Source of the DNA: Kordia sp. TARA_039_SRF
GTDB taxonomy: Bacteria; Bacteroidota; Bacteroidia; Flavobacteriales; Flavobacteriaceae
Length of the DNA stretch: 64,000 nucleotides
Direction: 5' to 3'
Assembly: GCA_006383075.2 (NCBI GenBank)
Contig: SMNH02000008.1
Coordinates: forward strand, 124,001-188,000
The translations under genes were made by a program, and so were the position numbers. Shown in pieces: positions 1-64,000 of the stretch. Under the pieces are notes generated by a model, which ran no database searches, was not told the DNA's origin, and worked only from the letters and a program-made list of their open reading frames with translations. Position 1 is the first letter of the stretch. Each line of letters begins with the position of its first letter.

Positions 1-98
1 CATCATTTTTAAGAATTAAGCATAGTACACAATAGTATCGGACTTCCCTATAATCCATCTGACTTTAAAAAAACAAATAACAATAAAGAAAGGTGATT

Positions 99-3000
99 AT
101 GAATACTACTTTACCAGAAAAAAACGATATACTCCAAACGACAGTTTGCGGTTTAATACAGCAGCAAATGCTCTGTAAACCTAAGGAACTTGCCATTATT
201 GACGGAACCACAACTATAAATTATGAAACACTTCAGCAAAAAGTAAACGCCGTTGCAGGCGAATTGCAGCATCGAGGAATAGCACAAGGTTCGTTAGTTG
301 CCGTTTGCATGAGTAGGTCTTGGGAATTGATAGCTACTTTGTTAGGAGTTATGCAAGCAGGTTGCGCATATGTTCCGTTAGATCCTAACTATCCGAAAGA
401 ACGAATTGATTATATGTTATCACATTCCAAAGCCATTGCTGCTTTTGTGGATGATGAAAAAACCGCTGACTTATGTGCAGATGTAAACAAAATAATTAGA
501 ATAGATTCCGTTGGAGCGCACATAGAGAAAACCATAAAAGCCACTGAAAACGACTTGGCGTATATCATTTACACTTCGGGCTCTACAGGAAAACCAAAAG
601 GTGTTGCAGTAGCGCAGAAGAACGTGGTGGCTATGGTAGCAGCAACTCGTACTGTATTTAGCGATGAAGAATTGTATGGAATGTTAGCAGCAGCTTCGGT
701 ATGTTTTGATACTTCAGTCCTAGAAATTATAGGGACATTAGCGTTGGGCGGAATGCTCATTTTGGCGAAAAACGCGTTGGAAGTCACACAAATTCCAGCA
801 GCGGACAAATTACGAACAATTGTCATGGTGCCATCATCAGTGCAAGCGTTGTTGGCAACAGAAGATTTACCCAAAGGCATACAAACGTTGGTTTTTGGTG
901 GAGAAGCCTTAAAGCGTTCACTCGTAGCACAAGCGTATGCACAGCCTTCCATTACAAGAGTATTGAATGCGTACGGACCTACCGAAGATACCGTATATTC
1001 TACCATAGCGGAAGTTTCTAAGGATACCGAAATTGTAACGATTGGAAAGTCACACCCAAACTCACGTTCATATATTTTAGATGAAAACTTAAAGCCTGTA
1101 GCAACGGGAGAAGCAGGAGAATTGTATTTGGCAGGAGCAAAATTAGCACAAGGATATTTACACGATACAAAACAAACCAAAGCACGATTTATAACTATAG
1201 AGCCAAATGATGAAATTCAAGACAGTCGTTTGTATAAAACTGGTGATGTTTGTCGCCGATTGCAGAATGGAGAGATTGAATTTTTAGGAAGAGCCGATCA
1301 GCAAGTAAAAATTAGAGGATATCGTATTGAGCTGGAAGAAATAGAATCGGCACTCGAAACTATGACAGGAATTATTGCGGTAGCAGCGGCAGCAATTGAA
1401 GGTGGAATTGGTCAAAAAATACTAACAGCGTATGTTGTAACTAAAGATGCCTCTATCACTGAAGAAGCCATAAAATCATATGCTTCTGAGCAATTGCCAA
1501 CATATATGATTCCGCAAGTAATTACATTTTTGGAAGAATTACCTTTGCTGCCAAATGATAAATTAGATCGAAAAAAACTACAAGAATTAGCAAGCGTAAA
1601 ATCGCCAGAAATAGCAGAAAAGATACAACCTTTAGATATTTTGACTAGAACTGATGACGAAGTAAAAGCAAAAGTTGTGACTAGTATTATCAAGGAAACT
1701 CAAAAAATCTTAAATATTGCAGATGCTCAAACAATTGATTCCAATCAATCTTTTGCAAGTCTTGGCTTAGATTCGCTCACTACAGTAGAATTTAGCAATC
1801 GCATTTCAACTTTAGTAGGAAAAAAAATAGGTGTACGCGCTATTAACGAACACAACACGCCCAATAGTTTGGCAGATTTTATAGTTCACAAAGCAAATTC
1901 AACCAATGAAACAGTAAGCACCACAGAAACTTTTAGCAATACATTGGCTGATTTTCAAACCAATATTCAAGAAAGTTATCCTACGTTTCAAGCAGCAAAT
2001 GCAGCTTCTTGGAGTGCCGATGATAAAAGTAAACTCATCAAAGAAATATTACGCACAGTAAACGACAACCGAAGAAATCCGTACGGAAAAGTGTTACGAA
2101 CAGGAAGTGCAGCCAGAGGCGTTGTGGGCGATGCTTTTAACGATGAAGAACAAGAAGCAATTATTTGGTCTACAAACTTATATTTTGGTTTAAATCGCGA
2201 CTCGAAAGTAATTGAAGAAGCAAGCAAAGCGTTGGAACAATTTGGAACAGGCATGGGAATTTCGGCATCTGCTTCGGGAATGACCAATCAGCATTTAGAT
2301 TTTGAAACAGAATTTGCAGAATTGGTAGGAAAGGAAGACGCATGCTTATTTCCCACAGGCTATACCGCAAATGTAGGAGCTATTTCAGGAATTTTAGGAA
2401 AAAATGATATTGTGGTAATTGACCAATTATGTCACGCTTCTATTGTAGATGGTGCGCGTTTGAGTGGCGCCACTATCCGAACGTTCAAACATAACAATGC
2501 GTCCGATTTGGAAGAAGTTTTACAGTCTGTCGTATCGCCATACAGAACTGTTTTGGTTGTTTTAGAAAGTGTGTATAGCATGGGTGAAGGAACGGCACCA
2601 GTTGCAGAAATAGTTCGTATGGCTAAAAAATACAATGCATTAACGTTTGTAGACGAAGCGCATTCGTTTGGCTTTTATGGTAAAAATGGTGCAGGAATTT
2701 GTGCCGCGCAAGGTGCTACGGAAAATGTAGATTTTTTAATGACCACATTGAGCAAAGCTTTGGGAAGTATTGGCGGAGTTATTGCCGCAAGCAAAGAACA
2801 CATCGGATTGCTCAAAGCATCTTCCAGAGCTTATATTTTTCAAGCGTCTATAAGTCCAGCGGACATTGCTGCAGCATTGACTTCGTTACGATACTTACGT
2901 ACCGATGAAAGCTTACGAGAGCAGTTATGGGATAGAACACGCTATATGCGTCAACGATTTGAAGAAGCTGGTTACGATTTGGGAACAGGCGACGGACCAA

Positions 3001-3659
3001 TCATCACTCCACATTTTGGCGATAAAGAAACGCTGTATGCCATTGTTCAAAATTTATACAAGCGCGGCGTGCAAACCTTAGCCGTTACGTATCCGATTGT
3101 AGAAATGGGTCGAGGGCGTTTGCGATTTATTTGCTCTGCGGCACATACGCATGAAGATATCGACAGAACACTAGCAGCGCTCCAAGAAGCGGAAAAAGAA
3201 GCCAAAGCACAGATGAAAACGGTTAAAAAACTACAAAAAGATACATCTGTTATTAAAGCAGATATATTGCCTTGGGCAACAGAATTTTCAAAATATTTGA
3301 AGCGTTGGATAGGTAATGTTTTGTTACCAGTTCCGAATTTGGGTATTCGTGTACATGTTGAAGGAAACGCAGAAGCTATCAATATTTTGATAAAAGATAA
3401 AATCGTAACCCTACAAGAAACACTGGAAAATGTGCCAACTTGTTCATTAGTATTAAAAAACGCCAAAGCTGTTAAAGCATTACAATCAATAGATGTACAA
3501 GCTTTTTTAGATAGTATATTCAAAGGAACTTGCGTACTCAGTGGACAAGTAGAAGCCTTTATCTGGTTTTTTGCAAGATTGGTAGATTGTCAAAAAGAAA
3601 AACAGCAATCAGAAAAAGATGCGGAAGATGTATCAAAATTAGAAGCAGTTTCAAATTAA
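99..3659 (+). CDS. NRPS-like adenylation–carrier–alpha-oxoamine synthase fusion with SCP2-like C-terminus
   Basis: A single chain of about 1,186 residues with four parts. Residues 10-510 are an AMP-binding adenylation domain (YTSGSTGKPKG near 158, NAYGPTE near 290, YKTGD near 385). Residues 530-610 are a carrier domain with the phosphopantetheine serine in LGLDSL near 558. Residues 650-1030 are a PLP-dependent alpha-oxoamine synthase like BioF/KBL, with VDEAHSFG and the lysine in TTLSKALGS near 886. Residues 1050-1180 resemble an SCP2 sterol-carrier fold. The expected chemistry is activation and tethering of an acyl or aminoacyl group, then decarboxylative condensation with an amino acid to give an alpha-amino ketone; substrates are unknown. 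An upstream GTG at 93 is possible, but ATG at 99 follows a purine-rich AAAGAAAGG and is preferred. The gene ends in a strong terminator, and the genes before it lie outside the window. Confidence 0.85.
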   Translation: MNTTLPEKNDILQTTVCGLIQQQMLCKPKELAIIDGTTTINYETLQQKVNAVAGELQHRGIAQGSLVAVCMSRSWELIATLLGVMQAGCAYVPLDPNYPKERIDYMLSHSKAIAAFVDDEKTADLCADVNKIIRIDSVGAHIEKTIKATENDLAYIIYTSGSTGKPKGVAVAQKNVVAMVAATRTVFSDEELYGMLAAASVCFDTSVLEIIGTLALGGMLILAKNALEVTQIPAADKLRTIVMVPSSVQALLATEDLPKGIQTLVFGGEALKRSLVAQAYAQPSITRVLNAYGPTEDTVYSTIAEVSKDTEIVTIGKSHPNSRSYILDENLKPVATGEAGELYLAGAKLAQGYLHDTKQTKARFITIEPNDEIQDSRLYKTGDVCRRLQNGEIEFLGRADQQVKIRGYRIELEEIESALETMTGIIAVAAAAIEGGIGQKILTAYVVTKDASITEEAIKSYASEQLPTYMIPQVITFLEELPLLPNDKLDRKKLQELASVKSPEIAEKIQPLDILTRTDDEVKAKVVTSIIKETQKILNIADAQTIDSNQSFASLGLDSLTTVEFSNRISTLVGKKIGVRAINEHNTPNSLADFIVHKANSTNETVSTTETFSNTLADFQTNIQESYPTFQAANAASWSADDKSKLIKEILRTVNDNRRNPYGKVLRTGSAARGVVGDAFNDEEQEAIIWSTNLYFGLNRDSKVIEEASKALEQFGTGMGISASASGMTNQHLDFETEFAELVGKEDACLFPTGYTANVGAISGILGKNDIVVIDQLCHASIVDGARLSGATIRTFKHNNASDLEEVLQSVVSPYRTVLVVLESVYSMGEGTAPVAEIVRMAKKYNALTFVDEAHSFGFYGKNGAGICAAQGATENVDFLMTTLSKALGSIGGVIAASKEHIGLLKASSRAYIFQASISPADIAAALTSLRYLRTDESLREQLWDRTRYMRQRFEEAGYDLGTGDGPIITPHFGDKETLYAIVQNLYKRGVQTLAVTYPIVEMGRGRLRFICSAAHTHEDIDRTLAALQEAEKEAKAQMKTVKKLQKDTSVIKADILPWATEFSKYLKRWIGNVLLPVPNLGIRVHVEGNAEAINILIKDKIVTLQETLENVPTCSLVLKNAKAVKALQSIDVQAFLDSIFKGTCVLSGQVEAFIWFFARLVDCQKEKQQSEKDAEDVSKLEAVSN

Positions 3660-3667
3660 AATTATAT

Positions 3668-3708
3668 GTTCCCTTTTGTACAACATTATTGCAAAAGGGA
3701 ACTTTTTT
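3668..3708 (+). terminator. Rho-independent terminator of the adenylation/AOS fusion gene
   Basis: Perfect 11-bp stem GTTCCCTTTTG / CAAAAGGGAAC followed by six T residues, starting 9 bp after the stop codon. Confidence 0.85.
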
Positions 3709-3758
3709 CAATAATCGAGATTTAAAATGCTTCGTGGATTTATCGCAAAGTAGTTTAA

Positions 3759-4217
3759 CTAGCGGAAACTTTTCTTAATGCGATCTAAATTACGCTTATT
3801 ATCACGATCTTTAATCGTTTCACGCTTATCGTGAAGCTTTTTACCTTTAGCTAAGGCGATGGTAAGTTTTGCCAATCCGCGTTCGTTTATAAACAAACGC
3901 AACGGAACAATCGTTAAACCTGAGTTTTTAACTTGTTTATTCAGACTTCGCAATTCCTTCTTATTCAACAACAACTTACGCGTGCTTCTTGGTTTATGGT
4001 TGTAATGTGTGCCAAAAGCATATTCTTCAATATACATATTCACTACAAACAGTTCGCCACGCTCATTAAACTCACAAAAACTTTCGGCAATAGAAGCTTT
4101 GCTCATTCGAATGGATTTAATTTCCGTTCCTGTGAGTACAATTCCAGCGGTATACTTATCTAAGATTTCGTATTGAAAACGCGCTTTTTTATTCTGTATG
4201 TTGATGTTTTTTTGCAT
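3759..4217 (-). CDS. smpB: SsrA-binding protein SmpB
   Basis: 152 residues, the usual SmpB length. It binds tmRNA and is needed for trans-translation rescue of stalled ribosomes. The beta-barrel core shows the family pattern [20 protein letters not shown] near residue 17. A basic C-terminal tail ([18 protein letters not shown]) that enters the mRNA channel is present. It is convergent with the upstream fusion gene and divergent from the OmpW-like gene. The tmRNA gene itself was not seen in the window. Confidence 0.95.
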
Positions 4218-4342
4218 GAATTTACAAAGTTACTAACATTTATTGGAATGACAAGTATAACCGCACTGAAGCTTTAAGAATTGAGAAAAGTATCTTTCAA
4301 TAAACTATGACTTTTGTCATTTTTCTTGGAGAAAGTCGCACA

Positions 4343-4350
4343 TACATTTG
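4343..4350 (+). promoter_or_regulatory. Candidate -7 promoter box of the OmpW-like gene
   Basis: TACATTTG matches the Bacteroidota -7 consensus TAnnTTTG exactly and lies 26 bp before the ATG at 4377. No TTTG -33 box is seen at the usual 19-21 bp spacing; the nearest ends 26 bp upstream. Confidence 0.4.
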
Positions 4351-4376
4351 TGTCATAATTATTAAATAATAGACGT

Positions 4377-5030
4377 ATGAAAAAAGCAATTTTTAGTGTT
4401 TTTTTAATGTTAGGAATATTTCAACTAACAGCACAAGAAGATGTACAACAAAAAGATCAAAATACTTTTAAAAAGTGGCAAGTTCGCGCTCGAGTTATTT
4501 CTATAATCCCGAATGAAAGTGCTTCCATAGAAGCCATTGGCGGCGATGTTTCTATTTCTACAGCGTATGTGCCTGAATTAGACTTTACCTATTTCTTCAC
4601 TGAAAACTGGGCAGCAGAATTAATTTTAGGAACCGCAAATCATGATGTTGAAGCTGTAAATACAGCCGCAGGAAATATCGATTTAGGTGATGTTTGGTTG
4701 TTGCCACCAACATTAACATTTCAATACCACTATCCAATAGGAGATTTTAAACCGTATGTTGGTGCCGGAATTAACTATACCATTTTTTATGGAGCCGATG
4801 AAGGTCCTGTTGCAGATGATGTAGATTATGACAATAGTTTCGGATTTGCTTTTCAGGCAGGATTTGATTACGCTTTAAGCGAAAAATGGTTTTTAAACCT
4901 CGATGTTAAAAAAATATTGATTCAAACAGATGCTACTGTCAATGCTAACAGCGCACTAGGAGCAACAGTAGGAGCAGACGTAGACATCAATCCGCTAGTG
5001 ATAGGATTTGGTGTAGGATTGAAGTTTTAA
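4377..5030 (+). CDS. OmpW-family outer membrane beta-barrel protein
   Basis: 217 residues with an N-terminal signal peptide (MKKAIFSVFLMLGIFQLTAQ, cleavage after about residue 20). The mature part has alternating beta strands of an eight-stranded OmpW-like barrel: YVPELDFTYFFTENWAAEL near residue 60, TLTFQYHYP near 115 and FKPYVGAGINYTIFY near 125. The protein ends in phenylalanine (GFGVGLKF), as expected for insertion by the BAM machinery. The family forms narrow hydrophobic channels in the outer membrane; the substrate is unknown. It is monocistronic and ends at a bidirectional terminator. Confidence 0.85.
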   Translation: MKKAIFSVFLMLGIFQLTAQEDVQQKDQNTFKKWQVRARVISIIPNESASIEAIGGDVSISTAYVPELDFTYFFTENWAAELILGTANHDVEAVNTAAGNIDLGDVWLLPPTLTFQYHYPIGDFKPYVGAGINYTIFYGADEGPVADDVDYDNSFGFAFQAGFDYALSEKWFLNLDVKKILIQTDATVNANSALGATVGADVDINPLVIGFGVGLKF

Positions 5031-5062
5031 CTACTTTCACACGAAATATTTGTGTACTAAAA

Positions 5063-5116
5063 AAAGCTGTCTTTAAAGTTCCATTTTTTATCAAACCGAA
5101 CTTTAAAGACAGCTTT
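5063..5116. terminator. Bidirectional terminator between convergent genes
   Basis: 19-bp perfect inverted repeat (arms 5063-5081 and 5098-5116, beginning AAAGCTGTCTTTAAAG) between the OmpW-like gene and the phosphatase gene. A-runs on the left and T-rich DNA on the right suit termination in both directions. Confidence 0.8.
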
Positions 5117-5138
5117 CTTTGTTAAGATGGTCAACTCG

Positions 5139-5666
5139 TTAATTTACCGTCAACAATTGTGCAGTTTTAGAATCGCCTGAAATAGTGACGATGTATAAAT
5201 TTCCGTTATTATCATCGGCAATGGATTCGTAATCTTCTCGTTGCAATAAACGATTTACAAAATACGGCGTGGTATTGCTATGTCCGACAATTAACACAGT
5301 TTTTCCTTTGGTTTCTTTTAAAAAACGATCCATTTGCAAACCTCTAGGGTCGTAAATTTTAATAGGCAATTTTTTAGCATCTGCGGTTGGTTGCGCAGTT
5401 TGTTTTGTTCTGTTGTAATCTGTGGAATAAATAGCGTCAAAAGGAACTTTTTCAAATACGGAAGCCCAATATGCCGCTCGGTTATTTCCTTGTTTGGTCA
5501 AATCGGGATTTCTATTTTCCTTATCAGAACGGTCTTTTTCTGCGTGACGAATTAAGTAATACACAGAAGTTTGTGTTTCTGCAGACTGATTATCGTCTTT
5601 TTTTTCTTGTGCAAAACAATTGAGAACTAAGAAAAGGCTCAATACGAGCAATACATTTTTTTTCAT
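5139..5666 (-). CDS. Secreted histidine phosphatase superfamily protein
   Basis: 175 residues with a signal peptide (MKKNVLLVLSLFLVLNCFAQ), so probably periplasmic. The phosphoglycerate mutase-like fold is shown by YLIRHAEKDR near residue 37, where the RHA histidine becomes phosphorylated, IYSTDYNRTKQTA near 80, and the second histidine in VGHSNTTP near 128. The substrate cannot be told from sequence; relatives are SixA-like or broad phosphomonoesterases. It lies 17 bp downstream of deoD, so it is probably the last gene of the deoC-deoD unit, where a phosphatase could act on sugar phosphates or nucleotides. Confidence 0.85.
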   Translation of the reverse strand: MKKNVLLVLSLFLVLNCFAQEKKDDNQSAETQTSVYYLIRHAEKDRSDKENRNPDLTKQGNNRAAYWASVFEKVPFDAIYSTDYNRTKQTAQPTADAKKLPIKIYDPRGLQMDRFLKETKGKTVLIVGHSNTTPYFVNRLLQREDYESIADDNNGNLYIVTISGDSKTAQLLTVN

Positions 5667-5683
5667 AAAAGGTGTCTTTGTTG

Positions 5684-6382
5684 TTAACTGATAGCAAGCG
5701 CAATGTCAATCATTTCATTAAAAGTTTGCGCACGCTCTTCGGAAGTTGTGCTTTCATGTGTCACCAAACTATCCGATATAGTGAGTAAAGATAGTGCTTT
5801 TACTTGAAAACGCGCTGCAATGGTATACAAAGCAGAAGTTTCCATTTCTACACATAAAACACCGTATTTTGCCCATTTTTTATAATAATCAGCGTCTTCT
5901 TGGTAAAAAATATCACTGGTTAAGATGTTTCCCGCTTTTACAGGAATGTTTTTTTCTTTGGCAGCAGCAATCGCATGCATAAATAATTCAGCATTGGCAG
6001 TTGGCGCAAAGTTTTCTCCCGCAAAGGGCAAATCGTTCATACTATTGTTAGACGAAGCTGACATGGCAACGACAATATCTCTAATTTTTACGTCTTTTTG
6101 GTACGAACCAGCGCTTCCTACACGAATCAGTTTTTGTACATCATATTCGTTGATGAGTTCGTGTGCATAAATAGAAATTGAGGGTGCGCCCATTCCCGTT
6201 CCTTGTACAGAAACAGGTTTTCCTTTGTACGTTCCTGTAAAGCCAAACATACCACGAACATCGTTGTATAGTTTGGGGTTTTCTAAAAAAGTTTCCGCAA
6301 TCCATTTGGCACGCATCGGATCGCCTGGTAATAAAACTGTAGGAGCAATGTCTCCTTTTTTTGCGTTGATATGTACGCTCAT
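5684..6382 (-). CDS. deoD: Purine-nucleoside phosphorylase DeoD
   Basis: 232 residues, the typical length of the hexameric bacterial enzyme. It splits purine (deoxy)nucleosides with phosphate into free base and (deoxy)ribose-1-phosphate. Family signatures are [19 protein letters not shown] at the start, [16 protein letters not shown] near residue 62, the VEMETSALY substrate-binding stretch near 178, and SDSLVTHE near 203. Its start codon is 3 bp from the deoC stop, so the two are surely co-transcribed for deoxynucleoside breakdown. Confidence 0.95.
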
Positions 6383-6385
6383 ATT

Positions 6386-7051
6386 TTAATAGTTATTTTG
6401 TGCAGAAGTTCCTGAAACAATGGCAATTCCGTTAGATGTTCCAATACGTGAAACTCCAGCATTGATGTATTTGATAGCCGTTTCCGCATCGCGAATTCCG
6501 CCAGAAGCTTTTAGTTGTGCTTTTCCGTTGACAGCATTTTTCATGAGTTCAATCGCTTCTAAAGTCGCGCCGCCAGTTCCAAAGCCTGTAGACGTTTTTA
6601 CGAAATCGGCTCCAGCTTCTACTGCAATTTCAGAAGCTTTTACAATTTCTTCTTCCGAAAGGTAACAGGTTTCAATAATGACCTTTAAGATAGCAGTATT
6701 TGCGAGTGTTTTTAAACACATGATTTCGTGCTTTACTTCTGCAAATTTTCCAGATTTTAACAAACCGATATTGATGACCATATCAAATTCGTCTGCGCCA
6801 TCTTCTTTGGCTTGCAACATCTCGCCAATTTTCCCTTTAAGATTCATCGAGCCAAGCGGAAAACCAATCACACAACAAACTTTTACATCAGTGTCTTTTG
6901 GAAGAAATTCTTTCGCTGTTTTTACATACGAACTGTTGACGCAAACCGAGAAAAAGTTGTGTTCCACAGCTTCTTTACACAGTTGTTCAATATCTGCAAT
7001 TGTTGCCGTTGGTTTTAGCAATGTATGGTCAATATAGCGATGAAGATTCAT
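6386..7051 (-). CDS. deoC: Deoxyribose-phosphate aldolase DeoC
   Basis: 221 residues. This class I aldolase splits 2-deoxyribose-5-phosphate to acetaldehyde and glyceraldehyde-3-phosphate. The TIM-barrel signatures are IDHTLLKPTAT at residue 7, LKVIIETCYL near 122, the Schiff-base lysine in DFVKTSTGFGTGGAT near 150, and KASGGIRD near 182. It is the first gene of deoC-deoD-phosphatase. Upstream lies a 370-bp intergenic region with repeats but no recognised DeoR-type operator. Confidence 0.95.
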   Translation of the reverse strand: MNLHRYIDHTLLKPTATIADIEQLCKEAVEHNFFSVCVNSSYVKTAKEFLPKDTDVKVCCVIGFPLGSMNLKGKIGEMLQAKEDGADEFDMVINIGLLKSGKFAEVKHEIMCLKTLANTAILKVIIETCYLSEEEIVKASEIAVEAGADFVKTSTGFGTGGATLEAIELMKNAVNGKAQLKASGGIRDAETAIKYINAGVSRIGTSNGIAIVSGTSAQNNY

Positions 7052-7275
7052 GAAGTCTTTTGTTTGGCGTAAAGATAGTTAAAAACAAACTTTGAAAAAC
7101 TGATAAAAAACAGCTCTTTCGATATAAATTTAGTTTCGACTTAAAAAAACGTGTAAACAATACAAATTTAGCTTCTTACTTTCGTTTTCTTTGCTCGCCC
7201 AAAGAAAAGAAACAAAAGAAAAGGCGCTTTTCCAGAGGTGTTTTTAGTTTTTCTTTTTTGGAGAAAAACTAAAAC

Positions 7276-7399
7276 CGTAGTAATTTTTCGAAATTCTGAT
7301 TTGTCAAGCTCTATTTTTCAGTTTTGAAATTTATATAGTAATCATTTATAAATATTCGATAAACTTCTACGAAAAATTACTACTACACTGCGGAAAAGA
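7276..7399. repeat. Intergenic repeat element bounded by inverted repeats
   Basis: In the 7052-7422 gene-free stretch, GTAGTAATTTTTCG (7277-7290) is the inverted copy of CGAAAAATTACTAC (7370-7383). The right end (7370-7399) recurs in another gene-free stretch at 11507-11536 with 26 of 30 bases identical. Polypurine/polypyrimidine DNA (7185-7265) precedes it. It may be a small MITE-like or REP-like element; no ORF is inside. Confidence 0.5.
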
Positions 7400-7422
7400 A
7401 CGAAATCTAACTTTTTTATTTA

Positions 7423-7911
7423 TCACGAAACCATTGCCAAGCGTAAACTTTTTATGCGTTCGTCAAAAGTTGATTCTTCTACAGGAAGTTGTACGTTTTC
7501 GAATAATTCTAAGAAGTAATCATTGTGTTCATGTGCTTTTCCTTTTAAGACGTTGAAGTGAACAAACGAGCTCCACATGACAGCTTTGAGTACTGTTTTA
7601 TCTTTGTTGTACATGCGAATTTCCACTAACAATTGCTTTTTTCCGTAGTGAATTAATTGTGATTGAATCGTGACGGTTTCCATGACCAATGCGGGACGTA
7701 TATACGCGATTTGATGCGAGCCCACAACCCAAGTAGTGCCCGTGTTTTTAGCATTTTCGAATATGTTTAGATTGTATTGTGCAATCAATTGGTCTTCACG
7801 CGCGTTGATGAGATAATCCAAGTATTTACTGTTGTTGAGGTGATTTAACGGATCGCAATCTTGAAATCTTATAGTTGCGGTGCTTTCTAGAATTTTAGGT
7901 AAATCTTTCAT
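7423..7911 (-). CDS. Acyl-CoA thioesterase of the hotdog (YbgC/FadM) family
   Basis: 162 residues with a hotdog fold: FQDCDPLNHLNNSKYLDY near residue 16, where the aspartate aligns with the catalytic residue of 4-hydroxybenzoyl-CoA thioesterases, followed by WVVGSHQIAYIRPA near 61. It probably hydrolyses acyl-CoA in the cytoplasm; chain-length preference is unknown. It is immediately downstream of a TetR regulator on the same strand, and a perfect palindrome matching the regulator's own upstream site lies just before its start. Confidence 0.85.
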   Translation of the reverse strand: MKDLPKILESTATIRFQDCDPLNHLNNSKYLDYLINAREDQLIAQYNLNIFENAKNTGTTWVVGSHQIAYIRPALVMETVTIQSQLIHYGKKQLLVEIRMYNKDKTVLKAVMWSSFVHFNVLKGKAHEHNDYFLELFENVQLPVEESTFDERIKSLRLAMVS

Positions 7912-7924
7912 AGTATGTGTTTTT

Positions 7925-7944
7925 AATATACCAATTGGTATATT
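7925..7944. promoter_or_regulatory. TetR-type operator upstream of the thioesterase gene
   Basis: Perfect 20-bp palindrome AATATACCAATTGGTATATT, 13 bp before the thioesterase start codon. Its core TATACCAATYGGTATA recurs upstream of the adjacent TetR gene. Confidence 0.8.
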
Positions 7945-7963
7945 TTTAGGTAAAAAAATAGTG

Positions 7964-8560
7964 TTATGCTTTTAATTGCTGTTGTATCATTTGGTCAATT
8001 TGGTTCATGGTGTCTTGAATGTAAAAATCGTCATCCATCGTATACGCCATAAAAATAGCGCCTTGTATCATAGTATCAATTCGTTTTGCTGCATGCATGG
8101 CATTGATTTCATCTGAAATTTCTCCACAGGCAATACCATCTTCAATAATCGTTGCCAGTTGGTCTTGAATACGCTGAATAATCGTGCGGACTTTTTGCAA
8201 CAACAGTGTATTTTGATTGTTCGCGTCCACGCCGACATTTAAAATAGGACAACCGCCCATTTTGTTCGTGTATAAATAATAATTGCGATAGAAATCGGTA
8301 ATTAAATACAACTTTTCAATAGGAGAGTCGCTTTTGTCCATGTGCTTTACCAATTCTTTCATCAGCAGTTTTACCATGTACTTAAATGAAGCAATGGCAA
8401 GTTCTTCTTTATTCTTAAAGTTGCCGTAAATCGCGCCTTTGGTCAAACCTGTTGCGTTGGTAATATCCGAAATACTTGTCGCAGCATAGCCATTTTTATT
8501 AAAGATAGGCGCAACGGTTTCTATAATATATGCAGCAGTTTTTTCGGCTTTGGTAATCAT
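7964..8560 (-). CDS. TetR/AcrR family transcriptional regulator
   Basis: 198 residues from the ATG at 8560 (MITKAEKTAAYIIETVAPIF). A longer frame starting at 8590 would run into the operator at 8583-8598, so the internal ATG is preferred. The N-terminal HTH reads TSISDITNATGLTKGAIYGNFKNKEEL near residue 28, typical of TetR. The C-terminal ligand domain (residues 60-195) resembles TetR_C proteins with GGCPILNVGVD. It probably represses itself and the downstream thioesterase, releasing DNA on binding a lipophilic or acyl ligand (inference). Confidence 0.9.
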   Translation of the reverse strand: MITKAEKTAAYIIETVAPIFNKNGYAATSISDITNATGLTKGAIYGNFKNKEELAIASFKYMVKLLMKELVKHMDKSDSPIEKLYLITDFYRNYYLYTNKMGGCPILNVGVDANNQNTLLLQKVRTIIQRIQDQLATIIEDGIACGEISDEINAMHAAKRIDTMIQGAIFMAYTMDDDFYIQDTMNQIDQMIQQQLKA

Positions 8561-8582
8561 GTGGTAAAGATAGTTAAAAAAA

Positions 8583-8598
8583 TATACCAATCGGTATA
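8583..8598. promoter_or_regulatory. TetR-type operator upstream of the tetR gene
   Basis: TATACCAATCGGTATA, a palindrome with one central mismatch, 22 bp before the regulator's ATG. It shares its half-sites with the perfect palindrome at 7925-7944, supporting autoregulation. Confidence 0.8.
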
Positions 8599-8701
8599 AA
8601 ATAAGTTTTTATTGTAAAAACGTAGTGGAAGTATTGTTTCTGTGTAGTTGTAAGTGTTTGATTATTAGTAAATTTATATAACTTAATTTAAAACTCACAT
8701 C

Positions 8702-8899
8702 ATGAAAAAAAGACATTTGACTATAAAGTTAGCTTTGAAAAAAAATGTAATAGCTTCTTTAGCTGCTAATAAAGTTATGGGAGGAACAGCCAATGCAACT
8801 CCTGTTGACGATCCTCTGACGCATAATAGCTTATGCCCAATTGAAACCTGTTCGTGTACCGATCCTAAATTTGATAATTGCAAGCCAATTGAAGTATAA
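8702..8899 (+). CDS. LxLKK-leader peptide, putative RiPP (class I lanthipeptide-type) precursor
   Basis: 65 residues. The leader reads MKKRHLTIKLALKKNVIASL, then a GG at about residues 27-28 (VMGGTANATP). The Ser/Thr- and Cys-containing core ends in CPIETCSCTDPKFDNC. LxLKKxxIAxL leaders ending in GG are known for Bacteroidota lanthipeptide-type precursors. No modification enzyme is nearby, so the product type is an inference. It is the first of three tandem peptide genes (8702, 8951, 9226), probably one transcript ending at 9534-9574. Confidence 0.75.
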   Translation: MKKRHLTIKLALKKNVIASLAANKVMGGTANATPVDDPLTHNSLCPIETCSCTDPKFDNCKPIEV

Positions 8900-8950
8900 C
8901 AAATATTGTTTTATCTACAGAAAATATATTTAAAAGCGTACTATAACGAC

Positions 8951-9199
8951 ATGAAAAAAAAGAATATAAAATTGTGTTTACGAAAAAGCCGTATTGCTTC
9001 TTTTAACACAAAAATGATACGAGGAGGCGCAGATGCCTACAGTCCACCAATTACAGTGGAACCAGATGTGTGTCAACCATCCGATATATGTTCAGATGAT
9101 GCTACGTGTCCTTTTGTTTGTATTACTATGCGTGAAGATGCTTGTTATACAGATAAAATTTTAAGTTGTGAACCATACGTCTGTGGAGATGTTGGTTAA
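8951..9199 (+). CDS. LxLKK-type leader peptide, putative RiPP precursor
   Basis: 82 residues from the ATG at 8951 (MKKKNIKLCLRKSRIASF), then MIRGGADAY as the likely leader end near residue 25. The core has eight cysteines in an acidic context (CQPSDIC, CPFVC, SCEPYVC). The frame extends upstream to 8906 but lacks a leader there; the internal ATG gives the family leader. It sits 51 bp downstream of the previous peptide gene in the same cluster. The degenerate leader (CLRK for LKK) is unusual. Confidence 0.7.
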   Translation: MKKKNIKLCLRKSRIASFNTKMIRGGADAYSPPITVEPDVCQPSDICSDDATCPFVCITMREDACYTDKILSCEPYVCGDVG

Positions 9200-9225
9200 T
9201 ATGAATTTAATTTAAAAATACCACC

Positions 9226-9483
9226 ATGAAGAAAAAAGAATTGAGTGTGAAATTATCACTAAAAAAACAGAACGTAGCTTCTTTTGAAGTACAAAAAGTA
9301 ATAGGAGGAAACACGGCTGATTGTCCGCCGCCAACATTGTCGTGCAATTGCAATCCAACAAATGATTGTGGTACCAATACTGGTCGCGTCGATTGTTATA
9401 CTCTGAATGTTGAAACTTGTTTTTCAGCTCCTGAATTAAGTTGTACACCAGAAGGATGTGGAAATTCTTTGTATAACTGCTAA
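9226..9483 (+). CDS. LxLKK-leader peptide, putative RiPP precursor
   Basis: 85 residues: leader MKKKELSVKLSLKKQNVASF, then KVIGGNTADC with GG near residues 27-28. The core is rich in Cys, Thr, Pro and Asn (SCNCNPTNDCGTNTG, SCTPEGCGN) and ends in cysteine. It is the last of three tandem peptide genes. On the opposite strand an overlapping frame exists, but the leader homology shows the plus strand is coding. Confidence 0.75.
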   Translation: MKKKELSVKLSLKKQNVASFEVQKVIGGNTADCPPPTLSCNCNPTNDCGTNTGRVDCYTLNVETCFSAPELSCTPEGCGNSLYNC

Positions 9484-9533
9484 TTAGAATTATATCCTAC
9501 TATATATAATTATCAATTTTGAGTTAGTTAAGG

Positions 9534-9574
9534 AAGATAGAAGTGTAGTTTAGCATATGCTTCTATCTTTTTTT
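9534..9574 (+). terminator. Terminator of the three-peptide cluster
   Basis: Stem AAGATAGAAG / CTTCTATCTT with a 16-nt loop, followed by a run of T, 50 bp after the last peptide stop codon. Confidence 0.75.
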
Positions 9575-9962
9575 GATTGAAAGATTAAATAATTAGTCGC
9601 TAGTTTTTTTGAAAACATAGAATTTCAGAGCACATCTCGATACAATTTTCTAGCGAAAATCACTCGATGAGACGATTTTTTCAATGTAGCAATTTGATAA
9701 TTTGAAAATGTACTGATGGTTTTTATTTAACACGAGTTCGACTTAAGAAATCACTAATTGTCAGTTCGAGCGCAGTCGAGAACAGCTAAGAATTGATAAT
9801 TTTAAAGGAATCTCATAAGCTATGCTCGGTATCTACGATAATGCTCGATTTGACATTTAGTATAATATGTTAATAATCAGTAATATGATTAAATAGTTGT
9901 ATCGAACTCACGTTATTTAGAATTTGTAGAACCTAAAGAAGTAAACTCATAAACTATTCAAC
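9575..9962. other. Gene-free spacer, no clear features
   Basis: Between the peptide cluster and the cyclase gene. It contains scattered CTCGAT and TTCGAGCGCAGTCGAGAAC motifs that look like flavobacterial extragenic repeats, with no coding frame or RNA recognised. Confidence 0.4.
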
Positions 9963-11057
9963 TTATAAACTTGGTTCAACCGTAAATAATTCTTTTAAAG
10001 TTTGTTTTCCGCGTAATTCTTGGATTCCTTTGGACTGAACGTTAAATTTTGATTCGAGTGACAGTACTTCTTTTAAATCTTTCGAGATAAGAATGTCTGT
10101 ACTCAATGTATTGCAAAGCGCTTGAATGCGCGCTGTGGCATTCAGAACATCGCCTGTGAAGATGATTTCTTTTTTGACAGCACCAATTTCGCCTGTAGTG
10201 ACGGTTCCTAAGTGCAATCCCGCTTTGAATTCGGGAACTACGCCAAATCGTTTGTTAAATTCGTCTTGCTTTTTTTGTAAATCCGCTTTCATCTTAAAGA
10301 AACAGGCAATACAATTGTTGTTTTGAATACCATTTTTATATTTCCACGAAACCACCATTTCATCACCGACATACTGATAGATTTCACCAGAATGCGCAAT
10401 CACAGCATCCGAAAGCGTATAATAGTATTCTTTGAGCAGTTCAAAATAGGTGACATGTCCTAGTTGTTCTGCAATTGTGGTGGACGATTTCATGTCTAAA
10501 AACATAAAAATTCGGTTTTCTTCTTTAGGTCTGTGGTATTTTCCTCTGATAAAATTTACCAACACGCCGTGACCGATATTTTCGCTGATTTCCGCATAGA
10601 ATAGGGAAGTAGCTAAGGAAATAAACATTTGAAAACCAGTGCTTATAAACGTGATGCTCTTTAAATACTCGTAAAATTTGTTCCATACAGCAGGATGAAA
10701 AAAGCCCGTTTGCAATTCCATACTTGCCGCTATGGGATACATGATAACGATAATCACAAATAAAAAAAGCGAGTAAATACTAAGCTTTCCTAAGATGGTT
10801 TTTAAGAAACTACTCTTCGCGAAAAGCTTATTGAGAAACAAAACTTCAATAGTTCCAATAAGCAAACCCACCAAAGTCACTGCAAACATAGCAAACACAA
10901 AGACTTGCAGATTGACTTCAATAACACCTTTCGGACGATACGCGTAATCTTTCGTTGCGGCAATTTCAATCAATAAAAAGATGATTCCAAAAAGTAACCA
11001 TATTACGCCAAATGGCAGAATTTGAGTGAGATATCTTTTGAATTTTGGCGTAAGCAT
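9963..11057 (-). CDS. Membrane-anchored class III adenylate/guanylate cyclase
   Basis: 364 residues. Residues 10-165 hold four predicted membrane helices (for example FGVIWLLFGIIFLLIEI and LSIYSLFLFVIIVIMYPIA). Residues 180-355 form the cytoplasmic class III cyclase domain: the first metal aspartate in FMFLDMKSSTTIAEQLG near 190, the second in YQYVGDEMVVSW near 231, then FTGDVLNATARIQ near 300. It probably makes cAMP or cGMP from ATP or GTP; base specificity cannot be decided. No Crp/Fnr gene is adjacent. It is monocistronic. Confidence 0.85.
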   Translation of the reverse strand: MLTPKFKRYLTQILPFGVIWLLFGIIFLLIEIAATKDYAYRPKGVIEVNLQVFVFAMFAVTLVGLLIGTIEVLFLNKLFAKSSFLKTILGKLSIYSLFLFVIIVIMYPIAASMELQTGFFHPAVWNKFYEYLKSITFISTGFQMFISLATSLFYAEISENIGHGVLVNFIRGKYHRPKEENRIFMFLDMKSSTTIAEQLGHVTYFELLKEYYYTLSDAVIAHSGEIYQYVGDEMVVSWKYKNGIQNNNCIACFFKMKADLQKKQDEFNKRFGVVPEFKAGLHLGTVTTGEIGAVKKEIIFTGDVLNATARIQALCNTLSTDILISKDLKEVLSLESKFNVQSKGIQELRGKQTLKELFTVEPSL

Positions 11058-11173
11058 GAATGCGAATAATGATTGTCTGTTTGCTAAAAGTAGTCAAAAG
11101 ATTAAAAACTGAATGATTCAACAATGAAAAGATTAAAAAATTGTAGTCAGTCAATACATTATCAGAAAAGCAT

Positions 11174-11198
11174 AAAAAAAGCGAAACTAAGTTCGCTT
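11174..11198 (-). terminator. Terminator of the lone peptide gene (AAGCGAA type)
   Basis: On the minus strand the stem AAGCGAA / TTCGCTT is followed by seven T. The same stem sequence follows four other peptide genes in the window. Confidence 0.75.
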
Positions 11199-11205
11199 CA
11201 AATGA

Positions 11206-11397
11206 TTATGCTGGACATTCTTGAGGATTTTCTGTAGGCGGAAATTCACACATTACTTTACACATATTTGGTTGTACAGATGTGAGTCCAGGTCCTGTAG
11301 AACAAGGATAGGTAGCGCCACCGACTACTTTGTCATATTGAAGACTGGAAATCGATTTTTTGTTAAGTTGTAATGACATTAGGTTCTTCTTTCTCAT
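11206..11397 (-). CDS. LxLNKK-leader peptide, putative RiPP precursor
   Basis: 63 residues: leader MRKKNLMSLQLNKKSISSLQ, then KVVGGATYPC with GG near residues 26-27. The core is short and Cys/Pro-rich (CSTGPGLTS, MCKVMCEFPP, ECPA). It is a lone gene with its own terminator. Its promoter holds a perfect TACGG-N5-CCGTA palindrome 57 bp before the ATG, the same layout as the peptide genes at 33674 and 36022. Confidence 0.75.
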   Translation of the reverse strand: MRKKNLMSLQLNKKSISSLQYDKVVGGATYPCSTGPGLTSVQPNMCKVMCEFPPTENPQECPA

Positions 11398-11424
11398 AAT
11401 TAAATTTTTTAAAATGTTGAATAC

Positions 11425-11469
11425 TAAACATACAAAATAACAATCTCAATTGCTTACGGGAATTCCGTA
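11425..11469 (-). promoter_or_regulatory. Peptide-gene promoter: palindrome plus -7 box
   Basis: TACGGGAATTCCGTA (11455-11469) is read on the minus strand. It is followed after exactly 22 bp by TATGTTTA (11432 down to 11425), and 27 bp later by the ATG at 11397. The same spacing is found at 33602, 36094 and 45448. Confidence 0.7.
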
Positions 11470-11506
11470 ATTAACAGTATATCAGTGGTTTTTTAATAAT
11501 TCTTAA

Positions 11507-11536
11507 CGAAAAATTCCAGCTAAACTGCGGAAAAGA
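11507..11536. repeat. Second copy of the 7370-7399 intergenic repeat
   Basis: 30 bp with 26 identities to 7370-7399, sharing CGAAAAATT and ACTGCGGAAAAGA. It lies in the gene-free stretch 11398-11758, where no coding frame was seen. Confidence 0.5.
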
Positions 11537-11702
11537 TAAAGCCATTGTTGCTTTAAGATAGAACTCTGGTTAAGCAATTCTCTTCAAAAATAGAATTCTC
11601 AAAACTTTAACGTTTCCTCGCAAAATAAAGCCTTTTACCAAGCGTTTTATTAAAGAATCTTGTAGTTCAGGAGATATAAAGTTTCCTGTCTTTGTTAGTA
11701 AA

Positions 11703-11734
11703 CAAAAAGAGCAGCTTTCCGAAAAGCTGCTCTT
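11703..11734 (-). terminator. Terminator of clpB
   Basis: 12-bp stem AAGAGCAGCTTT / AAAGCTGCTCTT with a 4-nt loop and a T-run on the minus strand, about 25 bp after the clpB stop. Confidence 0.85.
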
Positions 11735-11758
11735 AGTTTAGTATATGTTTGTATTTTA

Positions 11759-14359
11759 TCAATTCTCTATCAAATCTGTTTGGTTTCTGAATACCAATTC
11801 GTCATTGAATTCATCTAACAAAATGATGCTGTCAGCCGTAACTTTTCCACTGAGAATTTCCTTAGAAAGCGCATTCAACACTTTACGTTGAATGACACGT
11901 TTTACAGGTCGCGCACCAAACTGCGGATCAAATCCTTGTTGTGCTAAGTAGGTAATTGCTTCTTCGGTAGCATCTAGCGTGATTTGCTGTTTTGCTAGCA
12001 TTTTGATAGTTTTCTTTATCTGCAAACGTACAATTTCCTTAATGTCATTTTGCGTTAACGGCGTAAACATGACAATATCATCAATACGATTTAAAAACTC
12101 TGGTCGCACTGCTTTTTTCAGTAAGCCTAAAACTTCCACTTTGGCAGCTTCCGTAGCGCTGTACATGTCTTGCATCGCTTTGAATTTTTCTTCAATGATA
12201 TGACTTCCCATGTTTGACGTCATAATGATGATGGCGTTTTTGAAATCGGCAACGCGTCCTTTATTATCCGTCAAACGACCTTCATCCAATACTTGCAATA
12301 AAATGTTGAAGGTATCAGGATGCGCTTTTTCAATTTCGTCTAATAAGACTACAGAATACGGTCTGCGTCGAACGGCTTCTGTCAATTGACCACCTTCGTC
12401 ATAACCTACATATCCTGGAGGCGCACCAACCAATCTACTTACCGAATGCGCTTCTTGGTATTCGCTCATATCAATTCGCGTCATGGCGTTTTCGTCATCG
12501 AATAAATAGGCTGCCAATGCTTTTGCCAATTCGGTTTTACCAACACCTGTCATTCCCAAGAAAAGGAAGGAACCAATTGGACGATTCGCATCTTGCAATC
12601 CTGCGCGACTTCTACGAACAGCATCCGAAACTGCAGTGATGGCTTCTTCTTGTCCCACCACGCGTTTATGCAATTCATTTTCTAGCTGTAACAGTTTTTC
12701 GCGTTCGCTTTGCAACATTTTGGTTACTGGAATTCCTGTCCATTTTGCTACGACTTCTGCAATATCTTCATTCGTAACTTCTTCTTTGATAAGCGCGTGT
12801 TCTTCTTGCGTAGCCAAATCTTGTTGCAGCGTATCTAGTTTTGCTTGTGCTTCTTTGATTTTTCCGTAACGCAATTCGGCTACTTTCCCATAATTTCCTT
12901 CACGTTCGGCTCTTTCCGCTTCCGCACGATAGTTCTCAATAGCTTCTTTCGTAGCCTGAACTTGGTCTACAACATCTTTTTCCGATTGCCATTTGGCGAA
13001 AATCTCGTTGCGTTCATCTTTTAAGTTCGCCAATTCAAGATTTAAGGCTTTCAATTTGGCTTCATCATTTTCACGTTTAATCGCTTCAATCTCAATTTCC
13101 AACTGCATAATGCGTCTGTCCAACACATCCAATTCTTCAGGTTTTGAGTTGATTTCCATGCGCAATTTAGAAGCTGCTTCGTCAATCAAGTCAATGGCTT
13201 TGTCTGGCAAGAAACGATTCGTAATATATCGTTGCGAAAGTTCCACAGCGGCAATAATTGCTTCGTCTTTGATACGAACTTTGTGATGTGTTTCGTATTT
13301 TTCTTTGATTCCTCGAAGAATCGAAATTGCACTTTCCGTATCAGGTTCCGTCACGGTAATTTTCTGAAAACGACGTTCTAAGGCTTTGTCTTGCTCAAAA
13401 TATTTTTGGTATTCGTCCAACGTTGTCGCACCAATCGCTCTCAGTTCTCCTCGCGCTAGTGCAGGTTTTAAGATGTTTGCTGCGTCCATGGCACCTTGTC
13501 CGCCACCAGCGCCAACCAGCGTATGGATTTCATCAATAAAAAGAACAATATCACCATCAGATGAAGTTACTTCTTTGATAACAGCTTTGAGACGTTCTTC
13601 AAATTCTCCTTTGAATTTCGCACCTGCTATCAACGCGCCCATATCGAGCGAGTAGATTTGCTTGTCTTTTAAGTTTTCTGGAACATCTCCTTGAATGATA
13701 CGATGCGCCATTCCTTCTGCAATAGCAGTTTTACCAACTCCAGGTTCACCGACCAAAATTGGGTTGTTTTTCGTTCTACGAGAAAGAATTTGCAATACAC
13801 GACGGATTTCTTCATCACGACCGATGACCGGATCGAGTTTTCCATCGTTTGCCAATTGATTCAAGTTATTTGCGTATTTGTTCAATGAATTATAGGTTTC
13901 TTCCGCATTTGCAGAAGTTACACGTTCGCCTTTGCTCAATTCTTGAATGGCAGCTTTTAAGCCTTTTTCAGTAACACCTTGATCTTTTAAGATTTGTGCA
14001 ATTTTACTATTCGATTTGAAAATAGCAAGAATCAAATGTGAGGTAGAAACGAATTCGTCATTCATTTCTTTCGCAACAATAGTTGCATCAGTCAGCGTTT
14101 TTCCCGCGGCAGGTGATAACATAATATTCGCGCCGCTGACTTTAGGAAAGCTGCTAAGCGTGCTATCCAAAATTTGATTCAACAACGATACATTTACGTT
14201 GAGTTTCTTTAATATGAAAGGCAATACATTATCGTCTACATCAATAATTGCTTTGAATATGTGTTCGTTTTCAATTTGTTGATGTCCGTATGTTTGCGCC
14301 AGTTGCTGCGCTTGCTGCACAGCTTCTTGTGATTTTATAGTGTAATTGTTAAAATTCAT
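11759..14359 (-). CDS. clpB: ATP-dependent disaggregase chaperone ClpB
   Basis: 866 residues, normal for ClpB. It extracts polypeptides from aggregates together with DnaK. The order is an N-terminal Clp repeat domain (1-145), AAA-1 with Walker [14 protein letters not shown] near 205 and [12 protein letters not shown] near 274, a coiled-coil middle domain (about 405-525) that marks ClpB rather than ClpA/C, and AAA-2 with [14 protein letters not shown] near 605. It has its own terminator. A sigma-54-like element precedes it on the minus strand, with TGNCA-type palindromes further up. Confidence 0.97.
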
Positions 14360-14390
14360 AGCGTTGAGTTCTGTGTTTTTTGGTAGTTTT

Positions 14391-14406
14391 GCAATAGTTA
14401 TTCCAA
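14391..14406 (-). promoter_or_regulatory. Sigma-54-like (-24/-12) promoter of clpB
   Basis: The minus strand reads TTGGAATAACTATTGC, with GG and GC 12 bp apart as in the TGGCAC-N5-TTGC consensus; CAC is not conserved. The -12 end lies about 31 bp before the clpB ATG. Two TGNCA-N3-TGNC-like sites occur upstream at 14419-14431 and 14450-14462 and could bind an activator. Confidence 0.5.
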
Positions 14407-14517
14407 TTGAAAATACAAGACAAAATGGCGGTTAAACCTAGAATTTACAAGACATTTTGGCATTTTCGCAAGTTTTCAATACAATGAACGACTCATACTT
14501 TAAATGTACAGATACTT

Positions 14518-14913
14518 ATGGGAATATTCAATAAAATATTTGGAAGTTCAGAAGCTTCCGAAACACCAGAACCTTCAAAAGTTCCATGGATTCCACTGAC
14601 AGAAATGGCACAATTGGATACAATTGAAGAAACGTCAAAAACGACACCTGTGGCTATTTTTAAGCACAGTACGCGTTGCGGAATTAGTAAAATGGTTATC
14701 AATCAATTTGAGCGTTCGTACGATTTGGAAGCAAACCAAATGCAGGTGTATTACCTAGATTTGTTGAATTACCGTCCAATTTCCCAAGAAATAGCGGCGC
14801 GTTTTCAAGTATGGCATGAAAGTCCTCAATTACTCATTATAAAAAACGGTGTTACCGTTGCGCATGCGTCTCATAGTCAAATCAATACAGTTGCATTAAC
14901 ACAGTTTGTATAG
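14518..14913 (+). CDS. ytxJ: Bacillithiol-system redox protein YtxJ
   Basis: 131 residues with a thioredoxin-like fold. It contains FKHSTRCGISKMV near residue 44, the TRCG motif with one active cysteine typical of YtxJ, a proposed monothiol bacilliredoxin. The family accompanies bacillithiol synthesis, and bshA is encoded in this window at 50067. The N-terminus (MGIFNKIFGSSEASETPEPS) is a linker-like tail. Divergent from clpB across 158 bp. Confidence 0.85.
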   Translation: MGIFNKIFGSSEASETPEPSKVPWIPLTEMAQLDTIEETSKTTPVAIFKHSTRCGISKMVINQFERSYDLEANQMQVYYLDLLNYRPISQEIAARFQVWHESPQLLIIKNGVTVAHASHSQINTVALTQFV

Positions 14914-15034
14914 TCTTTCTTTTCGGTAGTTTTTTTGAGAATTAAGAGTTTTTTAAGACAGATTTTACGGTCTATTTTGTACTTTGAAATCACATCATTC
15001 AATCAATCAAAACTCGTCTTAAAAACTACTGCTA

Positions 15035-16147
15035 ATGAATTCTTCCACTATTGATATATGGATATTGCTGTTTTTTGCATTTGCCATTCAAGCTTTTGTG
15101 CTCGGAATTTTATTTTTTCTTAAACCCAAAGGTGATCGCGTCGCCAATAGCATATTTGGCGTTTTTCTACTGCTTTTCTCGTATAACCAATTGTTCAATT
15201 GTGCTTTTTGGACAGATTATCAAAGTTCGTTTTCTGAGCATTTGTCGTTTACCAATTTTATTCCGTGGGTTTCCTACGGTCCTTTATTATATGTCTACTT
15301 AAAACGTGTACTTCGCAGTTCTTTTTCATGGCGCGATTTGGGACATGTACTTCCGTTAGTTTGGATATTTTCTGTATATGGACGTTTTTATTTTTTATCA
15401 CATGATGTCAAAGTTGCACTAGCTTCGTCAAATGGTTATTCTGCGTATGTCAATTGGTGGCCAATTCCTCGATACAATATGGTTGATGTGGTAACATTAC
15501 TGATGGTTTTTTACGCCGCAAAAATGTATATCTTGTATCGAAAAGAAAAAAACAATGTGTCAGAAGCCAAGCGTCTTTGGATTAAATCGTTGTGGTTGTG
15601 TTTTATGGGATATGCCTTTGTATTCTTTTTATATTTTATTTTGATTTATTTTCGACTGATTACACCGTATAAAGATTATTTAATTGGTTATGCGATGGTC
15701 TTTTTCATTGGAATTGTGTCGTATTTCAGTTTTATGCAACCCAATATATTTTCAGGAGCGGTTAAAATTCCGTTTGTAAAGTATCAAAACAACGGTTTGT
15801 CTTCATCTATGGCAATTGAAATGAAAGATAAGCTGACTGCGTTGATGGAATCGGAAAAGTTGTATTTGGACAGTGCGCTTACGCTAGATGTGTTGTCAGA
15901 ACGTTTGAATTTATCGCGACATCACACGTCACAATTGATTAACGAGCATTTTCAAATGAACTTTTTTGAATTCGTGAATACGCATCGCATCAATGAAGCC
16001 ATCAAGCTATTGCAAGACAAGCAAAGCAATTTAAACATCAACGAAATCATTTACACAGTCGGATTCAACAATCGCACTTCTTTTTACAATGCTTTTCGAA
16101 AAAAAACAGGAATTTCACCAAAGTCATATCGAAGTCAACAAGCTTGA
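15035..16147 (+). CDS. AraC-family regulator with seven-helix membrane N-terminus
   Basis: 370 residues. Residues 5-245 contain seven predicted membrane helices. Residues 265-367 are an AraC-type double HTH: LTLDVLSERLNLSRHHTSQLINEHF near 285 and INEIIYTVGFNNRTSFYNAFRKKTGISPKSY near 335. Such membrane AraC proteins are common in Flavobacteriia and probably sense a membrane or extracellular signal. The target is unknown. The Nudix gene follows 69 bp downstream on the same strand. Confidence 0.9.
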   Translation: MNSSTIDIWILLFFAFAIQAFVLGILFFLKPKGDRVANSIFGVFLLLFSYNQLFNCAFWTDYQSSFSEHLSFTNFIPWVSYGPLLYVYLKRVLRSSFSWRDLGHVLPLVWIFSVYGRFYFLSHDVKVALASSNGYSAYVNWWPIPRYNMVDVVTLLMVFYAAKMYILYRKEKNNVSEAKRLWIKSLWLCFMGYAFVFFLYFILIYFRLITPYKDYLIGYAMVFFIGIVSYFSFMQPNIFSGAVKIPFVKYQNNGLSSSMAIEMKDKLTALMESEKLYLDSALTLDVLSERLNLSRHHTSQLINEHFQMNFFEFVNTHRINEAIKLLQDKQSNLNINEIIYTVGFNNRTSFYNAFRKKTGISPKSYRSQQA

Positions 16148-16216
16148 TTGTTTTTCATCACTTGAAAGTATATCTTTGATTTGTGAAGCTAAAGCAAGCC
16201 CTTAAATACCCAAAAA

Positions 16217-16765
16217 TTGGAACTTATTGACATCTTAGACGCACATGGAAACCCAACAGGCGAAATACTTCCCAAACGAGAAGTACATCGTTACGGACAT
16301 TTTCATGCGTCTACGCATTTGTGGTTGTATACCAACACAGGGAAAGTCGTATTGCAATTGCGTGCGGCGACAAAACCTAATTTTCCAAATCGCTGGGATG
16401 TGTCGGTAGCGGGACATATAAGTAGTGGTGAAACTGCCAAAGAAACTGCTATTAGAGAAGCAGCGGAAGAGTTAGGAATCAAAGTCTCGTCAACAAAACT
16501 ACAGCACATTGGTCGCTTCCGAATTGATTATCAACATGCAGACGATTATCGCGATAGAGAATTCATCACCATTTTTGCTTGTGAAATTCCTGATGCACCT
16601 TTGCAGGTAACGCTACAAGAAGAAGAAGTTGCGGATGTTACATTAATTTCACTAGCAAAATTAGAAGCAGAACTTGCAGATACCAAACTTGCCCAAAAAT
16701 ATGTACCATTTAACAAAGCTTATGCAAAAGAAGTCTTTGAAAAGTTGCATACATTATTTGATTAG
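16217..16765 (+). CDS. Nudix hydrolase, YfcD/isopentenyl isomerase-like
   Basis: 182 residues starting from TTG at 16217 (MELIDILDAHGNPTGE); no ATG fits the conserved N-terminus. The Nudix box G-x5-E-x7-REAAEELG is complete (GHISSGETAKE then REAAEELGI, near residues 65-87). It probably hydrolyses a nucleoside diphosphate-X substrate with Mg2+; the actual substrate is unknown. It shares the RxxVHRYGHFHASTHLWL pattern with YfcD-type proteins, so IDI-like activity is also possible. Confidence 0.85.
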   Translation: MELIDILDAHGNPTGEILPKREVHRYGHFHASTHLWLYTNTGKVVLQLRAATKPNFPNRWDVSVAGHISSGETAKETAIREAAEELGIKVSSTKLQHIGRFRIDYQHADDYRDREFITIFACEIPDAPLQVTLQEEEVADVTLISLAKLEAELADTKLAQKYVPFNKAYAKEVFEKLHTLFD

Positions 16766-17103
16766 TTTTAACTCTCTTTATTTTGGTTTTTAGTCTATTT
16801 AGTTGATTGAGTTGTTTTTAAACAAATAAATTGTAAGATAAATTACGAATACGACAAAGACATCATTCAAAACTAAATTCTGTCAGATCTCCATTCTTTT
16901 TTTAGCGATAAAAATGTCATTTTTTACGACGAAAAGGCAGGGGCTAGAATAGTTGGTTTATTTTAATAGCTTTTTTACTACTAAACAGTATTTTTTTTAT
17001 TACAAAAGGTCAAAAAGCGATAATGACATTTTCCAAACCGTTTTATCTTTTTTAATAACTTTTAAACGTTTTCTTGTGATTTTAGCACTAAAAACCAATA
17101 GAT
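16766..17103. other. Gene-free stretch, nothing convincing
   Basis: AT-rich DNA between the Nudix gene and the UpxY promoter region. Short direct similarities (GCGATAAAAATGTCATTTT and GCGATAATGACATTTT) occur near 16905 and 17017. A 82-codon open frame at 16953-17201 has no family features. Confidence 0.4.
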
Positions 17104-17118
17104 TACGGTTTAACCATA
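17104..17118. promoter_or_regulatory. TACGG-N5-CCATA palindrome before the UpxY gene
   Basis: TACGGTTTAACCATA is the inverse of the TATGG-N5-CCGTA form found before peptide genes. Spacing to the next TAnn-like box (TATGGTTT, 24 bp on) is not the exact 22 bp, so its role here is less sure. Confidence 0.4.
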
Positions 17119-17147
17119 ATCATTTTGTGATTCTCCCTTTTTTATGG

Positions 17148-17197
17148 TTTTTAGGGTGTCTTTCGGGAAAAAAATCTACTATAATTGTATATGAAAA
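17148..17197 (+). promoter_or_regulatory. Promoter-like block shared with the 19693 peptide gene
   Basis: An ungapped 50-bp alignment with 19605-19654 gives 36 identities. Conserved parts are TTTTTA, TTTCGG, CTAC, ATAATT and TGAAAA. Confidence 0.5.
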
Positions 17198-17878
17198 ATG
17201 ATACATCAATTCAACTATTTTGATGAATTGATTAAAAGTAATTTTAAAAATTTCTCACACTTAGAATTTTATGAAAGAGCACCTCATGTGACTGAGGAAA
17301 GCGAAGCTTTGTCAAAAATTAAATTAAATAATCAGAAGAAAATTAGCTTAATGATGAATCAAAAGTATCTAGGCTGGCATGTTCTTTATGTCAAGTCTCG
17401 TCATGAAAAAAAAGTTTTAGATGCATTAAAAAAATTATCGCTCGAAGCTTTTTTACCATTAGTGAAAACAAAGAAAAAATGGAGTGATCGTACCAAAATT
17501 GTAGAATTGCCTTTAATTCCTTCCTATGTATTCGTAAACTCAAAATCGCCTAAAGACTTTCATAGAGCTTTATCTGCAGATGGCGCATGCGCGTATATCA
17601 GATTTGGAAGTTCATTTGCAAAAGTTTCAGAAAAAGAAATTGTACAACTGAAACTCTTAGCCGGATCAGAAGATGCTATGAATATAGAAGTCGGTTCACA
17701 AGTTCCTAAAGTAGGAGAATTAAGAGAAATAGAATTTGGAGCATTACGCGGTTTACAGTGCGAAATTCTTGAAGTAAATAATGTCAATAAAATTGTAGTA
17801 CGGATTGAACAGCTACAGCAAAATATTACCGCAATTCTTCCTTCATATTACTTCGAAAGCGAAGCAGTTGCAGTATAA
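17198..17878 (+). CDS. UpxY/NusG-family transcription antiterminator
   Basis: Up to 226 residues. The NusG N-terminal (NGN) domain begins at LGWHVLYVKSRHEKKVLDAL near residue 57 and holds LIPSYVFV near 110. A C-terminal KOW-like part follows (VGELREIEFGALRGLQCEI near 172). UpxY proteins act on polymerase to let long polysaccharide or secondary-metabolite operons be read through. The family usually starts at the MMNQKYLGWHV stretch, so the true start may be 17351 rather than 17198. No long operon follows now: only a decayed condensation-domain gene. Confidence 0.8.
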   Translation: MIHQFNYFDELIKSNFKNFSHLEFYERAPHVTEESEALSKIKLNNQKKISLMMNQKYLGWHVLYVKSRHEKKVLDALKKLSLEAFLPLVKTKKKWSDRTKIVELPLIPSYVFVNSKSPKDFHRALSADGACAYIRFGSSFAKVSEKEIVQLKLLAGSEDAMNIEVGSQVPKVGELREIEFGALRGLQCEILEVNNVNKIVVRIEQLQQNITAILPSYYFESEAVAV

Positions 17879-17879
17879 T

Positions 17880-18360
17880 TCATAACACCTGCATACCAAC
17901 TACTGAACGTAAATTTGTTTTTAATTATTGGATTTCAGAAGCTGAAAAAAACAGACGGTTTCTGCAAAAGAGCAATTTCAACTTGTAACTACTGAAAAGT
18001 TGTTGATTCCTACTGAGAATATTGCATATTGTCTAAAAATCACCAGAAACATTTATTGACGATTTATTGTCAGAAGGATTCAATTTGGCAACAACGCCAC
18101 TTTTCAAAGAACCACTCATCCAAAAGAGTGCTACGAAAACTATTTTGAAGTGGCTATTCATCACATTATTAGCGATGGTTGTCACTTGAGGTTTTTACGA
18201 ATAGAAATCATTAAAAACTATCTGCAAGCAAGCAAAAGAATCGCTGCGACATAACTCTGTTAGGAATTCAATTCAAAGGACCTGTTTCAGAAAATCTTCA
18301 AATTGATGACGAATGCGTATCATCTAGTTTACAAATTTTCACTATCTAAGTCAAATCACA
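17880..18360 (+). pseudogene. Decayed NRPS condensation-domain fragment
   Basis: No intact frame, but conserved pieces remain. At 18061-18120 one frame reads DLLSEGFNLATTPLFKEPL, like the FDL-x-x-PLFR segment of condensation domains. From about 18129 a second frame reads YFEVAIHHIISDGCHLRF, with HHIISDG (18159-18179) matching the catalytic HHxxxDG motif, then a TAA after about 27 further codons. At least one frameshift and several stops separate these. It directly follows the UpxY gene, so an NRPS operon may once have stood here. Confidence 0.65.
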
Positions 18361-18447
18361 AACTACTTCCCAGAAAATATCAACACACAAAAAGTTTATT
18401 TTAGGATTTTTATGTGCAGTCAGTAGAATCGTTACGTTAAAAAAATG

Positions 18448-18553
18448 ATTTTGGGCGTATCCTTCGCAAGCTCAGGTCGGGCTTTCGCAGTCGCTCTTTC
18501 CGTTACACTACAAGGAGCTCCAACAAGCGCTCAATCCCTTACGCGGAATTTAA
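18448..18553. repeat. GC-richer intergenic repeat-like element
   Basis: A GC-rich island (GGGCGTATCCTTCGCAAGC, CGGGCTTTCGCAGTCGCTC, AAGGAGCTCCAACAAGCGCT) in AT-rich DNA. It resembles REP-like extragenic elements common in Flavobacteriia; this is from memory of the family, not a search. It lies between the decayed NRPS piece and the LytTR gene. Confidence 0.5.
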
Positions 18554-18644
18554 TTACCATTTAGATTCTTAAGGTAACTTTGTTGTATTTATCAAAAACA
18601 AAACATTTTTGTAAATTAATGTCACTTTTTAAATTCAAAAAATT

Positions 18645-19538
18645 TTGACACTAAGTAAAATACAGTACTACTTTCAACAACAGCATCCGCTAATTGATGA
18701 TACAGCGTACTATCGCAAACTCGCGATTATTGTTGGAATTGTACTTACAATTTTCGTTTACATCTTTGATCCGTATGATAATTATGTTGCTATTCCGAAA
18801 TTTGAAATTCCTATCAAAATCATTCAACTAGGTTATGGAATCAATACTACGATTGTCATTTACGGGTTGTATTGGCTGTTATTCCGAAAGTTGAAGTTTT
18901 CCAAAGGAAATCGACCTTGGAAAACATACCATCATTGGTTATTGCTCGTTGCTATTTTGGCGATTGCTGGTTTTATTGGCACCGTATACCATCGTTTTAT
19001 GATGGATGTTGGAGAAGTAGATACACACTACTATGTATTTGTCACCATTCCGCGCTCCATTGTCATTGCTATTCCGTTGTTTGTCATTACCTTACTTTTA
19101 GATAGACTGTATACTTCACAAAATACAAAAACAGTAAGCACAACCACGATTTCAGCAATGCAAAATGGTAAAATAAATGATATATCGGATAAAAAAATAG
19201 TGCTTCAATCGCCTGTGGTCAATCAAAATATTGAACTACAACCTTCAAAAATAGTATACATCAAAGCTTCTGGGAATTATGTTGAAATTTGTAGTAGTGA
19301 CGCTAACAAACCACAATTACTACGCGCTTCCTTACGATATGTTTCTGAATGTTTAACTTCGTATAGTTTTCTTGTGAAATGTCATCGACAATACTATGTG
19401 AATATTCACCAAATTCAGTCTTACACAGGAAATTCACAACGTATTATACTTCATCTACGAACGTCAAAAGAACAAATTCCTGTCAGTAGAGGATATGTTA
19501 AAAAAATACTTTCTCACATAAAAGAGCTTAAAAAGTAG
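18645..19538 (+). CDS. LytTR-family DNA-binding regulator with membrane N-terminus
   Basis: 297 residues from a TTG start; no ATG is available before the first helix. Residues 25-165 hold four predicted membrane helices (for example LAIIVGIVLTIFVYIFDPYD). Residues 195-295 are a LytTR domain: IELQPSKIVYIKASGNYVEI near 205 and FLVKCHRQYYVNIHQIQSY near 245. LytTR proteins bind direct repeats and often control peptide production. It ends 154 bp before the peptide gene at 19693, making it a candidate regulator of the three-peptide cluster (inference). Confidence 0.85.
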   Translation: MTLSKIQYYFQQQHPLIDDTAYYRKLAIIVGIVLTIFVYIFDPYDNYVAIPKFEIPIKIIQLGYGINTTIVIYGLYWLLFRKLKFSKGNRPWKTYHHWLLLVAILAIAGFIGTVYHRFMMDVGEVDTHYYVFVTIPRSIVIAIPLFVITLLLDRLYTSQNTKTVSTTTISAMQNGKINDISDKKIVLQSPVVNQNIELQPSKIVYIKASGNYVEICSSDANKPQLLRASLRYVSECLTSYSFLVKCHRQYYVNIHQIQSYTGNSQRIILHLRTSKEQIPVSRGYVKKILSHIKELKK

Positions 19539-19604
19539 CTATTCACTCATCACAAAGTACAGTCATTCGTCACAATCTTTTTTAATTTTCTTGATTTTGT
19601 CTTA

Positions 19605-19654
19605 TTTTTAAATGCTTTTTCGGTAAAATAACCTACAATAATTTACTGTGAAAA
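19605..19654 (+). promoter_or_regulatory. Promoter-like block of the 19693 peptide cluster
   Basis: 50-bp block with 36 of 50 bases identical to 17148-17197 upstream of the UpxY gene; it contains TTTCGGTAAAA and CTACAATAATT and lies 38 bp before the ATG. Confidence 0.5.
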
Positions 19655-19692
19655 CAACAAAAACCTAATTTATAAACCAAAAAACTTAAATC

Positions 19693-19956
19693 ATGAAAAA
19701 AAAGAACATCAACAAATTAGCATTAAAGAAAACAGCTATTTCAAGACTCGATAATTTACGAGGAGGAATGGTAGCAGCTAACGCCGCTAATGCTAATGTA
19801 GCGTCTCCAACCAATGTATGGTCTAATTGTGAAGAATGTGAGTCGCTTCGTAATACACAATGCAAGGACAAATGTCCAGACTTCACAAAAAAGCCTTGTG
19901 AAAATGTAGTGGCAGTTCCAGTAGATACTGCAGTAAACAATGCAGGAGCTATTTAA
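19693..19956 (+). CDS. LxLKK-leader peptide, putative RiPP precursor
   Basis: 87 residues: leader MKKKNINKLALKKTAISRL, then LRGGMVAAN with GG near residues 24-25. The core has an Ala/Asn-rich start, then TNVWSNCEECESLRNTQCKD and CPDF, five or more cysteines, and a hydrophobic VAVPV tail. The Cys part is closely similar to the next gene, so the two are recent paralogues. It ends in an AAGCGAAC terminator (19969-19998). Confidence 0.75.
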   Translation: MKKKNINKLALKKTAISRLDNLRGGMVAANAANANVASPTNVWSNCEECESLRNTQCKDKCPDFTKKPCENVVAVPVDTAVNNAGAI

Positions 19957-19968
19957 AAATAGAATCAT

Positions 19969-19998
19969 AAGCGAACTCTTGGGTTCGCTTTGCTTTTT
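19969..19998 (+). terminator. Terminator of the 19693 peptide gene (AAGCGAA type)
   Basis: Stem AAGCGAAC / GTTCGCTT with a 6-nt loop, then TGCTTTTTT. Confidence 0.75.
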
Positions 19999-20066
19999 TA
20001 GGATCCAAAATACCTACAACTGATATTTCAAAAAGTAAGTATCAACCATTAAAAACCTTTAAAATC

Positions 20067-20318
20067 ATGAAGAAAAAAAACCTAAACAAACTTAACCTCA
20101 AAAAAAGAGCCGTTTCAAGATTAGATCATATCTCAGCTGGAGTTGCGGCTGCCAATCCAATTGCGAGTTCAAACCCACAACCTGTCGGAACTAATGTATG
20201 GTCTAATTGTCAAATATGTGATTCGCTCAGAGTGACACAATGTAAAGGAGCTGATTGTCCAAACTTTACAAATGTGTGTAATGATAAGGAAGCACAACCA
20301 ATTAATGGTGCACTATAA
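20067..20318 (+). CDS. LxLKK-leader peptide with non-GG leader end, putative RiPP precursor
   Basis: 83 residues: leader MKKKNLNKLNLKKRAVSRL, then HISAGVAAAN, where AG replaces the GG of its relatives. The core repeats the neighbour's pattern: TNVWSNCQICDSLRVTQCK, then DCPNFTNVC. It ends in VNGAL-like hydrophobic residues. Conservation of the core over the cleavage site suggests either AG is accepted by the protease or the gene has begun to drift. Own terminator at 20332-20356. Confidence 0.7.
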   Translation: MKKKNLNKLNLKKRAVSRLDHISAGVAAANPIASSNPQPVGTNVWSNCQICDSLRVTQCKGADCPNFTNVCNDKEAQPINGAL

Positions 20319-20331
20319 TTTAAAAACAAGC

Positions 20332-20356
20332 AAAGCGAATCTTTAGGGTTCGCTTT
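20332..20356 (+). terminator. Terminator of the 20067 peptide gene (AAGCGAA type)
   Basis: Stem AAAGCGAA / TTCGCTTT with a 9-nt loop; a short T-rich stretch follows. Confidence 0.65.
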
Positions 20357-20388
20357 ACTATTTTAATAATTCAATATAATAATCAACC

Positions 20389-20610
20389 ATGAAAAAAAAG
20401 AATCTTAAAAAACTAACACTAAACAAAAGTGCAGTTTCAAACCTAGAAAAAATTAATGGAGGAGCACCAGCACCAGTACCTGCAACAAATGTTGCTTCAG
20501 GCTGCCCAGACATATGTCAACCACTCACAAATAACAATTGCGCTACGCAAAACAATCAATGTGCAAGTAGTGTAGTGGCTTGGTGCAACATATCATGCTT
20601 CATCTGTTAA
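20389..20610 (+). CDS. LxLNK-leader peptide, putative RiPP precursor
   Basis: 73 residues: leader MKKKNLKKLTLNKSAVSNL, then KINGGAPAPVP with GG near residues 24-25. The core starts with an Ala/Pro/Val linker, then CPDICQPLTNNNC, and ends WCNISCFIC with several cysteines. It is the third gene of the cluster behind the LytTR gene, with its own terminator. Confidence 0.75.
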   Translation: MKKKNLKKLTLNKSAVSNLEKINGGAPAPVPATNVASGCPDICQPLTNNNCATQNNQCASSVVAWCNISCFIC

Positions 20611-20633
20611 TCTAGTTTAACGATTTTGAAACT

Positions 20634-20658
20634 AAGCGGGCTCAGGCTCGCTTTTTTT
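20634..20658 (+). terminator. Terminator of the 20389 peptide gene (AAGCG type)
   Basis: Stem AAGCGGGC / GCTCGCTT (one G-T pair), loop TCAG, followed by a T-run. Confidence 0.75.
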
Positions 20659-20696
20659 GTAAATCTTTTTTTGATAAACAACGAATACATAATTTC

Positions 20697-20759
20697 GTCT
20701 AACAAGTCTAACAAGTCTAACAAGTCTAACAAGTCTAACAAGTCTAACAAGTCTAACAA
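20697..20759. repeat. Seven tandem copies of a 9-bp unit
   Basis: GTCTAACAA repeated seven times without error (63 bp). Related words (ATCTAACAAG, GTCTAATAA) recur at about 20820 and 23212-23240 around the 5-oxoproline operon. The 258-bp gap 20611-20868 has no other feature. Confidence 0.95.
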
Positions 20760-20868
20760 AAACCTTGAATCGTTGAATTTTTGAATCTTTGAATCTTTGA
20801 ATTGAGCGAAGCGAAGCAAATCTAACAAGAAATTCCTATATTGAACCATCAACAAAACCCAAATACTA

Positions 20869-22017
20869 TTGAAAAAGCTAGGCTATCTACTTTTGGTTTT
20901 TCTATGTGTACAATGCCAATCGGAAGAAAAAACTGAAAAATCATCAAAAACAGTCCAAAAAGAAGCAAAAACAGCTCAAAACGATGCAATTTCTACCAAA
21001 ATAACAACGTTAACACTCGAAGAAGCAAATCGTTTGGCAGCGTTGCCTTTGCATTGCATGCAGGAAGAATATCCTAACAAACTCAATCAAACCATTGGAA
21101 GTGAAGAAGATTTGCAATCGCCCAAAATGCTGCATCCTGCATTTTACGGCTGTTTTGACTGGCATTCTTCCGTACACGGACATTGGTCGTTGGTAAGTCT
21201 TTTAAAACAATTTCCCAATTTGGAAAATAAAGATGAAATCAAAAGAAAATTAGCAGAAAATATCTCCAAAGAAAATATCGAAATCGAAATTGAATATTTT
21301 AAAGGAAAATATAACAAATCCTTTGAGCGCACATACGGTTGGGCTTGGTTGCTAAAACTCGCAGAAGAATTACACACTTGGAACAATCCGCTAGCACGCG
21401 AATTGGAAGCAAATTTACAACCATTAACAGACATCATAGTACAAGGATATTTGGACTTTTTACCAAAATTAAACTATCCAATCAGAGTAGGAGAGCACAC
21501 CAATACGGCGTTTGGACTCACATTCGCGTACGATTATGCCAAAACTGTCAACAATACAACCTTACAAAACCTCATTACAAAACGAGCAAAAGACTTTTAT
21601 TTGTCGGATGAAAACTGTCCAATTTCTTGGGAACCAAGTGGATTTGACTTTTTATCACCATGTTTGGAAGAAGCCGATATCGTGCGCAGAGTGCTGACAA
21701 AAGACGAATTCAAAAATTGGCTACAAACGTTCTTACCACAATTAGCAGACAAAAACTTTCAATTGGCACAAGGAAAAGTATCGGATAGAACCGATGGCAA
21801 ATTAGTACATTTAGATGGCGTAAACTTTAGCAGAGCGTGGTGTTTGTACGGAATTGCCAATGAATTTCCAGAATATGCACATTTAAAAAATATCGCGAAT
21901 CAGCATGTAAATTATTCGTTGCCAAGCATTGTAGACGACAATTACGAAGGAACGCATTGGTTAGGTTCGTTTGCTATTTACGCTTTAAACACTACAGCCA
22001 ATGTTCAAATGGATTAA
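20869..22017 (+). CDS. DUF2891 family lipoprotein
   Basis: 382 residues from a TTG start. The N-terminus MKKLGYLLLVFLCVQC looks like a lipoprotein signal with Cys16 as the lipidated residue. The remainder matches my memory of DUF2891: HPAFYGCFDWHSSVHGHW near residue 84, RTYGWAWLLKLAEELH near 144, FDFLSPCLEEADIVRRVL near 256. Its reaction is not known; the fold is probably an alpha/alpha barrel. The next gene overlaps its 3' end by 17 bp, and the operon encodes 5-oxoprolinase, so a role in 5-oxoproline or peptide use is likely (inference). Confidence 0.8.
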   Translation: MKKLGYLLLVFLCVQCQSEEKTEKSSKTVQKEAKTAQNDAISTKITTLTLEEANRLAALPLHCMQEEYPNKLNQTIGSEEDLQSPKMLHPAFYGCFDWHSSVHGHWSLVSLLKQFPNLENKDEIKRKLAENISKENIEIEIEYFKGKYNKSFERTYGWAWLLKLAEELHTWNNPLARELEANLQPLTDIIVQGYLDFLPKLNYPIRVGEHTNTAFGLTFAYDYAKTVNNTTLQNLITKRAKDFYLSDENCPISWEPSGFDFLSPCLEEADIVRRVLTKDEFKNWLQTFLPQLADKNFQLAQGKVSDRTDGKLVHLDGVNFSRAWCLYGIANEFPEYAHLKNIANQHVNYSLPSIVDDNYEGTHWLGSFAIYALNTTANVQMD

Positions 22018-23191
22018 AAATATCGGTCCAGGAACGCTCGTAGCAGCAGCATTCATTGGACCAGGAACGGTTACAATTTGCACCAAAGCCGGCGTACAAT
22101 TTGGTTACGGATTGTTATGGGCGATGTTGTTATCTATCATTGCAACGATTGTATTACAAGAAATGGCAGCACGCACAGGAATCGTTACGCAAAAAGGTTT
22201 GGCGGAAGTTATCAAAAACCAACTTACAAGTCCGTTGTTACGAAATTTGGCAATCTTTTTAATTCTCGGCGCGATTGTTATTGGAAATGCTGCCTACGAA
22301 GCAGGAAACATTAGCGGCGCAGCTTTGGGAATGCAGGTTTTTGGAAAAGAATACATAACAATCTATCCAATTTTAATTGGTATAATTGCGTTCATCGTAC
22401 TATTTATAGGCAATTACAAAATGCTCGAACGCAGTTTGGTTGCGCTAGTACTTGTGATGAGTATTTCGTTTTTAGTCACCGCCATTCTTACCAAACCAGA
22501 CATCTTGGCGATGCTCAAAGGGACGTTTGTGCCAACCATTCCTGAGAATAGTATTTTTATCATCATTGGCTTAATAGGAACAACGGTTGTGCCGTATAAT
22601 CTATTTTTACACGCATCTTTGGTGAAAGAAAAGTGGAAAACGAAAGAAGATTTATCAAGTGCTAAAAAAGACACGTTTATCTCTATTATTTTAGGCGGAA
22701 TTGTCTCTATGGCAATCATTGTCGCAGCTACAGCGACCACGAATGGAAATATTGCAAACGCTTTCGATTTAGCAAAAGGATTAGAACCTTTATATGGTGA
22801 ATACGCTAAATATTTATTAGGAATTGGCTTGTTTGCGGCAGGAATCACTTCTGCAATTACTGCGCCTTTAGCAGCCGCTTATGTAGCAAAAAGTTGTTTT
22901 GGCTGGAATGGAACGCTCAAAGACTACCGTTTTCGCGTTGTTTGGGTAATCATTCTTGTTTTGGGAGTGGTGTTTTCCTCGTTACAATTCAAACCAGTAG
23001 AAGTCATCACGTTTGCACAAGTCGCGAATGGCTTGTTACTTCCAATCGTGGCAATATTTCTCGTTTGGATTGTTAACAAAACCGCTATTTTAGGAAGCTA
23101 TAAAAACACGTTGTTTCAAAATATACTAGCCATTACCATTATTTTAATTGCGATAATGCTCGGAATCAAAGGAATTTACGGTGTGTTCTAA
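22001..23191 (+). CDS. Nramp-fold transporter lacking the metal-site motifs
   Basis: 396 residues with about 11 membrane helices. It clearly belongs to the Nramp family (IGPGTLVAAAFIGPGTVTI at residue 7; VVPYNLFLHASLVKEKW near 190). The metal ligands are missing: helix 1 DPGN is GPGT and helix 6 MPHN is VPYN. It therefore may not carry Mn2+ or Fe2+. It overlaps the DUF2891 gene and precedes pxpAB and pxpC, like Bacillus subtilis ycsG in the ycsF-kip operon. A 5-oxoproline or other organic substrate is plausible (inference). Confidence 0.85.
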   Translation: MFKWIKNIGPGTLVAAAFIGPGTVTICTKAGVQFGYGLLWAMLLSIIATIVLQEMAARTGIVTQKGLAEVIKNQLTSPLLRNLAIFLILGAIVIGNAAYEAGNISGAALGMQVFGKEYITIYPILIGIIAFIVLFIGNYKMLERSLVALVLVMSISFLVTAILTKPDILAMLKGTFVPTIPENSIFIIIGLIGTTVVPYNLFLHASLVKEKWKTKEDLSSAKKDTFISIILGGIVSMAIIVAATATTNGNIANAFDLAKGLEPLYGEYAKYLLGIGLFAAGITSAITAPLAAAYVAKSCFGWNGTLKDYRFRVVWVIILVLGVVFSSLQFKPVEVITFAQVANGLLLPIVAIFLVWIVNKTAILGSYKNTLFQNILAITIILIAIMLGIKGIYGVF

Positions 23192-23254
23192 AACTCCAAA
23201 GGAGTAAATCTAAAAATCTAACAAGTCTAATAAAGTCTAAAAGAGCTAAGAAAA

Positions 23255-24706
23255 ATGATTCATCTCAACTGTGATGTTGGCGAAGGCGAAGATAACGAAG
23301 AAATCTTGATGCCGTACCTAAACGCTTGTAATATAGCGTGTGGTGGACATGCAGGTGATATAGAAACCATGCATGAAGTAGTTGCGTTGGCTAAAAAATA
23401 TCAAGTTGAAATTGGTGCGCATCCTTCATATCCTGATTTGGAGAATTTTGGACGTGTCTCGATGGAATTAACCGAAAAGGAACTCATCAAAACGATTCAA
23501 GAACAAATTACCAATCTGGAAGCAGTTGTTTCGTTGCATGATGTAAACATCAATCATATCAAACCACATGGCGCGTTGTACAATGATGTTGCCAAAAGTG
23601 AAGAAAAGGCAATCGTATTTCTAAAAGCAATATCTATTTACAAAGACGATTATAAACTCTATGTGCCGTATAATTCTGTCATAGAAAATCTAGCTATCGA
23701 ACAAAATTTTGAAGTAGTGTATGAAGCTTTTGCAGACCGAAATTATAATGACGATGTAACGCTCGTTTCTCGATCAAAAAGCAATGCTGTTTTAACAGAA
23801 ATTGAAGCCATTATTTCACATATTTCCACTCTGAAAAATGAGCAAAAAGTACAGACGATTTCTGGTAAAAAAGTAACCCTCAAATCAGATACATTTTGTG
23901 TGCATTCTGATACGAAAAATGCGGTTGAAATTGTGCAGCAATTACATACCTATTTTACTACTGAAAGCGAACATGTTACACCTAAATTTCCAACGTATAC
24001 GATGTATGGGAATAATGGTTTATTGCTAACTTGGGAGGCAGAAATGACACAAAAAGTGTTGTATAGCGTGTTGGAATATCAAGAAAAAATCATAAAATTA
24101 AAACTTAAATTAATACTTGATGTAATTCAATCAAATAACTCATTATTAATAATTTATGATTTTAAAAAAATAGGTTTTAAATCACTCCAACATTTGTTGG
24201 AACGGCTTTTTTCGTTGTTTTCAGACACCATACAACTCCCGAAACAGTATTGTTGGGAAATTCCAGTATGTTATGATGCATATTTTGGAATTGACTTAGA
24301 TGAAATTACACAAAAAACTACACTTTCCAAAGAAGAAATTATACAACTACATACAGCGCCAACCTATCAAGTTTTTTCGATTGGTTTTTTACCTGGTTTT
24401 TTATACTTAGGCGGACTTGACAAACGACTCCATATTGACCGAAAATCGACACCGAGATTAGAGGTCAAAAAAGGAGCAGTTGGGATTGGCGGAATGCAAA
24501 CAGGAATCTATCCAAAAACGAGTCCTGGCGGATGGCAAATTATAGGCAATTCTCCACTTAATTTTTTTGATGTTTCCAACGAAAAACCCTGTTTTGCCAA
24601 AGCAGGCGATTTTATCAAATTTGTAGCTGTTTCTTTGGAAGAATATCATGAAATAGCAGCTGCAGTTGAAAACGGAAAATACACAGTAAAATCGACTATA
24701 TGTTAG
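23255..24706 (+). CDS. 5-oxoprolinase subunits A and B fused (PxpA-PxpB)
   Basis: 483 residues. Residues 1-238 are PxpA (LamB/YcsF family): LNCDVGEGEDNEEILMPYL at 3, NIACGGHAGD near 27, EIGAHPSYPD near 52, IKPHGALYND near 106. Residues 245-483 are PxpB (KipI, allophanate hydrolase subunit 1-like): FSIGFLPGFLYLGGLD near 376 and SPGGWQIIGNSP near 425. With PxpC it forms the ATP-dependent enzyme opening 5-oxoproline to glutamate. The two are separate genes in Escherichia coli and Bacillus; here they are one frame. PxpC starts 7 bp before its end. Confidence 0.9.
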   Translation: MIHLNCDVGEGEDNEEILMPYLNACNIACGGHAGDIETMHEVVALAKKYQVEIGAHPSYPDLENFGRVSMELTEKELIKTIQEQITNLEAVVSLHDVNINHIKPHGALYNDVAKSEEKAIVFLKAISIYKDDYKLYVPYNSVIENLAIEQNFEVVYEAFADRNYNDDVTLVSRSKSNAVLTEIEAIISHISTLKNEQKVQTISGKKVTLKSDTFCVHSDTKNAVEIVQQLHTYFTTESEHVTPKFPTYTMYGNNGLLLTWEAEMTQKVLYSVLEYQEKIIKLKLKLILDVIQSNNSLLIIYDFKKIGFKSLQHLLERLFSLFSDTIQLPKQYCWEIPVCYDAYFGIDLDEITQKTTLSKEEIIQLHTAPTYQVFSIGFLPGFLYLGGLDKRLHIDRKSTPRLEVKKGAVGIGGMQTGIYPKTSPGGWQIIGNSPLNFFDVSNEKPCFAKAGDFIKFVAVSLEEYHEIAAAVENGKYTVKSTIC

Positions 24707-25548
24707 AAATTGTTCATAGCGGCTTGCACACTTCTATTCAGGATTTGGGACGATTGCAGTATCGAAATGTTGGCGTTCCTGTTGCTGGTTTTATGGATGA
24801 ATATCATGCGAAATTGGCGAATCAGTTGTTGGGAAATGATGAAAACGCTGCGGTAATGGAAATGACGCTACAAGGAGCGACAGTACAATTTCATGAAGCT
24901 ACACAAATCGTGATTTGCGGTGCGGATTTATCTCCGAAACTTAATCATCAAGCAATTCGATTGAACGTTCCTGTGGCAGTTAAAAAAGGCGATGTGCTTG
25001 AATTTGGCAAACGTTTGTATGGTGTTCGTACGTATCTGGCAGTAAAACATGGTTTTCAAACAGAAAAAATAGTACAAAGTAGGAGTTTTTATGACGGAAT
25101 CACACCAAAAGCAACCGTTTCTAAAGGCGATATCATTCTGTATCAAACCAATTCAAATCCTGTAATGGCTCGTGCAAACATCGCGCTACAGCAAGCATTG
25201 TTTACCGATACTGACATCCATGTGTATGCAGGTCCTGAGTTTGATTTCTTATCCAAAAGCCAACAAGAGAAGCTATTCAGCATCAAATTTTCCATCGGAT
25301 TGAACAATAGAATGGCGTATCAATTGGAAGAGCGTATAGCTAATGATTGTCCGTCCATTATCACATCAGCAGTATTGCCAGGCACCATTCAACTAACGCC
25401 TTCAGGAAAGTTGATTATTTTAATGAAAGATTGTCAAACCACAGGCGGTTATCCAAGAATTTTACAATTAGACCAAAAAAGTATTTTCAAATTAGCACAA
25501 AAATACACGCGAGATACGATACAATTTAAGAAGCTCTCAATTTCGTAA
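24700..25548 (+). CDS. pxpC: 5-oxoprolinase subunit PxpC
   Basis: 282 residues, the KipA/allophanate hydrolase subunit 2 fold. Signatures: SGLHTSIQDLGRLQYRNVGVP at the start, MDEYHAKLANQLLGND near 31, and CQTTGGYPRILQ near 246. It works with PxpA-PxpB to cleave 5-oxoproline. Its start overlaps the previous gene by 7 bp, indicating translational coupling. Its 3' end overlaps a convergent small gene by 23 bp. Confidence 0.92.
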   Translation: MLEIVHSGLHTSIQDLGRLQYRNVGVPVAGFMDEYHAKLANQLLGNDENAAVMEMTLQGATVQFHEATQIVICGADLSPKLNHQAIRLNVPVAVKKGDVLEFGKRLYGVRTYLAVKHGFQTEKIVQSRSFYDGITPKATVSKGDIILYQTNSNPVMARANIALQQALFTDTDIHVYAGPEFDFLSKSQQEKLFSIKFSIGLNNRMAYQLEERIANDCPSIITSAVLPGTIQLTPSGKLIILMKDCQTTGGYPRILQLDQKSIFKLAQKYTRDTIQFKKLSIS

Positions 25549-25783
25549 TATCGATTTCTTCCGAAAGCAATTGTAAAGCATCTTCTTCCGTTAATTTGCC
25601 CAAAATGACCTGTGTACCTTCTTTAAAACCATCATGATTTCGAAACAAACGCCACAAAGCGCGGATAAATTCTGTATAATCTAAGCCATCATTCCATTGG
25701 ATAAATCTCTCAGTGACGGCTTTATCAATATGCGATTTGATAATACTGCGCGAAGCATTTTTGTTTCTATCAAGGGAAGTCAT
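25526..25783 (-). CDS. Small conserved-looking hypothetical protein
   Basis: 85 residues, not recognised. It is charged and helical (SIIKSHIDKAVTERFIQWND, FIRALWRLFRNHDGF, LTEEDALQLLSEEID), without signal or membrane segment. It overlaps the end of pxpC convergently. The composition is protein-like and no competing frame exists over most of its length. Confidence 0.55.
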   Translation of the reverse strand: MTSLDRNKNASRSIIKSHIDKAVTERFIQWNDGLDYTEFIRALWRLFRNHDGFKEGTQVILGKLTEEDALQLLSEEIDITKLRAS

Positions 25784-25864
25784 TCGGTCTAAAAATCTAT
25801 GGTTAGTTAAAAAGCGAATTTAAGTGCACTTTGTGAAGCTAACAAGAGGAAAGAGCCTTTATTG

Positions 25865-25889
25865 AAAGGGGATTTTTCCCCTTTTTAAA
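25865..25889 (+). terminator. Hairpin terminator
   Basis: Stem AAAGGGGA / TCCCCTTT with a 4-nt loop and TT following, in the gap between the small minus-strand gene and the gene at 26043. It could end read-through from the pxp operon. Confidence 0.5.
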
Positions 25890-26042
25890 AGGAAAACCCC
25901 TGATATTTTTTAGGTGTTTTTCAGTTAAAAATCTAAAAATCAGTTTCTTAACTTGCCAAACGAGAATATGTTCGTTTTTTTGATTTTTAATTGTAATTCT
26001 TTATAGATAACTTGGCAGTATAATAAACAATAATATCAAGTA

Positions 26043-26474
26043 ATGAGTGACTACAAAACCCCTAAAGACAAACTTATCAGCAGTGAACAAGCGACGGCAT
26101 TAAACGATAATTTCAAAGCCAAGCAAAAGAGTATGTACAGTACCGAAAATAATAGTAATTTTTCATGTTCAAGCTGGTATTCGCTAGAAGACTTGGAAGG
26201 TTATATTAATTACGTAAAAGAGCAAGCTTTGGCACAAAAAATTAACGTGGATGGAATTCGGTTTTATTTTGGAGTGTACCCAGAAAACACAAAAGATAAA
26301 ACCAAAGCAGGACAAAATACTTTGTTTATGTGTCCTACCAAGAAAAGCGTAACAATAGCGGAAGGACGATTTAGTGAAGAGGAAGGAAGTGATAGTAAAG
26401 ATATTACTACAATTTCTGCAATGAATTATGGAAGTACTGGAAATCCTCCTAAAAATGATTATGGAGAAAAATAA
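26043..26474 (+). CDS. Hypothetical protein, first gene of a signalling operon
   Basis: 143 residues, soluble, family not recognised. It has Cys/Trp in SNFSCSSWYSLEDLEGYINY near 38 and FYFGVYPENTKDKTKAGQNT near 77. It ends 3 bp before a membrane-protein gene, and those two precede a small membrane peptide and a NarL-type two-component pair on the same strand, so all are probably co-transcribed. No function is proposed. Confidence 0.7.
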   Translation: MSDYKTPKDKLISSEQATALNDNFKAKQKSMYSTENNSNFSCSSWYSLEDLEGYINYVKEQALAQKINVDGIRFYFGVYPENTKDKTKAGQNTLFMCPTKKSVTIAEGRFSEEEGSDSKDITTISAMNYGSTGNPPKNDYGEK

Positions 26475-26477
26475 GAA

Positions 26478-27158
26478 ATGATTGCATTAGAAGAATTAAG
26501 ATCATTTACAGGATATTTGGCATTGGCTACTTTGATTTATGGTTGTATTTCGTACAAGAATTATTCAAAAACTAATGCCAAATATTTTATTTATTGCATA
26601 CTGTTTTCGGTTATTGTCGAATTCGTAAGCCTATATTTTGAATCTTTTGGGAAATGGTATTCCTCAATTTTTGGCAATACCAACTTTCCAATAGCTAATA
26701 TTTTTACAATTGTTCAGATTTCATTTTTTCTTTGGTGGATTCGGTTGATTTTGAATTCAAGAAACAGAAAACGTATTGTTGGACTTTTATTGAGTGGCTA
26801 TTTACTTTTCGCTGTATTAAATACCATCTATGGTCAAGTGTTTATGACAGGATTACAGACGTATACGTACGCTGTAGGTGTCATTTTTTTGCTTATCGCG
26901 ATAAGTTTTTACTTTGTTGAATCTTTTAACAAGGAAACAATGTTACGTATTACGGACTCCATTAAATTTTGGTTTATTCTTGGAGTTTTACTGTTTTATG
27001 GAACATTTATGCCATTTTACTTTGCATTTCATGTATTTCTCAAAGGAGATCAACGCATTTTGAGCTTAGTGTTATTTGTTTTGAATGCTATCATGTACAT
27101 CTGTTTTTCAATAGGATTTTACAAATCAAACAAACAAGAGAAAGTAATTAACTACTAG
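26478..27158 (+). CDS. Hypothetical multi-pass membrane protein
   Basis: 226 residues with six or seven predicted helices (LALATLIYGCISY, FIYCILFSVIVEFVSLYF, IVGLLLSGYLLFAVLNTIYG, FWFILGVLLFYGTFMPFYFAF). No known domain is recognised. It directly follows the 26043 gene and precedes a histidine kinase without a sensor domain, so it could serve as the membrane sensor for that kinase (inference). Confidence 0.7.
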   Translation: MIALEELRSFTGYLALATLIYGCISYKNYSKTNAKYFIYCILFSVIVEFVSLYFESFGKWYSSIFGNTNFPIANIFTIVQISFFLWWIRLILNSRNRKRIVGLLLSGYLLFAVLNTIYGQVFMTGLQTYTYAVGVIFLLIAISFYFVESFNKETMLRITDSIKFWFILGVLLFYGTFMPFYFAFHVFLKGDQRILSLVLFVLNAIMYICFSIGFYKSNKQEKVINY

Positions 27159-27160
27159 AG

Positions 27161-27310
27161 ATGACAGAGGAAGAGATTCATATATTAGTATTTTTTTGCG
27201 CTTCAACGATTTTTGTTGTAGGAATACTTCTAGTTGTTACTTTCGTTGTTTTACATAGAAAAAAGCGAAAATTCATCGACTTAGAATCAAAATTAGAGAC
27301 ATTTCCTTAA
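27161..27310 (+). CDS. 49-residue membrane peptide like the kinase N-terminus
   Basis: MTEEEIHILVFFCASTIFVV begins a peptide with one membrane helix and a basic juxtamembrane end (HRKKRKFIDLESKLE). Start is 3 bp after the previous stop. Its pattern closely follows residues 1-45 of the histidine kinase at 27334 (MNDQEVYMLV..., KRKLKFILEKKEAE), so it looks like a partial duplicate of the kinase's anchor. Confidence 0.6.
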   Translation: MTEEEIHILVFFCASTIFVVGILLVVTFVVLHRKKRKFIDLESKLETFP

Positions 27311-27333
27311 AAGGTATTATTTGAAGAAATCTT

Positions 27334-28107
27334 ATGAACGATCAAGAAGTATATATGCTTGTAGCGGCAACATCCACAGTGTTGCTTATTTTGTTAATAA
27401 CAGTGATTATTTTATTTGTGTTCTTTCAAAAACGTAAACTTAAGTTTATTCTTGAAAAGAAAGAAGCTGAAAAGCGATACATGGAAGAAATTGCAAAATC
27501 ACAAATTGAAATTCAAGAACAAGCCTTGCAAAATATGAGTTGGGAATTGCATGATAATATCGGACAATTGTTGTCGGTAGCACGTATGCATATCAATATT
27601 TTAGGAACACAACTAGCACAAGAAAACAAAGGGAAACTCAATGATATTAGCGAAATTGTTGGCAAAAGTCTGCAAGAAATTCGTTTGCTCTCCAAAACCA
27701 TGAATACGGAAATTATCCAAAACATGGGATTGATTAAATCGATAGAAGTAGAGTTGGAGCGTTTTAATAAGCTCAACTTTTTAGTCGCAACGCTAGAAGT
27801 TTCTGGAGAAGAACAAGAATTAGATATCAAAGAAGAAATCATTCTTTTCCGTATTTTACAAGAGTTTTTCTCCAATGCTATCAAGCATTCCAAAGCTAAA
27901 AACCTCACTGTAACCTTACGTTATGAAGCAGATTGCTTGCGTATTTCGGCTCAAGATGACGGTGTTGGTTTTGACGAAGGAGAAATTGAAAAAGGCTCAG
28001 GATTGATCAATATGAAAAGTCGCGCTGCGATTATAAATGCAGAATTTGAGATGAAATCCGAAAAAAATAAAGGAGTTTCCTTAACTTTATCATATCCCTA
28101 TAAATGA
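27334..28107 (+). CDS. Sensor histidine kinase, NarL/HisKA_3 type
   Basis: 257 residues. One N-terminal membrane helix (residues 8-30) then a coiled coil. The dimerisation box MSWELHDNIGQLLSVARMHI near 64 carries the phospho-accepting histidine. The ATPase has the N box FRILQEFFSNAIKHSKAK near 175 and G box QDDGVGFDEGEIEKGSGL near 205. It has no periplasmic sensor, so sensing must come from a partner. Its stop overlaps the response-regulator start (ATGA). Confidence 0.9.
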   Translation: MNDQEVYMLVAATSTVLLILLITVIILFVFFQKRKLKFILEKKEAEKRYMEEIAKSQIEIQEQALQNMSWELHDNIGQLLSVARMHINILGTQLAQENKGKLNDISEIVGKSLQEIRLLSKTMNTEIIQNMGLIKSIEVELERFNKLNFLVATLEVSGEEQELDIKEEIILFRILQEFFSNAIKHSKAKNLTVTLRYEADCLRISAQDDGVGFDEGEIEKGSGLINMKSRAAIINAEFEMKSEKNKGVSLTLSYPYK

Positions 28108-28769
28108 AAATAATGAAAAAACATTCTGTTGTAATTGTAGACGACCATTTGCTCTTTGCACAATCTTTGCAAGGTTTGGTCGATGCATTTGATGAGTTTG
28201 AGGTTTTGTACCATGTAAAGAATGGAAGCGAACTGATAAAAAAATTATTAGAATCTGAAAATGTCCCAGATATTATTTTGTTAGATATCAATATGCCCGT
28301 AATGAACGGTTTTGAAACGATGGAATGGATTAAAGAAAACCGTCCAAGTATTCAAGTATTGGCATTGTCAATGGACGATCATGAAGAAACTATTATCAAA
28401 ATGTTGCGCTTGGGCGCGAAAGGATATTTGCTAAAAGACATTCATCCAGAAATCTTCTACAAAGCCCTAAACGAAGTGATTTCAAACGGAATTTACTATT
28501 CCGAACGTGTGGCAACCACTTTGCTAAATTCCCTTCACGGTAACGATGAAAAAGAAGCTATCAACGGAAAACAGTTAAAAGACACCGAATTAACCTTCTT
28601 GAAGTTAGCCTGTACGGAAATGACTTATAAAGAAATCGCACAAGAAATGTGTCTGAGCCCGAAAACCATCGATGGCTACCGCGAATCTTTATTCAAACAC
28701 TTCAAAGTAAAGAGCAGAATTGGCTTGGTGTTATATGCTATTCGAAATAATTTGGTGAATAGTAAGTAG
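28104..28769 (+). CDS. LuxR/NarL-type response regulator
   Basis: 221 residues. Receiver domain (1-125): IVDDHLLFAQSLQGL near 11 and the phospho-acceptor aspartate in ILLDINMPVMNGFE near 55. The C-terminal GerE/LuxR HTH (150-215) reads YKEIAQEMCLSPKTIDGYRESL near 180. It overlaps the kinase gene by 4 bp, so the two are coupled. An internal ATG at 28113 could also serve. The target promoters are unknown. Confidence 0.93.
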   Translation: MKIMKKHSVVIVDDHLLFAQSLQGLVDAFDEFEVLYHVKNGSELIKKLLESENVPDIILLDINMPVMNGFETMEWIKENRPSIQVLALSMDDHEETIIKMLRLGAKGYLLKDIHPEIFYKALNEVISNGIYYSERVATTLLNSLHGNDEKEAINGKQLKDTELTFLKLACTEMTYKEIAQEMCLSPKTIDGYRESLFKHFKVKSRIGLVLYAIRNNLVNSK

Positions 28770-28974
28770 TTATAGGAACTAGGAATGTAGGAATTAGTTT
28801 TTTAGTGAATAGGCTTTAAAACTATAAGTCTTCTAATTTAATTTTTTGCTTTTTGGATTTTTTAAATGCTGCTTTCAAATTTAGTTTTACCACGTTTTTA
28901 TTGCTCAATTTATAGAAAAGCACAAATTCATTGTCGGTAAAAACTAATACATATAATTGAAAGAAAAAATAATA

Positions 28975-29706
28975 TTACAGCTCAAAATAAGTTGCATCAA
29001 ACGGAACTCGGAAACGCGGACCGTAAATACCGTTTTCACTACGAACGCCACAACCAATCACCATATTGATTTCCGCGCCGCGTGGTAAATTTAAAATCTT
29101 TTTTACGCGTAGGGTATCACTTCCTTCCATCGGACAGGTATCATAACCAATCGCAGCCATGCTTATCATAAAGTTCTGCGCAGCTAATCCAGCACTTTTG
29201 TGTGCCACAATGCGTAAATCGCTCAATCGAACTTGGCGATACACAGGACGAAACAATCCGATGACATTAAAAACAGTATATTTCAACCAACCATAAATTC
29301 CTAAAAAGTCAGGATAAATCGTCGGAATGAGTTTTTTGTAATAATTAATGGCAAACTTTTCTCTTCTAGAATAGTCCTCTTTTGGTTTGTCAAAAAGTTG
29401 TTCGTAAAACTGAATATTCGCTTTTGCACGTTGACGCCATTTGTCTTTTCGTGTTACAACTACGACTAATTGTTTCGCTGTTTTGGCAGCATTCTGTCCC
29501 AAACACGCTTCGGTCATTTGTTTTAAAACAGTTTCATCCGTAATATGATAAAGCTCCCACAATTGTAAATTACTACTCGTAGGTGCTAACACAGCGTTTT
29601 TAAGGCAATTTTTTACCTTTTCGGTATCAATCTCAATGTCTTTATCAAAAACGCGCACAGAGCGTCTGTATTGAATAGCTTCGGAAACTGTTTTTTCGGG
29701 ATTCAT
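28975..29706 (-). CDS. Nitroreductase-family FMN oxidoreductase
   Basis: 243 residues. N-terminal AIQYRRSVRVFDKDIEID at 11 and LAPTSSNLQLWELY near 41 are the FMN-binding signatures of the family; the C-terminal FMISMAAIGYDTCPMEGSDT near 182 and INMVIGCGVR fit too. It probably reduces nitro, quinone or enone compounds with NAD(P)H. It is the last of three genes in a run with penicillin acylase and aldehyde dehydrogenase, and lies 24 bp downstream of the latter. Confidence 0.85.
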   Translation of the reverse strand: MNPEKTVSEAIQYRRSVRVFDKDIEIDTEKVKNCLKNAVLAPTSSNLQLWELYHITDETVLKQMTEACLGQNAAKTAKQLVVVVTRKDKWRQRAKANIQFYEQLFDKPKEDYSRREKFAINYYKKLIPTIYPDFLGIYGWLKYTVFNVIGLFRPVYRQVRLSDLRIVAHKSAGLAAQNFMISMAAIGYDTCPMEGSDTLRVKKILNLPRGAEINMVIGCGVRSENGIYGPRFRVPFDATYFEL

Positions 29707-29730
29707 CTGTAAATTGTTTTGGGACTGATA

Positions 29731-31110
29731 TTAGAAATACTTCAAAAAAATCTTTAAAAGCTTCAACTTTCCTTTGTATGGCGCATAACGCATCGGAACA
29801 TCTAACCATGTTTTTTTGTTTGTGATGGATTTTTTGTGTGAAAAGGTATCAAAACTGTGTTTACCGTGATAGGCGCCAATTCCGCTGTGACCAACGCCAC
29901 CAAAAGGCATTCGGTGATTTACAAAATGTGTAACGGTATCATTAATAGCGCCGCCGCCAAAGGAATGACGTTCAATCATGCGATTGGCAAATTTTTTATC
30001 GTTTGAAAACACGTATAACGATAGTGGTTTTTCGTATTTCGCAATCATGTTTGAAATATCGTCCAACGAAGAATATACTTGAATCGGCAGAATCGGACCA
30101 AAAATTTCATCTTGCATCACGTCGCTATCTAACGAAGGTTCATCAAGCAGTGTAGGAGCAATGTACAAATCGTTTTTATCCACTTTTCCACCATATAATA
30201 CTTTTTCTCCTTCTAACAAGTCTGCCAATCGTTGAAAATTCTTTTCGTTGATGATTCTCGGATAATCGGGCGATTCTTGCGGATTGTTTCCATAAGCCGC
30301 TTCAATTTCGGCAATGAGCGCTTTCATAAAATCAAATTTCACCTGTGCTTGTACAATTAAATAATCAGGTGCAATACAGGTTTGTCCAGCATTTAAAAAC
30401 TTTCCCCACACAATTCGTTTGGCTGTCAGTTTAAAATCAGTGTGAATATCAACAATACATGGATTCTTTCCGCCTAACTCCAACGTTACAGGCGTTAAAG
30501 TGGGTGCTGCGGCTTTGGCTACAATTTTCCCCACATGCACACTCCCTGTAAAGAAAATATAATCCCAACGCTCTGCTAGCAACGTTTCCGACGTTTCAAC
30601 GCCACCTTGCACTACTTTTACATGTCTATCATCAAAAACAGCTGAAACGATTTCTTCTACAATTTGCGAAGTGTTTGGCGTAAGTTCAGAAGGTTTTAAA
30701 ACTACGGTATTTCCTGCTGCTACGGCACCAATTAACGGCGCAATTGCCAATTGATACGGATAATTCCAAGGCGCAATAATCAAGGTAGTTCCGTACGGTT
30801 CTGAATGAATACGGTCTTTGGATGGAAAATTGAGCAAGGCTGGCCAAACACGCTTTGGTTTTGCCCACGATGTTAGTTTTTTTATCGCCAATTTCAACTC
30901 AGAAATGACAATGCTGGTTTCGGTAATGACCGATTCAAATTTTGGTTTCTTAAAATCAGCATACAGCGCATCACAAATAGCATCTTCGCGTGCTTTGACT
31001 TCTTTTAAAAGCTTTTTTAGTGCTTCTTTTCGATAAGAAATGTCATGCGTTTGTCGCGTTTTATAAAAGTCTTTTTGTGCTTGAACGATTTCGGAGCAAT
31101 TGTATTTCAT
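29731..31110 (-). CDS. Aldehyde dehydrogenase, class 3-like
   Basis: 459 residues, the short class 3/fatty aldehyde dehydrogenase type. Signatures: IIAPWNYPYQLAIAPLIGA near 110, FTGSVHVGK near 187, the catalytic glutamate in TLELGGKNP near 210, the catalytic cysteine in NAGQTCIAPDY near 246. It oxidises aldehydes to acids with NAD(P)+. It has no C-terminal membrane anchor but a basic tail. It starts 13 bp after the penicillin acylase stop. Confidence 0.92.
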   Translation of the reverse strand: MKYNCSEIVQAQKDFYKTRQTHDISYRKEALKKLLKEVKAREDAICDALYADFKKPKFESVITETSIVISELKLAIKKLTSWAKPKRVWPALLNFPSKDRIHSEPYGTTLIIAPWNYPYQLAIAPLIGAVAAGNTVVLKPSELTPNTSQIVEEIVSAVFDDRHVKVVQGGVETSETLLAERWDYIFFTGSVHVGKIVAKAAAPTLTPVTLELGGKNPCIVDIHTDFKLTAKRIVWGKFLNAGQTCIAPDYLIVQAQVKFDFMKALIAEIEAAYGNNPQESPDYPRIINEKNFQRLADLLEGEKVLYGGKVDKNDLYIAPTLLDEPSLDSDVMQDEIFGPILPIQVYSSLDDISNMIAKYEKPLSLYVFSNDKKFANRMIERHSFGGGAINDTVTHFVNHRMPFGGVGHSGIGAYHGKHSFDTFSHKKSITNKKTWLDVPMRYAPYKGKLKLLKIFLKYF

Positions 31111-31123
31111 ACGTTTTGATGCT

Positions 31124-33502
31124 TTATTCTAATGTAAGCGTATTTTTTGCATTTTGCTTGATTTCTTCAGTGTTCATCATCATTTTGCGAAATTTTCCTT
31201 GTACATACATTTCTGCTTGATCGTCATAATGCGCGCTGAATGGATTTCCAGATTGTCCTGTTGGCAAAATACTCATGCTGTTTTCAATATCAGAAAAGTC
31301 AACCACACGGCGGGTAGACGGACCAAAATACACATTGTATGTTCCAGAATCATTATAGTGAAATCCTAAATTGTTAATGGTTTCACTCGTAGAAGCAATT
31401 TCGAACGGACCGACGTTAAAGTACGAGCGTAACATTTCTACCTTTCCAATTGGATGTTCGTGCTCCACAGTGTGTACTTTATTCCAAGTCCAATCTTGTA
31501 TATTGTTACCAAATTGAACTTCCAGCAATACGACCATTTCCTTAAAAGATTTGAGTAAAATGTCTTTTCGTGTTTCTTTTTTGTCCGTTGCAATATTGTC
31601 ATACCAAATAGATTCTTGGAAGAGTAGTGGCGCCGTAAAACGTTTGCTAAGATGTGTTTTAAGTAACATTTCAAAGGTGGCAGCATCCAATTCGTCACCA
31701 AAAGTATTTTTTAAATATTGATAGATAAATCGATGATACATGGTTGGAGCAATATCCGTTAGTTGGTTTTCACCATTCCAATTTTTTAAAACCGTTGCGA
31801 CTTCTTTTTCTTTGATAGATAAACCTTCATGCTCAACAACATTCACGACTTCTTTGATTGCTTCCGCGTGTATTTTTGAAGTATTGTCGAGCAACATATT
31901 CATCATATCATTTTTGGTGAATTTGTCGTTGGCTTCAATCAATTCCACAATACGTTTCGCTCTGTTTTCGGGTAAATAATATCCTGGATAGAAACTTCCA
32001 TTAATACTATCAGGCTGATTGTTGGCAGAATATACATAATTCCACGGCGGATTGGTCGCGCGAGGATTTTCAGTAGTGTTTAGAAAGCGAATGGGTTCAT
32101 CTTTTCCAGAAGCACCATTGAGAATTAGTTTTGAGTTCACATGTGCAGGTCGTTCAATGAGTTGTCCTGCCGCGTACCAACCAATATGATCTTCTGCATC
32201 GCCATACATGATGTTGAGTCCTGGCGCATGAATTTTAGGAATGCTTTTTTCAAATTCTGTTTGATTGTTGGCGTGCGACATTAAATAGCAAGCTTCTAAC
32301 AATTCGTTTTTTCGCTGTGTGTAAATCCACGACATCGCTACAGGTTGTTCAAAATCGATTCCATCCGCAATTCCGTTTAAAATCGGTCCGTGATGACTTC
32401 TTTTTACAGTAACAGAAACATCGTCAGCATCTTTTACTTTGATGGTTTTCGTTACTTGAGAATAGTCTGTATATCCGTTGGCAGTTTTGTATTGTGCCGC
32501 ATTTGCGGGATTGTTTTCTTCCCAATAAAAATCAATATCATCATTTTGAAACATGGTCATTCCATACGCAATTTTACGATTGTGCCCTAACAATGGAAAC
32601 GGAGTTCCTGCCAAGTGATATCCGTATATTTCGTAGTTCGGTGTATGTACATGCGCTTCATACCAAACAGATGGCTGCGCAAATCCGATATGAGGGTCGT
32701 TAGCAAATAGTACTTTTCCAGTTGCTGTTTTTTGTGGTGCCAATACCCAACTATTACTTCCGATAAACTGTGGAATTGGTAATGGTTTTAATAGTTTATC
32801 AACGGCAACGGCAAATTCATTTTGAACTTTGGTAGTGTCTTTCGCTTTTGGCGGATAGTTGTGTAAAAGGGTTGTGTTGGGATTAGTTTTTAAGCCTAAA
32901 TCAGCGAGATATTGATTGCCTAATTTTTGGTGAATACTTGTGACGAGCGGATCGGTTTTGTGTGCCATCGCGAAACTGAATGCCATATAGCCAAAAATAT
33001 TGTGTATGTCTTTTATGCTGAATGCTGTTTTGTCTATTCCCGTAAGGTAAAATTCAATTGGCGTGGCGCCATGCGCTATAAACTCGTTAATTCCGTCAAT
33101 ATACGCTTGTGCTAATTGATAACTTTTGGAGTTTTTATCCATTGTTTCAACCGTAATTTCAGACGCTTCATCAATTCCAAGTGCTGCAAAAAAGCGGTCG
33201 GTATCAACCGTAGCTTCTCCAAATACTTCTGATAATCGAGCAGGAGCAATTCTACGAATAATTTCCATTTGCCAAAGTCGATCTTGCGCATGTACAAATC
33301 CTAACGCGGTAAAGGCATCTTTTTCGTTTTGCGCATATATATGGGGAATTCCGTAAGTATCATAATGAATAGTAACTTCTTCTTGGATGTTTTCAATATC
33401 GAAGCTTCCATCATAAGTGGGAAGCAACATTCTGTAAAAAATAAATCCTACGATGAGGAATATTACGATTATGACTCCAATAATTTTAAGGGCTTTTTTC
33501 AC
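31124..33502 (-). CDS. Penicillin acylase-family (Ntn) amidohydrolase
   Basis: 792 residues. It is anchored or secreted by an N-terminal helix (IIGVIIVIFLIVGFIFYRML). The precursor has an alpha part (YGIPHIYAQNEKDAFTALGFVHAQDRLWQME near 50) and a beta part starting at the self-released serine in FIGSNSWVLAPQKTATG near residue 250. ANDPHIGFAQPSVWYE follows. Such enzymes hydrolyse amides, including beta-lactams, acyl-homoserine lactones or acylated peptides; the natural substrate is unknown. It heads the three-gene run with ALDH and nitroreductase. Confidence 0.9.
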   Translation of the reverse strand: MKKALKIIGVIIVIFLIVGFIFYRMLLPTYDGSFDIENIQEEVTIHYDTYGIPHIYAQNEKDAFTALGFVHAQDRLWQMEIIRRIAPARLSEVFGEATVDTDRFFAALGIDEASEITVETMDKNSKSYQLAQAYIDGINEFIAHGATPIEFYLTGIDKTAFSIKDIHNIFGYMAFSFAMAHKTDPLVTSIHQKLGNQYLADLGLKTNPNTTLLHNYPPKAKDTTKVQNEFAVAVDKLLKPLPIPQFIGSNSWVLAPQKTATGKVLFANDPHIGFAQPSVWYEAHVHTPNYEIYGYHLAGTPFPLLGHNRKIAYGMTMFQNDDIDFYWEENNPANAAQYKTANGYTDYSQVTKTIKVKDADDVSVTVKRSHHGPILNGIADGIDFEQPVAMSWIYTQRKNELLEACYLMSHANNQTEFEKSIPKIHAPGLNIMYGDAEDHIGWYAAGQLIERPAHVNSKLILNGASGKDEPIRFLNTTENPRATNPPWNYVYSANNQPDSINGSFYPGYYLPENRAKRIVELIEANDKFTKNDMMNMLLDNTSKIHAEAIKEVVNVVEHEGLSIKEKEVATVLKNWNGENQLTDIAPTMYHRFIYQYLKNTFGDELDAATFEMLLKTHLSKRFTAPLLFQESIWYDNIATDKKETRKDILLKSFKEMVVLLEVQFGNNIQDWTWNKVHTVEHEHPIGKVEMLRSYFNVGPFEIASTSETINNLGFHYNDSGTYNVYFGPSTRRVVDFSDIENSMSILPTGQSGNPFSAHYDDQAEMYVQGKFRKMMMNTEEIKQNAKNTLTLE

Positions 33503-33601
33503 AGGTTGTAGTTTTGTTTAAAACTACGAAAAAATGTTTAGAGTGTGAAGTGTTAATTTAAAAGAAAAAACTCATTAAAAATAAAGTTTTTTCTTTCTTT
33601 T

Positions 33602-33646
33602 TATGGTAAAACCGTAGTCTATTTTCTTAACTTATAACTATCTTTA
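33602..33646 (+). promoter_or_regulatory. Peptide-gene promoter: palindrome plus -7 box
   Basis: TATGGTAAAACCGTA (33602-33616), exactly 22 bp, then TATCTTTA (33639-33646), then 27 bp to the ATG at 33674. Confidence 0.7.
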
Positions 33647-33673
33647 ATACGTTATTAATTAAAAAATACTACC

Positions 33674-33895
33674 ATGTTAAAACAAATTACAAACATTTCG
33701 GGAGTTACACAACTCACTAAAAAAGAACAACAAAAATGTAAAGCAGGATCTCTGAACGATTCATATTATTGTGTTGGAGGGGCATATTTGACAGGAGAAC
33801 CAACTTGTCCTTCATCACATCCTTACATGCATCCGCAAGGGCATTGTCTTTGTTGTAAAAATGAATGGAAGAGTACTTTGATTATAGATGAATAA
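33674..33895 (+). CDS. Small Cys-rich peptide with KKEQ leader, putative exported or RiPP peptide
   Basis: 73 residues. The leader MLKQITNISGVTQLTKKEQQ differs from the LxLKK type and belongs to a flavobacterial group reading MLKxIxN...LxKxEQ, with KAGS where relatives have GG. The core has YYCVGG, then CPSSHPYMHPQGHCLCCKNEW, giving His/Cys pairs that could bind metal. The gene sits behind the conserved palindrome promoter, and a decayed copy follows at 33922. Confidence 0.7.
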   Translation: MLKQITNISGVTQLTKKEQQKCKAGSLNDSYYCVGGAYLTGEPTCPSSHPYMHPQGHCLCCKNEWKSTLIIDE

Positions 33896-33921
33896 ACCAA
33901 AAAATAACCATATTGCACCAC

Positions 33922-34100
33922 ATTAAAACATTACAAACATTATAAAAATTACAAAACTGTCTAAAAAAGAACAACTACGCTTTAAAGCTGGAATAACAAT
34001 AATTGGCAATGTAACTTGTCCAGAAATACATTCGAAAGGACATTGTATTTGTTGTAGTACACGCTGGTATAAAACAGCGAATACAGCTACAACGGTTTGA
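33922..34100 (+). pseudogene. Decayed duplicate of the 33674 peptide gene
   Basis: The 5' end (TTAAAACATTACAAACATT) aligns with the start of 33674 after a 2-bp deletion, and the ATG is gone. A stop (TAA) interrupts the leader. In a second frame the rest reads SKKEQLRFKAG-like leader, then CPEIHSKGHCICCSTRW, matching the CPSSHPYMHPQGHCLCCKNEW core, up to TGA at 34098. The gene-free stretch continues to 34337 with no other feature. Confidence 0.7.
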
Positions 34101-34337
34101 TGATTTTTTGGCTTATGGTTTTGATGTTAGATTGAAACCGTTGTTTGTGAAAATGAACTAAATTTTAAATTTTATAAGAAGACTATTTTATTTGTAATTT
34201 ACTGAATAACAAGAGCTTAATTAGTTTTGTTTTTAAGATTTGTAATTTGTCCAAATTCATAAAACACGAGTATGTTACATTGTTTCTTCTTTTAGAGATT
34301 TATAAATTGAGACTATTATTAACTTAATTTTTAAATT

Positions 34338-34550
34338 ATGAAGAAAAGAAATCTTAAATCGTTGAAACTAAACAAAAAGTCAATTTCAAGAATTAACAAT
34401 CATGAACTTACAGGAGGAACAGGTCTTACAGCTGTTGAATTAAGCTGCCATTGGTTTACATGTCATTCTGTAAACAACGATTGTCCTTCAGCAAATGTAA
34501 AGCCTTATTGCTTCGTAAAGTATACTGAACAAGTTGATTGTGAAGGATAA
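34338..34550 (+). CDS. LxLNKK-leader peptide, putative RiPP precursor
   Basis: 70 residues: leader MKKRNLKSLKLNKKSISRI, then ELTGGTGLTAVELSC with GG near residues 26-27. The core has four cysteines (CHWFTCHSVNNDC, YCFV). It is followed 21 bp later by an AAGCGAAC-stem terminator. The palindrome promoter of its neighbour at 33674 is not found here. Confidence 0.75.
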   Translation: MKKRNLKSLKLNKKSISRINNHELTGGTGLTAVELSCHWFTCHSVNNDCPSANVKPYCFVKYTEQVDCEG

Positions 34551-34571
34551 AAAAACCAAAATATTGATTGG

Positions 34572-34598
34572 AAAGCGAACTTCGGTTCGCTTTTTTTG
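34572..34598 (+). terminator. Terminator of the 34338 peptide gene (AAGCGAA type)
   Basis: Perfect 9-bp stem AAAGCGAAC / GTTCGCTTT, TTCG loop, then seven T. Confidence 0.85.
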
Positions 34599-34618
34599 TG
34601 TCCAGAAATTATAAAAAA

Positions 34619-35674
34619 TTATTCTTCCTCTTCTAATGCTTCAAAACCTGAGTCTATAATTTTGCCTGCTTTTTCATCCAATTCAGGCGTTAATTTTTCA
34701 GCTTTGGCAAAGCTAGATTTTACAATAGAAAATTCAGCATAAAAAGGTAAATGATCAGAGCCAATATCAGATAACGTAGTGATTTTGTGTACTTTTATTT
34801 CTTTAGAAGTAAAAAGCAAATCAATTGGGAATCGTATAAAAAATGGACGTACAGGAAATGTTCCGTGAATTCCTTTTCCGATGCGAGAATCTTCTAAATC
34901 CGCCACTTTGGCAAATAATTTAGCACTTTTCGACCAGCAAACATTGTTGAAATCGCCCGTAACAATACTTGGCGATTTTAATGAGCGCACCAATTTAGCG
35001 ACCTTCATAAATTCTGCTTCTTTCTGTTTGGAAGTAGGTTTTTCGGTTGGACTCGGCGGTGGCGGATGAATTCCTAAAAACACAAAATCATTTCCTTTAG
35101 TGTCGTATAAATGCACTTCCACGGCAGGTCTTTCTTCCGAAATAAAATAATGCGTTTGCGCACTTTCAACTTTAAATTTGGTGTAAAAATGAATTCCGTA
35201 ACGGTTTTCCTTTGGTACTTTATGCGAGAATGAAAATTGTGGTTCTATGGCTTCCAGCGCTTTTTCCCAAGCTTTGTTAGTTTCCAGCGTCAGCAAAATA
35301 TCTGGCTGAACTTCGTTTATCAAAGAAATCAACCGCTCATAAGAAGAATTGCTTTGGAGTACGTTGACACTGAGAATAGAAATAGTATCGTGTGAAGCAT
35401 CTTTCTTCTTGAAAATATTGTGAGTAGGTAAGTAGGGAATGATGATGATGGCTTGATAGATAATGGTAATTCCCAAGAGAATGATAGCGGTAAGAATGTA
35501 GTAATTTTGACTATCAAACATATATACATTCACACCTAAAAAAATGATTTGAATGACCAATAACTGAATTCGAAGATAATCGCAAATACGAAATGTCCAA
35601 TGCGACACGGGAAACGCAGGTAAGTAGCTTACCAACGAAAAGATATAAGATAGTATGGCAATTGTAATGGTCAA
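34619..35674 (-). CDS. Membrane-anchored endonuclease/exonuclease/phosphatase-family protein
   Basis: 351 residues. Residues 1-85 have about three membrane helices. Residues 95-325 are the EEP fold: ISILSVNVLQSN near 95, the Mg2+-binding glutamate in DILLTLETNKAW near 124, VTGDFNNVCWS near 240 and GSDHLPFYAEF near 305. It probably acts as a phosphodiesterase or lipid phosphatase at the membrane. The acidic tail EEEE ends the protein. No operon partner is evident. Confidence 0.85.
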   Translation of the reverse strand: MTITIAILSYIFSLVSYLPAFPVSHWTFRICDYLRIQLLVIQIIFLGVNVYMFDSQNYYILTAIILLGITIIYQAIIIIPYLPTHNIFKKKDASHDTISILSVNVLQSNSSYERLISLINEVQPDILLTLETNKAWEKALEAIEPQFSFSHKVPKENRYGIHFYTKFKVESAQTHYFISEERPAVEVHLYDTKGNDFVFLGIHPPPPSPTEKPTSKQKEAEFMKVAKLVRSLKSPSIVTGDFNNVCWSKSAKLFAKVADLEDSRIGKGIHGTFPVRPFFIRFPIDLLFTSKEIKVHKITTLSDIGSDHLPFYAEFSIVKSSFAKAEKLTPELDEKAGKIIDSGFEALEEEE

Positions 35675-35833
35675 AAGAAATATGTTTAATAAGCGTGAAA
35701 TTACTTATTTACAAAGTAAACTCTTGACTCATTTGCGGTTTATTGTAATTCTTTTTGAAAATTGTTGAATTGATGTATTTGTGGAAGTAGGCATACAAGA
35801 ACGAAAAGATTTAGGGGAAAATCTATCTATACA

Positions 35834-36022
35834 TTAATACCAGAAGCAGTAACCGTTTCCGCCACATCTTCCAGCGTCGCAGAATGTGAATCCGCCACTA
35901 TATGGCTGACAACACGTGTTTCCAGACTGTTGGTAACAACCTCTAACAGGTCGTCCACCACTGATGTTTTGTTGTTCAGATTTACTCAAAACAGTTCCTA
36001 CTTTTGAAATGTTTTTTAACAT
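35834..36022 (-). CDS. Small Gly/Cys-rich peptide with KxEQ leader and GG
   Basis: 62 residues from the ATG at 36022 (MLKNISKVGTVLSKSEQQNI, then SGGRPVRGC). The frame can be extended to 36049, but the internal start gives the leader shared with 33674 and the exact promoter spacing. The core is Gly-, Cys- and Tyr-rich (CCQPYSGG, CDAGRCGGNGYCFWY). It may be a secreted or modified peptide. The palindrome promoter lies 57 bp before the ATG. Confidence 0.7.
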   Translation of the reverse strand: MLKNISKVGTVLSKSEQQNISGGRPVRGCYQQSGNTCCQPYSGGFTFCDAGRCGGNGYCFWY

Positions 36023-36049
36023 GATATAGTATTTTTTGGTTAATAACAC

Positions 36050-36094
36050 AAAAAGTAAGAATTATATCACTAATCAAACTACGGTTACACCGTA
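36050..36094 (-). promoter_or_regulatory. Peptide-gene promoter: palindrome plus -7 box
   Basis: On the minus strand TACGGTGTAACCGTA (36094-36080), exactly 22 bp, then TACTTTTT (36057-36050) followed by G, then 27 bp to the ATG at 36022. Confidence 0.7.
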
Positions 36095-36183
36095 TATTTT
36101 CTTACAGGAAAGAAAAGTAAATCTATATTTATTGAAATGTTTTTTATGAGTGTAGTGTCGTTTAGAAAAACTGAAAACCAACT

Positions 36184-36573
36184 TTAAGCATCTTGTATGG
36201 CAATCATCGAAATTTCTACATTGACAAACTTTGGTAAATTTGCCACTTCAACGGTTTCTCGTGCTGGTGCAGAAGCATCATCAAAGTATTCACTATACAC
36301 TTCATTGATTTGACTAAAATTGTGCATATCGCTAATAAAAATGCTTGTTTTTACCACATGTTCAAAAGTCATATTTGCTGCGGCTAAAACGGCTTTCATA
36401 TTCTCCATCACTTGCTGAGTTTCCGCTTTGATAGAATCAAGTACAAGTTCTCCAGTTTTTGGATTGATAGCAATTTGCCCAGAAGTATACAAGGTTCCAT
36501 TTATCAAAACAGCTTGATTATATGGTCCGATAGGCGCTGGCGCATTTGGTGTAGTGATGATTTGTTTTGGCAT
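36184..36573 (-). CDS. ridA: RidA-family enamine/imine deaminase
   Basis: 129 residues, full length. Signatures: PNAPAPIGPYNQAVLINGTLY at 9 and SGQIAINPKTG near 31; the arginine in PARETVEVANLP near 104 is the substrate-binding residue needed for activity. RidA hydrolyses reactive 2-aminoacrylate produced by PLP enzymes. It is on the same strand as lptD but separated from it by a 290-bp gap filled with a heptamer repeat array. Confidence 0.93.
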   Translation of the reverse strand: MPKQIITTPNAPAPIGPYNQAVLINGTLYTSGQIAINPKTGELVLDSIKAETQQVMENMKAVLAAANMTFEHVVKTSIFISDMHNFSQINEVYSEYFDDASAPARETVEVANLPKFVNVEISMIAIQDA

Positions 36574-36631
36574 TTTTTCTAGGTTTTAGGTTTTTGGTCG
36601 CTTCGCTTTTGGGTTATTGTTTTTTGTTTTT

Positions 36632-36766
36632 TTCGCTATTCGCTATTCGCTATTCGCTATTCGCTATTCGCTATTCGCTATTCGCTATTCGCTATTCGCT
36701 ATTCGCTATTCGCTATTCGCTATTCGCTATTCGCTATTCGCTATTCGCCATTCGCTATTCGCTATT
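36632..36766. repeat. About 19 tandem copies of a 7-bp unit
   Basis: TTCGCTA repeated about 19 times with one C substitution (CGCCATTCGC near 36748) and decay at the right end. The array lies between lptD and ridA and produces spurious open frames reading FAIRYSL on the plus strand. Confidence 0.97.
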
Positions 36767-36862
36767 TGTCAATTCGTCGATTTGTTTTTTCGATTTTATA
36801 TGATAACTTCTCAATACTCAATACTAATATCTCAAAAAACAAAAAACAAAAAACAAAACACA

Positions 36863-39616
36863 TCAAAGTCTACGATCTGGTTCGCTTCGTTGTTCCCACT
36901 TCACGTCACGTAAGATGGAAGCTTTGATTCCTATAAAGAAATACCAAGAAGCTCGTGCGCTGAAAGGAACCCAATTAAAGTTGATGCGCCAACTCTTCAA
37001 ATCACGCTCAAAACGCATTTGTGTAAAGGTAAATCCTTTGTTTTTAAAGTCGTAACCAGAAGACACTCCGACTTTCCATTGCGGCGTCAATTCTACGTTT
37101 CCAGAGAACATGACAGAGTTGTTGGAAATTTCATTTTGTCGATTGCTGTTGAGATACGTAACTGTATACGCGACTCGTAAATCCCACGGAATTTTGGCTC
37201 GATAGGCTTCTACATCTTCTTTTTCTTCATCGTCGTCACTATCGTCATCAAAGGTTTGTCGATTGCTAAAATCTTGCGCTTTTCCGAATAAATCATCATC
37301 ACGTCCACCGCTTCTGGTATTATCGACATTGTTTCCGCCACCTTCAAAGTTTTTACTTGAAAAAGAATAGTTCAAGTTCAAATTCGCACTCGTCAAACGG
37401 AATAAACTTCCGCCATTATTAATGTTAAATTTGTTGATGCGAATCCCTTGATTGTCAATTGCGTATGGGTCTAAACTTGCGCCAAAGTTTACATTCAATT
37501 TGTTGTTGAACAACACCGTACTTCCTGAAACACGCACAGGCGACCATGCTAGAGAATCTGCGGCAATATTGTAACTTGTAGAAAAGTTTAAGCTGTTTAA
37601 TAGCATTACCTTTTTCGGTTCTGTTTGCGTAGAATCTTTTTGGCGAATTTTCGCTTCAACCGTATTCGCAACATTAATTCCTATGGAACTAGCAAAAGTT
37701 CTCCCTGGTACACCAAAAAGTCCATCTTCAAAACGCGTATACTGTTGTTTGGTTCCGTTATCCGCATCTACAATATATTCGTCATAATATTGATCAAAAG
37801 CAGGATTGTAACTATAACTAATAGAAGGTCGTAACGTATGTCGAATTGCCTGTATTTTTTTGTCTTTTCCACGTTCAAATGTACCGTATATCGTAGTTCC
37901 GACACTCGCGCTAAAATTATACGTTCTGTACGAGTCAAATCCAGCAATGGTATCTTTTACGGAAGCAATTTGCTCACCAGTAGTGGCGTCGATAGTTGCA
38001 TCGGTACGATTGGTAGTTTGAAAAGTCCAAACTTCATCATAATTTCCACCCATACTCACACTAAGGTATTTCAATACTTTAAAGTTGGTACTGATAGGAA
38101 TGCTGTGTTGCATACCAAATTTAGCATCGTTAAACATTTCTTTGGTCAAAAAGAGTGAATCTGTCGTATTGATTCTGTTTTCTCCGCGCAAATTATATTG
38201 AAAGTTGATATTTTGAAAAGCACCCTTTTTGGGTTTATCTTTTGGTGCGAATGGAAAAATACGTTCTACACTTGCTTGTAAGGTTGGAAGTGTAAGATTG
38301 ACGCTTTCCGTTTGTGTATTTTGCGAATGTGTTGCCGTTAACGAAACATTTACCGATGGATACGACGGAAATGTTCTAGAATAGGAAACTGATGAATTTA
38401 GCGTATTATTCAAAAAGTTTGGCGTATTCAACTGGTTGATAGAAGCCTGATAAAACTGACTACTACCTAAGTTTACCGAAGCAGAAAAACGTGAATTCGG
38501 ATTGGCTTTGGCATCTTGATTGTGCGACCAGCGAATGTTGTAAATGTTCGATTTACTGTAATCGGGAAAACCACGTTGACTGTTAATCACCGCTTCAAAT
38601 CGCATACTTAAATTTCCGCGGAAGCGATATCGCAATGCATAATTCGATTCGACTCGAAAGGCATAACTTCCATTCGTATAATAATCGCCCAAAAGCGCCA
38701 AATCGACATAATCGTTAATCGCGAAATAATACCCACCATTTTGGAAGAAATATCCACGACTGCTGTTTTCTCCAAACGTTGGAAAGATAAATCCGGAAGC
38801 TCTATCGTCCGTTAGCGGGAAATATGCAAACGGAAATCCAATCGGCGTTGGCACATCGGCGATATACATATTGGTTACGCCAGAAACAATTTTTTTGTTA
38901 GGTACCAACTTAATTTTTCGCGCCAAGAAATAATACTCTGGGTTCTCAATATCTTTCGAAGTAGTGAACTTGGCATTTTTAATAAACACCACAGAATCAT
39001 TTTCCTTTTTGGTCAATTCACCTAAAATTTGTGTGCCGTTTTGTTCCGTGCGTGAATTCCAAATTAGGGCTTTTTCGGTATCAAAATTAAAGCGAATAGA
39101 ATCGGGTTCTACCACATTATTTCCTTGTTTAAAATACGGCGCTTGCGAATATACACCAGCAGTATCTTTCAATCGCCCAGCATACACTTCGTTTTTTTCA
39201 TAATCTAAAATGATAATTCCAGATTTCAGCTCAGTATCTTGATAATACAGTTCCGCTTCATTGTACAAGTATATTTTCTTTGTTCGCTGACTGATTTTTA
39301 CATAATCTTTCGATTTGTATTTCACCTGATCGAGTAGAATTGGTTGTTTTTCAGGAACGGAATCTTTTTTGATTGAATCATTTTTGATGGAATCTCTTAC
39401 TTTACGTGTACCAATACGAATGGTATCCTTTGCGTTCACTTTCAAGGTGTCCATTGGCTGTGTAGTTTCCTTTTCTGGCTTAAAAGGAAGTTGCTTTCGC
39501 TTTGGAAGTTCTTGTGAAAAAGCAACGGCACTCATGAAGAGTAGGACGAGTTGTATTCCTATGTAAAATCTCTTTGTTTGCAATGGTCTAAATCCAATAA
39601 TCTTAATAATACACAA
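36863..39616 (-). CDS. lptD: LPS-assembly protein LptD-like outer membrane protein
   Basis: 917 residues. It has a signal peptide (FYIGIQLVLLFMSAVAFSQ near 16) then a Lys/Asp-rich linker. An OstA-like N-terminal domain (about 100-230, YNEAELYYQDTELKSGIIILD) is followed by a large beta-barrel of about 600 residues (FPFAYFPLTDDRASGFIFPTFG near 267). Members take lipopolysaccharide to the outer leaflet. This is the Bacteroidota form, divergent from the E. coli one. It is divergent from the amidase gene. Confidence 0.85.
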   Translation of the reverse strand: MCIIKIIGFRPLQTKRFYIGIQLVLLFMSAVAFSQELPKRKQLPFKPEKETTQPMDTLKVNAKDTIRIGTRKVRDSIKNDSIKKDSVPEKQPILLDQVKYKSKDYVKISQRTKKIYLYNEAELYYQDTELKSGIIILDYEKNEVYAGRLKDTAGVYSQAPYFKQGNNVVEPDSIRFNFDTEKALIWNSRTEQNGTQILGELTKKENDSVVFIKNAKFTTSKDIENPEYYFLARKIKLVPNKKIVSGVTNMYIADVPTPIGFPFAYFPLTDDRASGFIFPTFGENSSRGYFFQNGGYYFAINDYVDLALLGDYYTNGSYAFRVESNYALRYRFRGNLSMRFEAVINSQRGFPDYSKSNIYNIRWSHNQDAKANPNSRFSASVNLGSSQFYQASINQLNTPNFLNNTLNSSVSYSRTFPSYPSVNVSLTATHSQNTQTESVNLTLPTLQASVERIFPFAPKDKPKKGAFQNINFQYNLRGENRINTTDSLFLTKEMFNDAKFGMQHSIPISTNFKVLKYLSVSMGGNYDEVWTFQTTNRTDATIDATTGEQIASVKDTIAGFDSYRTYNFSASVGTTIYGTFERGKDKKIQAIRHTLRPSISYSYNPAFDQYYDEYIVDADNGTKQQYTRFEDGLFGVPGRTFASSIGINVANTVEAKIRQKDSTQTEPKKVMLLNSLNFSTSYNIAADSLAWSPVRVSGSTVLFNNKLNVNFGASLDPYAIDNQGIRINKFNINNGGSLFRLTSANLNLNYSFSSKNFEGGGNNVDNTRSGGRDDDLFGKAQDFSNRQTFDDDSDDDEEKEDVEAYRAKIPWDLRVAYTVTYLNSNRQNEISNNSVMFSGNVELTPQWKVGVSSGYDFKNKGFTFTQMRFERDLKSWRINFNWVPFSARASWYFFIGIKASILRDVKWEQRSEPDRRL

Positions 39617-39820
39617 AAGAAAGCTTTCTTTTATGAATAATCAACTAACTTTTATATTTTCGTTTCTTATTCGAAAGCCGTAAAAGTATGGCTCAATATT
39701 TGAAGTGCCAAACCTAGTCGTGTATTTTTATCATACATTTATGATAATTTAATCATAATTAACACAATAAGGAAAGCACAAATCGCATTATTAAGTAACA
39801 AACGAATACAAATCGATAGT

Positions 39821-40981
39821 ATGTATAAATCTTTTTCAATTTTAATTCTTTTTCTTTTTTCTTCTAATTTGATGCTAGGAAACGAAATGCCTTCGTCAGA
39901 AATCACAAAAAAACGAAAGGAATTTGTCGTAATGATTGATCCAGGTCACGGCGGAAGCGATACAGGAACACCAGGAACCAGACGTTATAAAACCACCGAA
40001 AAAGACATTGCACTTGATGTTTCGCTTGCGCTAGGAAAAAAACTGGCAAAACTTCCCAATGTGAAAGTAATTTACACACGAACTAAAGATACATATCCAA
40101 CATTGAACCAGCGAGCTGTAATGACCAACAAGAAAAAAGCGGATTTATTTATTTCAATTCATTGCAATGCACAACCTGGAAAAAATGGAAAAAAGTTTGG
40201 TTCTACAGCGTATGGAGCAGAAACGTTTGTGCTGGGTTTGAGTAACAATAAAACAAACTTAGAAGTTGCCAAACGTGAAAACTCGGTGATTTTCTTGGAA
40301 GATAATTATGAAGAAGTGTATGAAGGCTTTGATCCAAATTCGCCAGAATCTTTAATTAGTTTAATTATTTTACAAGAAGAATATTTAGACCAAAGTATTG
40401 AAATTGCTTCGTACATTCAAAAAGAGTTTAAGGTAACGGCAAAACGTAGAGATAGAGGCGTAAAACAAGCAGGGTTTTGGGTATTGTCAAAAACATACAT
40501 GCCAAGTGTATTGGTGGAATTAGGTTTCTTAACGCATAGAAAAGAAGAAGATTTTTTAAATTCCAAACGCGGAAAAAAAATCATGACGCAGTCGTTGTAC
40601 AATGCGGTTAAAAAGTATATTGACTTACATTCAAAATCTATCACAATCATCACGGAGAACGATATTGATACGAACGATTTAGAAATCGAAGTTGACAATA
40701 CAGAAACAAAAGCATCTAAAATTTACAAAGGTGTTACTTTTAAAGTACAACTTTCGGCAAGTTCAAAGAAAATAGCAACAAAACCATACAACTTCAAAGG
40801 ATTAGATCAAATTTCTCGAGAAAAATCAGGAAACATATTTCGTTATTTTTATGGCGAAACTTCTGATTACGAGGAAATAAAACGCTTTAAAGAAGTAGCA
40901 AAACGCAAAGGATATACCGATTGTTATGTTGTGGCTTTTAAAAATGGAAAAAAAGTTCCATTGCGCGAAGTGCTGAACTAA
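39821..40981 (+). CDS. N-acetylmuramoyl-L-alanine amidase
   Basis: 386 residues. Signal peptide (MYKSFSILILFLFSSNLMLG). An Amidase_3 domain (34-250) with Zn ligands: MIDPGHGGSDTGTPG near 37, TTEKDIALDV near 55, ISIHCNAQPG near 110, and the catalytic glutamate in PSVLVELGFLTH near 230. The C-terminal part (305-386) looks like a SPOR-type peptidoglycan-binding domain (VTFKVQLSASSK). It cleaves peptidoglycan stem peptides during cell separation. The gene pairs with mlaD downstream. Confidence 0.9.
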   Translation: MYKSFSILILFLFSSNLMLGNEMPSSEITKKRKEFVVMIDPGHGGSDTGTPGTRRYKTTEKDIALDVSLALGKKLAKLPNVKVIYTRTKDTYPTLNQRAVMTNKKKADLFISIHCNAQPGKNGKKFGSTAYGAETFVLGLSNNKTNLEVAKRENSVIFLEDNYEEVYEGFDPNSPESLISLIILQEEYLDQSIEIASYIQKEFKVTAKRRDRGVKQAGFWVLSKTYMPSVLVELGFLTHRKEEDFLNSKRGKKIMTQSLYNAVKKYIDLHSKSITIITENDIDTNDLEIEVDNTETKASKIYKGVTFKVQLSASSKKIATKPYNFKGLDQISREKSGNIFRYFYGETSDYEEIKRFKEVAKRKGYTDCYVVAFKNGKKVPLREVLN

Positions 40982-41023
40982 TGCTAAATTAGACGTATTC
41001 TTAGAAAAAAAATAGCTAATTTT

Positions 41024-42004
41024 GTGAAGTTCACAAATACCCAGAAATTGAAAATATCTAGAGAAATTAAAACAGCATTGCTAGCAATTACTGCGCTAGT
41101 ACTCTTATACGTTGGAATTAGTTATTTAATGTCAAAATCTGTTTTTGCAGGCGGTAGAGTGTTTTATGCAGAATATAATGACGTTGGCGGTTTGGTGCCC
41201 GCAACCAAAGTGATGATTAACGGTTATCAAGTTGGGAAAGTGCAAGACATTCAATTGCAACCTTCAGGAAAATCAGTTGTTACCATGGCGTTAGACCACG
41301 ATTTTCAATTCTCCAAAAACAGTACAGTTCAATTGCAAGAAAATGGTTTTATCGGTGGAAAAACATTAGCAATTCTATTAACGCAAGACAATTCTCCCTT
41401 AGCCGTTTCTGGCGATACACTGAAAACTTCTGTAAGTCCAGGGATGATTGATGATATCAAAAGTCAACTCACACCACTACAAACCAAAGTAGAAGGAATG
41501 GTGGTTAGTGCCGATTCTCTTATGACATCGCTCAATGCGATTTTGGATAAAGAATCGAGAAACAGCATCAAAAACAGTTTAAAAGAACTGAATACTACGA
41601 TTGCCAACTTTAAAAATGCTTCAGCCACGTTTAAAACAATTTTAGACGAAAACAAAGAAAAGTTGGGTAACAGCATGGCAAGTATGGAAACCATCACAGA
41701 AAACTTTGCAAAAGTGTCCGATTCGTTATCTAAAGTTGAATTTAACAAAACTGTCAATCAATTACAATCTACCATAAAAAGTCTCGATAATATCGTGGCA
41801 GGTATGAAAAATGGTGACGGTTCTATCGGGAAGCTTTTAAAAGACAAAGAGTTATATGAAAACCTAACAGGAATGACTTTTCAGCTAGAACAGTTGTTTC
41901 AAGACATGAAATTGAATCCGAAACGATACGTACATTTTTCATTATTTGGAAAAAAACCAAAACCGTATAAACCACCAACGGAGGAAGAAGAAAAGAAAAA
42001 CTAA
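41024..42004 (+). CDS. MlaD/MCE-family lipid transport protein
   Basis: 326 residues from a GTG start (MKFTNTQKLKISREI). One membrane helix (residues 18-35) anchors it in the inner membrane. The MCE domain (40-120) reads FYAEYNDVGGLVPATKVMING with GKVQDIQL. A helical C-terminus (150-290) could form a tunnel-like coiled coil. It probably binds lipids for transport between membranes. The ATPase and permease partners are not in the window. It lies 42 bp after the amidase gene. Confidence 0.88.
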   Translation: MKFTNTQKLKISREIKTALLAITALVLLYVGISYLMSKSVFAGGRVFYAEYNDVGGLVPATKVMINGYQVGKVQDIQLQPSGKSVVTMALDHDFQFSKNSTVQLQENGFIGGKTLAILLTQDNSPLAVSGDTLKTSVSPGMIDDIKSQLTPLQTKVEGMVVSADSLMTSLNAILDKESRNSIKNSLKELNTTIANFKNASATFKTILDENKEKLGNSMASMETITENFAKVSDSLSKVEFNKTVNQLQSTIKSLDNIVAGMKNGDGSIGKLLKDKELYENLTGMTFQLEQLFQDMKLNPKRYVHFSLFGKKPKPYKPPTEEEEKKN

Positions 42005-42037
42005 GCGAGAAACTAACCATCAAAAGATTTACTACTT

Positions 42038-43348
42038 ATGGAGTACATTCCTAATATTCTATTTGCCATTCTTTTAATTGCTGGCGTAGGCTATTTCACT
42101 AAAAATGTTCGAAAATTAACGCGTAACATCAACCTAGGGAAAGATGTAGACCGCTCTGATAATAAATCAGAACGTTGGAAAAACATGGCAATGATTGCTC
42201 TTGGACAATCAAAAATGGTGCGCAGACCTATTGCAGGGTTTTTGCATGTTATTGTCTATGTGGGTTTTGTCATCATCAACATTGAAGTACTGGAAATTAT
42301 CATTGACGGACTCTTTGGAACACACAGAATCTTCACCAAAGTATTGCCAGATAGCGTATACGGCTTCCTTATCGGAACATTTGAAATATTGGCTGTATTA
42401 GTATTAATTACGGTAATTATCTTTTGGTTGCGAAGAAATGTTATCAAGCTAAAGCGTTTTTTAAGTGCCGAAATGAAAGGTTGGCCTAAAAGTGACGGAA
42501 ATATCATTCTCTATTTTGAAGTAGTATTAATGACATTGTTTTTAATAATGAATGCTACTGATGTACAATTTCAAGACATGAACTCTGGAAACATCATAAG
42601 TAAGCATATAGCTGGATGGTTTGGTTCAGGTGACCATTTACATACGATTGAAAGAGCTGCTTGGTGGCTACACATTGCAGGGATTTTAGTATTCCTAAAC
42701 TATTTATACTATTCAAAACATTTACACATTCTCTTAGCATTTCCAAATACGTGGTATGCCAACTTAAAGCCAAAAGGAGAATTTAAGAATGATGCAAATG
42801 TGACGAAAGAAGTAATGCTGATGATGGATCCTAATGCTGATCCGTTTGCCGCTCCAGCAGAAGGAGAAGACGAAGGTGAACCCGAAAAATTTGGAGCTTC
42901 AGATGTGCAAGATTTAAATTGGGTACAATTGATGAATGCATATACGTGTACGGAATGTGGTCGTTGTACGAGTGAATGTCCAGCCAATCAAACAGGGAAG
43001 AAGCTATCTCCACGTAAAATCATGATGGATACGCGTGATCGTTTGGAAGAAGTAGGAAAAAATATCGACGCCAACAAAGGCACTTTTGTAGATGATGGAA
43101 AAGCACTCTTAAACGATTACATTACACCAGAAGAATTATGGGCGTGTACGTCTTGTAATGCTTGTGTAGAGGCATGTCCTGTAAATATTGACCCGTTGTC
43201 CATTATCATGGAAATGCGTAAATATTTGGTAATGGAACAATCGGCAGCACCATCAGAATTAAACGTGATGATGGGGAATATTGAAAACAACGGCGCTCCT
43301 TGGCCGTACAATCAAATGGACAGACTTAACTGGAAAGACGAAAACTAA
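42038..43348 (+). CDS. Membrane (Fe-S)-binding protein, HdrC/nitrate reductase gamma-like
   Basis: 436 residues. About five membrane helices in residues 5-235 with histidines fitting haem binding (FLHVIVYVGFVI, GDHLHTIERAAWWLHIAGIL). A cytoplasmic 4Fe-4S pair follows: CTECGRCTSECP near 305 and CTSCNACVEACP near 372. It probably passes electrons from the quinone pool to the adjacent CCG-domain protein at 43370. The electron donor and acceptor are unknown. Confidence 0.88.
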   Translation: MEYIPNILFAILLIAGVGYFTKNVRKLTRNINLGKDVDRSDNKSERWKNMAMIALGQSKMVRRPIAGFLHVIVYVGFVIINIEVLEIIIDGLFGTHRIFTKVLPDSVYGFLIGTFEILAVLVLITVIIFWLRRNVIKLKRFLSAEMKGWPKSDGNIILYFEVVLMTLFLIMNATDVQFQDMNSGNIISKHIAGWFGSGDHLHTIERAAWWLHIAGILVFLNYLYYSKHLHILLAFPNTWYANLKPKGEFKNDANVTKEVMLMMDPNADPFAAPAEGEDEGEPEKFGASDVQDLNWVQLMNAYTCTECGRCTSECPANQTGKKLSPRKIMMDTRDRLEEVGKNIDANKGTFVDDGKALLNDYITPEELWACTSCNACVEACPVNIDPLSIIMEMRKYLVMEQSAAPSELNVMMGNIENNGAPWPYNQMDRLNWKDEN

Positions 43349-43369
43349 TACAACTAAAAAAATACGAAG

Positions 43370-44149
43370 ATGAAAGTACCTACAATGGCAGAATACATGG
43401 CTGAAGGCAAACAACCAGAAGTACTTTTTTGGGTAGGTTGCGCAGGAAGCTTTGATGATAGAGCCAAAAAAATAACCAAAGCTTTTGTAAAAATACTAAA
43501 CAATGCAAAGGTAGAGTTTGCAGTATTGGGAGCAGAAGAAAGTTGTACTGGTGATCCTGCCAAACGCGCAGGAAACGAATTCCTATTTCAAATGCAAGCC
43601 GTGACGAATATTGAAGTCATGAATGCGTATGAAGTAAAAAAAGTTGTCACAGCATGTCCGCATTGTTTTAACACGATTAAAAACGAATATCCTTCACTTG
43701 GTGGAAATTACGAAGTGCTACACCATACACAATTTTTAAAATCGCTATTAGATGATGGACGATTGACAATTGAAGGCGGAAATTTCAAAGGAAAACGCAT
43801 CACTTTTCACGATCCTTGCTATTTAGGTCGCGCTAATGATGTATACGAAGCGCCAAGAGAGTTAATTCGCAAGCTTGATGTGGAGTTGGTCGAAATGAAA
43901 AACTGCCGTAAAAAAGGCTTGTGTTGTGGAGCAGGTGGCGCGCAAATGTTTAAAGATGCTGAACCTGGCAACAAAGAAGTAAACATTGAACGTACGGAGC
44001 AAGCACTTGAAGTAAAACCAGATATCATTGCGGCGGGTTGTCCGTTCTGTAATACGATGATGACGGACGGAATTAAAAATAAAGAAAAAGAAGATAGTAT
44101 TGTGGTACAAGATATCGCAGAATTAATCGCGAATGCGCAAGATTTATAA
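43370..44149 (+). CDS. (Fe-S)-binding CCG-domain protein, HdrB/GlpC-like
   Basis: 259 residues with two CCG domains: VGCAGSFDDRAKKI near 22 with CPHCFNTIKNEYP near 100, and FHDPCYLGRANDVYE near 146 with CCGAGGAQMF near 184 and GCPFCNTMM near 223. They ligate unusual 4Fe-4S clusters. It sits 21 bp after its membrane partner, so together they form a heterodisulfide-reductase-like module of unknown substrate. Its stop overlaps the next start by 1 bp. Confidence 0.9.
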   Translation: MKVPTMAEYMAEGKQPEVLFWVGCAGSFDDRAKKITKAFVKILNNAKVEFAVLGAEESCTGDPAKRAGNEFLFQMQAVTNIEVMNAYEVKKVVTACPHCFNTIKNEYPSLGGNYEVLHHTQFLKSLLDDGRLTIEGGNFKGKRITFHDPCYLGRANDVYEAPRELIRKLDVELVEMKNCRKKGLCCGAGGAQMFKDAEPGNKEVNIERTEQALEVKPDIIAAGCPFCNTMMTDGIKNKEKEDSIVVQDIAELIANAQDL

Positions 44150-44790
44150 TGATGAAAAAAATTAGTTTACTCTTGTTTTTGTGCATGGCTGTAATGGTAA
44201 ATGCACAAACGAAAGACTCTAAAGGTGCGGTATTAGAAGACATTACCAAAGACGTATGCGAATGTGTTTCTAAAAAAGTAGATACAGGAATTTCTCGAAA
44301 AGAAATTGAAGTTCAATTGGGATTGTGTCTTATCAATTCGTATGGAACTTACAGAGAACGTATTGAGAAGTTTATGGAACTTACGTTTAGCGATCCAGAA
44401 GCGATGGAGAAATTTGGAGAAGAAATCGGCATGAAAATGTTGACGGTTTGTCCAGATACCTTTATGGCTTTTGCGAAAGACTTAATAGAGGAAGAAGTCG
44501 AAAACTACACGACTGAAAACGAAACAAACTCAAATATTTCTACAGTTTCAGGTAGTGTTGTAAAATTAGAAAAAGATCAATTTAATATGTTAATTTTTAA
44601 AGGAACTAACAAGCGAACGTATAAACTTCTTTGGCAAGAATACTTTGAAGGCGAAGAATTGTTATTCGACTTTAAAAAATTAAAAAACAAAGACATTAAT
44701 GTTTCTTTTGAAAACAAAGAAATGTACGATCCGAGATTGAAAGACTATCGTACGTACAAAGTATTGCGAAAAATTGAAATTGTAAATTAA
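44149..44790 (+). CDS. Secreted hypothetical protein
   Basis: 213 residues with signal peptide (MMKKISLLLFLCMAVMVNAQ). Residues 35-115 contain three spaced cysteines (VCECVSKK, LGLCLINSYG, TVCPDTFMAF), suggesting a helical Cys-containing domain; the second half is charged, beta-like (LLWQEYFEGEELLFDFKKLKN). No family name is recognised. It is coupled to the Fe-S genes by overlap. Confidence 0.75.
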   Translation: MMKKISLLLFLCMAVMVNAQTKDSKGAVLEDITKDVCECVSKKVDTGISRKEIEVQLGLCLINSYGTYRERIEKFMELTFSDPEAMEKFGEEIGMKMLTVCPDTFMAFAKDLIEEEVENYTTENETNSNISTVSGSVVKLEKDQFNMLIFKGTNKRTYKLLWQEYFEGEELLFDFKKLKNKDINVSFENKEMYDPRLKDYRTYKVLRKIEIVN

Positions 44791-44796
44791 AGACAG

Positions 44797-45282
44797 ATGC
44801 TTGTAGAATTTGACAACATTTCAGACGACGCTAGAGTTTGGATTTACCAAGCCAATCGCTCTTTTAGCGATGTAGAATTGGAGGAAATCAATACAAAACT
44901 TTCCAACTTTATCACGCAATGGACAGCACACGGAAGCGATTTAGAAGCAGCTTTCGACATTAAATACAAACGCTTCATCATCCTTGCGGTAGACCAATCT
45001 AAACAAATGGCGACAGGTTGTTCTATTGATGCTTCGGTACATTTTATTCAACAATTAGAAAAAGACTACAATGTAGATTTGATGGACAAAATGAACGTTT
45101 CGTACAAACAGGGCGAATATGTTGCCTACAAAGATTTAAAAGCCTTTCGAAAAATGGCAAAAGATAGAGCTGTTACAGGAAACACCATTGTTTTTAACAA
45201 CTTAGTCGCGACCAAAGCAGAGTTTTTGGAAAACTGGGAAGTTCCTGCAAAGGAAAGTTGGCACGGACGTTTTTTGAGTTAA
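44797..45282 (+). CDS. Conserved hypothetical protein (often labelled ABC transporter ATPase)
   Basis: 161 residues. Bacteroidota homologues are often called ABC transporter ATPase, but no Walker A, Walker B or signature motif is visible. Conserved-looking stretches are VWIYQANRSFSDVELEEIN near 13 and FDIKYKRFIILAVDQSKQMATGCSIDASVHFIQQLEKD near 50. It is the last gene of the run from 42038 and is followed by a good terminator. Function unknown. Confidence 0.8.
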   Translation: MLVEFDNISDDARVWIYQANRSFSDVELEEINTKLSNFITQWTAHGSDLEAAFDIKYKRFIILAVDQSKQMATGCSIDASVHFIQQLEKDYNVDLMDKMNVSYKQGEYVAYKDLKAFRKMAKDRAVTGNTIVFNNLVATKAEFLENWEVPAKESWHGRFLS

Positions 45283-45312
45283 CTCATCAAATAAATTCAT
45301 AAAATTATACCA

Positions 45313-45345
45313 AAAGACATGCTATACAAAGCATGTCTTTTTTAC
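45313..45345 (+). terminator. Terminator after the Fe-S operon
   Basis: 11-bp stem AAAGACATGCT / AGCATGTCTTT, 6-nt loop, then T-run, 31 bp after the last stop. Confidence 0.85.
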
Positions 45346-45447
45346 TATATAAAATTCATATTTTCGACGCAATGTGAATACTTTGTTGAAAAACACCAAC
45401 AATTGAGCTCTTTTTTTCTTAGATATATAATTTTCAAGTAATTGAAC

Positions 45448-45492
45448 TATGGAATTGCCGTAAAAGATTGATTTTTAAATATGCTATCTTTA
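45448..45492 (+). promoter_or_regulatory. Peptide-gene promoter (now before a pseudogene): palindrome plus -7 box
   Basis: TATGGAATTGCCGTA (45448-45462), exactly 22 bp, then TATCTTTA (45485-45492), then 26 bp to the ATG at 45519. Confidence 0.7.
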
Positions 45493-45518
45493 TAAATAAG
45501 ATTTAATGCAAAATTAGC

Positions 45519-45670
45519 ATGGAAGAAGCATTTAGTATCTAATTTACAAGCAGAAACTGTAAAAAGAGCTGGAACATAAGATACGTGTAACAATTATCAA
45601 ATACCGACAAAAAAATACCCTTGTCCAACAGCCAACACGCGGTGATTGGACTTGTGGTTGTCCAAAGTAA
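45519..45670 (+). pseudogene. Decayed RiPP-type precursor gene
   Basis: The ATG at 45519 is frameshifted from the rest. In the next frame, WKKHLVSNLQAETVKRAGT matches the family leader, ending in AGT-TAA (45577-45579) where relatives have GG. Continuing past the stop gives TCNNYQIPTKKYPCPTANT; a second frameshift then gives RGDWTCGCPK and TAA at 45668. It sits at the expected distance from the conserved promoter and before a terminator, so it is an inactivated member, not random DNA. Confidence 0.7.
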
Positions 45671-45751
45671 TAAAAACATATCTCTTTATCCAACTTCAAT
45701 ATGTTTATAAGGAAACCTAAAGTAAGGATTCAATAATTTGGATAAAAGAAG

Positions 45752-45785
45752 AAAGCCTTGTTCCGCAAAAGAACAAGGCTTTTTT
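45752..45785 (+). terminator. Terminator after the decayed peptide gene
   Basis: 11-12 bp stem AAGCCTTGTTC / GAACAAGGCTT, loop CGCAAAA, then T-run. Confidence 0.85.
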
Positions 45786-45858
45786 ATGAAACAAAATATA
45801 CAGATAACACAAACACAATAGTAGCAACAAACTATTGTATTTAGTCCCTTTTTGTGAT

Positions 45859-46023
45859 TTAACTCGCTAAAACTGCGTTGCTAAATTGGTAATTTGGATC
45901 GTTACACATTCGCTGATAAATTTCACTATCTACCGTGACAGGAATGTCTAAATGTGGGAGTTTAATTTGATAACTTTCTCCTTTTTTGGTAAGTAATTGA
46001 ACTCTTAAAGGTTGTTTCTCCAT
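45859..46023 (-). CDS. 54-residue small hypothetical protein
   Basis: MEKQPLRVQLLTKKGESYQI starts a soluble, basic-to-acidic protein that contains DIPVTVDSEIYQRMCNDPNY and ends in NAVLAS. It is too short for most gene finders but has protein-like composition. It lies between two unrelated regions, with no operon partner. Not recognised; no function proposed. Confidence 0.5.
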   Translation of the reverse strand: MEKQPLRVQLLTKKGESYQIKLPHLDIPVTVDSEIYQRMCNDPNYQFSNAVLAS

Positions 46024-46326
46024 AATCTATAAAATTAAAAAGTTAAACCATCTAAAAACACAATCAGAAAGGCAAAATATATTCCAATTCTGTAGTTTAA
46101 AATTAAAAAAATATTTTGAAAAACACAATAGCTAAATTGCTGTCAAAATGACATAATTCGTTTGTACCATTGACTTTGCAGGAAAAAAGCAACATAAAAT
46201 TATGACAGTTTTTCAAGAAAAATTACAAAAATACAAACTAGAAAAAGCAAAAAATAGACTGGCATTTTATTTGTAAAATATGAACTGAAATTTTGATTAT
46301 TGTTTAACTGTTTAAATAGAAATCTC
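46024..46326. other. Gene-free stretch with one palindrome
   Basis: AT-rich DNA. The only structured piece is TGTCAAAATGACA (46141-46153), a perfect 5-3-5 palindrome of the TGNCA type seen before clpB. It is 173 bp before the gene at 46327. A -24/-12 pair is only weakly present after it (TACCATTGACTTTGC). Confidence 0.4.
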
Positions 46327-46749
46327 ATGAAATATCTAACAATGATGTGTGTTTTTTTGACGTTTCTCTCTGCGAAAACAGTCAATGCACAAACCAAAGA
46401 CAACCCAACACAACCTGACGAACGTGTAGAAGTGCACAAAGAATATGACGAATATGGCAATCTCATTCGTTTTGATTCTGTGTATTCGTATTCTAGCGGA
46501 AACCTAAAAGGACATTCTCTACAATTGGATTCTTTGATGAAAAACTTCTTTCCAAAGGAATTCTCCAATGCATTTCCAAAAATGTCTTTAGGATTTCAAG
46601 CAGATCCTTTCGGCATGCTGCAGCAACAAGCTACCGATTCTATTTGGAAACAACGCATGCAAGCACATCAACGTTTTATAGAAGAGTTCTTAAAACGCTC
46701 GCTGCCAAAACCAAAGAATGAAGCAGCAATCAAACGAGAAAAAATTTGA
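46327..46749 (+). CDS. Secreted hypothetical protein
   Basis: 140 residues from the ATG at 46327 (MKYLTMMCVFLTFLSAKTVN, signal peptide ending near AQT). The mature chain is acidic then basic (VEVHKEYDEYGNLIRFDSVY near 34) and ends in a Lys-rich helix (RFIEEFLKRSLPKPK). A TTG 27 bp upstream is less likely. No family is recognised; it looks periplasmic. Confidence 0.7.
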   Translation: MKYLTMMCVFLTFLSAKTVNAQTKDNPTQPDERVEVHKEYDEYGNLIRFDSVYSYSSGNLKGHSLQLDSLMKNFFPKEFSNAFPKMSLGFQADPFGMLQQQATDSIWKQRMQAHQRFIEEFLKRSLPKPKNEAAIKREKI

Positions 46750-46756
46750 TACTAAT

Positions 46757-46916
46757 AAAGCTGTCTAAAAAGTTTTTGTATTTGTCATTCTGAGCTTGAT
46801 ACTGAAATAAATTCAGTACAGGCTTCAGAATCTCATCAGATTGATTTTCAACTGTTATGAGAAACCAAATCAAGTTTGGTTTGACGTAATTATGTACTTT
46901 TCAGACAGCTTTTTTT
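46757..46916 (+). terminator. Terminator arms with a repeat element in the loop
   Basis: AAAGCTGTCT (46757-46766) pairs with AGACAGCTTT (46903-46912), followed by T-run. The 136-bp loop holds TGTCATTCTGAGCTTG and CTGAAATAAATTCAG, typical of extragenic repeats, so a repeat may have been inserted in a normal terminator. The rest of the gap to 47142 shows no feature. Confidence 0.5.
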
Positions 46917-47142
46917 ATAAGTTTTAACTTCGATGTATGGTGAACTGCTATTGAGTTAGGCTAAAACCTTATTGACGCTTACAACAAGTAGCAACCAAAA
47001 ACCATTTCTAAAAATGATGTTAAATTCCGTCTTTGCTTTTTTCTATGCAATAAAGTCAGTACTTTTAAAATTACAATGAAAAAGCAGTGAGCATGGCATC
47101 TTTTTTGTCCTGCAAACACTATCAATGTTAGTGAAATACCCT

Positions 47143-50055
47143 ATGAATAAATTCAGCATCATCCTTATCATCATACTTTCTCTTTTTATAACTGGCGCGA
47201 AACAACCACATTTTGCCAACAAAGTTGCTTTTGAAGCACAAGAAAAATGGGTTGATAGCTTGTACACCAACATGACGCAAAAAGAGCGTTTTGCGCAATT
47301 ACTTACGATAACGGCGTATTCTGATAAAGATTTAGCGCATGATAATAGAGTAAAACTGCAAATCATGAAGCAGCATGTGGGCGGAATTCACTTCATGGGC
47401 GGAAATCCAACGCATCAAGTGGAATTGACCAATCAGTTTCAAAAACTTTCAAAAGTTCCGCTTCTGATTTCCATGAACGCTGAACAAGATTTTGGCAAAA
47501 AACTAGATTCTACACACACATTTCCCTACAATTTAATGTTAGGCGCCATAAAAAACGATACCATCATTGAAAACATCGGAAAGCACATTGGGCAACATAG
47601 CAAGCAATTAGGAGTACATGTTGTATTTGCTCCGCAATCTGTAGTGCAAACAGCAGACAATCGCATATTTGTAGGAAATCAATCCTATGGAGAAGCTATC
47701 GAAAATGTGACCAAAAAAGTAGCTGCATTTACCAATGGAATTCAAAGCACAGGAACGATGGCAGTTGCGACAAACTTTCCAAGTTTCCCGAATATAGCAA
47801 CAAACACAGAAAGCATACCCGAATTGACACTTTCTGTAGAAGCACTGGACAGCATTCAGTTTCCTGTGTATAAAGAACTCATCAAACAAAAAATTAGCGG
47901 CGTGCAAACAACGCACATTCTAGTGCCAAATATGACCTCTGTATCAAGTTCACCAGCTTCGTTTTCGCACAATGTTGTCACCAAAAAACTAAAACACGAA
48001 CTCGGTTTTCAAGGATTGACATTTTCTCCATTGTTAAACGATGAACGTTTGCTACAAGACAAAGAAATCAGCGAAGTAGCATTGGCAGCTTTTTTAGCAG
48101 GAAATGATGTATTGCTGTTGCCAGGAGATGTGCAGCCAGTCATATCAAAATTTGAAGAAGCCTACAACGAAGGCATGATCAAAGAAGCGGACGTTTCTCG
48201 TGCAGTAAAAAACATACTACGCGCCAAATACAAGGCTGGTTTGCAAACGTTTGAACCGTTATCGGAAGTGGCTGTTGCAGAAAAGCTTTCAAGCGGGAAA
48301 GACAAAGCAGTGCATTACAAAGCGGTAAAACATGCCATAACGGCGCTAAAAGTTGACAATTCCATATTGCCCATTCGAAACTTGGCGCAACAAAAAATCG
48401 CGTATATAAAAATGGGAGATGCAAGCGAAGTAGCTTTTGTAAATACCCTACTAAAATATGCCGCAATTGATGTTATTGAAGAACAGAATCTCGCAGACCT
48501 TACGGAAAAACTGAAAAATTACACAACCGTCATTGTCGGATTGCACAAATCGGATGCAAGTCCTACGGCAGCGTATAATTTTACAGAGAGAGAAATCGTT
48601 TGGTTGCAAGAACTTTCACGAGAAAGCAAAGTGATTCTAGCCGTGTTTGCAAGTCCGCACAGTTTATCCAACATAAAAAGTTTTACCAATATTGATAACA
48701 TTTTAGTCTCGTATCAAAACAGTGAATTTTCGCAAGAAGTCACTGCACAAATCATTTTTGGAGCTGTCAAAGCACAAGGAAAATTGCCTATAGCAATTAA
48801 AGACGAATTCCCAATCGGTTCAGGTGTCGAGACACAAACCTTAGCACGTTTAGGATACGATTTTCCAGAAGCAGTTGGACTCAATTCTAAGAAGTTATCT
48901 AAAATCGATTCGCTGGCGGCTTTGGTAGTTTCGGAAGAAATGGCGCCAGGCGTACAATTACTCATCGCCCGAAAGGGAAAAATCATCTACAATAAAAACT
49001 TCGGATATCATACGTACGAGAAAAAACACAAAGTCACTGATTACGATTTATACGACGTGGCTTCCATGACTAAAATTTTAGCGACATTACCGTTAGTAAT
49101 GAAGTTGGAAGAAAGCAAAAAAATGTCGCTAACGTCCAAATTGGAAGACTTATTACCAATGTTTAAGGAAACCAACAAAGACACGCTCAAAGTTGTGGAA
49201 ATCTTATCCCATTATGCACGTTTAAAACCTTGGATCCCTTTCTATATCAATACTTTGGATAGTGTTACAAAAAAACCAGACAGAAGATGGTATCGACGTA
49301 AAAAAACAAAGAAATTCAATATAAAAGTTGCCGACAAGTTGTACATGAAAGCGGAATACAAAGACTCCATGATGCAGCGAATAATAGACAGTGACTTACT
49401 AAAAAGACATCGCTATCGTTACAGCGACTTACCATTTTACATTCTAAAAGAATATGTAGAAACTATGTATAATTCTGATTTAAATGCAGTTACACAGCAA
49501 TATTTCTACAAATCCTTAGGTGCGCACAGAACGACGTACAATCCGTTGGAAAAATTTTCAAAAGATATGATAGTTCCTTCTGAAAAAGACGACTATTACC
49601 GAAATCAGGTAGTGCAAGGGTATGTGCATGACATGGGCGCGGCGATGCAAGGCGGCATTGGCGGACATGCGGGATTGTTTAGTACCGCAAATGATGTGGC
49701 AAAAATGATGCAAATGTATCTGCAAAATGGCGTATACGGCGATGTAAAATACTTGGATGCAGCAACGATTGCTAAGTTTAACAATTGTTACTATTGCGAC
49801 AAAGACAACCGTCGTGGCGTAGGATTTGACAAGCCGCAATTAGGCGATGTTGGTCCAACCTGTGGCTGTGTGTCGATGAAAAGTTTTGGACATTCTGGAT
49901 TTACAGGAACGTACACGTGGGCAGACCCAGAAGAAGAAATAGTTTATGTATTTTTGTCGAACAGAACCTTTCCGACCATGTCGAATCGAAAACTGATTAA
50001 AACCAATATACGAACCGAAATTCAACAGCTTATTTACGAAGCCATTGAAAAGTAA
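47143..50055 (+). CDS. GH3 N-terminal domain fused to beta-lactamase-like serine hydrolase
   Basis: 970 residues from the ATG at 47143 (MNKFSIILIIILSLFITGAK, signal peptide). Residues 35-370 are a NagZ-like GH3 domain, but the His-loop KHFPGHGDT is TNFPSFPNI near 208 and the nucleophile SD is SP (LTFSPLLN near 291). Residues 585-960 are a class C/DD-peptidase-like hydrolase with SMTK near 641, YSD near 765 and HSG near 913, all in place. It is likely a periplasmic cell-wall enzyme with only the serine hydrolase active. It precedes bshA by 11 bp. Confidence 0.85.
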   Translation: MNKFSIILIIILSLFITGAKQPHFANKVAFEAQEKWVDSLYTNMTQKERFAQLLTITAYSDKDLAHDNRVKLQIMKQHVGGIHFMGGNPTHQVELTNQFQKLSKVPLLISMNAEQDFGKKLDSTHTFPYNLMLGAIKNDTIIENIGKHIGQHSKQLGVHVVFAPQSVVQTADNRIFVGNQSYGEAIENVTKKVAAFTNGIQSTGTMAVATNFPSFPNIATNTESIPELTLSVEALDSIQFPVYKELIKQKISGVQTTHILVPNMTSVSSSPASFSHNVVTKKLKHELGFQGLTFSPLLNDERLLQDKEISEVALAAFLAGNDVLLLPGDVQPVISKFEEAYNEGMIKEADVSRAVKNILRAKYKAGLQTFEPLSEVAVAEKLSSGKDKAVHYKAVKHAITALKVDNSILPIRNLAQQKIAYIKMGDASEVAFVNTLLKYAAIDVIEEQNLADLTEKLKNYTTVIVGLHKSDASPTAAYNFTEREIVWLQELSRESKVILAVFASPHSLSNIKSFTNIDNILVSYQNSEFSQEVTAQIIFGAVKAQGKLPIAIKDEFPIGSGVETQTLARLGYDFPEAVGLNSKKLSKIDSLAALVVSEEMAPGVQLLIARKGKIIYNKNFGYHTYEKKHKVTDYDLYDVASMTKILATLPLVMKLEESKKMSLTSKLEDLLPMFKETNKDTLKVVEILSHYARLKPWIPFYINTLDSVTKKPDRRWYRRKKTKKFNIKVADKLYMKAEYKDSMMQRIIDSDLLKRHRYRYSDLPFYILKEYVETMYNSDLNAVTQQYFYKSLGAHRTTYNPLEKFSKDMIVPSEKDDYYRNQVVQGYVHDMGAAMQGGIGGHAGLFSTANDVAKMMQMYLQNGVYGDVKYLDAATIAKFNNCYYCDKDNRRGVGFDKPQLGDVGPTCGCVSMKSFGHSGFTGTYTWADPEEEIVYVFLSNRTFPTMSNRKLIKTNIRTEIQQLIYEAIEK

Positions 50056-50066
50056 ACCAACTAGAT

Positions 50067-51194
50067 TTGAAAATAGCAATTGTATGTTATCCAACCTTTG
50101 GCGGAAGTGGCGTTGTAGCGACTGAGCTCGGAATTGCCTTGGCAAATAGAGGACACGAAATACATTTTATCACCTACAAACAGCCCGTACGTTTGGCGTT
50201 ATTGGGCGAAAATATTCACTTTCACGAAGTATTTGTGCCAGAATATCCATTGTTTCATTACCAACCGTATGAGCTTGCTTTGTCGAGTAAATTGGTGGAT
50301 ATGGTCAAACTTCACAAAATAGATTTATTACACGTGCACTATGCAATTCCGCATGCATACGCAGGTTATATGGCGAAAAAAATGTTGGCGGAAGAAGGCA
50401 TTTCCATTCCGATGGTGACTACGTTGCACGGAACCGATATCACCTTAGTGGGAAGTCATCCATTCTACAAACCTGCGGTAACGTTTAGTATCAACCAATC
50501 GGATGTCGTAACGTCTGTTTCCGAAAGTTTAAAGCAAGATACGTTACGTTTATTCAATATAAAAGGTGAAATTGATGTCATTCCAAACTTTATAGATGCT
50601 TCTAAATACGATCACGATTTTACCGATTGTCAACGTACAATGATGGCAACACAGGATGAAAGAATCATTACGCACATTAGTAACTTCCGCAAAGTAAAGC
50701 GCATTGATGATGTGGTGAAGATTTTTTACGAAATTCAAAAAGAAATTCCTGCCAAACTCATGATGGTTGGGGAAGGTCCAGAAAAAGAACATGCAGAATT
50801 GTTGTGTGAAGAACTCGGCATCGCGAATAAAGCAATCTTTTTTGGAAATAGTAACGAAATAGATAAAATTCTCTGTTTCTCCGATTTATTCTTATTGCCA
50901 TCAGAAACCGAAAGTTTTGGATTGGCAGCGTTGGAAGCTATGATTTCGTCAGTTCCTGTGATATCAAGTAACACAGGTGGAATTCCTGAAGTAAATGTAC
51001 ATGGTGTTTCTGGATATTTGAGTGATGTTGGAGATATAAAAGACATGTCGCAAAACGCACTAAAAATCCTAAAAGACAAAAAAGAACTCAAAAAATTTAA
51101 AGTTGCAGCGAAAAAGGAAGCGTTGAAATTTGACATTAACAAAATTGTGCCTGTGTATGAGTTTATCTATCAAAAGGCGTTTGAGATGGCGTAG
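50067..51194 (+). CDS. bshA: N-acetyl-alpha-D-glucosaminyl L-malate synthase BshA
   Basis: 375 residues from a TTG start (MKIAIVCYPTFGGSGVVATE). GT4 glycosyltransferase with the BshA-type N-terminus (YPTFGGSGVVATELG), LHVHYAIPHAYAGYMAKK near 94, TLHGTDITLVG near 123 and the UDP-binding loop PSETESFGLAALEAM near 280. It makes GlcNAc-malate, the first step of bacillithiol synthesis. YtxJ in this window fits bacillithiol use. It is 11 bp after the GH3 fusion gene, so probably co-transcribed. Confidence 0.95.
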   Translation: MKIAIVCYPTFGGSGVVATELGIALANRGHEIHFITYKQPVRLALLGENIHFHEVFVPEYPLFHYQPYELALSSKLVDMVKLHKIDLLHVHYAIPHAYAGYMAKKMLAEEGISIPMVTTLHGTDITLVGSHPFYKPAVTFSINQSDVVTSVSESLKQDTLRLFNIKGEIDVIPNFIDASKYDHDFTDCQRTMMATQDERIITHISNFRKVKRIDDVVKIFYEIQKEIPAKLMMVGEGPEKEHAELLCEELGIANKAIFFGNSNEIDKILCFSDLFLLPSETESFGLAALEAMISSVPVISSNTGGIPEVNVHGVSGYLSDVGDIKDMSQNALKILKDKKELKKFKVAAKKEALKFDINKIVPVYEFIYQKAFEMA

Positions 51195-51332
51195 TTTTAG
51201 ATTCGCTTTGCTGTTAGAATCTAGACCGCTTTGCTTTTGGACTCGCTGCGCTCATAGAAGTTAGACTTTCTTTATGATTTTTTGTTTTTTGATGTTACTT
51301 GCAAATACAAACTGAATAGTTACATTTAAAAT

Positions 51333-51776
51333 ATGAACAATCGAAAGGTATATTTTTTTAGTAGTTTACTCATTACCATAATCGTTATATTCCTTTTAAG
51401 CACAGGTTCTTCTGTGTTAACAATTGCTTTAGATAGTAACAACGCTATTCCATTAGGTACTTTTATCACTTGGATAGGGTTGATTTCGTTGCCTTTTACC
51501 ATATTTTTTGGTATTAAAGAAATGCGAAAACCTTCTAGGAAACTAAACAAACTACTTTCTAAAATTCTAAAAATCACCATCATTTTGGCAATTCTTTGGG
51601 TTCCGATAGCGTATCTATTAGCAGGAAACATGTCGTTTACATTTACCGAAAAAGCAACATTCCAAGGCGGACAAGAAGCGATGAAGTGGTTTTGGCGATT
51701 TACCTACGGAATCGCGATTGGAGCTTTGGCAACGCTGTTTGTGTATTGGATTTCGTTGTTGTTTAAGAACCAATAA
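51333..51776 (+). CDS. Hypothetical four-helix membrane protein
   Basis: 147 residues with about four predicted helices (YFFSSLLITIIVIFLL, LGTFITWIGLISLPFTIFFG, ILKITIILAILWVPIAYLLA, YGIAIGALATLFVYWISLLF). A basic loop (KEMRKPSRKLNKLLSK) lies inside. No family recognised. It stands alone between bshA and a repeat-rich gap. Confidence 0.65.
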   Translation: MNNRKVYFFSSLLITIIVIFLLSTGSSVLTIALDSNNAIPLGTFITWIGLISLPFTIFFGIKEMRKPSRKLNKLLSKILKITIILAILWVPIAYLLAGNMSFTFTEKATFQGGQEAMKWFWRFTYGIAIGALATLFVYWISLLFKNQ

Positions 51777-51842
51777 CAAAGTTATTTCTCAAGGAACATA
51801 TACTTCACTAAATATTTAGAACTGCTGTGAGGCTTTAAGTTA

Positions 51843-51916
51843 GTTGTCAGTTGTCAGTTGTCAGTTGTCAGTTGCCGGTTGGTCGCTTTGCTCTTGACTC
51901 TTGACTCTTGACTCTT
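51843..51916. repeat. Heptamer repeats: GTTGTCA and TTGACTC arrays
   Basis: Four copies of GTTGTCA (51843-51870), then a spacer GTTGCCGGTTGGTCGCTTTG, then three copies of TTGACTC with a decayed fourth (51894 on). The same words recur at 59000-59620. The gap 51777-52184 has no gene. Confidence 0.9.
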
Positions 51917-52184
51917 GAATCTTAGCTCTTGGCTCGGTTGTCGGTTATTTTATTTAATTCAACAATCTAAAATCGTTAATCTACAATCGTAAATTTTTTG
52001 TTGTCAGTTTACTATTAGTTTCAATTCAACATTCAACATTCAAAAAAAGCCATTCCACGTATTTACCCCTACACAACAAACAATTCCTACAATTTTTCAA
52101 AGACACGTACTTTCTACCTTAAAAAAGAAGGTGTTTCGTAAGACATTTGTAATGTAATCATCAACAAGATTTGATTTTGTAGCT

Positions 52185-52247
52185 ACAATCAATTTTACAT
52201 GTAAGGCGCCATCCGAAAAGCCTTTATTAAATAGAGTAGGAACTTAA
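52185..52247 (+). promoter_or_regulatory. Conserved leader block upstream of the 52260 gene
   Basis: Starts ACAATCAATTTTACATGTAA, includes the hairpin AAGGC / GCCTT around CATCCGAAAA, then ATAGAGTAGGAACTT. It is nearly repeated at 52663-52723 upstream of the next gene. Confidence 0.6.
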
Positions 52248-52259
52248 AACATAGAAATT

Positions 52260-52646
52260 ATGGCAGCAATAGGAATCACCATAAACAAACAAGGATTAAC
52301 TACCATTGACCTAGATGTATTTGAATGGACCAAATTGTATGTAAATGACCAACCTGTTACAGGAACAAAATTTACTCAAAAAACACCAGGAACGTTAACC
52401 TTTAAAGCGTATGCAACAGGAGAATTAGTACCTGTAAATCCGCCAGTCATTTTGGAAGTAAAAAATGAAGACAATAGTAACCCATCAACAGGTATTCTCA
52501 ACTTCAGTGCAATTTCACTAACAGACGGTTCTACCTTATGTACAGGGTTAATTACCACCGAAAAAGGATACACAAAAAACGCTCAGAAAGGACCATTAGC
52601 ATTTAATCAAGGTAGAATGACGGGAGTATTCACCTATGAATCGTAA
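52260..52646 (+). CDS. Hypothetical protein with duplicated leader
   Basis: 128 residues, beta-rich, no signal (MAAIGITINKQGLTTIDLDV). It contains WTKLYVNDQPVTGTKF near 23 and repeated Thr/Gly. No family is recognised. The upstream leader block is duplicated before the neighbouring gene, which suggests shared control. It may be a cytoplasmic beta-sandwich. Confidence 0.7.
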   Translation: MAAIGITINKQGLTTIDLDVFEWTKLYVNDQPVTGTKFTQKTPGTLTFKAYATGELVPVNPPVILEVKNEDNSNPSTGILNFSAISLTDGSTLCTGLITTEKGYTKNAQKGPLAFNQGRMTGVFTYES

Positions 52647-52662
52647 ATGTGCGTTTCAGATA

Positions 52663-52723
52663 ACAATCAATTTCATAAGTAAGGCGTCATCCGAAAAGCC
52701 TTTTTCAATAGAGTAGGAACTTT
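52663..52723 (+). promoter_or_regulatory. Second copy of the leader block, upstream of the 52737 gene
   Basis: Starts ACAATCAATTTCATAAGTAA, contains AAGGC / GCCTT hairpin and ATAGAGTAGGAACTTT. The hairpin is followed by TTTTT here, so it could act as a terminator or attenuator. Confidence 0.6.
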
Positions 52724-52736
52724 AAAATTTAATATC

Positions 52737-53111
52737 ATGTCAACAATCATTATTCAAGGTATCATGGGAAGTACCGTAAACTTAAATTCCCCAATTGTGA
52801 AATTCAACTTAACTGCTGACGAAGAAACACATCAAGTGCACGGAAGCGTAGAAGTAACCTTAGGAAATCCAGAAGACAAGCCATACAGAGGCAATGTAAC
52901 AGGAACCTTATATCCAACAGGATTTAAGCAATTCGATAAAGTAGTTGCAATTCACGGAGCGCTTCCATCGCACAATCCATTAACACCACTAAACTTTCCT
53001 TTTAATGCAAACATGGGCTTAGAAGCGAACGGTGAAGGCATTGGAGGAATAAACTTCAAAGGACAACACGATGAAGAATTACCAATTACCTATAAAATCA
53101 TGGAATTATAA
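52737..53111 (+). CDS. Hypothetical small protein, perhaps DUF1842-like
   Basis: 124 residues, no signal (MSTIIIQGIMGSTVNLNSPI). It has HQVHGSVEVTLGNPEDKPYR near 32 and VTGTLYPTGFKQFD near 54, a beta-strand pattern. By memory it resembles DUF1842, but this could not be checked. It pairs with the 52260 gene through a shared leader block, and a hairpin at 53133-53177 could end its transcript. Confidence 0.7.
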   Translation: MSTIIIQGIMGSTVNLNSPIVKFNLTADEETHQVHGSVEVTLGNPEDKPYRGNVTGTLYPTGFKQFDKVVAIHGALPSHNPLTPLNFPFNANMGLEANGEGIGGINFKGQHDEELPITYKIMEL

Positions 53112-53132
53112 GATGCTACATCACAATCAATA

Positions 53133-53177
53133 AAAAACCAATATCATGAGCAATATAACGCAGTGGTATTGGTTTTT
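53133..53177. terminator. Terminator-like hairpin after the 52737 gene
   Basis: Stem AAAAACCAATA / TATTGGTTTTT with a 23-nt loop; symmetrical A/T tracts mean it may serve both strands. Confidence 0.5.
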
Positions 53178-53191
53178 GTCTTTATAAAAGG

Positions 53192-53443
53192 TTACCTTTT
53201 AAACAAACCTGCCACAAAAAGTACCACAACAGCACCAACGGCTCCTTGTAAAATATCTCTCAGCATGTGATGCATTCCAGAAAACCAATTGATATCAAAT
53301 TCTTTAAACAACCAGCCAGCAACTACGCCGCCAATAATTCCAAGAATAATATTCAATAGCAAGCCAAATCCGCCGCCTCGCATCAGGCTTCCTGCCAACC
53401 ATCCAGCTAAAGCGCCAACTAATAAAGCATATAATAAACTCAT
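53192..53443 (-). CDS. GlsB/YeaQ/YmgE family stress membrane protein
   Basis: 83 residues from the ATG at 53443 (MSLLYALLVGALAGWLAGSL). The frame extends upstream to 53500 but that part is not family-like. It has three helices with the Gly-rich family motif MRGGGFGLLLNIILGIIGGVVAGWLF near 20. Members (transglycosylase-associated proteins) are induced by stress; biochemical role unknown. Confidence 0.88.
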   Translation of the reverse strand: MSLLYALLVGALAGWLAGSLMRGGGFGLLLNIILGIIGGVVAGWLFKEFDINWFSGMHHMLRDILQGAVGAVVVLFVAGLFKR

Positions 53444-53589
53444 AATATAGGTGTATTTTAGTGTTTTTTTAAAGGTATAGAAATATTTAAGAGGAAGCAA
53501 TGTTTTCTAAATTCTTAAACTTGTGAACACTTTTTTTTTGTAAGATTTTATTTCTAAATTAGAAACTCTTACAAAAACTTTTATTTAGC

Positions 53590-55827
53590 ATGGATGATAT
53601 AGGAAAACGATTAGCTATATATACTCAAAATATAGAGAATGGAATTGATTTATCAAAAAATTATTTTCAAAGGGGAAATGTTTTTTATGCAATAAAACAA
53701 TATAATTTAGCCTTGAAAGACTTTGATAAAGTTATATCTTTAGATAAAAATAACCTATGGGCATACAATAATAGAGCACTAGCATATCTTTTTTTAGGAG
53801 AATTTGATTTATCGTTGAGGGATTTCAATCATATCATAGCATTAAATAAAAAATCAAAAGGATTTTATGCTAATAGGGCATTATTATATAATTATATGGA
53901 GCAAAGTAAATTGTGTATTTTAGACTATAACAAAGCAGAAAGTTTGGGTTATAAAAACATAGATATGTACTATAATAGAGGGTTGTCATATCATAATTTA
54001 AAATTATACAAATCAGCACTAAAAGAATACAATCAATGCTTAAATATCAATAGAAACTATTTTAATGCATACTTAGAAAGAGGGAAAACCTATATTCGAA
54101 TGGGCTCATATAGGTTAGCATTAAAAGATATAGATTACTTCATAGAAAACCAACCAAATAATTCAGATGCTTATAATACCCGAGGATTAACTTATTATTA
54201 TTTAAAAAAATATGAAATCGCATTAATAGATTTAGACAAGGCTATAAAGTTAAATAAAGAGGGTAGACATGCTTACATGAATATTGCTGCTGTATATTAT
54301 GATTTGGATAAGATTATAAATGTAAAATTCAATTGTGAATTATATCTATATTATTCTTTCAAAGAAAAGCGTATAAAATTTAATCCTATACTTATAGAAA
54401 TATGGGAGTATGATATTTATAATTTTATATTCCTTTTAGAAAATTTTACTGTTGATTTTGATAGTTTTTTGTTTGTCAACAATAAAAACAAGATTCAACT
54501 AATTCAACCAATTGAAAACTACAATTCTTTTCTTTCAGTATCAAATTCAGATAAACGTATACAAGAAAGTCAACGTGCTATTTTAAATTATTATCTGGGA
54601 AGTCCTGTGGCAGCCTATATTCTTTATGATGAAGTTTTAGATGTTAAGTATTACCCGTTGACAGCACAAGAGTTGTATTATTATGGATTAACGGCAGATA
54701 TTTTGAAGTTAGATCAAGAAGACATTCTTGAAGATGCTATAGAGAAACTTTTGTTTAGAGAAGATAAGTCTGTCAAAGATTGGTACTATTTGGGACAATT
54801 ACATTTGTTGAATAATGATGAGCAAACAGCCATTACATGTTTTCAAAACTCACATGATTTTGTCCCTTCTTTTATAATGCTAATGAGTTTCGAAGAAAAT
54901 ACAGCAATACAAGAGCAACATTCAGAAAAATTACAAAAACTCGATCAAGATGTTCTGATTAAGTACTTTACAGGATATCCCAAAACAGCTATCAAAACAG
55001 AATATAGTTTTGAAACACAGTTTGAACACTATTTTTATGCGACTGAATTGTTTACGGCAGTTTCAAAAATCAAAGAAAAATATCAACTTCCTGAGTATTT
55101 ACTAGGATATACCCATCTGAAAATGTGGGAAGCTTTTTACCTTTCAGACGTGGAGGAAGCCATTATTGATAAAGCTTTACGAAATCATAAGATTCAGCAA
55201 TTGATTAATACGATTACTCAAGATTTAGACGTAAAACTTGTGTCTATTGACGGCCATGACAAAACAAATTATTTAGAAAAAATAAAACACAGTCTCCGAG
55301 AAGATCAAGATTTAGATATCAGAGAAGCGTTTGACTCACTTTTAGAGACGCTGAGAAACAATGGAAATGTCGAAAATCATTTGGGACAAATGATAGAAGC
55401 ATTTCGACTGGAAAAGGCACAACTGTATCTGTATTTTATCTCCTATTTCTATTTGCAAGGAAATCTAAATAGTTACCAAACTTTTGTATTGTTCAGTTAT
55501 TTAATTGATATCGTAAGTACAAAACGATCCAAAGCGATTAAAGAGTCTATCCAATTATTAATACCAGAAAAAATTAGAGAACAATTTTTAACTACTTTAG
55601 GTTTGAGTAAGCATTTTTATGATTTGATTCATGTATACAAAGCATATAACATCTTCTTTGAAGATTACAATGAATATCAACTACAAAAGGAATCAAAATA
55701 CATAACGTTTAAAAATAACTTCAATGCGTATATTTCCATGAACAAAGAGACTTTATCAGAAGAAATGTTTACCAAAAAGTTTCAATGTTTTCCTGCTATT
55801 TTAGATCACAATTTGGAGAGGATATAA
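53590..55827 (+). CDS. Large TPR-repeat protein
   Basis: 745 residues. Residues 15-260 hold about seven tetratricopeptide repeats (YNLALKDFDKVISLDKNNLWAYNN, FDLSLRDFNHIIALNKKS, LALKDIDYFIENQPNNSDAYN). Residues 260-745 are helical, unknown, with LYYYGLTADILKLDQEDILED near 360. No signal or membrane segment. The first half uses markedly more A/T-rich codons than the second. TPRs mediate protein binding; the partner is unknown. Confidence 0.8.
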   Translation: MDDIGKRLAIYTQNIENGIDLSKNYFQRGNVFYAIKQYNLALKDFDKVISLDKNNLWAYNNRALAYLFLGEFDLSLRDFNHIIALNKKSKGFYANRALLYNYMEQSKLCILDYNKAESLGYKNIDMYYNRGLSYHNLKLYKSALKEYNQCLNINRNYFNAYLERGKTYIRMGSYRLALKDIDYFIENQPNNSDAYNTRGLTYYYLKKYEIALIDLDKAIKLNKEGRHAYMNIAAVYYDLDKIINVKFNCELYLYYSFKEKRIKFNPILIEIWEYDIYNFIFLLENFTVDFDSFLFVNNKNKIQLIQPIENYNSFLSVSNSDKRIQESQRAILNYYLGSPVAAYILYDEVLDVKYYPLTAQELYYYGLTADILKLDQEDILEDAIEKLLFREDKSVKDWYYLGQLHLLNNDEQTAITCFQNSHDFVPSFIMLMSFEENTAIQEQHSEKLQKLDQDVLIKYFTGYPKTAIKTEYSFETQFEHYFYATELFTAVSKIKEKYQLPEYLLGYTHLKMWEAFYLSDVEEAIIDKALRNHKIQQLINTITQDLDVKLVSIDGHDKTNYLEKIKHSLREDQDLDIREAFDSLLETLRNNGNVENHLGQMIEAFRLEKAQLYLYFISYFYLQGNLNSYQTFVLFSYLIDIVSTKRSKAIKESIQLLIPEKIREQFLTTLGLSKHFYDLIHVYKAYNIFFEDYNEYQLQKESKYITFKNNFNAYISMNKETLSEEMFTKKFQCFPAILDHNLERI

Positions 55828-55978
55828 TTTTTTATCAGATAACTATTACCGAAAATTGCTCTTTTTCAAAAACTCTTGATGATTCAGGCTAACAAAAAAT
55901 TGGATAAAGCGCAAACGACTCGTTTTTGTTTAAGTATCTTTGTAAATAATTGAACAATCAACTAAACCAACTCACTGA

Positions 55979-57637
55979 ATGAAAGCAGCGGAACTTTTTG
56001 TAAAAGCATTAGAAAATGAAGGTGTAGAATATATTTTTGGACTTCCAGGCGAAGAAAACCTCGATGTATTAGACGCCATTCGAACATCAGATAAAATCAA
56101 ATTCATCCTCACCCGACACGAACAAGGTGCCGGATTTATGGCAGCCACCTACGGACGACTCACAGGAAAAGCAGGCGTTTGCATGTCTACGCTCGGTCCA
56201 GGAGCTACCAATATGGTCACGCCAGCCGCGTATGCACAATTGGGCGCAATGCCGTTGGTGATTATTTCTGGGCAAAAACCGATTAAAAAAAGCAAGCAAG
56301 GAAACTTTCAAATCATAGATGTGGTGGAAATGATGCAACCAATTTCCAAATACACCAAGCAAATTACCAATGGCGATCAAGTTTCGTCGTGTGTTCGCGA
56401 AGCATTTCGTTTGGCACAAGAAGAACGCCCCGGAACGGTACATTTGGAATTCCCAGAAGACGTGGCGAGAGAAACCGTAGAAAATCCGCAAATATTTAAA
56501 GTAACGGACACTAAAATGTCGCACGCGGAACCTTCAAGCATTGAAAAAGCGGCACAAATGATTGAACACTCAAAGATGCCATTGCTATTAATTGGAGCAG
56601 GAGCCAACCGAAAACGAACATGTGAAGCTTTAAACGAATTTGTGGACACTTTAGGCATTCCATTTTTCAATACCCAAATGGGGAAAGGAATTATTGACGA
56701 ACGCCATCCGTTGTATTTGGGAACAGCGGCACTGTCTGACAACGATTTTATTCATGAAGCGATTAAAAATGCCGATTTAATCATCAATGTGGGACATGAC
56801 ACGGTGGAAAAACCACCCTTTTTCATGCATCCAGAAGACGAGCGAAAAGTGATTCATGTGAACTTTTTCCCTGCGGAGATTGATGAAGTGTATTTTCCGC
56901 AATTAAATGTCATTGGAGATATCGCGCATAGCATCAAACAACTGACACAATCGTTGCAATCAGTTGCGAAATCGTGGAATATCGATTTTTACATGCATGT
57001 AAAAGAACATGTGGATTCGCGATTGGCAAAGTATGAAGCGGATGACCGTTTTCCAATCTTGCCACAGCGTTGTGTAAAAGTGATTCGTGATTTCATTCCC
57101 GATGACGGAATTGTAACACTTGACAACGGAATCTACAAAATTTGGTTCGCTAGAAACTATCCAGCATACATTCCCAACGGATTATTACTCGACAACGCAC
57201 TTGCCACTATGAGTGCAGGATTACCGTCTGCCATGGCAGTAAGTGAGTTGTATCCTGATAAAAAAGTTATTTCTGTAAATGGCGATGGTGGATTTATGAT
57301 GAATTCCCAAGAACTAGAAACCGCCGTGCGTTTACAATTAAACCTTGTCATCATTATTTTAAACGATAACGCGTACGGAATGATTAAATGGAAACAAGAA
57401 AAAGAAGACATTAAAAAATACGGACTCGATTTTGACAATCCTGATTTTGTAAAGTATGCCGAAAGCTTTGGTGCTTCAGGCTACCGACCAACATCAGTAG
57501 CAGACTTTGCTTCCGATTTGGAAACGGCGCTACAAACTGACGGTGTACACTTAATAGATTTGGCAGTCGATTATTCGCTAAATCACGAAATCTTAAACGT
57601 ATTACTCAAAGAATATTCAGAAAACTTAAAAAAATAA
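55979..57637 (+). CDS. Acetolactate synthase large subunit-like ThDP enzyme
   Basis: 552 residues. The N-terminal ThDP domain has YIFGLPGEENLDVLDAIR near 18, the activating glutamate in TRHEQGAGFMAATYGRLTGK near 46, and STLGPGATNMVTP near 73. The C-terminal cofactor site is GDGGFMMNSQELETAVR then NDNAYGM near 435-466. It could make acetolactate from pyruvate or decarboxylate another 2-oxo acid. It is 3 bp before an aldehyde dehydrogenase gene, so an aldehyde-forming role is also possible. Confidence 0.85.
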   Translation: MKAAELFVKALENEGVEYIFGLPGEENLDVLDAIRTSDKIKFILTRHEQGAGFMAATYGRLTGKAGVCMSTLGPGATNMVTPAAYAQLGAMPLVIISGQKPIKKSKQGNFQIIDVVEMMQPISKYTKQITNGDQVSSCVREAFRLAQEERPGTVHLEFPEDVARETVENPQIFKVTDTKMSHAEPSSIEKAAQMIEHSKMPLLLIGAGANRKRTCEALNEFVDTLGIPFFNTQMGKGIIDERHPLYLGTAALSDNDFIHEAIKNADLIINVGHDTVEKPPFFMHPEDERKVIHVNFFPAEIDEVYFPQLNVIGDIAHSIKQLTQSLQSVAKSWNIDFYMHVKEHVDSRLAKYEADDRFPILPQRCVKVIRDFIPDDGIVTLDNGIYKIWFARNYPAYIPNGLLLDNALATMSAGLPSAMAVSELYPDKKVISVNGDGGFMMNSQELETAVRLQLNLVIIILNDNAYGMIKWKQEKEDIKKYGLDFDNPDFVKYAESFGASGYRPTSVADFASDLETALQTDGVHLIDLAVDYSLNHEILNVLLKEYSENLKK

Positions 57638-57640
57638 ACT

Positions 57641-59008
57641 ATGGAAACCATACAAAGCATAAACCCAGCCACCGAAGAACCCATTGCATCCTACGAGCGA
57701 ATTAGTGCCGAGGCTGCTATTGAAAAAGTAAACAACGCCAACGACGTATTTCAATCGTGGAAACAACACTCTTTTGAACATCGGGCAACCTTGATGCACA
57801 AACTTGCGGACATTTTAGAAGAAAACACCGAAGAATACGCGCAATTGGCAACCCAAGAAATGGGGAAAATCATAGAACAATCGCGCGGAGAAATCAAGAA
57901 ATGTGCTCGAATTTGTCGATACTACGCAGACAATGCAGCAGAATTATTAGCAGATTCGCCTGTAGACACGGAAGCCAGCAAAAGTTACGTGGCGTTTCAA
58001 CCGTTGGGCGTTTTATTGGCAGTAATGCCTTGGAATTTTCCGTTTTACCAAGTCATACGTTTTGCTGCTCCCGCATTGATGGCAGGAAATACCTGTGTTT
58101 TAAAACATGCGTCCAATGTACAAGGTTGTGCATATGCGTTGGAAGAAATGATTGAAAAAGCAGGGTTTCCAAAGGGAATTTTCGCCAATTTAAACATCAA
58201 TACTAAAGATGTAGAAAAAGTGATTGAACATCCACATGTAAAAGCAGTGACCTTAACAGGAAGTGAGCCTGCGGGACGTTCGGTAGCATCCATTGCTGGA
58301 AAAAACTTAAAGAAAACAGTGATGGAATTGGGCGGAAGCGATGCGTATATCATTTTAGAAGATGCTGATTTGGAAGAAGCTACCGATTTAGCCGTGTTTG
58401 GACGATTGCAAAACAATGGTCAAACCTGTATTGCCGCAAAACGCTTTGTGGTAGTGGAAGCTATTTATGATGATTTTTTAGAAAAGTTCACAGAAAAAAT
58501 GCAATCTAAAAAAATGGGCGAACCTACCGATGAAGACACTTATTTTGGACCGATGGCACGTGTCGATTTACGCGACGAATTGCACGAACAAGTAGAAAAA
58601 AGTATTTCACAAGGCGCACGATTGGTGATTGGTGGCGAAATTCCAAATAGAAAAGGAGCCTACTACCCAGCCACAATTTTAGCAGAAGTGGAACCCGGCA
58701 TGGAAGGTTTTGACAATGAATTATTCGGTCCCGTAGCTTCTGTCATCAAAGCCAACGACGAAGCGCATGCCATTGAACTTGCCAACAATTCCAACTTCGG
58801 ATTGGGTTCAGGCGTCATCACAGGAAATAAAGAACGCGGAGAAAAAGTCGCACTACAACTCGAAGCAGGAAACAGTTTCGTAAACAAACTCGTAGTTTCC
58901 GACCCACGATTACCGTTTGGCGGTATCAAAAACAGTGGTTACGGACGCGAGCTTTCGGGCTATGGAATTAGAGAGTTTACCAATACGAAGTCTGTTTGGG
59001 TGGAGTAG
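57641..59008 (+). CDS. Aldehyde dehydrogenase, succinate-semialdehyde-type
   Basis: 455 residues. Signatures: VMPWNFPFYQVIRFAAPALM near 128, TLTGSEPAGRSVA near 205, the catalytic glutamate in VMELGGSDAY near 228, and the catalytic cysteine in NNGQTCIAAKRF near 263. It resembles the Sad/YneI branch that oxidises succinate semialdehyde. It is translationally tied to the ThDP enzyme gene upstream. The substrate has not been shown. Confidence 0.88.
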   Translation: METIQSINPATEEPIASYERISAEAAIEKVNNANDVFQSWKQHSFEHRATLMHKLADILEENTEEYAQLATQEMGKIIEQSRGEIKKCARICRYYADNAAELLADSPVDTEASKSYVAFQPLGVLLAVMPWNFPFYQVIRFAAPALMAGNTCVLKHASNVQGCAYALEEMIEKAGFPKGIFANLNINTKDVEKVIEHPHVKAVTLTGSEPAGRSVASIAGKNLKKTVMELGGSDAYIILEDADLEEATDLAVFGRLQNNGQTCIAAKRFVVVEAIYDDFLEKFTEKMQSKKMGEPTDEDTYFGPMARVDLRDELHEQVEKSISQGARLVIGGEIPNRKGAYYPATILAEVEPGMEGFDNELFGPVASVIKANDEAHAIELANNSNFGLGSGVITGNKERGEKVALQLEAGNSFVNKLVVSDPRLPFGGIKNSGYGRELSGYGIREFTNTKSVWVE

Positions 59009-59760
59009 GTTAGGTGTTGGGTGTTGGTTGGTCGCTTTGCTCCGTTGTCGGTTTTCGGTTGTCAGTTATTTATTTAATTCAACAATCCAAAATCGTTCAT
59101 CTACAATCGTCAATCTTTTGTTGTCGGTTGGTCGCTTTGCTCCGTTGTCGGTTGTGAGTTTTTAGTTTTCGGTTGATTACATTACTCTTAGCTCATGACT
59201 CTTGGCTTTTATCAGTTTTCGGTTGTCAGTTGTCAGTTTTCAGTAGGTTGCTTTGCTCTTTGCTCTTTGCTCTTTGCTCTTTGCTCTTGATTCTTTTATC
59301 AGTTGTGAGTTTTGTGTTATGAGTTTTTGGTTAGTTTCAATTCAACATTCAACATTCAACATTCGTTTTCAGTTATTTTCTTTTAATTCAACAATCAAAA
59401 ATCGTTAATCTACAATCGTCAATCTTCTGTTGTCAGTTGGTCGCTTTGCTCCGTTATCGGTTTTCGGTTGTCAGTTTTCAGTAGGTTGCTTTGCTCTTAG
59501 CTCTTGATTCTTTTATCAGTTGTGAGTTTTGTGTTAATTTTAATTCAACATTTAACATTCGTTATTCGTTTTCAGTTATTTATTTAATTCAACAATCAAA
59601 AACCGTTCATCTACAATCGTAAATTTTAGGTTGAGTAAAACACAATTCAATATTCAAAATTCAACATTCAAAATTCAGCATCCAACACCCAACACCTAAA
59701 ACCCAAAACCCAAAACCCAACACCCAACACCCAACACCCAACACCTTTAACATACAATTA
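59009..59760. repeat. Repeat-rich non-coding tract, mostly 7-bp words
   Basis: 750 bp built from a few words: GGTTGTC/AGTTGTC, GGTCGCTTTGCTC, CTTTGCT (five tandem copies at 59251-59285), AACATTC, AATCGTTAATCTACAATCG and ACCCAAC (59682-59745). Almost every tandem stretch has a 7-bp period. No coding frame is plausible. Confidence 0.9.
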
Positions 59761-59899
59761 CAACTTCAAACCCTACATTTCCGTTCAAAAATTGACGCTT
59801 ATTTAAAAAATGCTACGCTTATAAAGTTATTAGCGGGTTCTATTGATTTTTTTCAGAGATTCATAGTATCAAACAGCAAAGTTTCATGCTTTCCAAAAC

Positions 59900-60116
59900 A
59901 AAAAAAGGCTAGTTGCACGCTTGCGAGATAGTTTTGTTGCCGTTGGAAAGTCTGTTGCAGCTCTGCGAGACGTTTTCCAACGCATTTGAAAGCTTCCTGC
60001 AGCTCTGCGAGACGTTTTCCAACACGTTTGAAAGCTTCCTGCAGGTCTGCGAGACCGTTTCCAACGCGTTGGAAAGCTTGTTGCATTGCTGCGAGACCGT
60101 TTCAAACGGTGTTTTA
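59900..60116. repeat. 42-bp minisatellite, five units
   Basis: CTGCGAGA or a variant occurs at 59921, 59963, 60005, 60047 and 60089, exactly 42 bp apart. Each unit also has TTTTCCAACGC followed by a TTTGAAAGC-like inverse; the last is a perfect palindrome TTTCCAACGCGTTGGAAA (60058-60075). Because 42 is a multiple of three, open frames with a 14-residue repeat appear on both strands. They are probably not genes. Confidence 0.9.
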
Positions 60117-60184
60117 TTGCGAATTCTTAAATAAAACACCATGAAATGATAAAAATATTATGAATTCTTTAAAATAAGCGTATT

Positions 60185-60946
60185 ATGGAAGTACCTGTTT
60201 TTTCTCGCTATAGAAATAGCGAATTTTTACAATACATGAAAGATGTATTAGAATTGGTCAACGCACAAGATGTTGACGTATTGCAGCTCACAGCGCAACG
60301 AGATGCTTTAGCAACTGTAACTAATCAAATAGACGATTTGTTTCAGCAAGAAAAGAGTAGTGGCATTACGCAAGAATTGATTGAACTTGATACCCGACGC
60401 GATAAAGCATTTATGGGAATCAAAGCAAACCTTGAAGCGTATAGTTATCATTATGACGCACAATTGCAATCGGCAGCAAAACGTTTGTTATTTAACTTGA
60501 ACAATTACGGCACTAACATTCCACGAATGAATTACCAAGCAGAAACCGCTATTATTGATAGTATGATTTCCGATTGGGAAACCGAAACGGATTTGGTAAG
60601 CGCTGTTTCAACGGCTGAACTTAACGATTGGGTAGCCGAACTGAAAACTGCCAACCAAGCTTTTAATCAACGGTATTTGGCTCGTGTTTCAGAGTCAGCC
60701 GCCAATCCTGCTACGAGTTTTACTTCTATCAGAGAGGTAGCCACAGATGCCTATAAAAGTTTAACAGCACATGTACAAGCACATGCCACGTTAGGAAGCA
60801 ATACCACACATCAAGAATTGGTGAATGAGTTTGGCATCTTAGCCAAGCAGTATAACCAAACCGTAGGATTACGATTAAATTCGGGAACTGATACTGAGGA
60901 AGAAGCTCCTTTGGATGAGGAAACCACGGGGACGAGTGATGTATAA
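60185..60946 (+). CDS. DUF6261-like hypothetical protein
   Basis: 253 residues. It begins VPVFSRYRNSEFLQYMKDVLEL and has helical stretches LDTRRDKAFMGIKANLEAYS near 88, ALATVTNQIDDLFQQEK near 50, and an acidic tail (EEEAPLDEETTGT). It resembles DUF6261 proteins as I remember them. Such genes often lie beside repeat DNA in Bacteroidota; function unknown. Confidence 0.7.
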   Translation: MEVPVFSRYRNSEFLQYMKDVLELVNAQDVDVLQLTAQRDALATVTNQIDDLFQQEKSSGITQELIELDTRRDKAFMGIKANLEAYSYHYDAQLQSAAKRLLFNLNNYGTNIPRMNYQAETAIIDSMISDWETETDLVSAVSTAELNDWVAELKTANQAFNQRYLARVSESAANPATSFTSIREVATDAYKSLTAHVQAHATLGSNTTHQELVNEFGILAKQYNQTVGLRLNSGTDTEEEAPLDEETTGTSDV

Positions 60947-60958
60947 TGTAGTCTTCAC

Positions 60959-61053
60959 TTCGACAAGCTCAGTGTAAATACTTCGGCTACGTTCAGTGTA
61001 AACTTTTCGGCGATGCTCAGTATAAACACTTCGACTATGCTCAGTGTAAACAC
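60959..61053. repeat. Four direct repeats of about 24 bp
   Basis: TTCGACTATGCTCAGTGTAA-like units at 60959, 60982, 61006 and 61030, each followed by AC and with changes such as GACAAG and GGCTACG. Similar TTCGA..CTCAG words are common in flavobacterial intergenic repeats. The unit is not palindromic. Confidence 0.85.
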
Positions 61054-61103
61054 TCAGACTACTGTTTTGGGAGTTTCAGAATATTATTAAATACCATAAT
61101 GAA

Positions 61104-61143
61104 ATGAGGGCTGAGGCACTCGAAGCCCGAAGCCCGAAGCCCG
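61104..61143. repeat. Left copy of the direct repeat flanking the GIY-YIG gene
   Basis: Starts ATGAGGGCTGAGGCACTCG and carries three AAGCCCG units. It is identical to 61624-61656 over 33 bp apart from one extra AAGCCCG unit. Confidence 0.95.
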
Positions 61144-61179
61144 CTTCATCCTCGTTGATGTTCCATAAAAAACAACACC

Positions 61180-61470
61180 ATGCCCAAAGGATATATGTAC
61201 ATATTAGAGTGCAGTGACGGAAGTTACTATACAGGAAGCACCAAGTATTTAGCAAAGCGTTTTATGCAACACTCACGAGGAGAAGGAGCCAACCATACTA
61301 AAAAGCGGTTGCCTGTAAAATTGGTATATGTAGAAGAATATGATAGAATTGACACTGCTTTTTACCGAGAAAAGCAAGTACAAGGCTGGAGTAGGAAAAA
61401 GAAAGAAGCGTTGATTGCAGGGATGTACGATACGCTTCCCAAATTATCTATTGCGTATCGGGACAAGTAG
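61180..61470 (+). CDS. GIY-YIG nuclease-family protein
   Basis: 96 residues, the stand-alone small UPF0213/YhbQ type. Signatures: YMYILECSDGSYYTGST at 5, which carries the GIY-YIG-like YIL and YTG pair, then the arginine in LAKRFMQHSRGEGANHTKKR near 24 and the Glu-containing YREKQVQGWSRKKKEAL near 64. It may be a DNA endonuclease, but the physiological role of this small group is unclear. It stands alone between direct repeats. Confidence 0.85.
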   Translation: MPKGYMYILECSDGSYYTGSTKYLAKRFMQHSRGEGANHTKKRLPVKLVYVEEYDRIDTAFYREKQVQGWSRKKKEALIAGMYDTLPKLSIAYRDK

Positions 61471-61928
61471 CCTTCGAGAGCCTCAGGCTACTGATTCTGT
61501 TGAAGTTTAGGCTATTGATTCTGTCGAATTACAGGCTACTTAAATCCTATTATTGAGTTTATCGAAGCATGCTGCTGAGTTTATCGAAGCACTGACTTTT
61601 CAATTTCTTAAAATAATCATCGCATGAGGGCTGAGGCACTCGAAGCCCGAAGCCCGCTCAATCCACTATGATGTACTATTCATTACCATCCATTCCGTTT
61701 TTTATACGAGCGGTTTGGGTGGTTTTTTTATAGTCTAAAATACCTCTTTATGCGATTAAAGTTTTTGATGATGTTTTGCTTATCTATAAAATCATAATGG
61801 GTTTTTATCTTTTTGATATTAAAAGGGCATTATATCTTCTTGTTATTACTTTTAGCTTTACATAGTATTCTGCATTTAGCCTTACAGATGTATCTAATTT
61901 TTTATATGGATGCGTCGCATATTTCACT
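61471..61928. other. Gene-free, repeat-rich stretch
   Basis: Holds GCTACTGATTCTGTTGAAG/GCTATTGATTCTGTCGAA repeats (61489-61535), GAGTTTATCGAAGCA twice (61555-61590), the second copy of the ATGAGGGCTG repeat (61624-61656) and a Gly/Phe-codon-rich AT stretch. No gene is seen. Confidence 0.6.
61624..61656. repeat. Right copy of the direct repeat flanking the GIY-YIG gene
   Basis: 33 bp identical to the left copy at 61104, with two AAGCCCG units instead of three. Confidence 0.95.
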
Positions 61929-63335
61929 CTAAGCTGTTTCTTTTTCTATATATAGTAAAGCAGCTTCCTCGTTTTTTTCTATGGCAATTTCAACAGCTCT
62001 TTTTGCGGTTTCTAATAAATGCTCACTTTGTTTTTTTAATGCGAAACTTTCTTCTACTAATGCTGCAATTTCTTTTTGTTTATTTTCATTAATGTATGGT
62101 ATCGGGATATTTAAAACATCATAATCTTTTATTACAGGGTAACTTGTTCCTACATTAAACTTTAGTAGCCAATCTTTATATAAATCTGTTCTTAATAAAA
62201 CTTTTAATACCTCAACATTATATATAGATTTTACATTTCTTCTTAATACAGTAAAGGCAGAGCTTACAATTAAATTATTAAATTCTGAATTAACAATAGT
62301 CACAGCTCCTCTGTAGGGTCTAACATTTGAAATTAAAAGATCCCCTTTTTTTATTAATATTTTTGCATTTGCAGGTAACTCTTCAGTTTTTATATAATTT
62401 GAGACACTACTTCCATCTCCTACATTCACATCACTAATTTCGATGTAATTATATCCATCTTCTTCTTTTTTTGACTTTTTATTAATATGGATATATTCGT
62501 CTTTTATATAACTATATTTATCTTTTTTGATTAATTGTTCGTAATCTTCATACTTTGGTTGATAATATTCAGCATCCAATCTTCCTGTGGTCGCAAAACT
62601 ATTTGAGAATGTTTTTATATTAATTCCTTCTGTACTTGGGGTAAAGTTTTCTAAACCTATTTTTTTCAATAAGAGATTTTCAGCTTCCCGATATACTTTT
62701 TTTGAGTTGTATAAAATTTTCTGGCCGTTTAAAATAATCTTCTCAATTTCATGTTGAAAATTATTTGATGGTATCGAAATAAGAATATCTTTGAATTCGA
62801 TTAACTTTATTTCTGGTCTAGAAACTTTTATCCCTCTTCTTCTAAGTTGTGAGTAACCAAAACTTGAATTTAAAAAAGTTGACAAATAATATGAATTAAT
62901 ATTTTTTTTAGGAGTAATTTTTGCAACGTGAGCACTTGTGTTTGCTACCTTTATTTCATTTGGAATAACAGCACTTTTACCAAAATACACACCTGTTTTA
63001 GTAACCACAACATCTCCTTTCTTGAGTTCAGACCTTTTTAGAGAATCATTTAATTTTTCAGATATATATCTTGTACCAACCGATAGGTCGATATATCCTT
63101 CTTTAATAGACTCACTAAGTAAGTATAAAATGCCTTTATCTTGATATTTTGTAGTTCCATGGTCCCCATCAGTTATTAAATCTGTAATATTATTTAATGT
63201 GTCAAAACTTATATTAGAGTTTTTAATTTTACTTACGACATTAATAAATTGTTTGGAATAAAATTCAGCTCCAATAGTTAATTCATTCTCTAATTTAGAT
63301 AGTTTTAAATCACTTATTTCCAGCCCTTCCAACAA
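61929..63335 (-). CDS. hsdS: Type I restriction-modification specificity subunit HsdS
   Basis: 468 residues with two target-recognition domains. The first (about 1-210) includes LKKGDVVVTKTGVYFGKSAV near 105 and LRRRGIKVSRPEIKLIEFKDI near 160. The second (about 250-440) includes ILIKKGDLLISNVRPYRG near 325 and VGTSYPVIKDYDVLNIPIP near 395. A conserved helix KAVEIAIEKNEEAALLYIE ends it. HsdS sets the DNA target of HsdM and HsdR. The TTG start at 63335 (MLEGLEISDLKLSKLE) may be too far in: the frame stays open upstream over the hsdM end (SPFSEARYRALLEGLE). Confidence 0.9.
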   Translation of the reverse strand: MLEGLEISDLKLSKLENELTIGAEFYSKQFINVVSKIKNSNISFDTLNNITDLITDGDHGTTKYQDKGILYLLSESIKEGYIDLSVGTRYISEKLNDSLKRSELKKGDVVVTKTGVYFGKSAVIPNEIKVANTSAHVAKITPKKNINSYYLSTFLNSSFGYSQLRRRGIKVSRPEIKLIEFKDILISIPSNNFQHEIEKIILNGQKILYNSKKVYREAENLLLKKIGLENFTPSTEGINIKTFSNSFATTGRLDAEYYQPKYEDYEQLIKKDKYSYIKDEYIHINKKSKKEEDGYNYIEISDVNVGDGSSVSNYIKTEELPANAKILIKKGDLLISNVRPYRGAVTIVNSEFNNLIVSSAFTVLRRNVKSIYNVEVLKVLLRTDLYKDWLLKFNVGTSYPVIKDYDVLNIPIPYINENKQKEIAALVEESFALKKQSEHLLETAKRAVEIAIEKNEEAALLYIEKETA

Positions 63336-63367
63336 TGCCCGATACCGTGCTTCGCTAAAAGGGCTTG

Positions 63368-64000
63368 TTACTTTCCCACAAAAGAGAGCTGTTCTTTTTT
63401 GGCAAATTCTATAAAGGCTTCTGCAATACCATTTTCTGTAAGTCCGTCATGGTTGTACAGATCGTGCTTTACTATTAAGTGCCCATGTGTGTCCAGCAAG
63501 TATTCATCCGTGTTTTCAGGGAGTTCGTTGTAATGGTCAATAGGATCGGCAACCTTGTCATCATCTGCATTTATGTGTGCCGTTTTTGCTTTGGGGAAAT
63601 CACTTTTCTTTACAAATATTTTTTCTCCGCTGTTGTCTTTGCTCGGCTCTTGCATGGTGGCAAAGAAAATAGGATAATCGTCTACCTTTGGGCATAAGTC
63701 ATCATCCCACTTTTGTATAAATAGCACAGATGTTTTGGTACCTGTATGTGGTTTAAATACGTTGCCGTGCAACCCAACTACGGCTAATATTCTACAATGT
63801 TCTGCAATGTACTCGCGTATAATTTTGTCGCTACTGTTATTAAACCTTCCTTGTGGTAGTACTACTGCCATACGACCACCAGGCTTTAAAAAATCTAAGT
63901 TTCTTTCTATAAATAATATATCTCTCCCTACTTTGGTTTGGTACTTACCGTTTGGTTTTTTACCTAGTTCGTATTTGGCAAGTATTCTACTTTCCTTAAT
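63368..64000 (-). CDS. hsdM: Type I DNA methyltransferase HsdM, 3' part
   Basis: The frame is open to the window edge, giving 210 visible C-terminal residues. They read ILFIERNLDFLKPGGRMAVVLPQGRFNNSSDK near residue 30, as in N6-adenine methyltransferases, with VGLHGNVFKPHTGTKTSVLFIQKWDDD near 74. The catalytic NPPF motif is expected in the missing part. It is followed 32 bp later by hsdS, so the two form one operon. hsdR is not in the window. Confidence 0.85.
   Translation of the reverse strand: MKESRILAKYELGKKPNGKYQTKVGRDILFIERNLDFLKPGGRMAVVLPQGRFNNSSDKIIREYIAEHCRILAVVGLHGNVFKPHTGTKTSVLFIQKWDDDLCPKVDDYPIFFATMQEPSKDNSGEKIFVKKSDFPKAKTAHINADDDKVADPIDHYNELPENTDEYLLDTHGHLIVKHDLYNHDGLTENGIAEAFIEFAKKEQLSFVGK

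Follow-up and report, generated by a model that had tools for sequence, protein, structure and literature searches.

Peptide genes dispersed through the genome of Kordia sp. TARA_039_SRF share one promoter layout, in which the palindrome TAYGG-N5-CCRTA is followed, after exactly 22 bp, by a TAnnTTT-like box. The palindrome is enriched throughout the genus, stands with the same spacing behind the gene of one response regulator in relatives outside it, and is in excess across the family where that regulator is encoded. These comparisons leave little doubt that the peptide regulon is real, and they point to an RcsB/NarL-type response regulator, paired with a TPR histidine kinase, as the probable switch of the Kordia peptide genes, an assignment to which we give a probability of roughly three in four.

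The peptide promoter in Kordia

Within the window, the 64-kb stretch of DNA analysed as a whole, the exact palindrome occurs five times against 0.03 expected, and none of 100 shuffles gave five. Four of these sites had been described in the first-pass annotation, and all four are present where it placed them (its coordinate 36094 is the 5' end of 36080-36094), each with a TAnnTTT box exactly 22 bp further on and with start codons 57, 57, 57 and 56 bp past the palindrome. On the minus strand, palindrome 1 (11455..11469) is followed by the box TATGTTT (11426..11432) and by the gene for a 63-aa LxLNKK/GG leader peptide (11206..11397), which matches NF038153 weakly, at 12.4 bits and under the cut-off of 22. 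Palindrome 2 (33602..33616, plus strand), with the box TATCTTT (33639..33645), precedes the gene for a 73-aa KxEQ leader peptide (33674..33895) to which no NCBIfam or Pfam family matched. Palindrome 3 (36080..36094), its box TACTTTT (36051..36057) and the gene for a 62-aa KxEQ/GG leader peptide (35834..36022) lie on the minus strand. Palindrome 4 (45448..45462, plus strand) has the box TATCTTT (45485..45491) and fronts a broken leader-peptide gene (45519..45671) whose frame ends within a few codons; no ORF of at least 20 aa begins 20-200 bp downstream of it. The list of four was nevertheless incomplete, as it overlooked a fifth exact palindrome (17104..17118, no strand assigned), which lacks a box at the 22-bp offset and has a NusG-domain gene (17198-17878) downstream. 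The context of this fifth site is resembled in region L214 of a second Kordia species, G006.

A scan of the whole genome (4.59 Mb in 27 contigs), which the first-pass annotation had proposed, comes out in its favour. The palindrome is far commoner, with 49 occurrences, than the same pattern read backwards, with 9; the control suggests that about nine of the 49 are due to chance. A TAnnTT box begins at offset 22 in 29 of the 98 site-orientations, against a mean of 1.36 and a highest count of 5 at 59 other offsets, and the stricter TAnnTTT does so in 21, against a mean of 0.63. Inspection of about 3 kb on either side of the 44 palindromes outside the window, together with the window itself, places intact leader-type genes behind 22 of the 29 boxed sites (17 LxLxKK and 5 KxEQ peptides). 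The idea of a dedicated peptide regulon is thereby borne out in the main and qualified in part, since the promoter also stands before the genes of three S74-type secreted proteins, each about 500 aa long, and of one M57 metallopeptidase. Pfam finds Peptidase_S74 and a T9SS sorting tail in the two S74-type proteins that were scanned, and the third (L043) is assigned by sequence resemblance. Of the last three boxed sites, one precedes the broken peptide gene of the window and one a 48-aa GG-containing ORF at a distance of 154 bp (L033), and one has no clear gene behind it (L055).

Among the 20 palindromes without a box, 11 lie inside ORFs, as probably does L036:5101; one is within an apparent tRNA end, read from the sequence (L031), one, with a weaker box, stands before an LxLxKK peptide (L032), and six are intergenic (17104 in the window, L021, L028, L034, L038 and L040). 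L040 and the G006 region L171, both with unboxed palindromes, share a 298-bp stretch of 91% identity that includes a terminator-like hairpin.

A logo of the 29 boxed sites shows the palindrome and the box alone as strongly conserved; the other positions have no more than scattered A/T preferences, and the -33 position lacks a TTG. The sigma-A box of Flavobacterium psychrophilum, TAnnTTTG, is placed at -12 to -5 in the accessible text of PMC9723704. Given that placement, the palindrome would span about -49 to -35, with its centre at about -42, the place of a class II activator. The first-pass annotation had claimed such a placement; the fixed 22-bp spacing and the predicted centre are consistent with it, if short of proof, and a protein bound here is likely to activate rather than repress.

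The layout extends across the genus. A scan of 60 relatives showed enrichment of the palindrome in every one of the 11 Kordia genomes (37-69 occurrences against 4-14 in the control), whereas most relatives outside Kordia lack enrichment and two, G018 (21/6) and G024 (19/8), are mildly enriched. G006 has 69 palindromes in total, and a sample consisting of the 15 at the head of the list and of 21 regions selected by eye gave 40 distinct ones, 32 of which have the box at 22. These boxed sites precede 27 peptides (in one case at a distance of 177 bp) and four S74-type proteins, identified by resemblance; one further boxed site is in reverse orientation without an ORF. Tandem operators were sought in Kordia and not found.

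The promoter is carried by a minority of the leader peptides examined. Defined as a palindrome with at most two mismatches and a box at 22, it precedes 24 of 135 LxLxKK ORFs and 10 of 25 KxEQ ORFs in the stretches examined, in which the motif is overrepresented; shuffled upstream sequences gave 0.2 and 0, respectively. A genome search with NF038153, in which scoring covered 150 of the 172 first-look candidates, gave at least 117 matches, 26 of them over the cut-off, a count that is a lower bound because a known peptide (34338 in the window) is absent from it. Of the 17 LxLxKK peptides in the regulon, 15 match this model at E <= 1 (best 0.00066), and Pfam gave nothing useful on the KxEQ peptides. 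The genome has five LanC-like genes, and even the closest of them is more than 20 kb from any of the 29 boxed sites on its contig. Near the boxed sites there are 107 larger ORFs, of which 89 were scanned with Pfam, and the families are mostly housekeeping among the matches listed (25 of 143). The regulon peptides look like stand-alone precursors.

A response regulator and its probable operator in the Flavobacteriaceae

In both mildly enriched relatives, G024 and G018, a response-regulator gene stands between a TPR histidine kinase gene in front and a palindrome immediately behind. Exactly one ortholog of this regulator is present in each of the 11 Kordia genomes, with 53-54% identity to the G024 protein; in the genome studied here it lies outside the window, at G000:C11:30542-31207. 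The seven closest named orthologs are those of Kordia. A profile of the regulator has RcsB as its first PDB match (2e-10), with VraR and NarL among those that follow; it aligns to RcsB residues 4-195 and, through the HTH, with a GerE-bearing regulator encoded in the window. Response_reg (REC) is found in all of ten regulators (7.2e-10 for the Kordia protein, over the cut-off), and the C-terminal HTH is weak in Pfam, matching GerE in two (best E 0.0088) and an AsnC-type HTH in six. The adjoining Kordia kinase (L285) has TPR and HATPase_c domains over cut-off and HisKA_3 at 21.7 bits against a cut-off of 24, and the domain make-up of the kinase in L189 is similar.

The arrangement is general outside Kordia. 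Among the 75 non-Kordia genomes in which the ortholog is close, the 35 best-scoring loci were examined, and in 35 of 35 the regulator gene is followed by a palindrome (0-2 mismatches) with a box at exactly 22 (0.3 of 35 in shuffles), 19-244 bp and mostly about 100 bp past the stop codon; L243 (G025), where the regulator gene runs into a contig end, was excluded. A second palindrome with at most two mismatches starts exactly 22 bp upstream of the first in 27 of the 35. Among the named non-Kordia loci, palindrome and box at 22 are found in 67 of 73 (shuffles 0.3), with a second palindrome in 60 of the 67, and the palindromes of the six exceptions have 3, 3, 3, 3, 4 and 6 mismatches. The two sets overlap and the genomes are related, so that these are not independent trials. 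No such site was found behind distant homologs of the regulator (at most 44% identity, L244-L252), nor does a palindrome follow the gene in any of seven named Kordia loci. The link between regulator and operator in Kordia rests, for this reason, on orthology at 53-54% identity, and the regulator is predicted to bind the operator directly.

Behind the operator in these relatives lies a conserved element made up of a short stem, a loop with an invariant ATCCCTC, the sequence TAATAGC and a terminator hairpin, the stem of which shows paired changes. Of the 35 regulator loci, 33 contain the short CCCT(C) motif. A covariance model of the element, built in part from these same relatives' sequences and used with stricter filters, matches at E <= 2.8e-7 in nine of the 60 relatives, and each of the nine represents a genus whose regulator ortholog is close; in a tenth such non-Kordia genus (G025), the regulator gene is cut by a contig end. 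Rfam 15 gave no gathering-score matches in nine loci. The element has the features of a small RNA and is presumably transcribed. In Kordia the model finds weak matches (best E 0.0078, in G005), which were judged to be noise rather than true copies, and in the genome studied here none.

Palindrome and regulator also occur together at the scale of the family. In 199 genomes from 198 genera, with a close ortholog defined by E <= 1e-60, TACGGNWWWNCCGTA totals 191 against 46 for the control in the 77 genomes that have the ortholog, and 85 against 86 in the 122 that do not. Leaving out the two Kordia genomes gives 158 against 46 in the ortholog-bearing group. The Mann-Whitney p is about 5e-6 (1.5e-5 without Kordia), a value uncorrected for kinship among related genomes. 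Five ortholog-negative genomes have an excess of at least 3, and all five carry homologs of the regulator with 37-44% identity. Genome-wide sites outside Kordia give the spacing weak support: among the 44 palindromes of five non-Kordia genera that show an excess, 8 have a box at 22 and 7 have one at 20, and other offsets reach at most 4. None of the ORFs listed behind those eight boxed sites is a leader peptide, and the same holds for four sites with a box at 22 examined in G024. Because leader peptides are absent behind these boxed sites, the peptide regulon looks like an acquisition of that genus.

Proposed mechanism and alternative explanations

We propose that TAYGG-N5-CCRTA is the operator of a single RcsB/NarL-type regulator paired with a TPR histidine kinase. 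A regulator dimer centred at about -42, at the place adjoining the missing -33 element, would recruit the housekeeping polymerase, which reads the TAnnTTT -7 box, in the manner of class II activation. Its targets in Kordia would be the genes for the dispersed RiPP-like precursors, together with a handful for secreted proteins. Elsewhere in the Flavobacteriaceae the operator, which immediately follows the regulator gene and mostly comes as a pair 22 bp apart, would serve the small-RNA-like element that it fronts. Counting against the proposal, besides the missing palindrome at the Kordia regulator gene, are the single operators of Kordia where pairs prevail in other genera, the weak Pfam recognition of the HTH, the six exceptional named loci, the low share of boxes at 22 among genome-wide palindromes outside Kordia and the many leader peptides that do not carry the promoter. 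As to the history of the system, we lean slightly towards a scheme in which the adjacent small RNA was the ancestral output, and in which Kordia lost the RNA and the operator-promoter, spacing included, moved before more than 30 RiPP-like peptide genes, one sensor thus releasing the whole set at once.

The peptide regulon could be real and yet be activated in Kordia by a different DNA-binding protein that favours similar sites, with the relatives using the same kind of site at their regulator-RNA locus. The lack of a palindrome beside the Kordia regulator gene is in keeping with this, as is an HTH that differs from that of the relatives' proteins. Against it stand the consensus and the 22-bp spacing, both shared with the site behind the relatives' regulator gene, the single conserved ortholog in all 11 Kordia genomes, and the palindrome excess, which is confined to genomes that encode the regulator or a more weakly matching homolog. 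A different activator in Kordia is, on balance, doubtful. Several specific candidates were set aside: Crp/Fnr, whose sites have an even-spaced centre; the LytTR-like protein at 18645 (read by eye), LytTR sites being direct repeats; and the window's own kinase/regulator pair (27334-28769), from which the nearest palindrome is about 4.8 kb away.

A protein at the palindrome, beside the -35 region, could also block polymerase, making the site that of a repressor overlapping the promoter. A repressor has no need of the constant 22-bp spacing seen at 29 sites, and the missing TTG is what would be expected of activator-dependent promoters; we regard repression as improbable, and FadR-type repressors were set aside since fixed spacing is not required of them. 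It is more improbable still that the layout is a dispersed repeat or the product of recent duplication. Some neighbouring peptides do resemble duplicates (L022 and L049; L178/L179 in G006), but the scattered A/T preferences that are all the logo shows outside palindrome and box, on which the dispersed repeat was rejected, the presence of one promoter before unrelated proteins (S74-type, M57 and two peptide families) and the genus-wide enrichment all speak against copying as the source of the pattern.

Relation to known systems

The proposed switch resembles RcsB and other NarL/FixJ regulators in that these are the best PDB relatives of its profile and in having a palindromic operator beside the core promoter. 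RcsB activates the small RNA rprA, and the small-RNA-like element is the probable target in the relatives of Kordia. It differs in its TPR histidine kinase partner and divergent HTH, in its 15-bp operator and the 22-bp gap to a Bacteroidetes -7 box, and in its peptide targets in Kordia. The LxLxKK...GG leaders, and the many precursors scattered far from LanC-like genes, recall the class I lanthipeptides of NF038153; the regulon peptides match that model weakly, however, and their identity as lanthipeptides is putative. Prochlorosin-like precursors, which are dispersed in the genome, offer a parallel. Rfp18 of F. psychrophilum is a small RNA conserved in flavobacteria; it may be distinct from the present element, the accessible text of PMC9723704 mentioning a third stem-loop where the present element shows two stems. 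Among the papers listed in searches of the accessible literature on Kordia and Flavobacteriaceae lanthipeptide precursors, Bacteroidetes lanthipeptide promoters, flavobacterial sRNAs and response regulators, subscription papers being outside its scope, there was no report of the operator, the regulon or the RNA.

Kordia has been named as RiPP-rich (PMC11118758), and the lanthionine genes of K. algicida have been catalogued (PMC3091789). Being far from LanC-like genes, the Kordia precursors cannot be grouped by cluster. With the operator-promoter described here, a large group of natural-product precursor peptides in this marine genus would gain a candidate switch that can be put to the test. 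To our knowledge, few operators are known in the phylum Bacteroidota, for which the analysis supplies a candidate regulator, its probable operator and a family-wide small-RNA-like module. If true, the passage of the operator from an adjacent small RNA to dispersed peptide genes would be a readable case of regulon rewiring.

Peptide genes in the window lacking the promoter

Between two regulon members lies a gene for a 70-aa LxLNKK/GG peptide (34338-34550, plus strand) that has no palindrome and provides a natural contrast to its neighbours. A palindrome (TAYGG-N5-CCRTA, up to two mismatches) followed at 22 bp by the TAnnTT(T) box was likewise found at none of five further plus-strand LxLxKK-type peptide ORFs in the window (8702, 8951, 9226, 19693 and 20389). 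Judged by eye, a 1188-aa plus-strand ORF at the window start (93-3659) resembles a fusion of an adenylation/carrier protein with a PLP-dependent acyltransferase-like domain.

Palindromes in other settings

In two other Flavobacteriaceae genomes, G024 and G018, a perfect palindrome (L190:3001 and L192:3001, respectively) has on one side a gene judged TsaE-like by eye and on the other a small secreted-protein-like ORF, whose leader contains a stretch, TTAATTAAATCCCTT, resembling the loop of the regulator-linked small-RNA-like element.

In Kordia, palindromes lacking the box at 22 bp (L040:3001 and, in the second species, G006, L171:1501) are followed by a 298-bp stretch that is 91% identical between the two species compared. 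This stretch contains no ORF of 25 aa, carries a terminator-like hairpin and is possibly a Kordia small RNA.

Candidate leader peptidases

Two M57 metallopeptidase genes outside the window (L026:3083-4213 and L019:3391-4443) each adjoin a palindrome; one has the promoter, and the other is divergent from a regulon peptide gene. Their products are possible leader peptidases.
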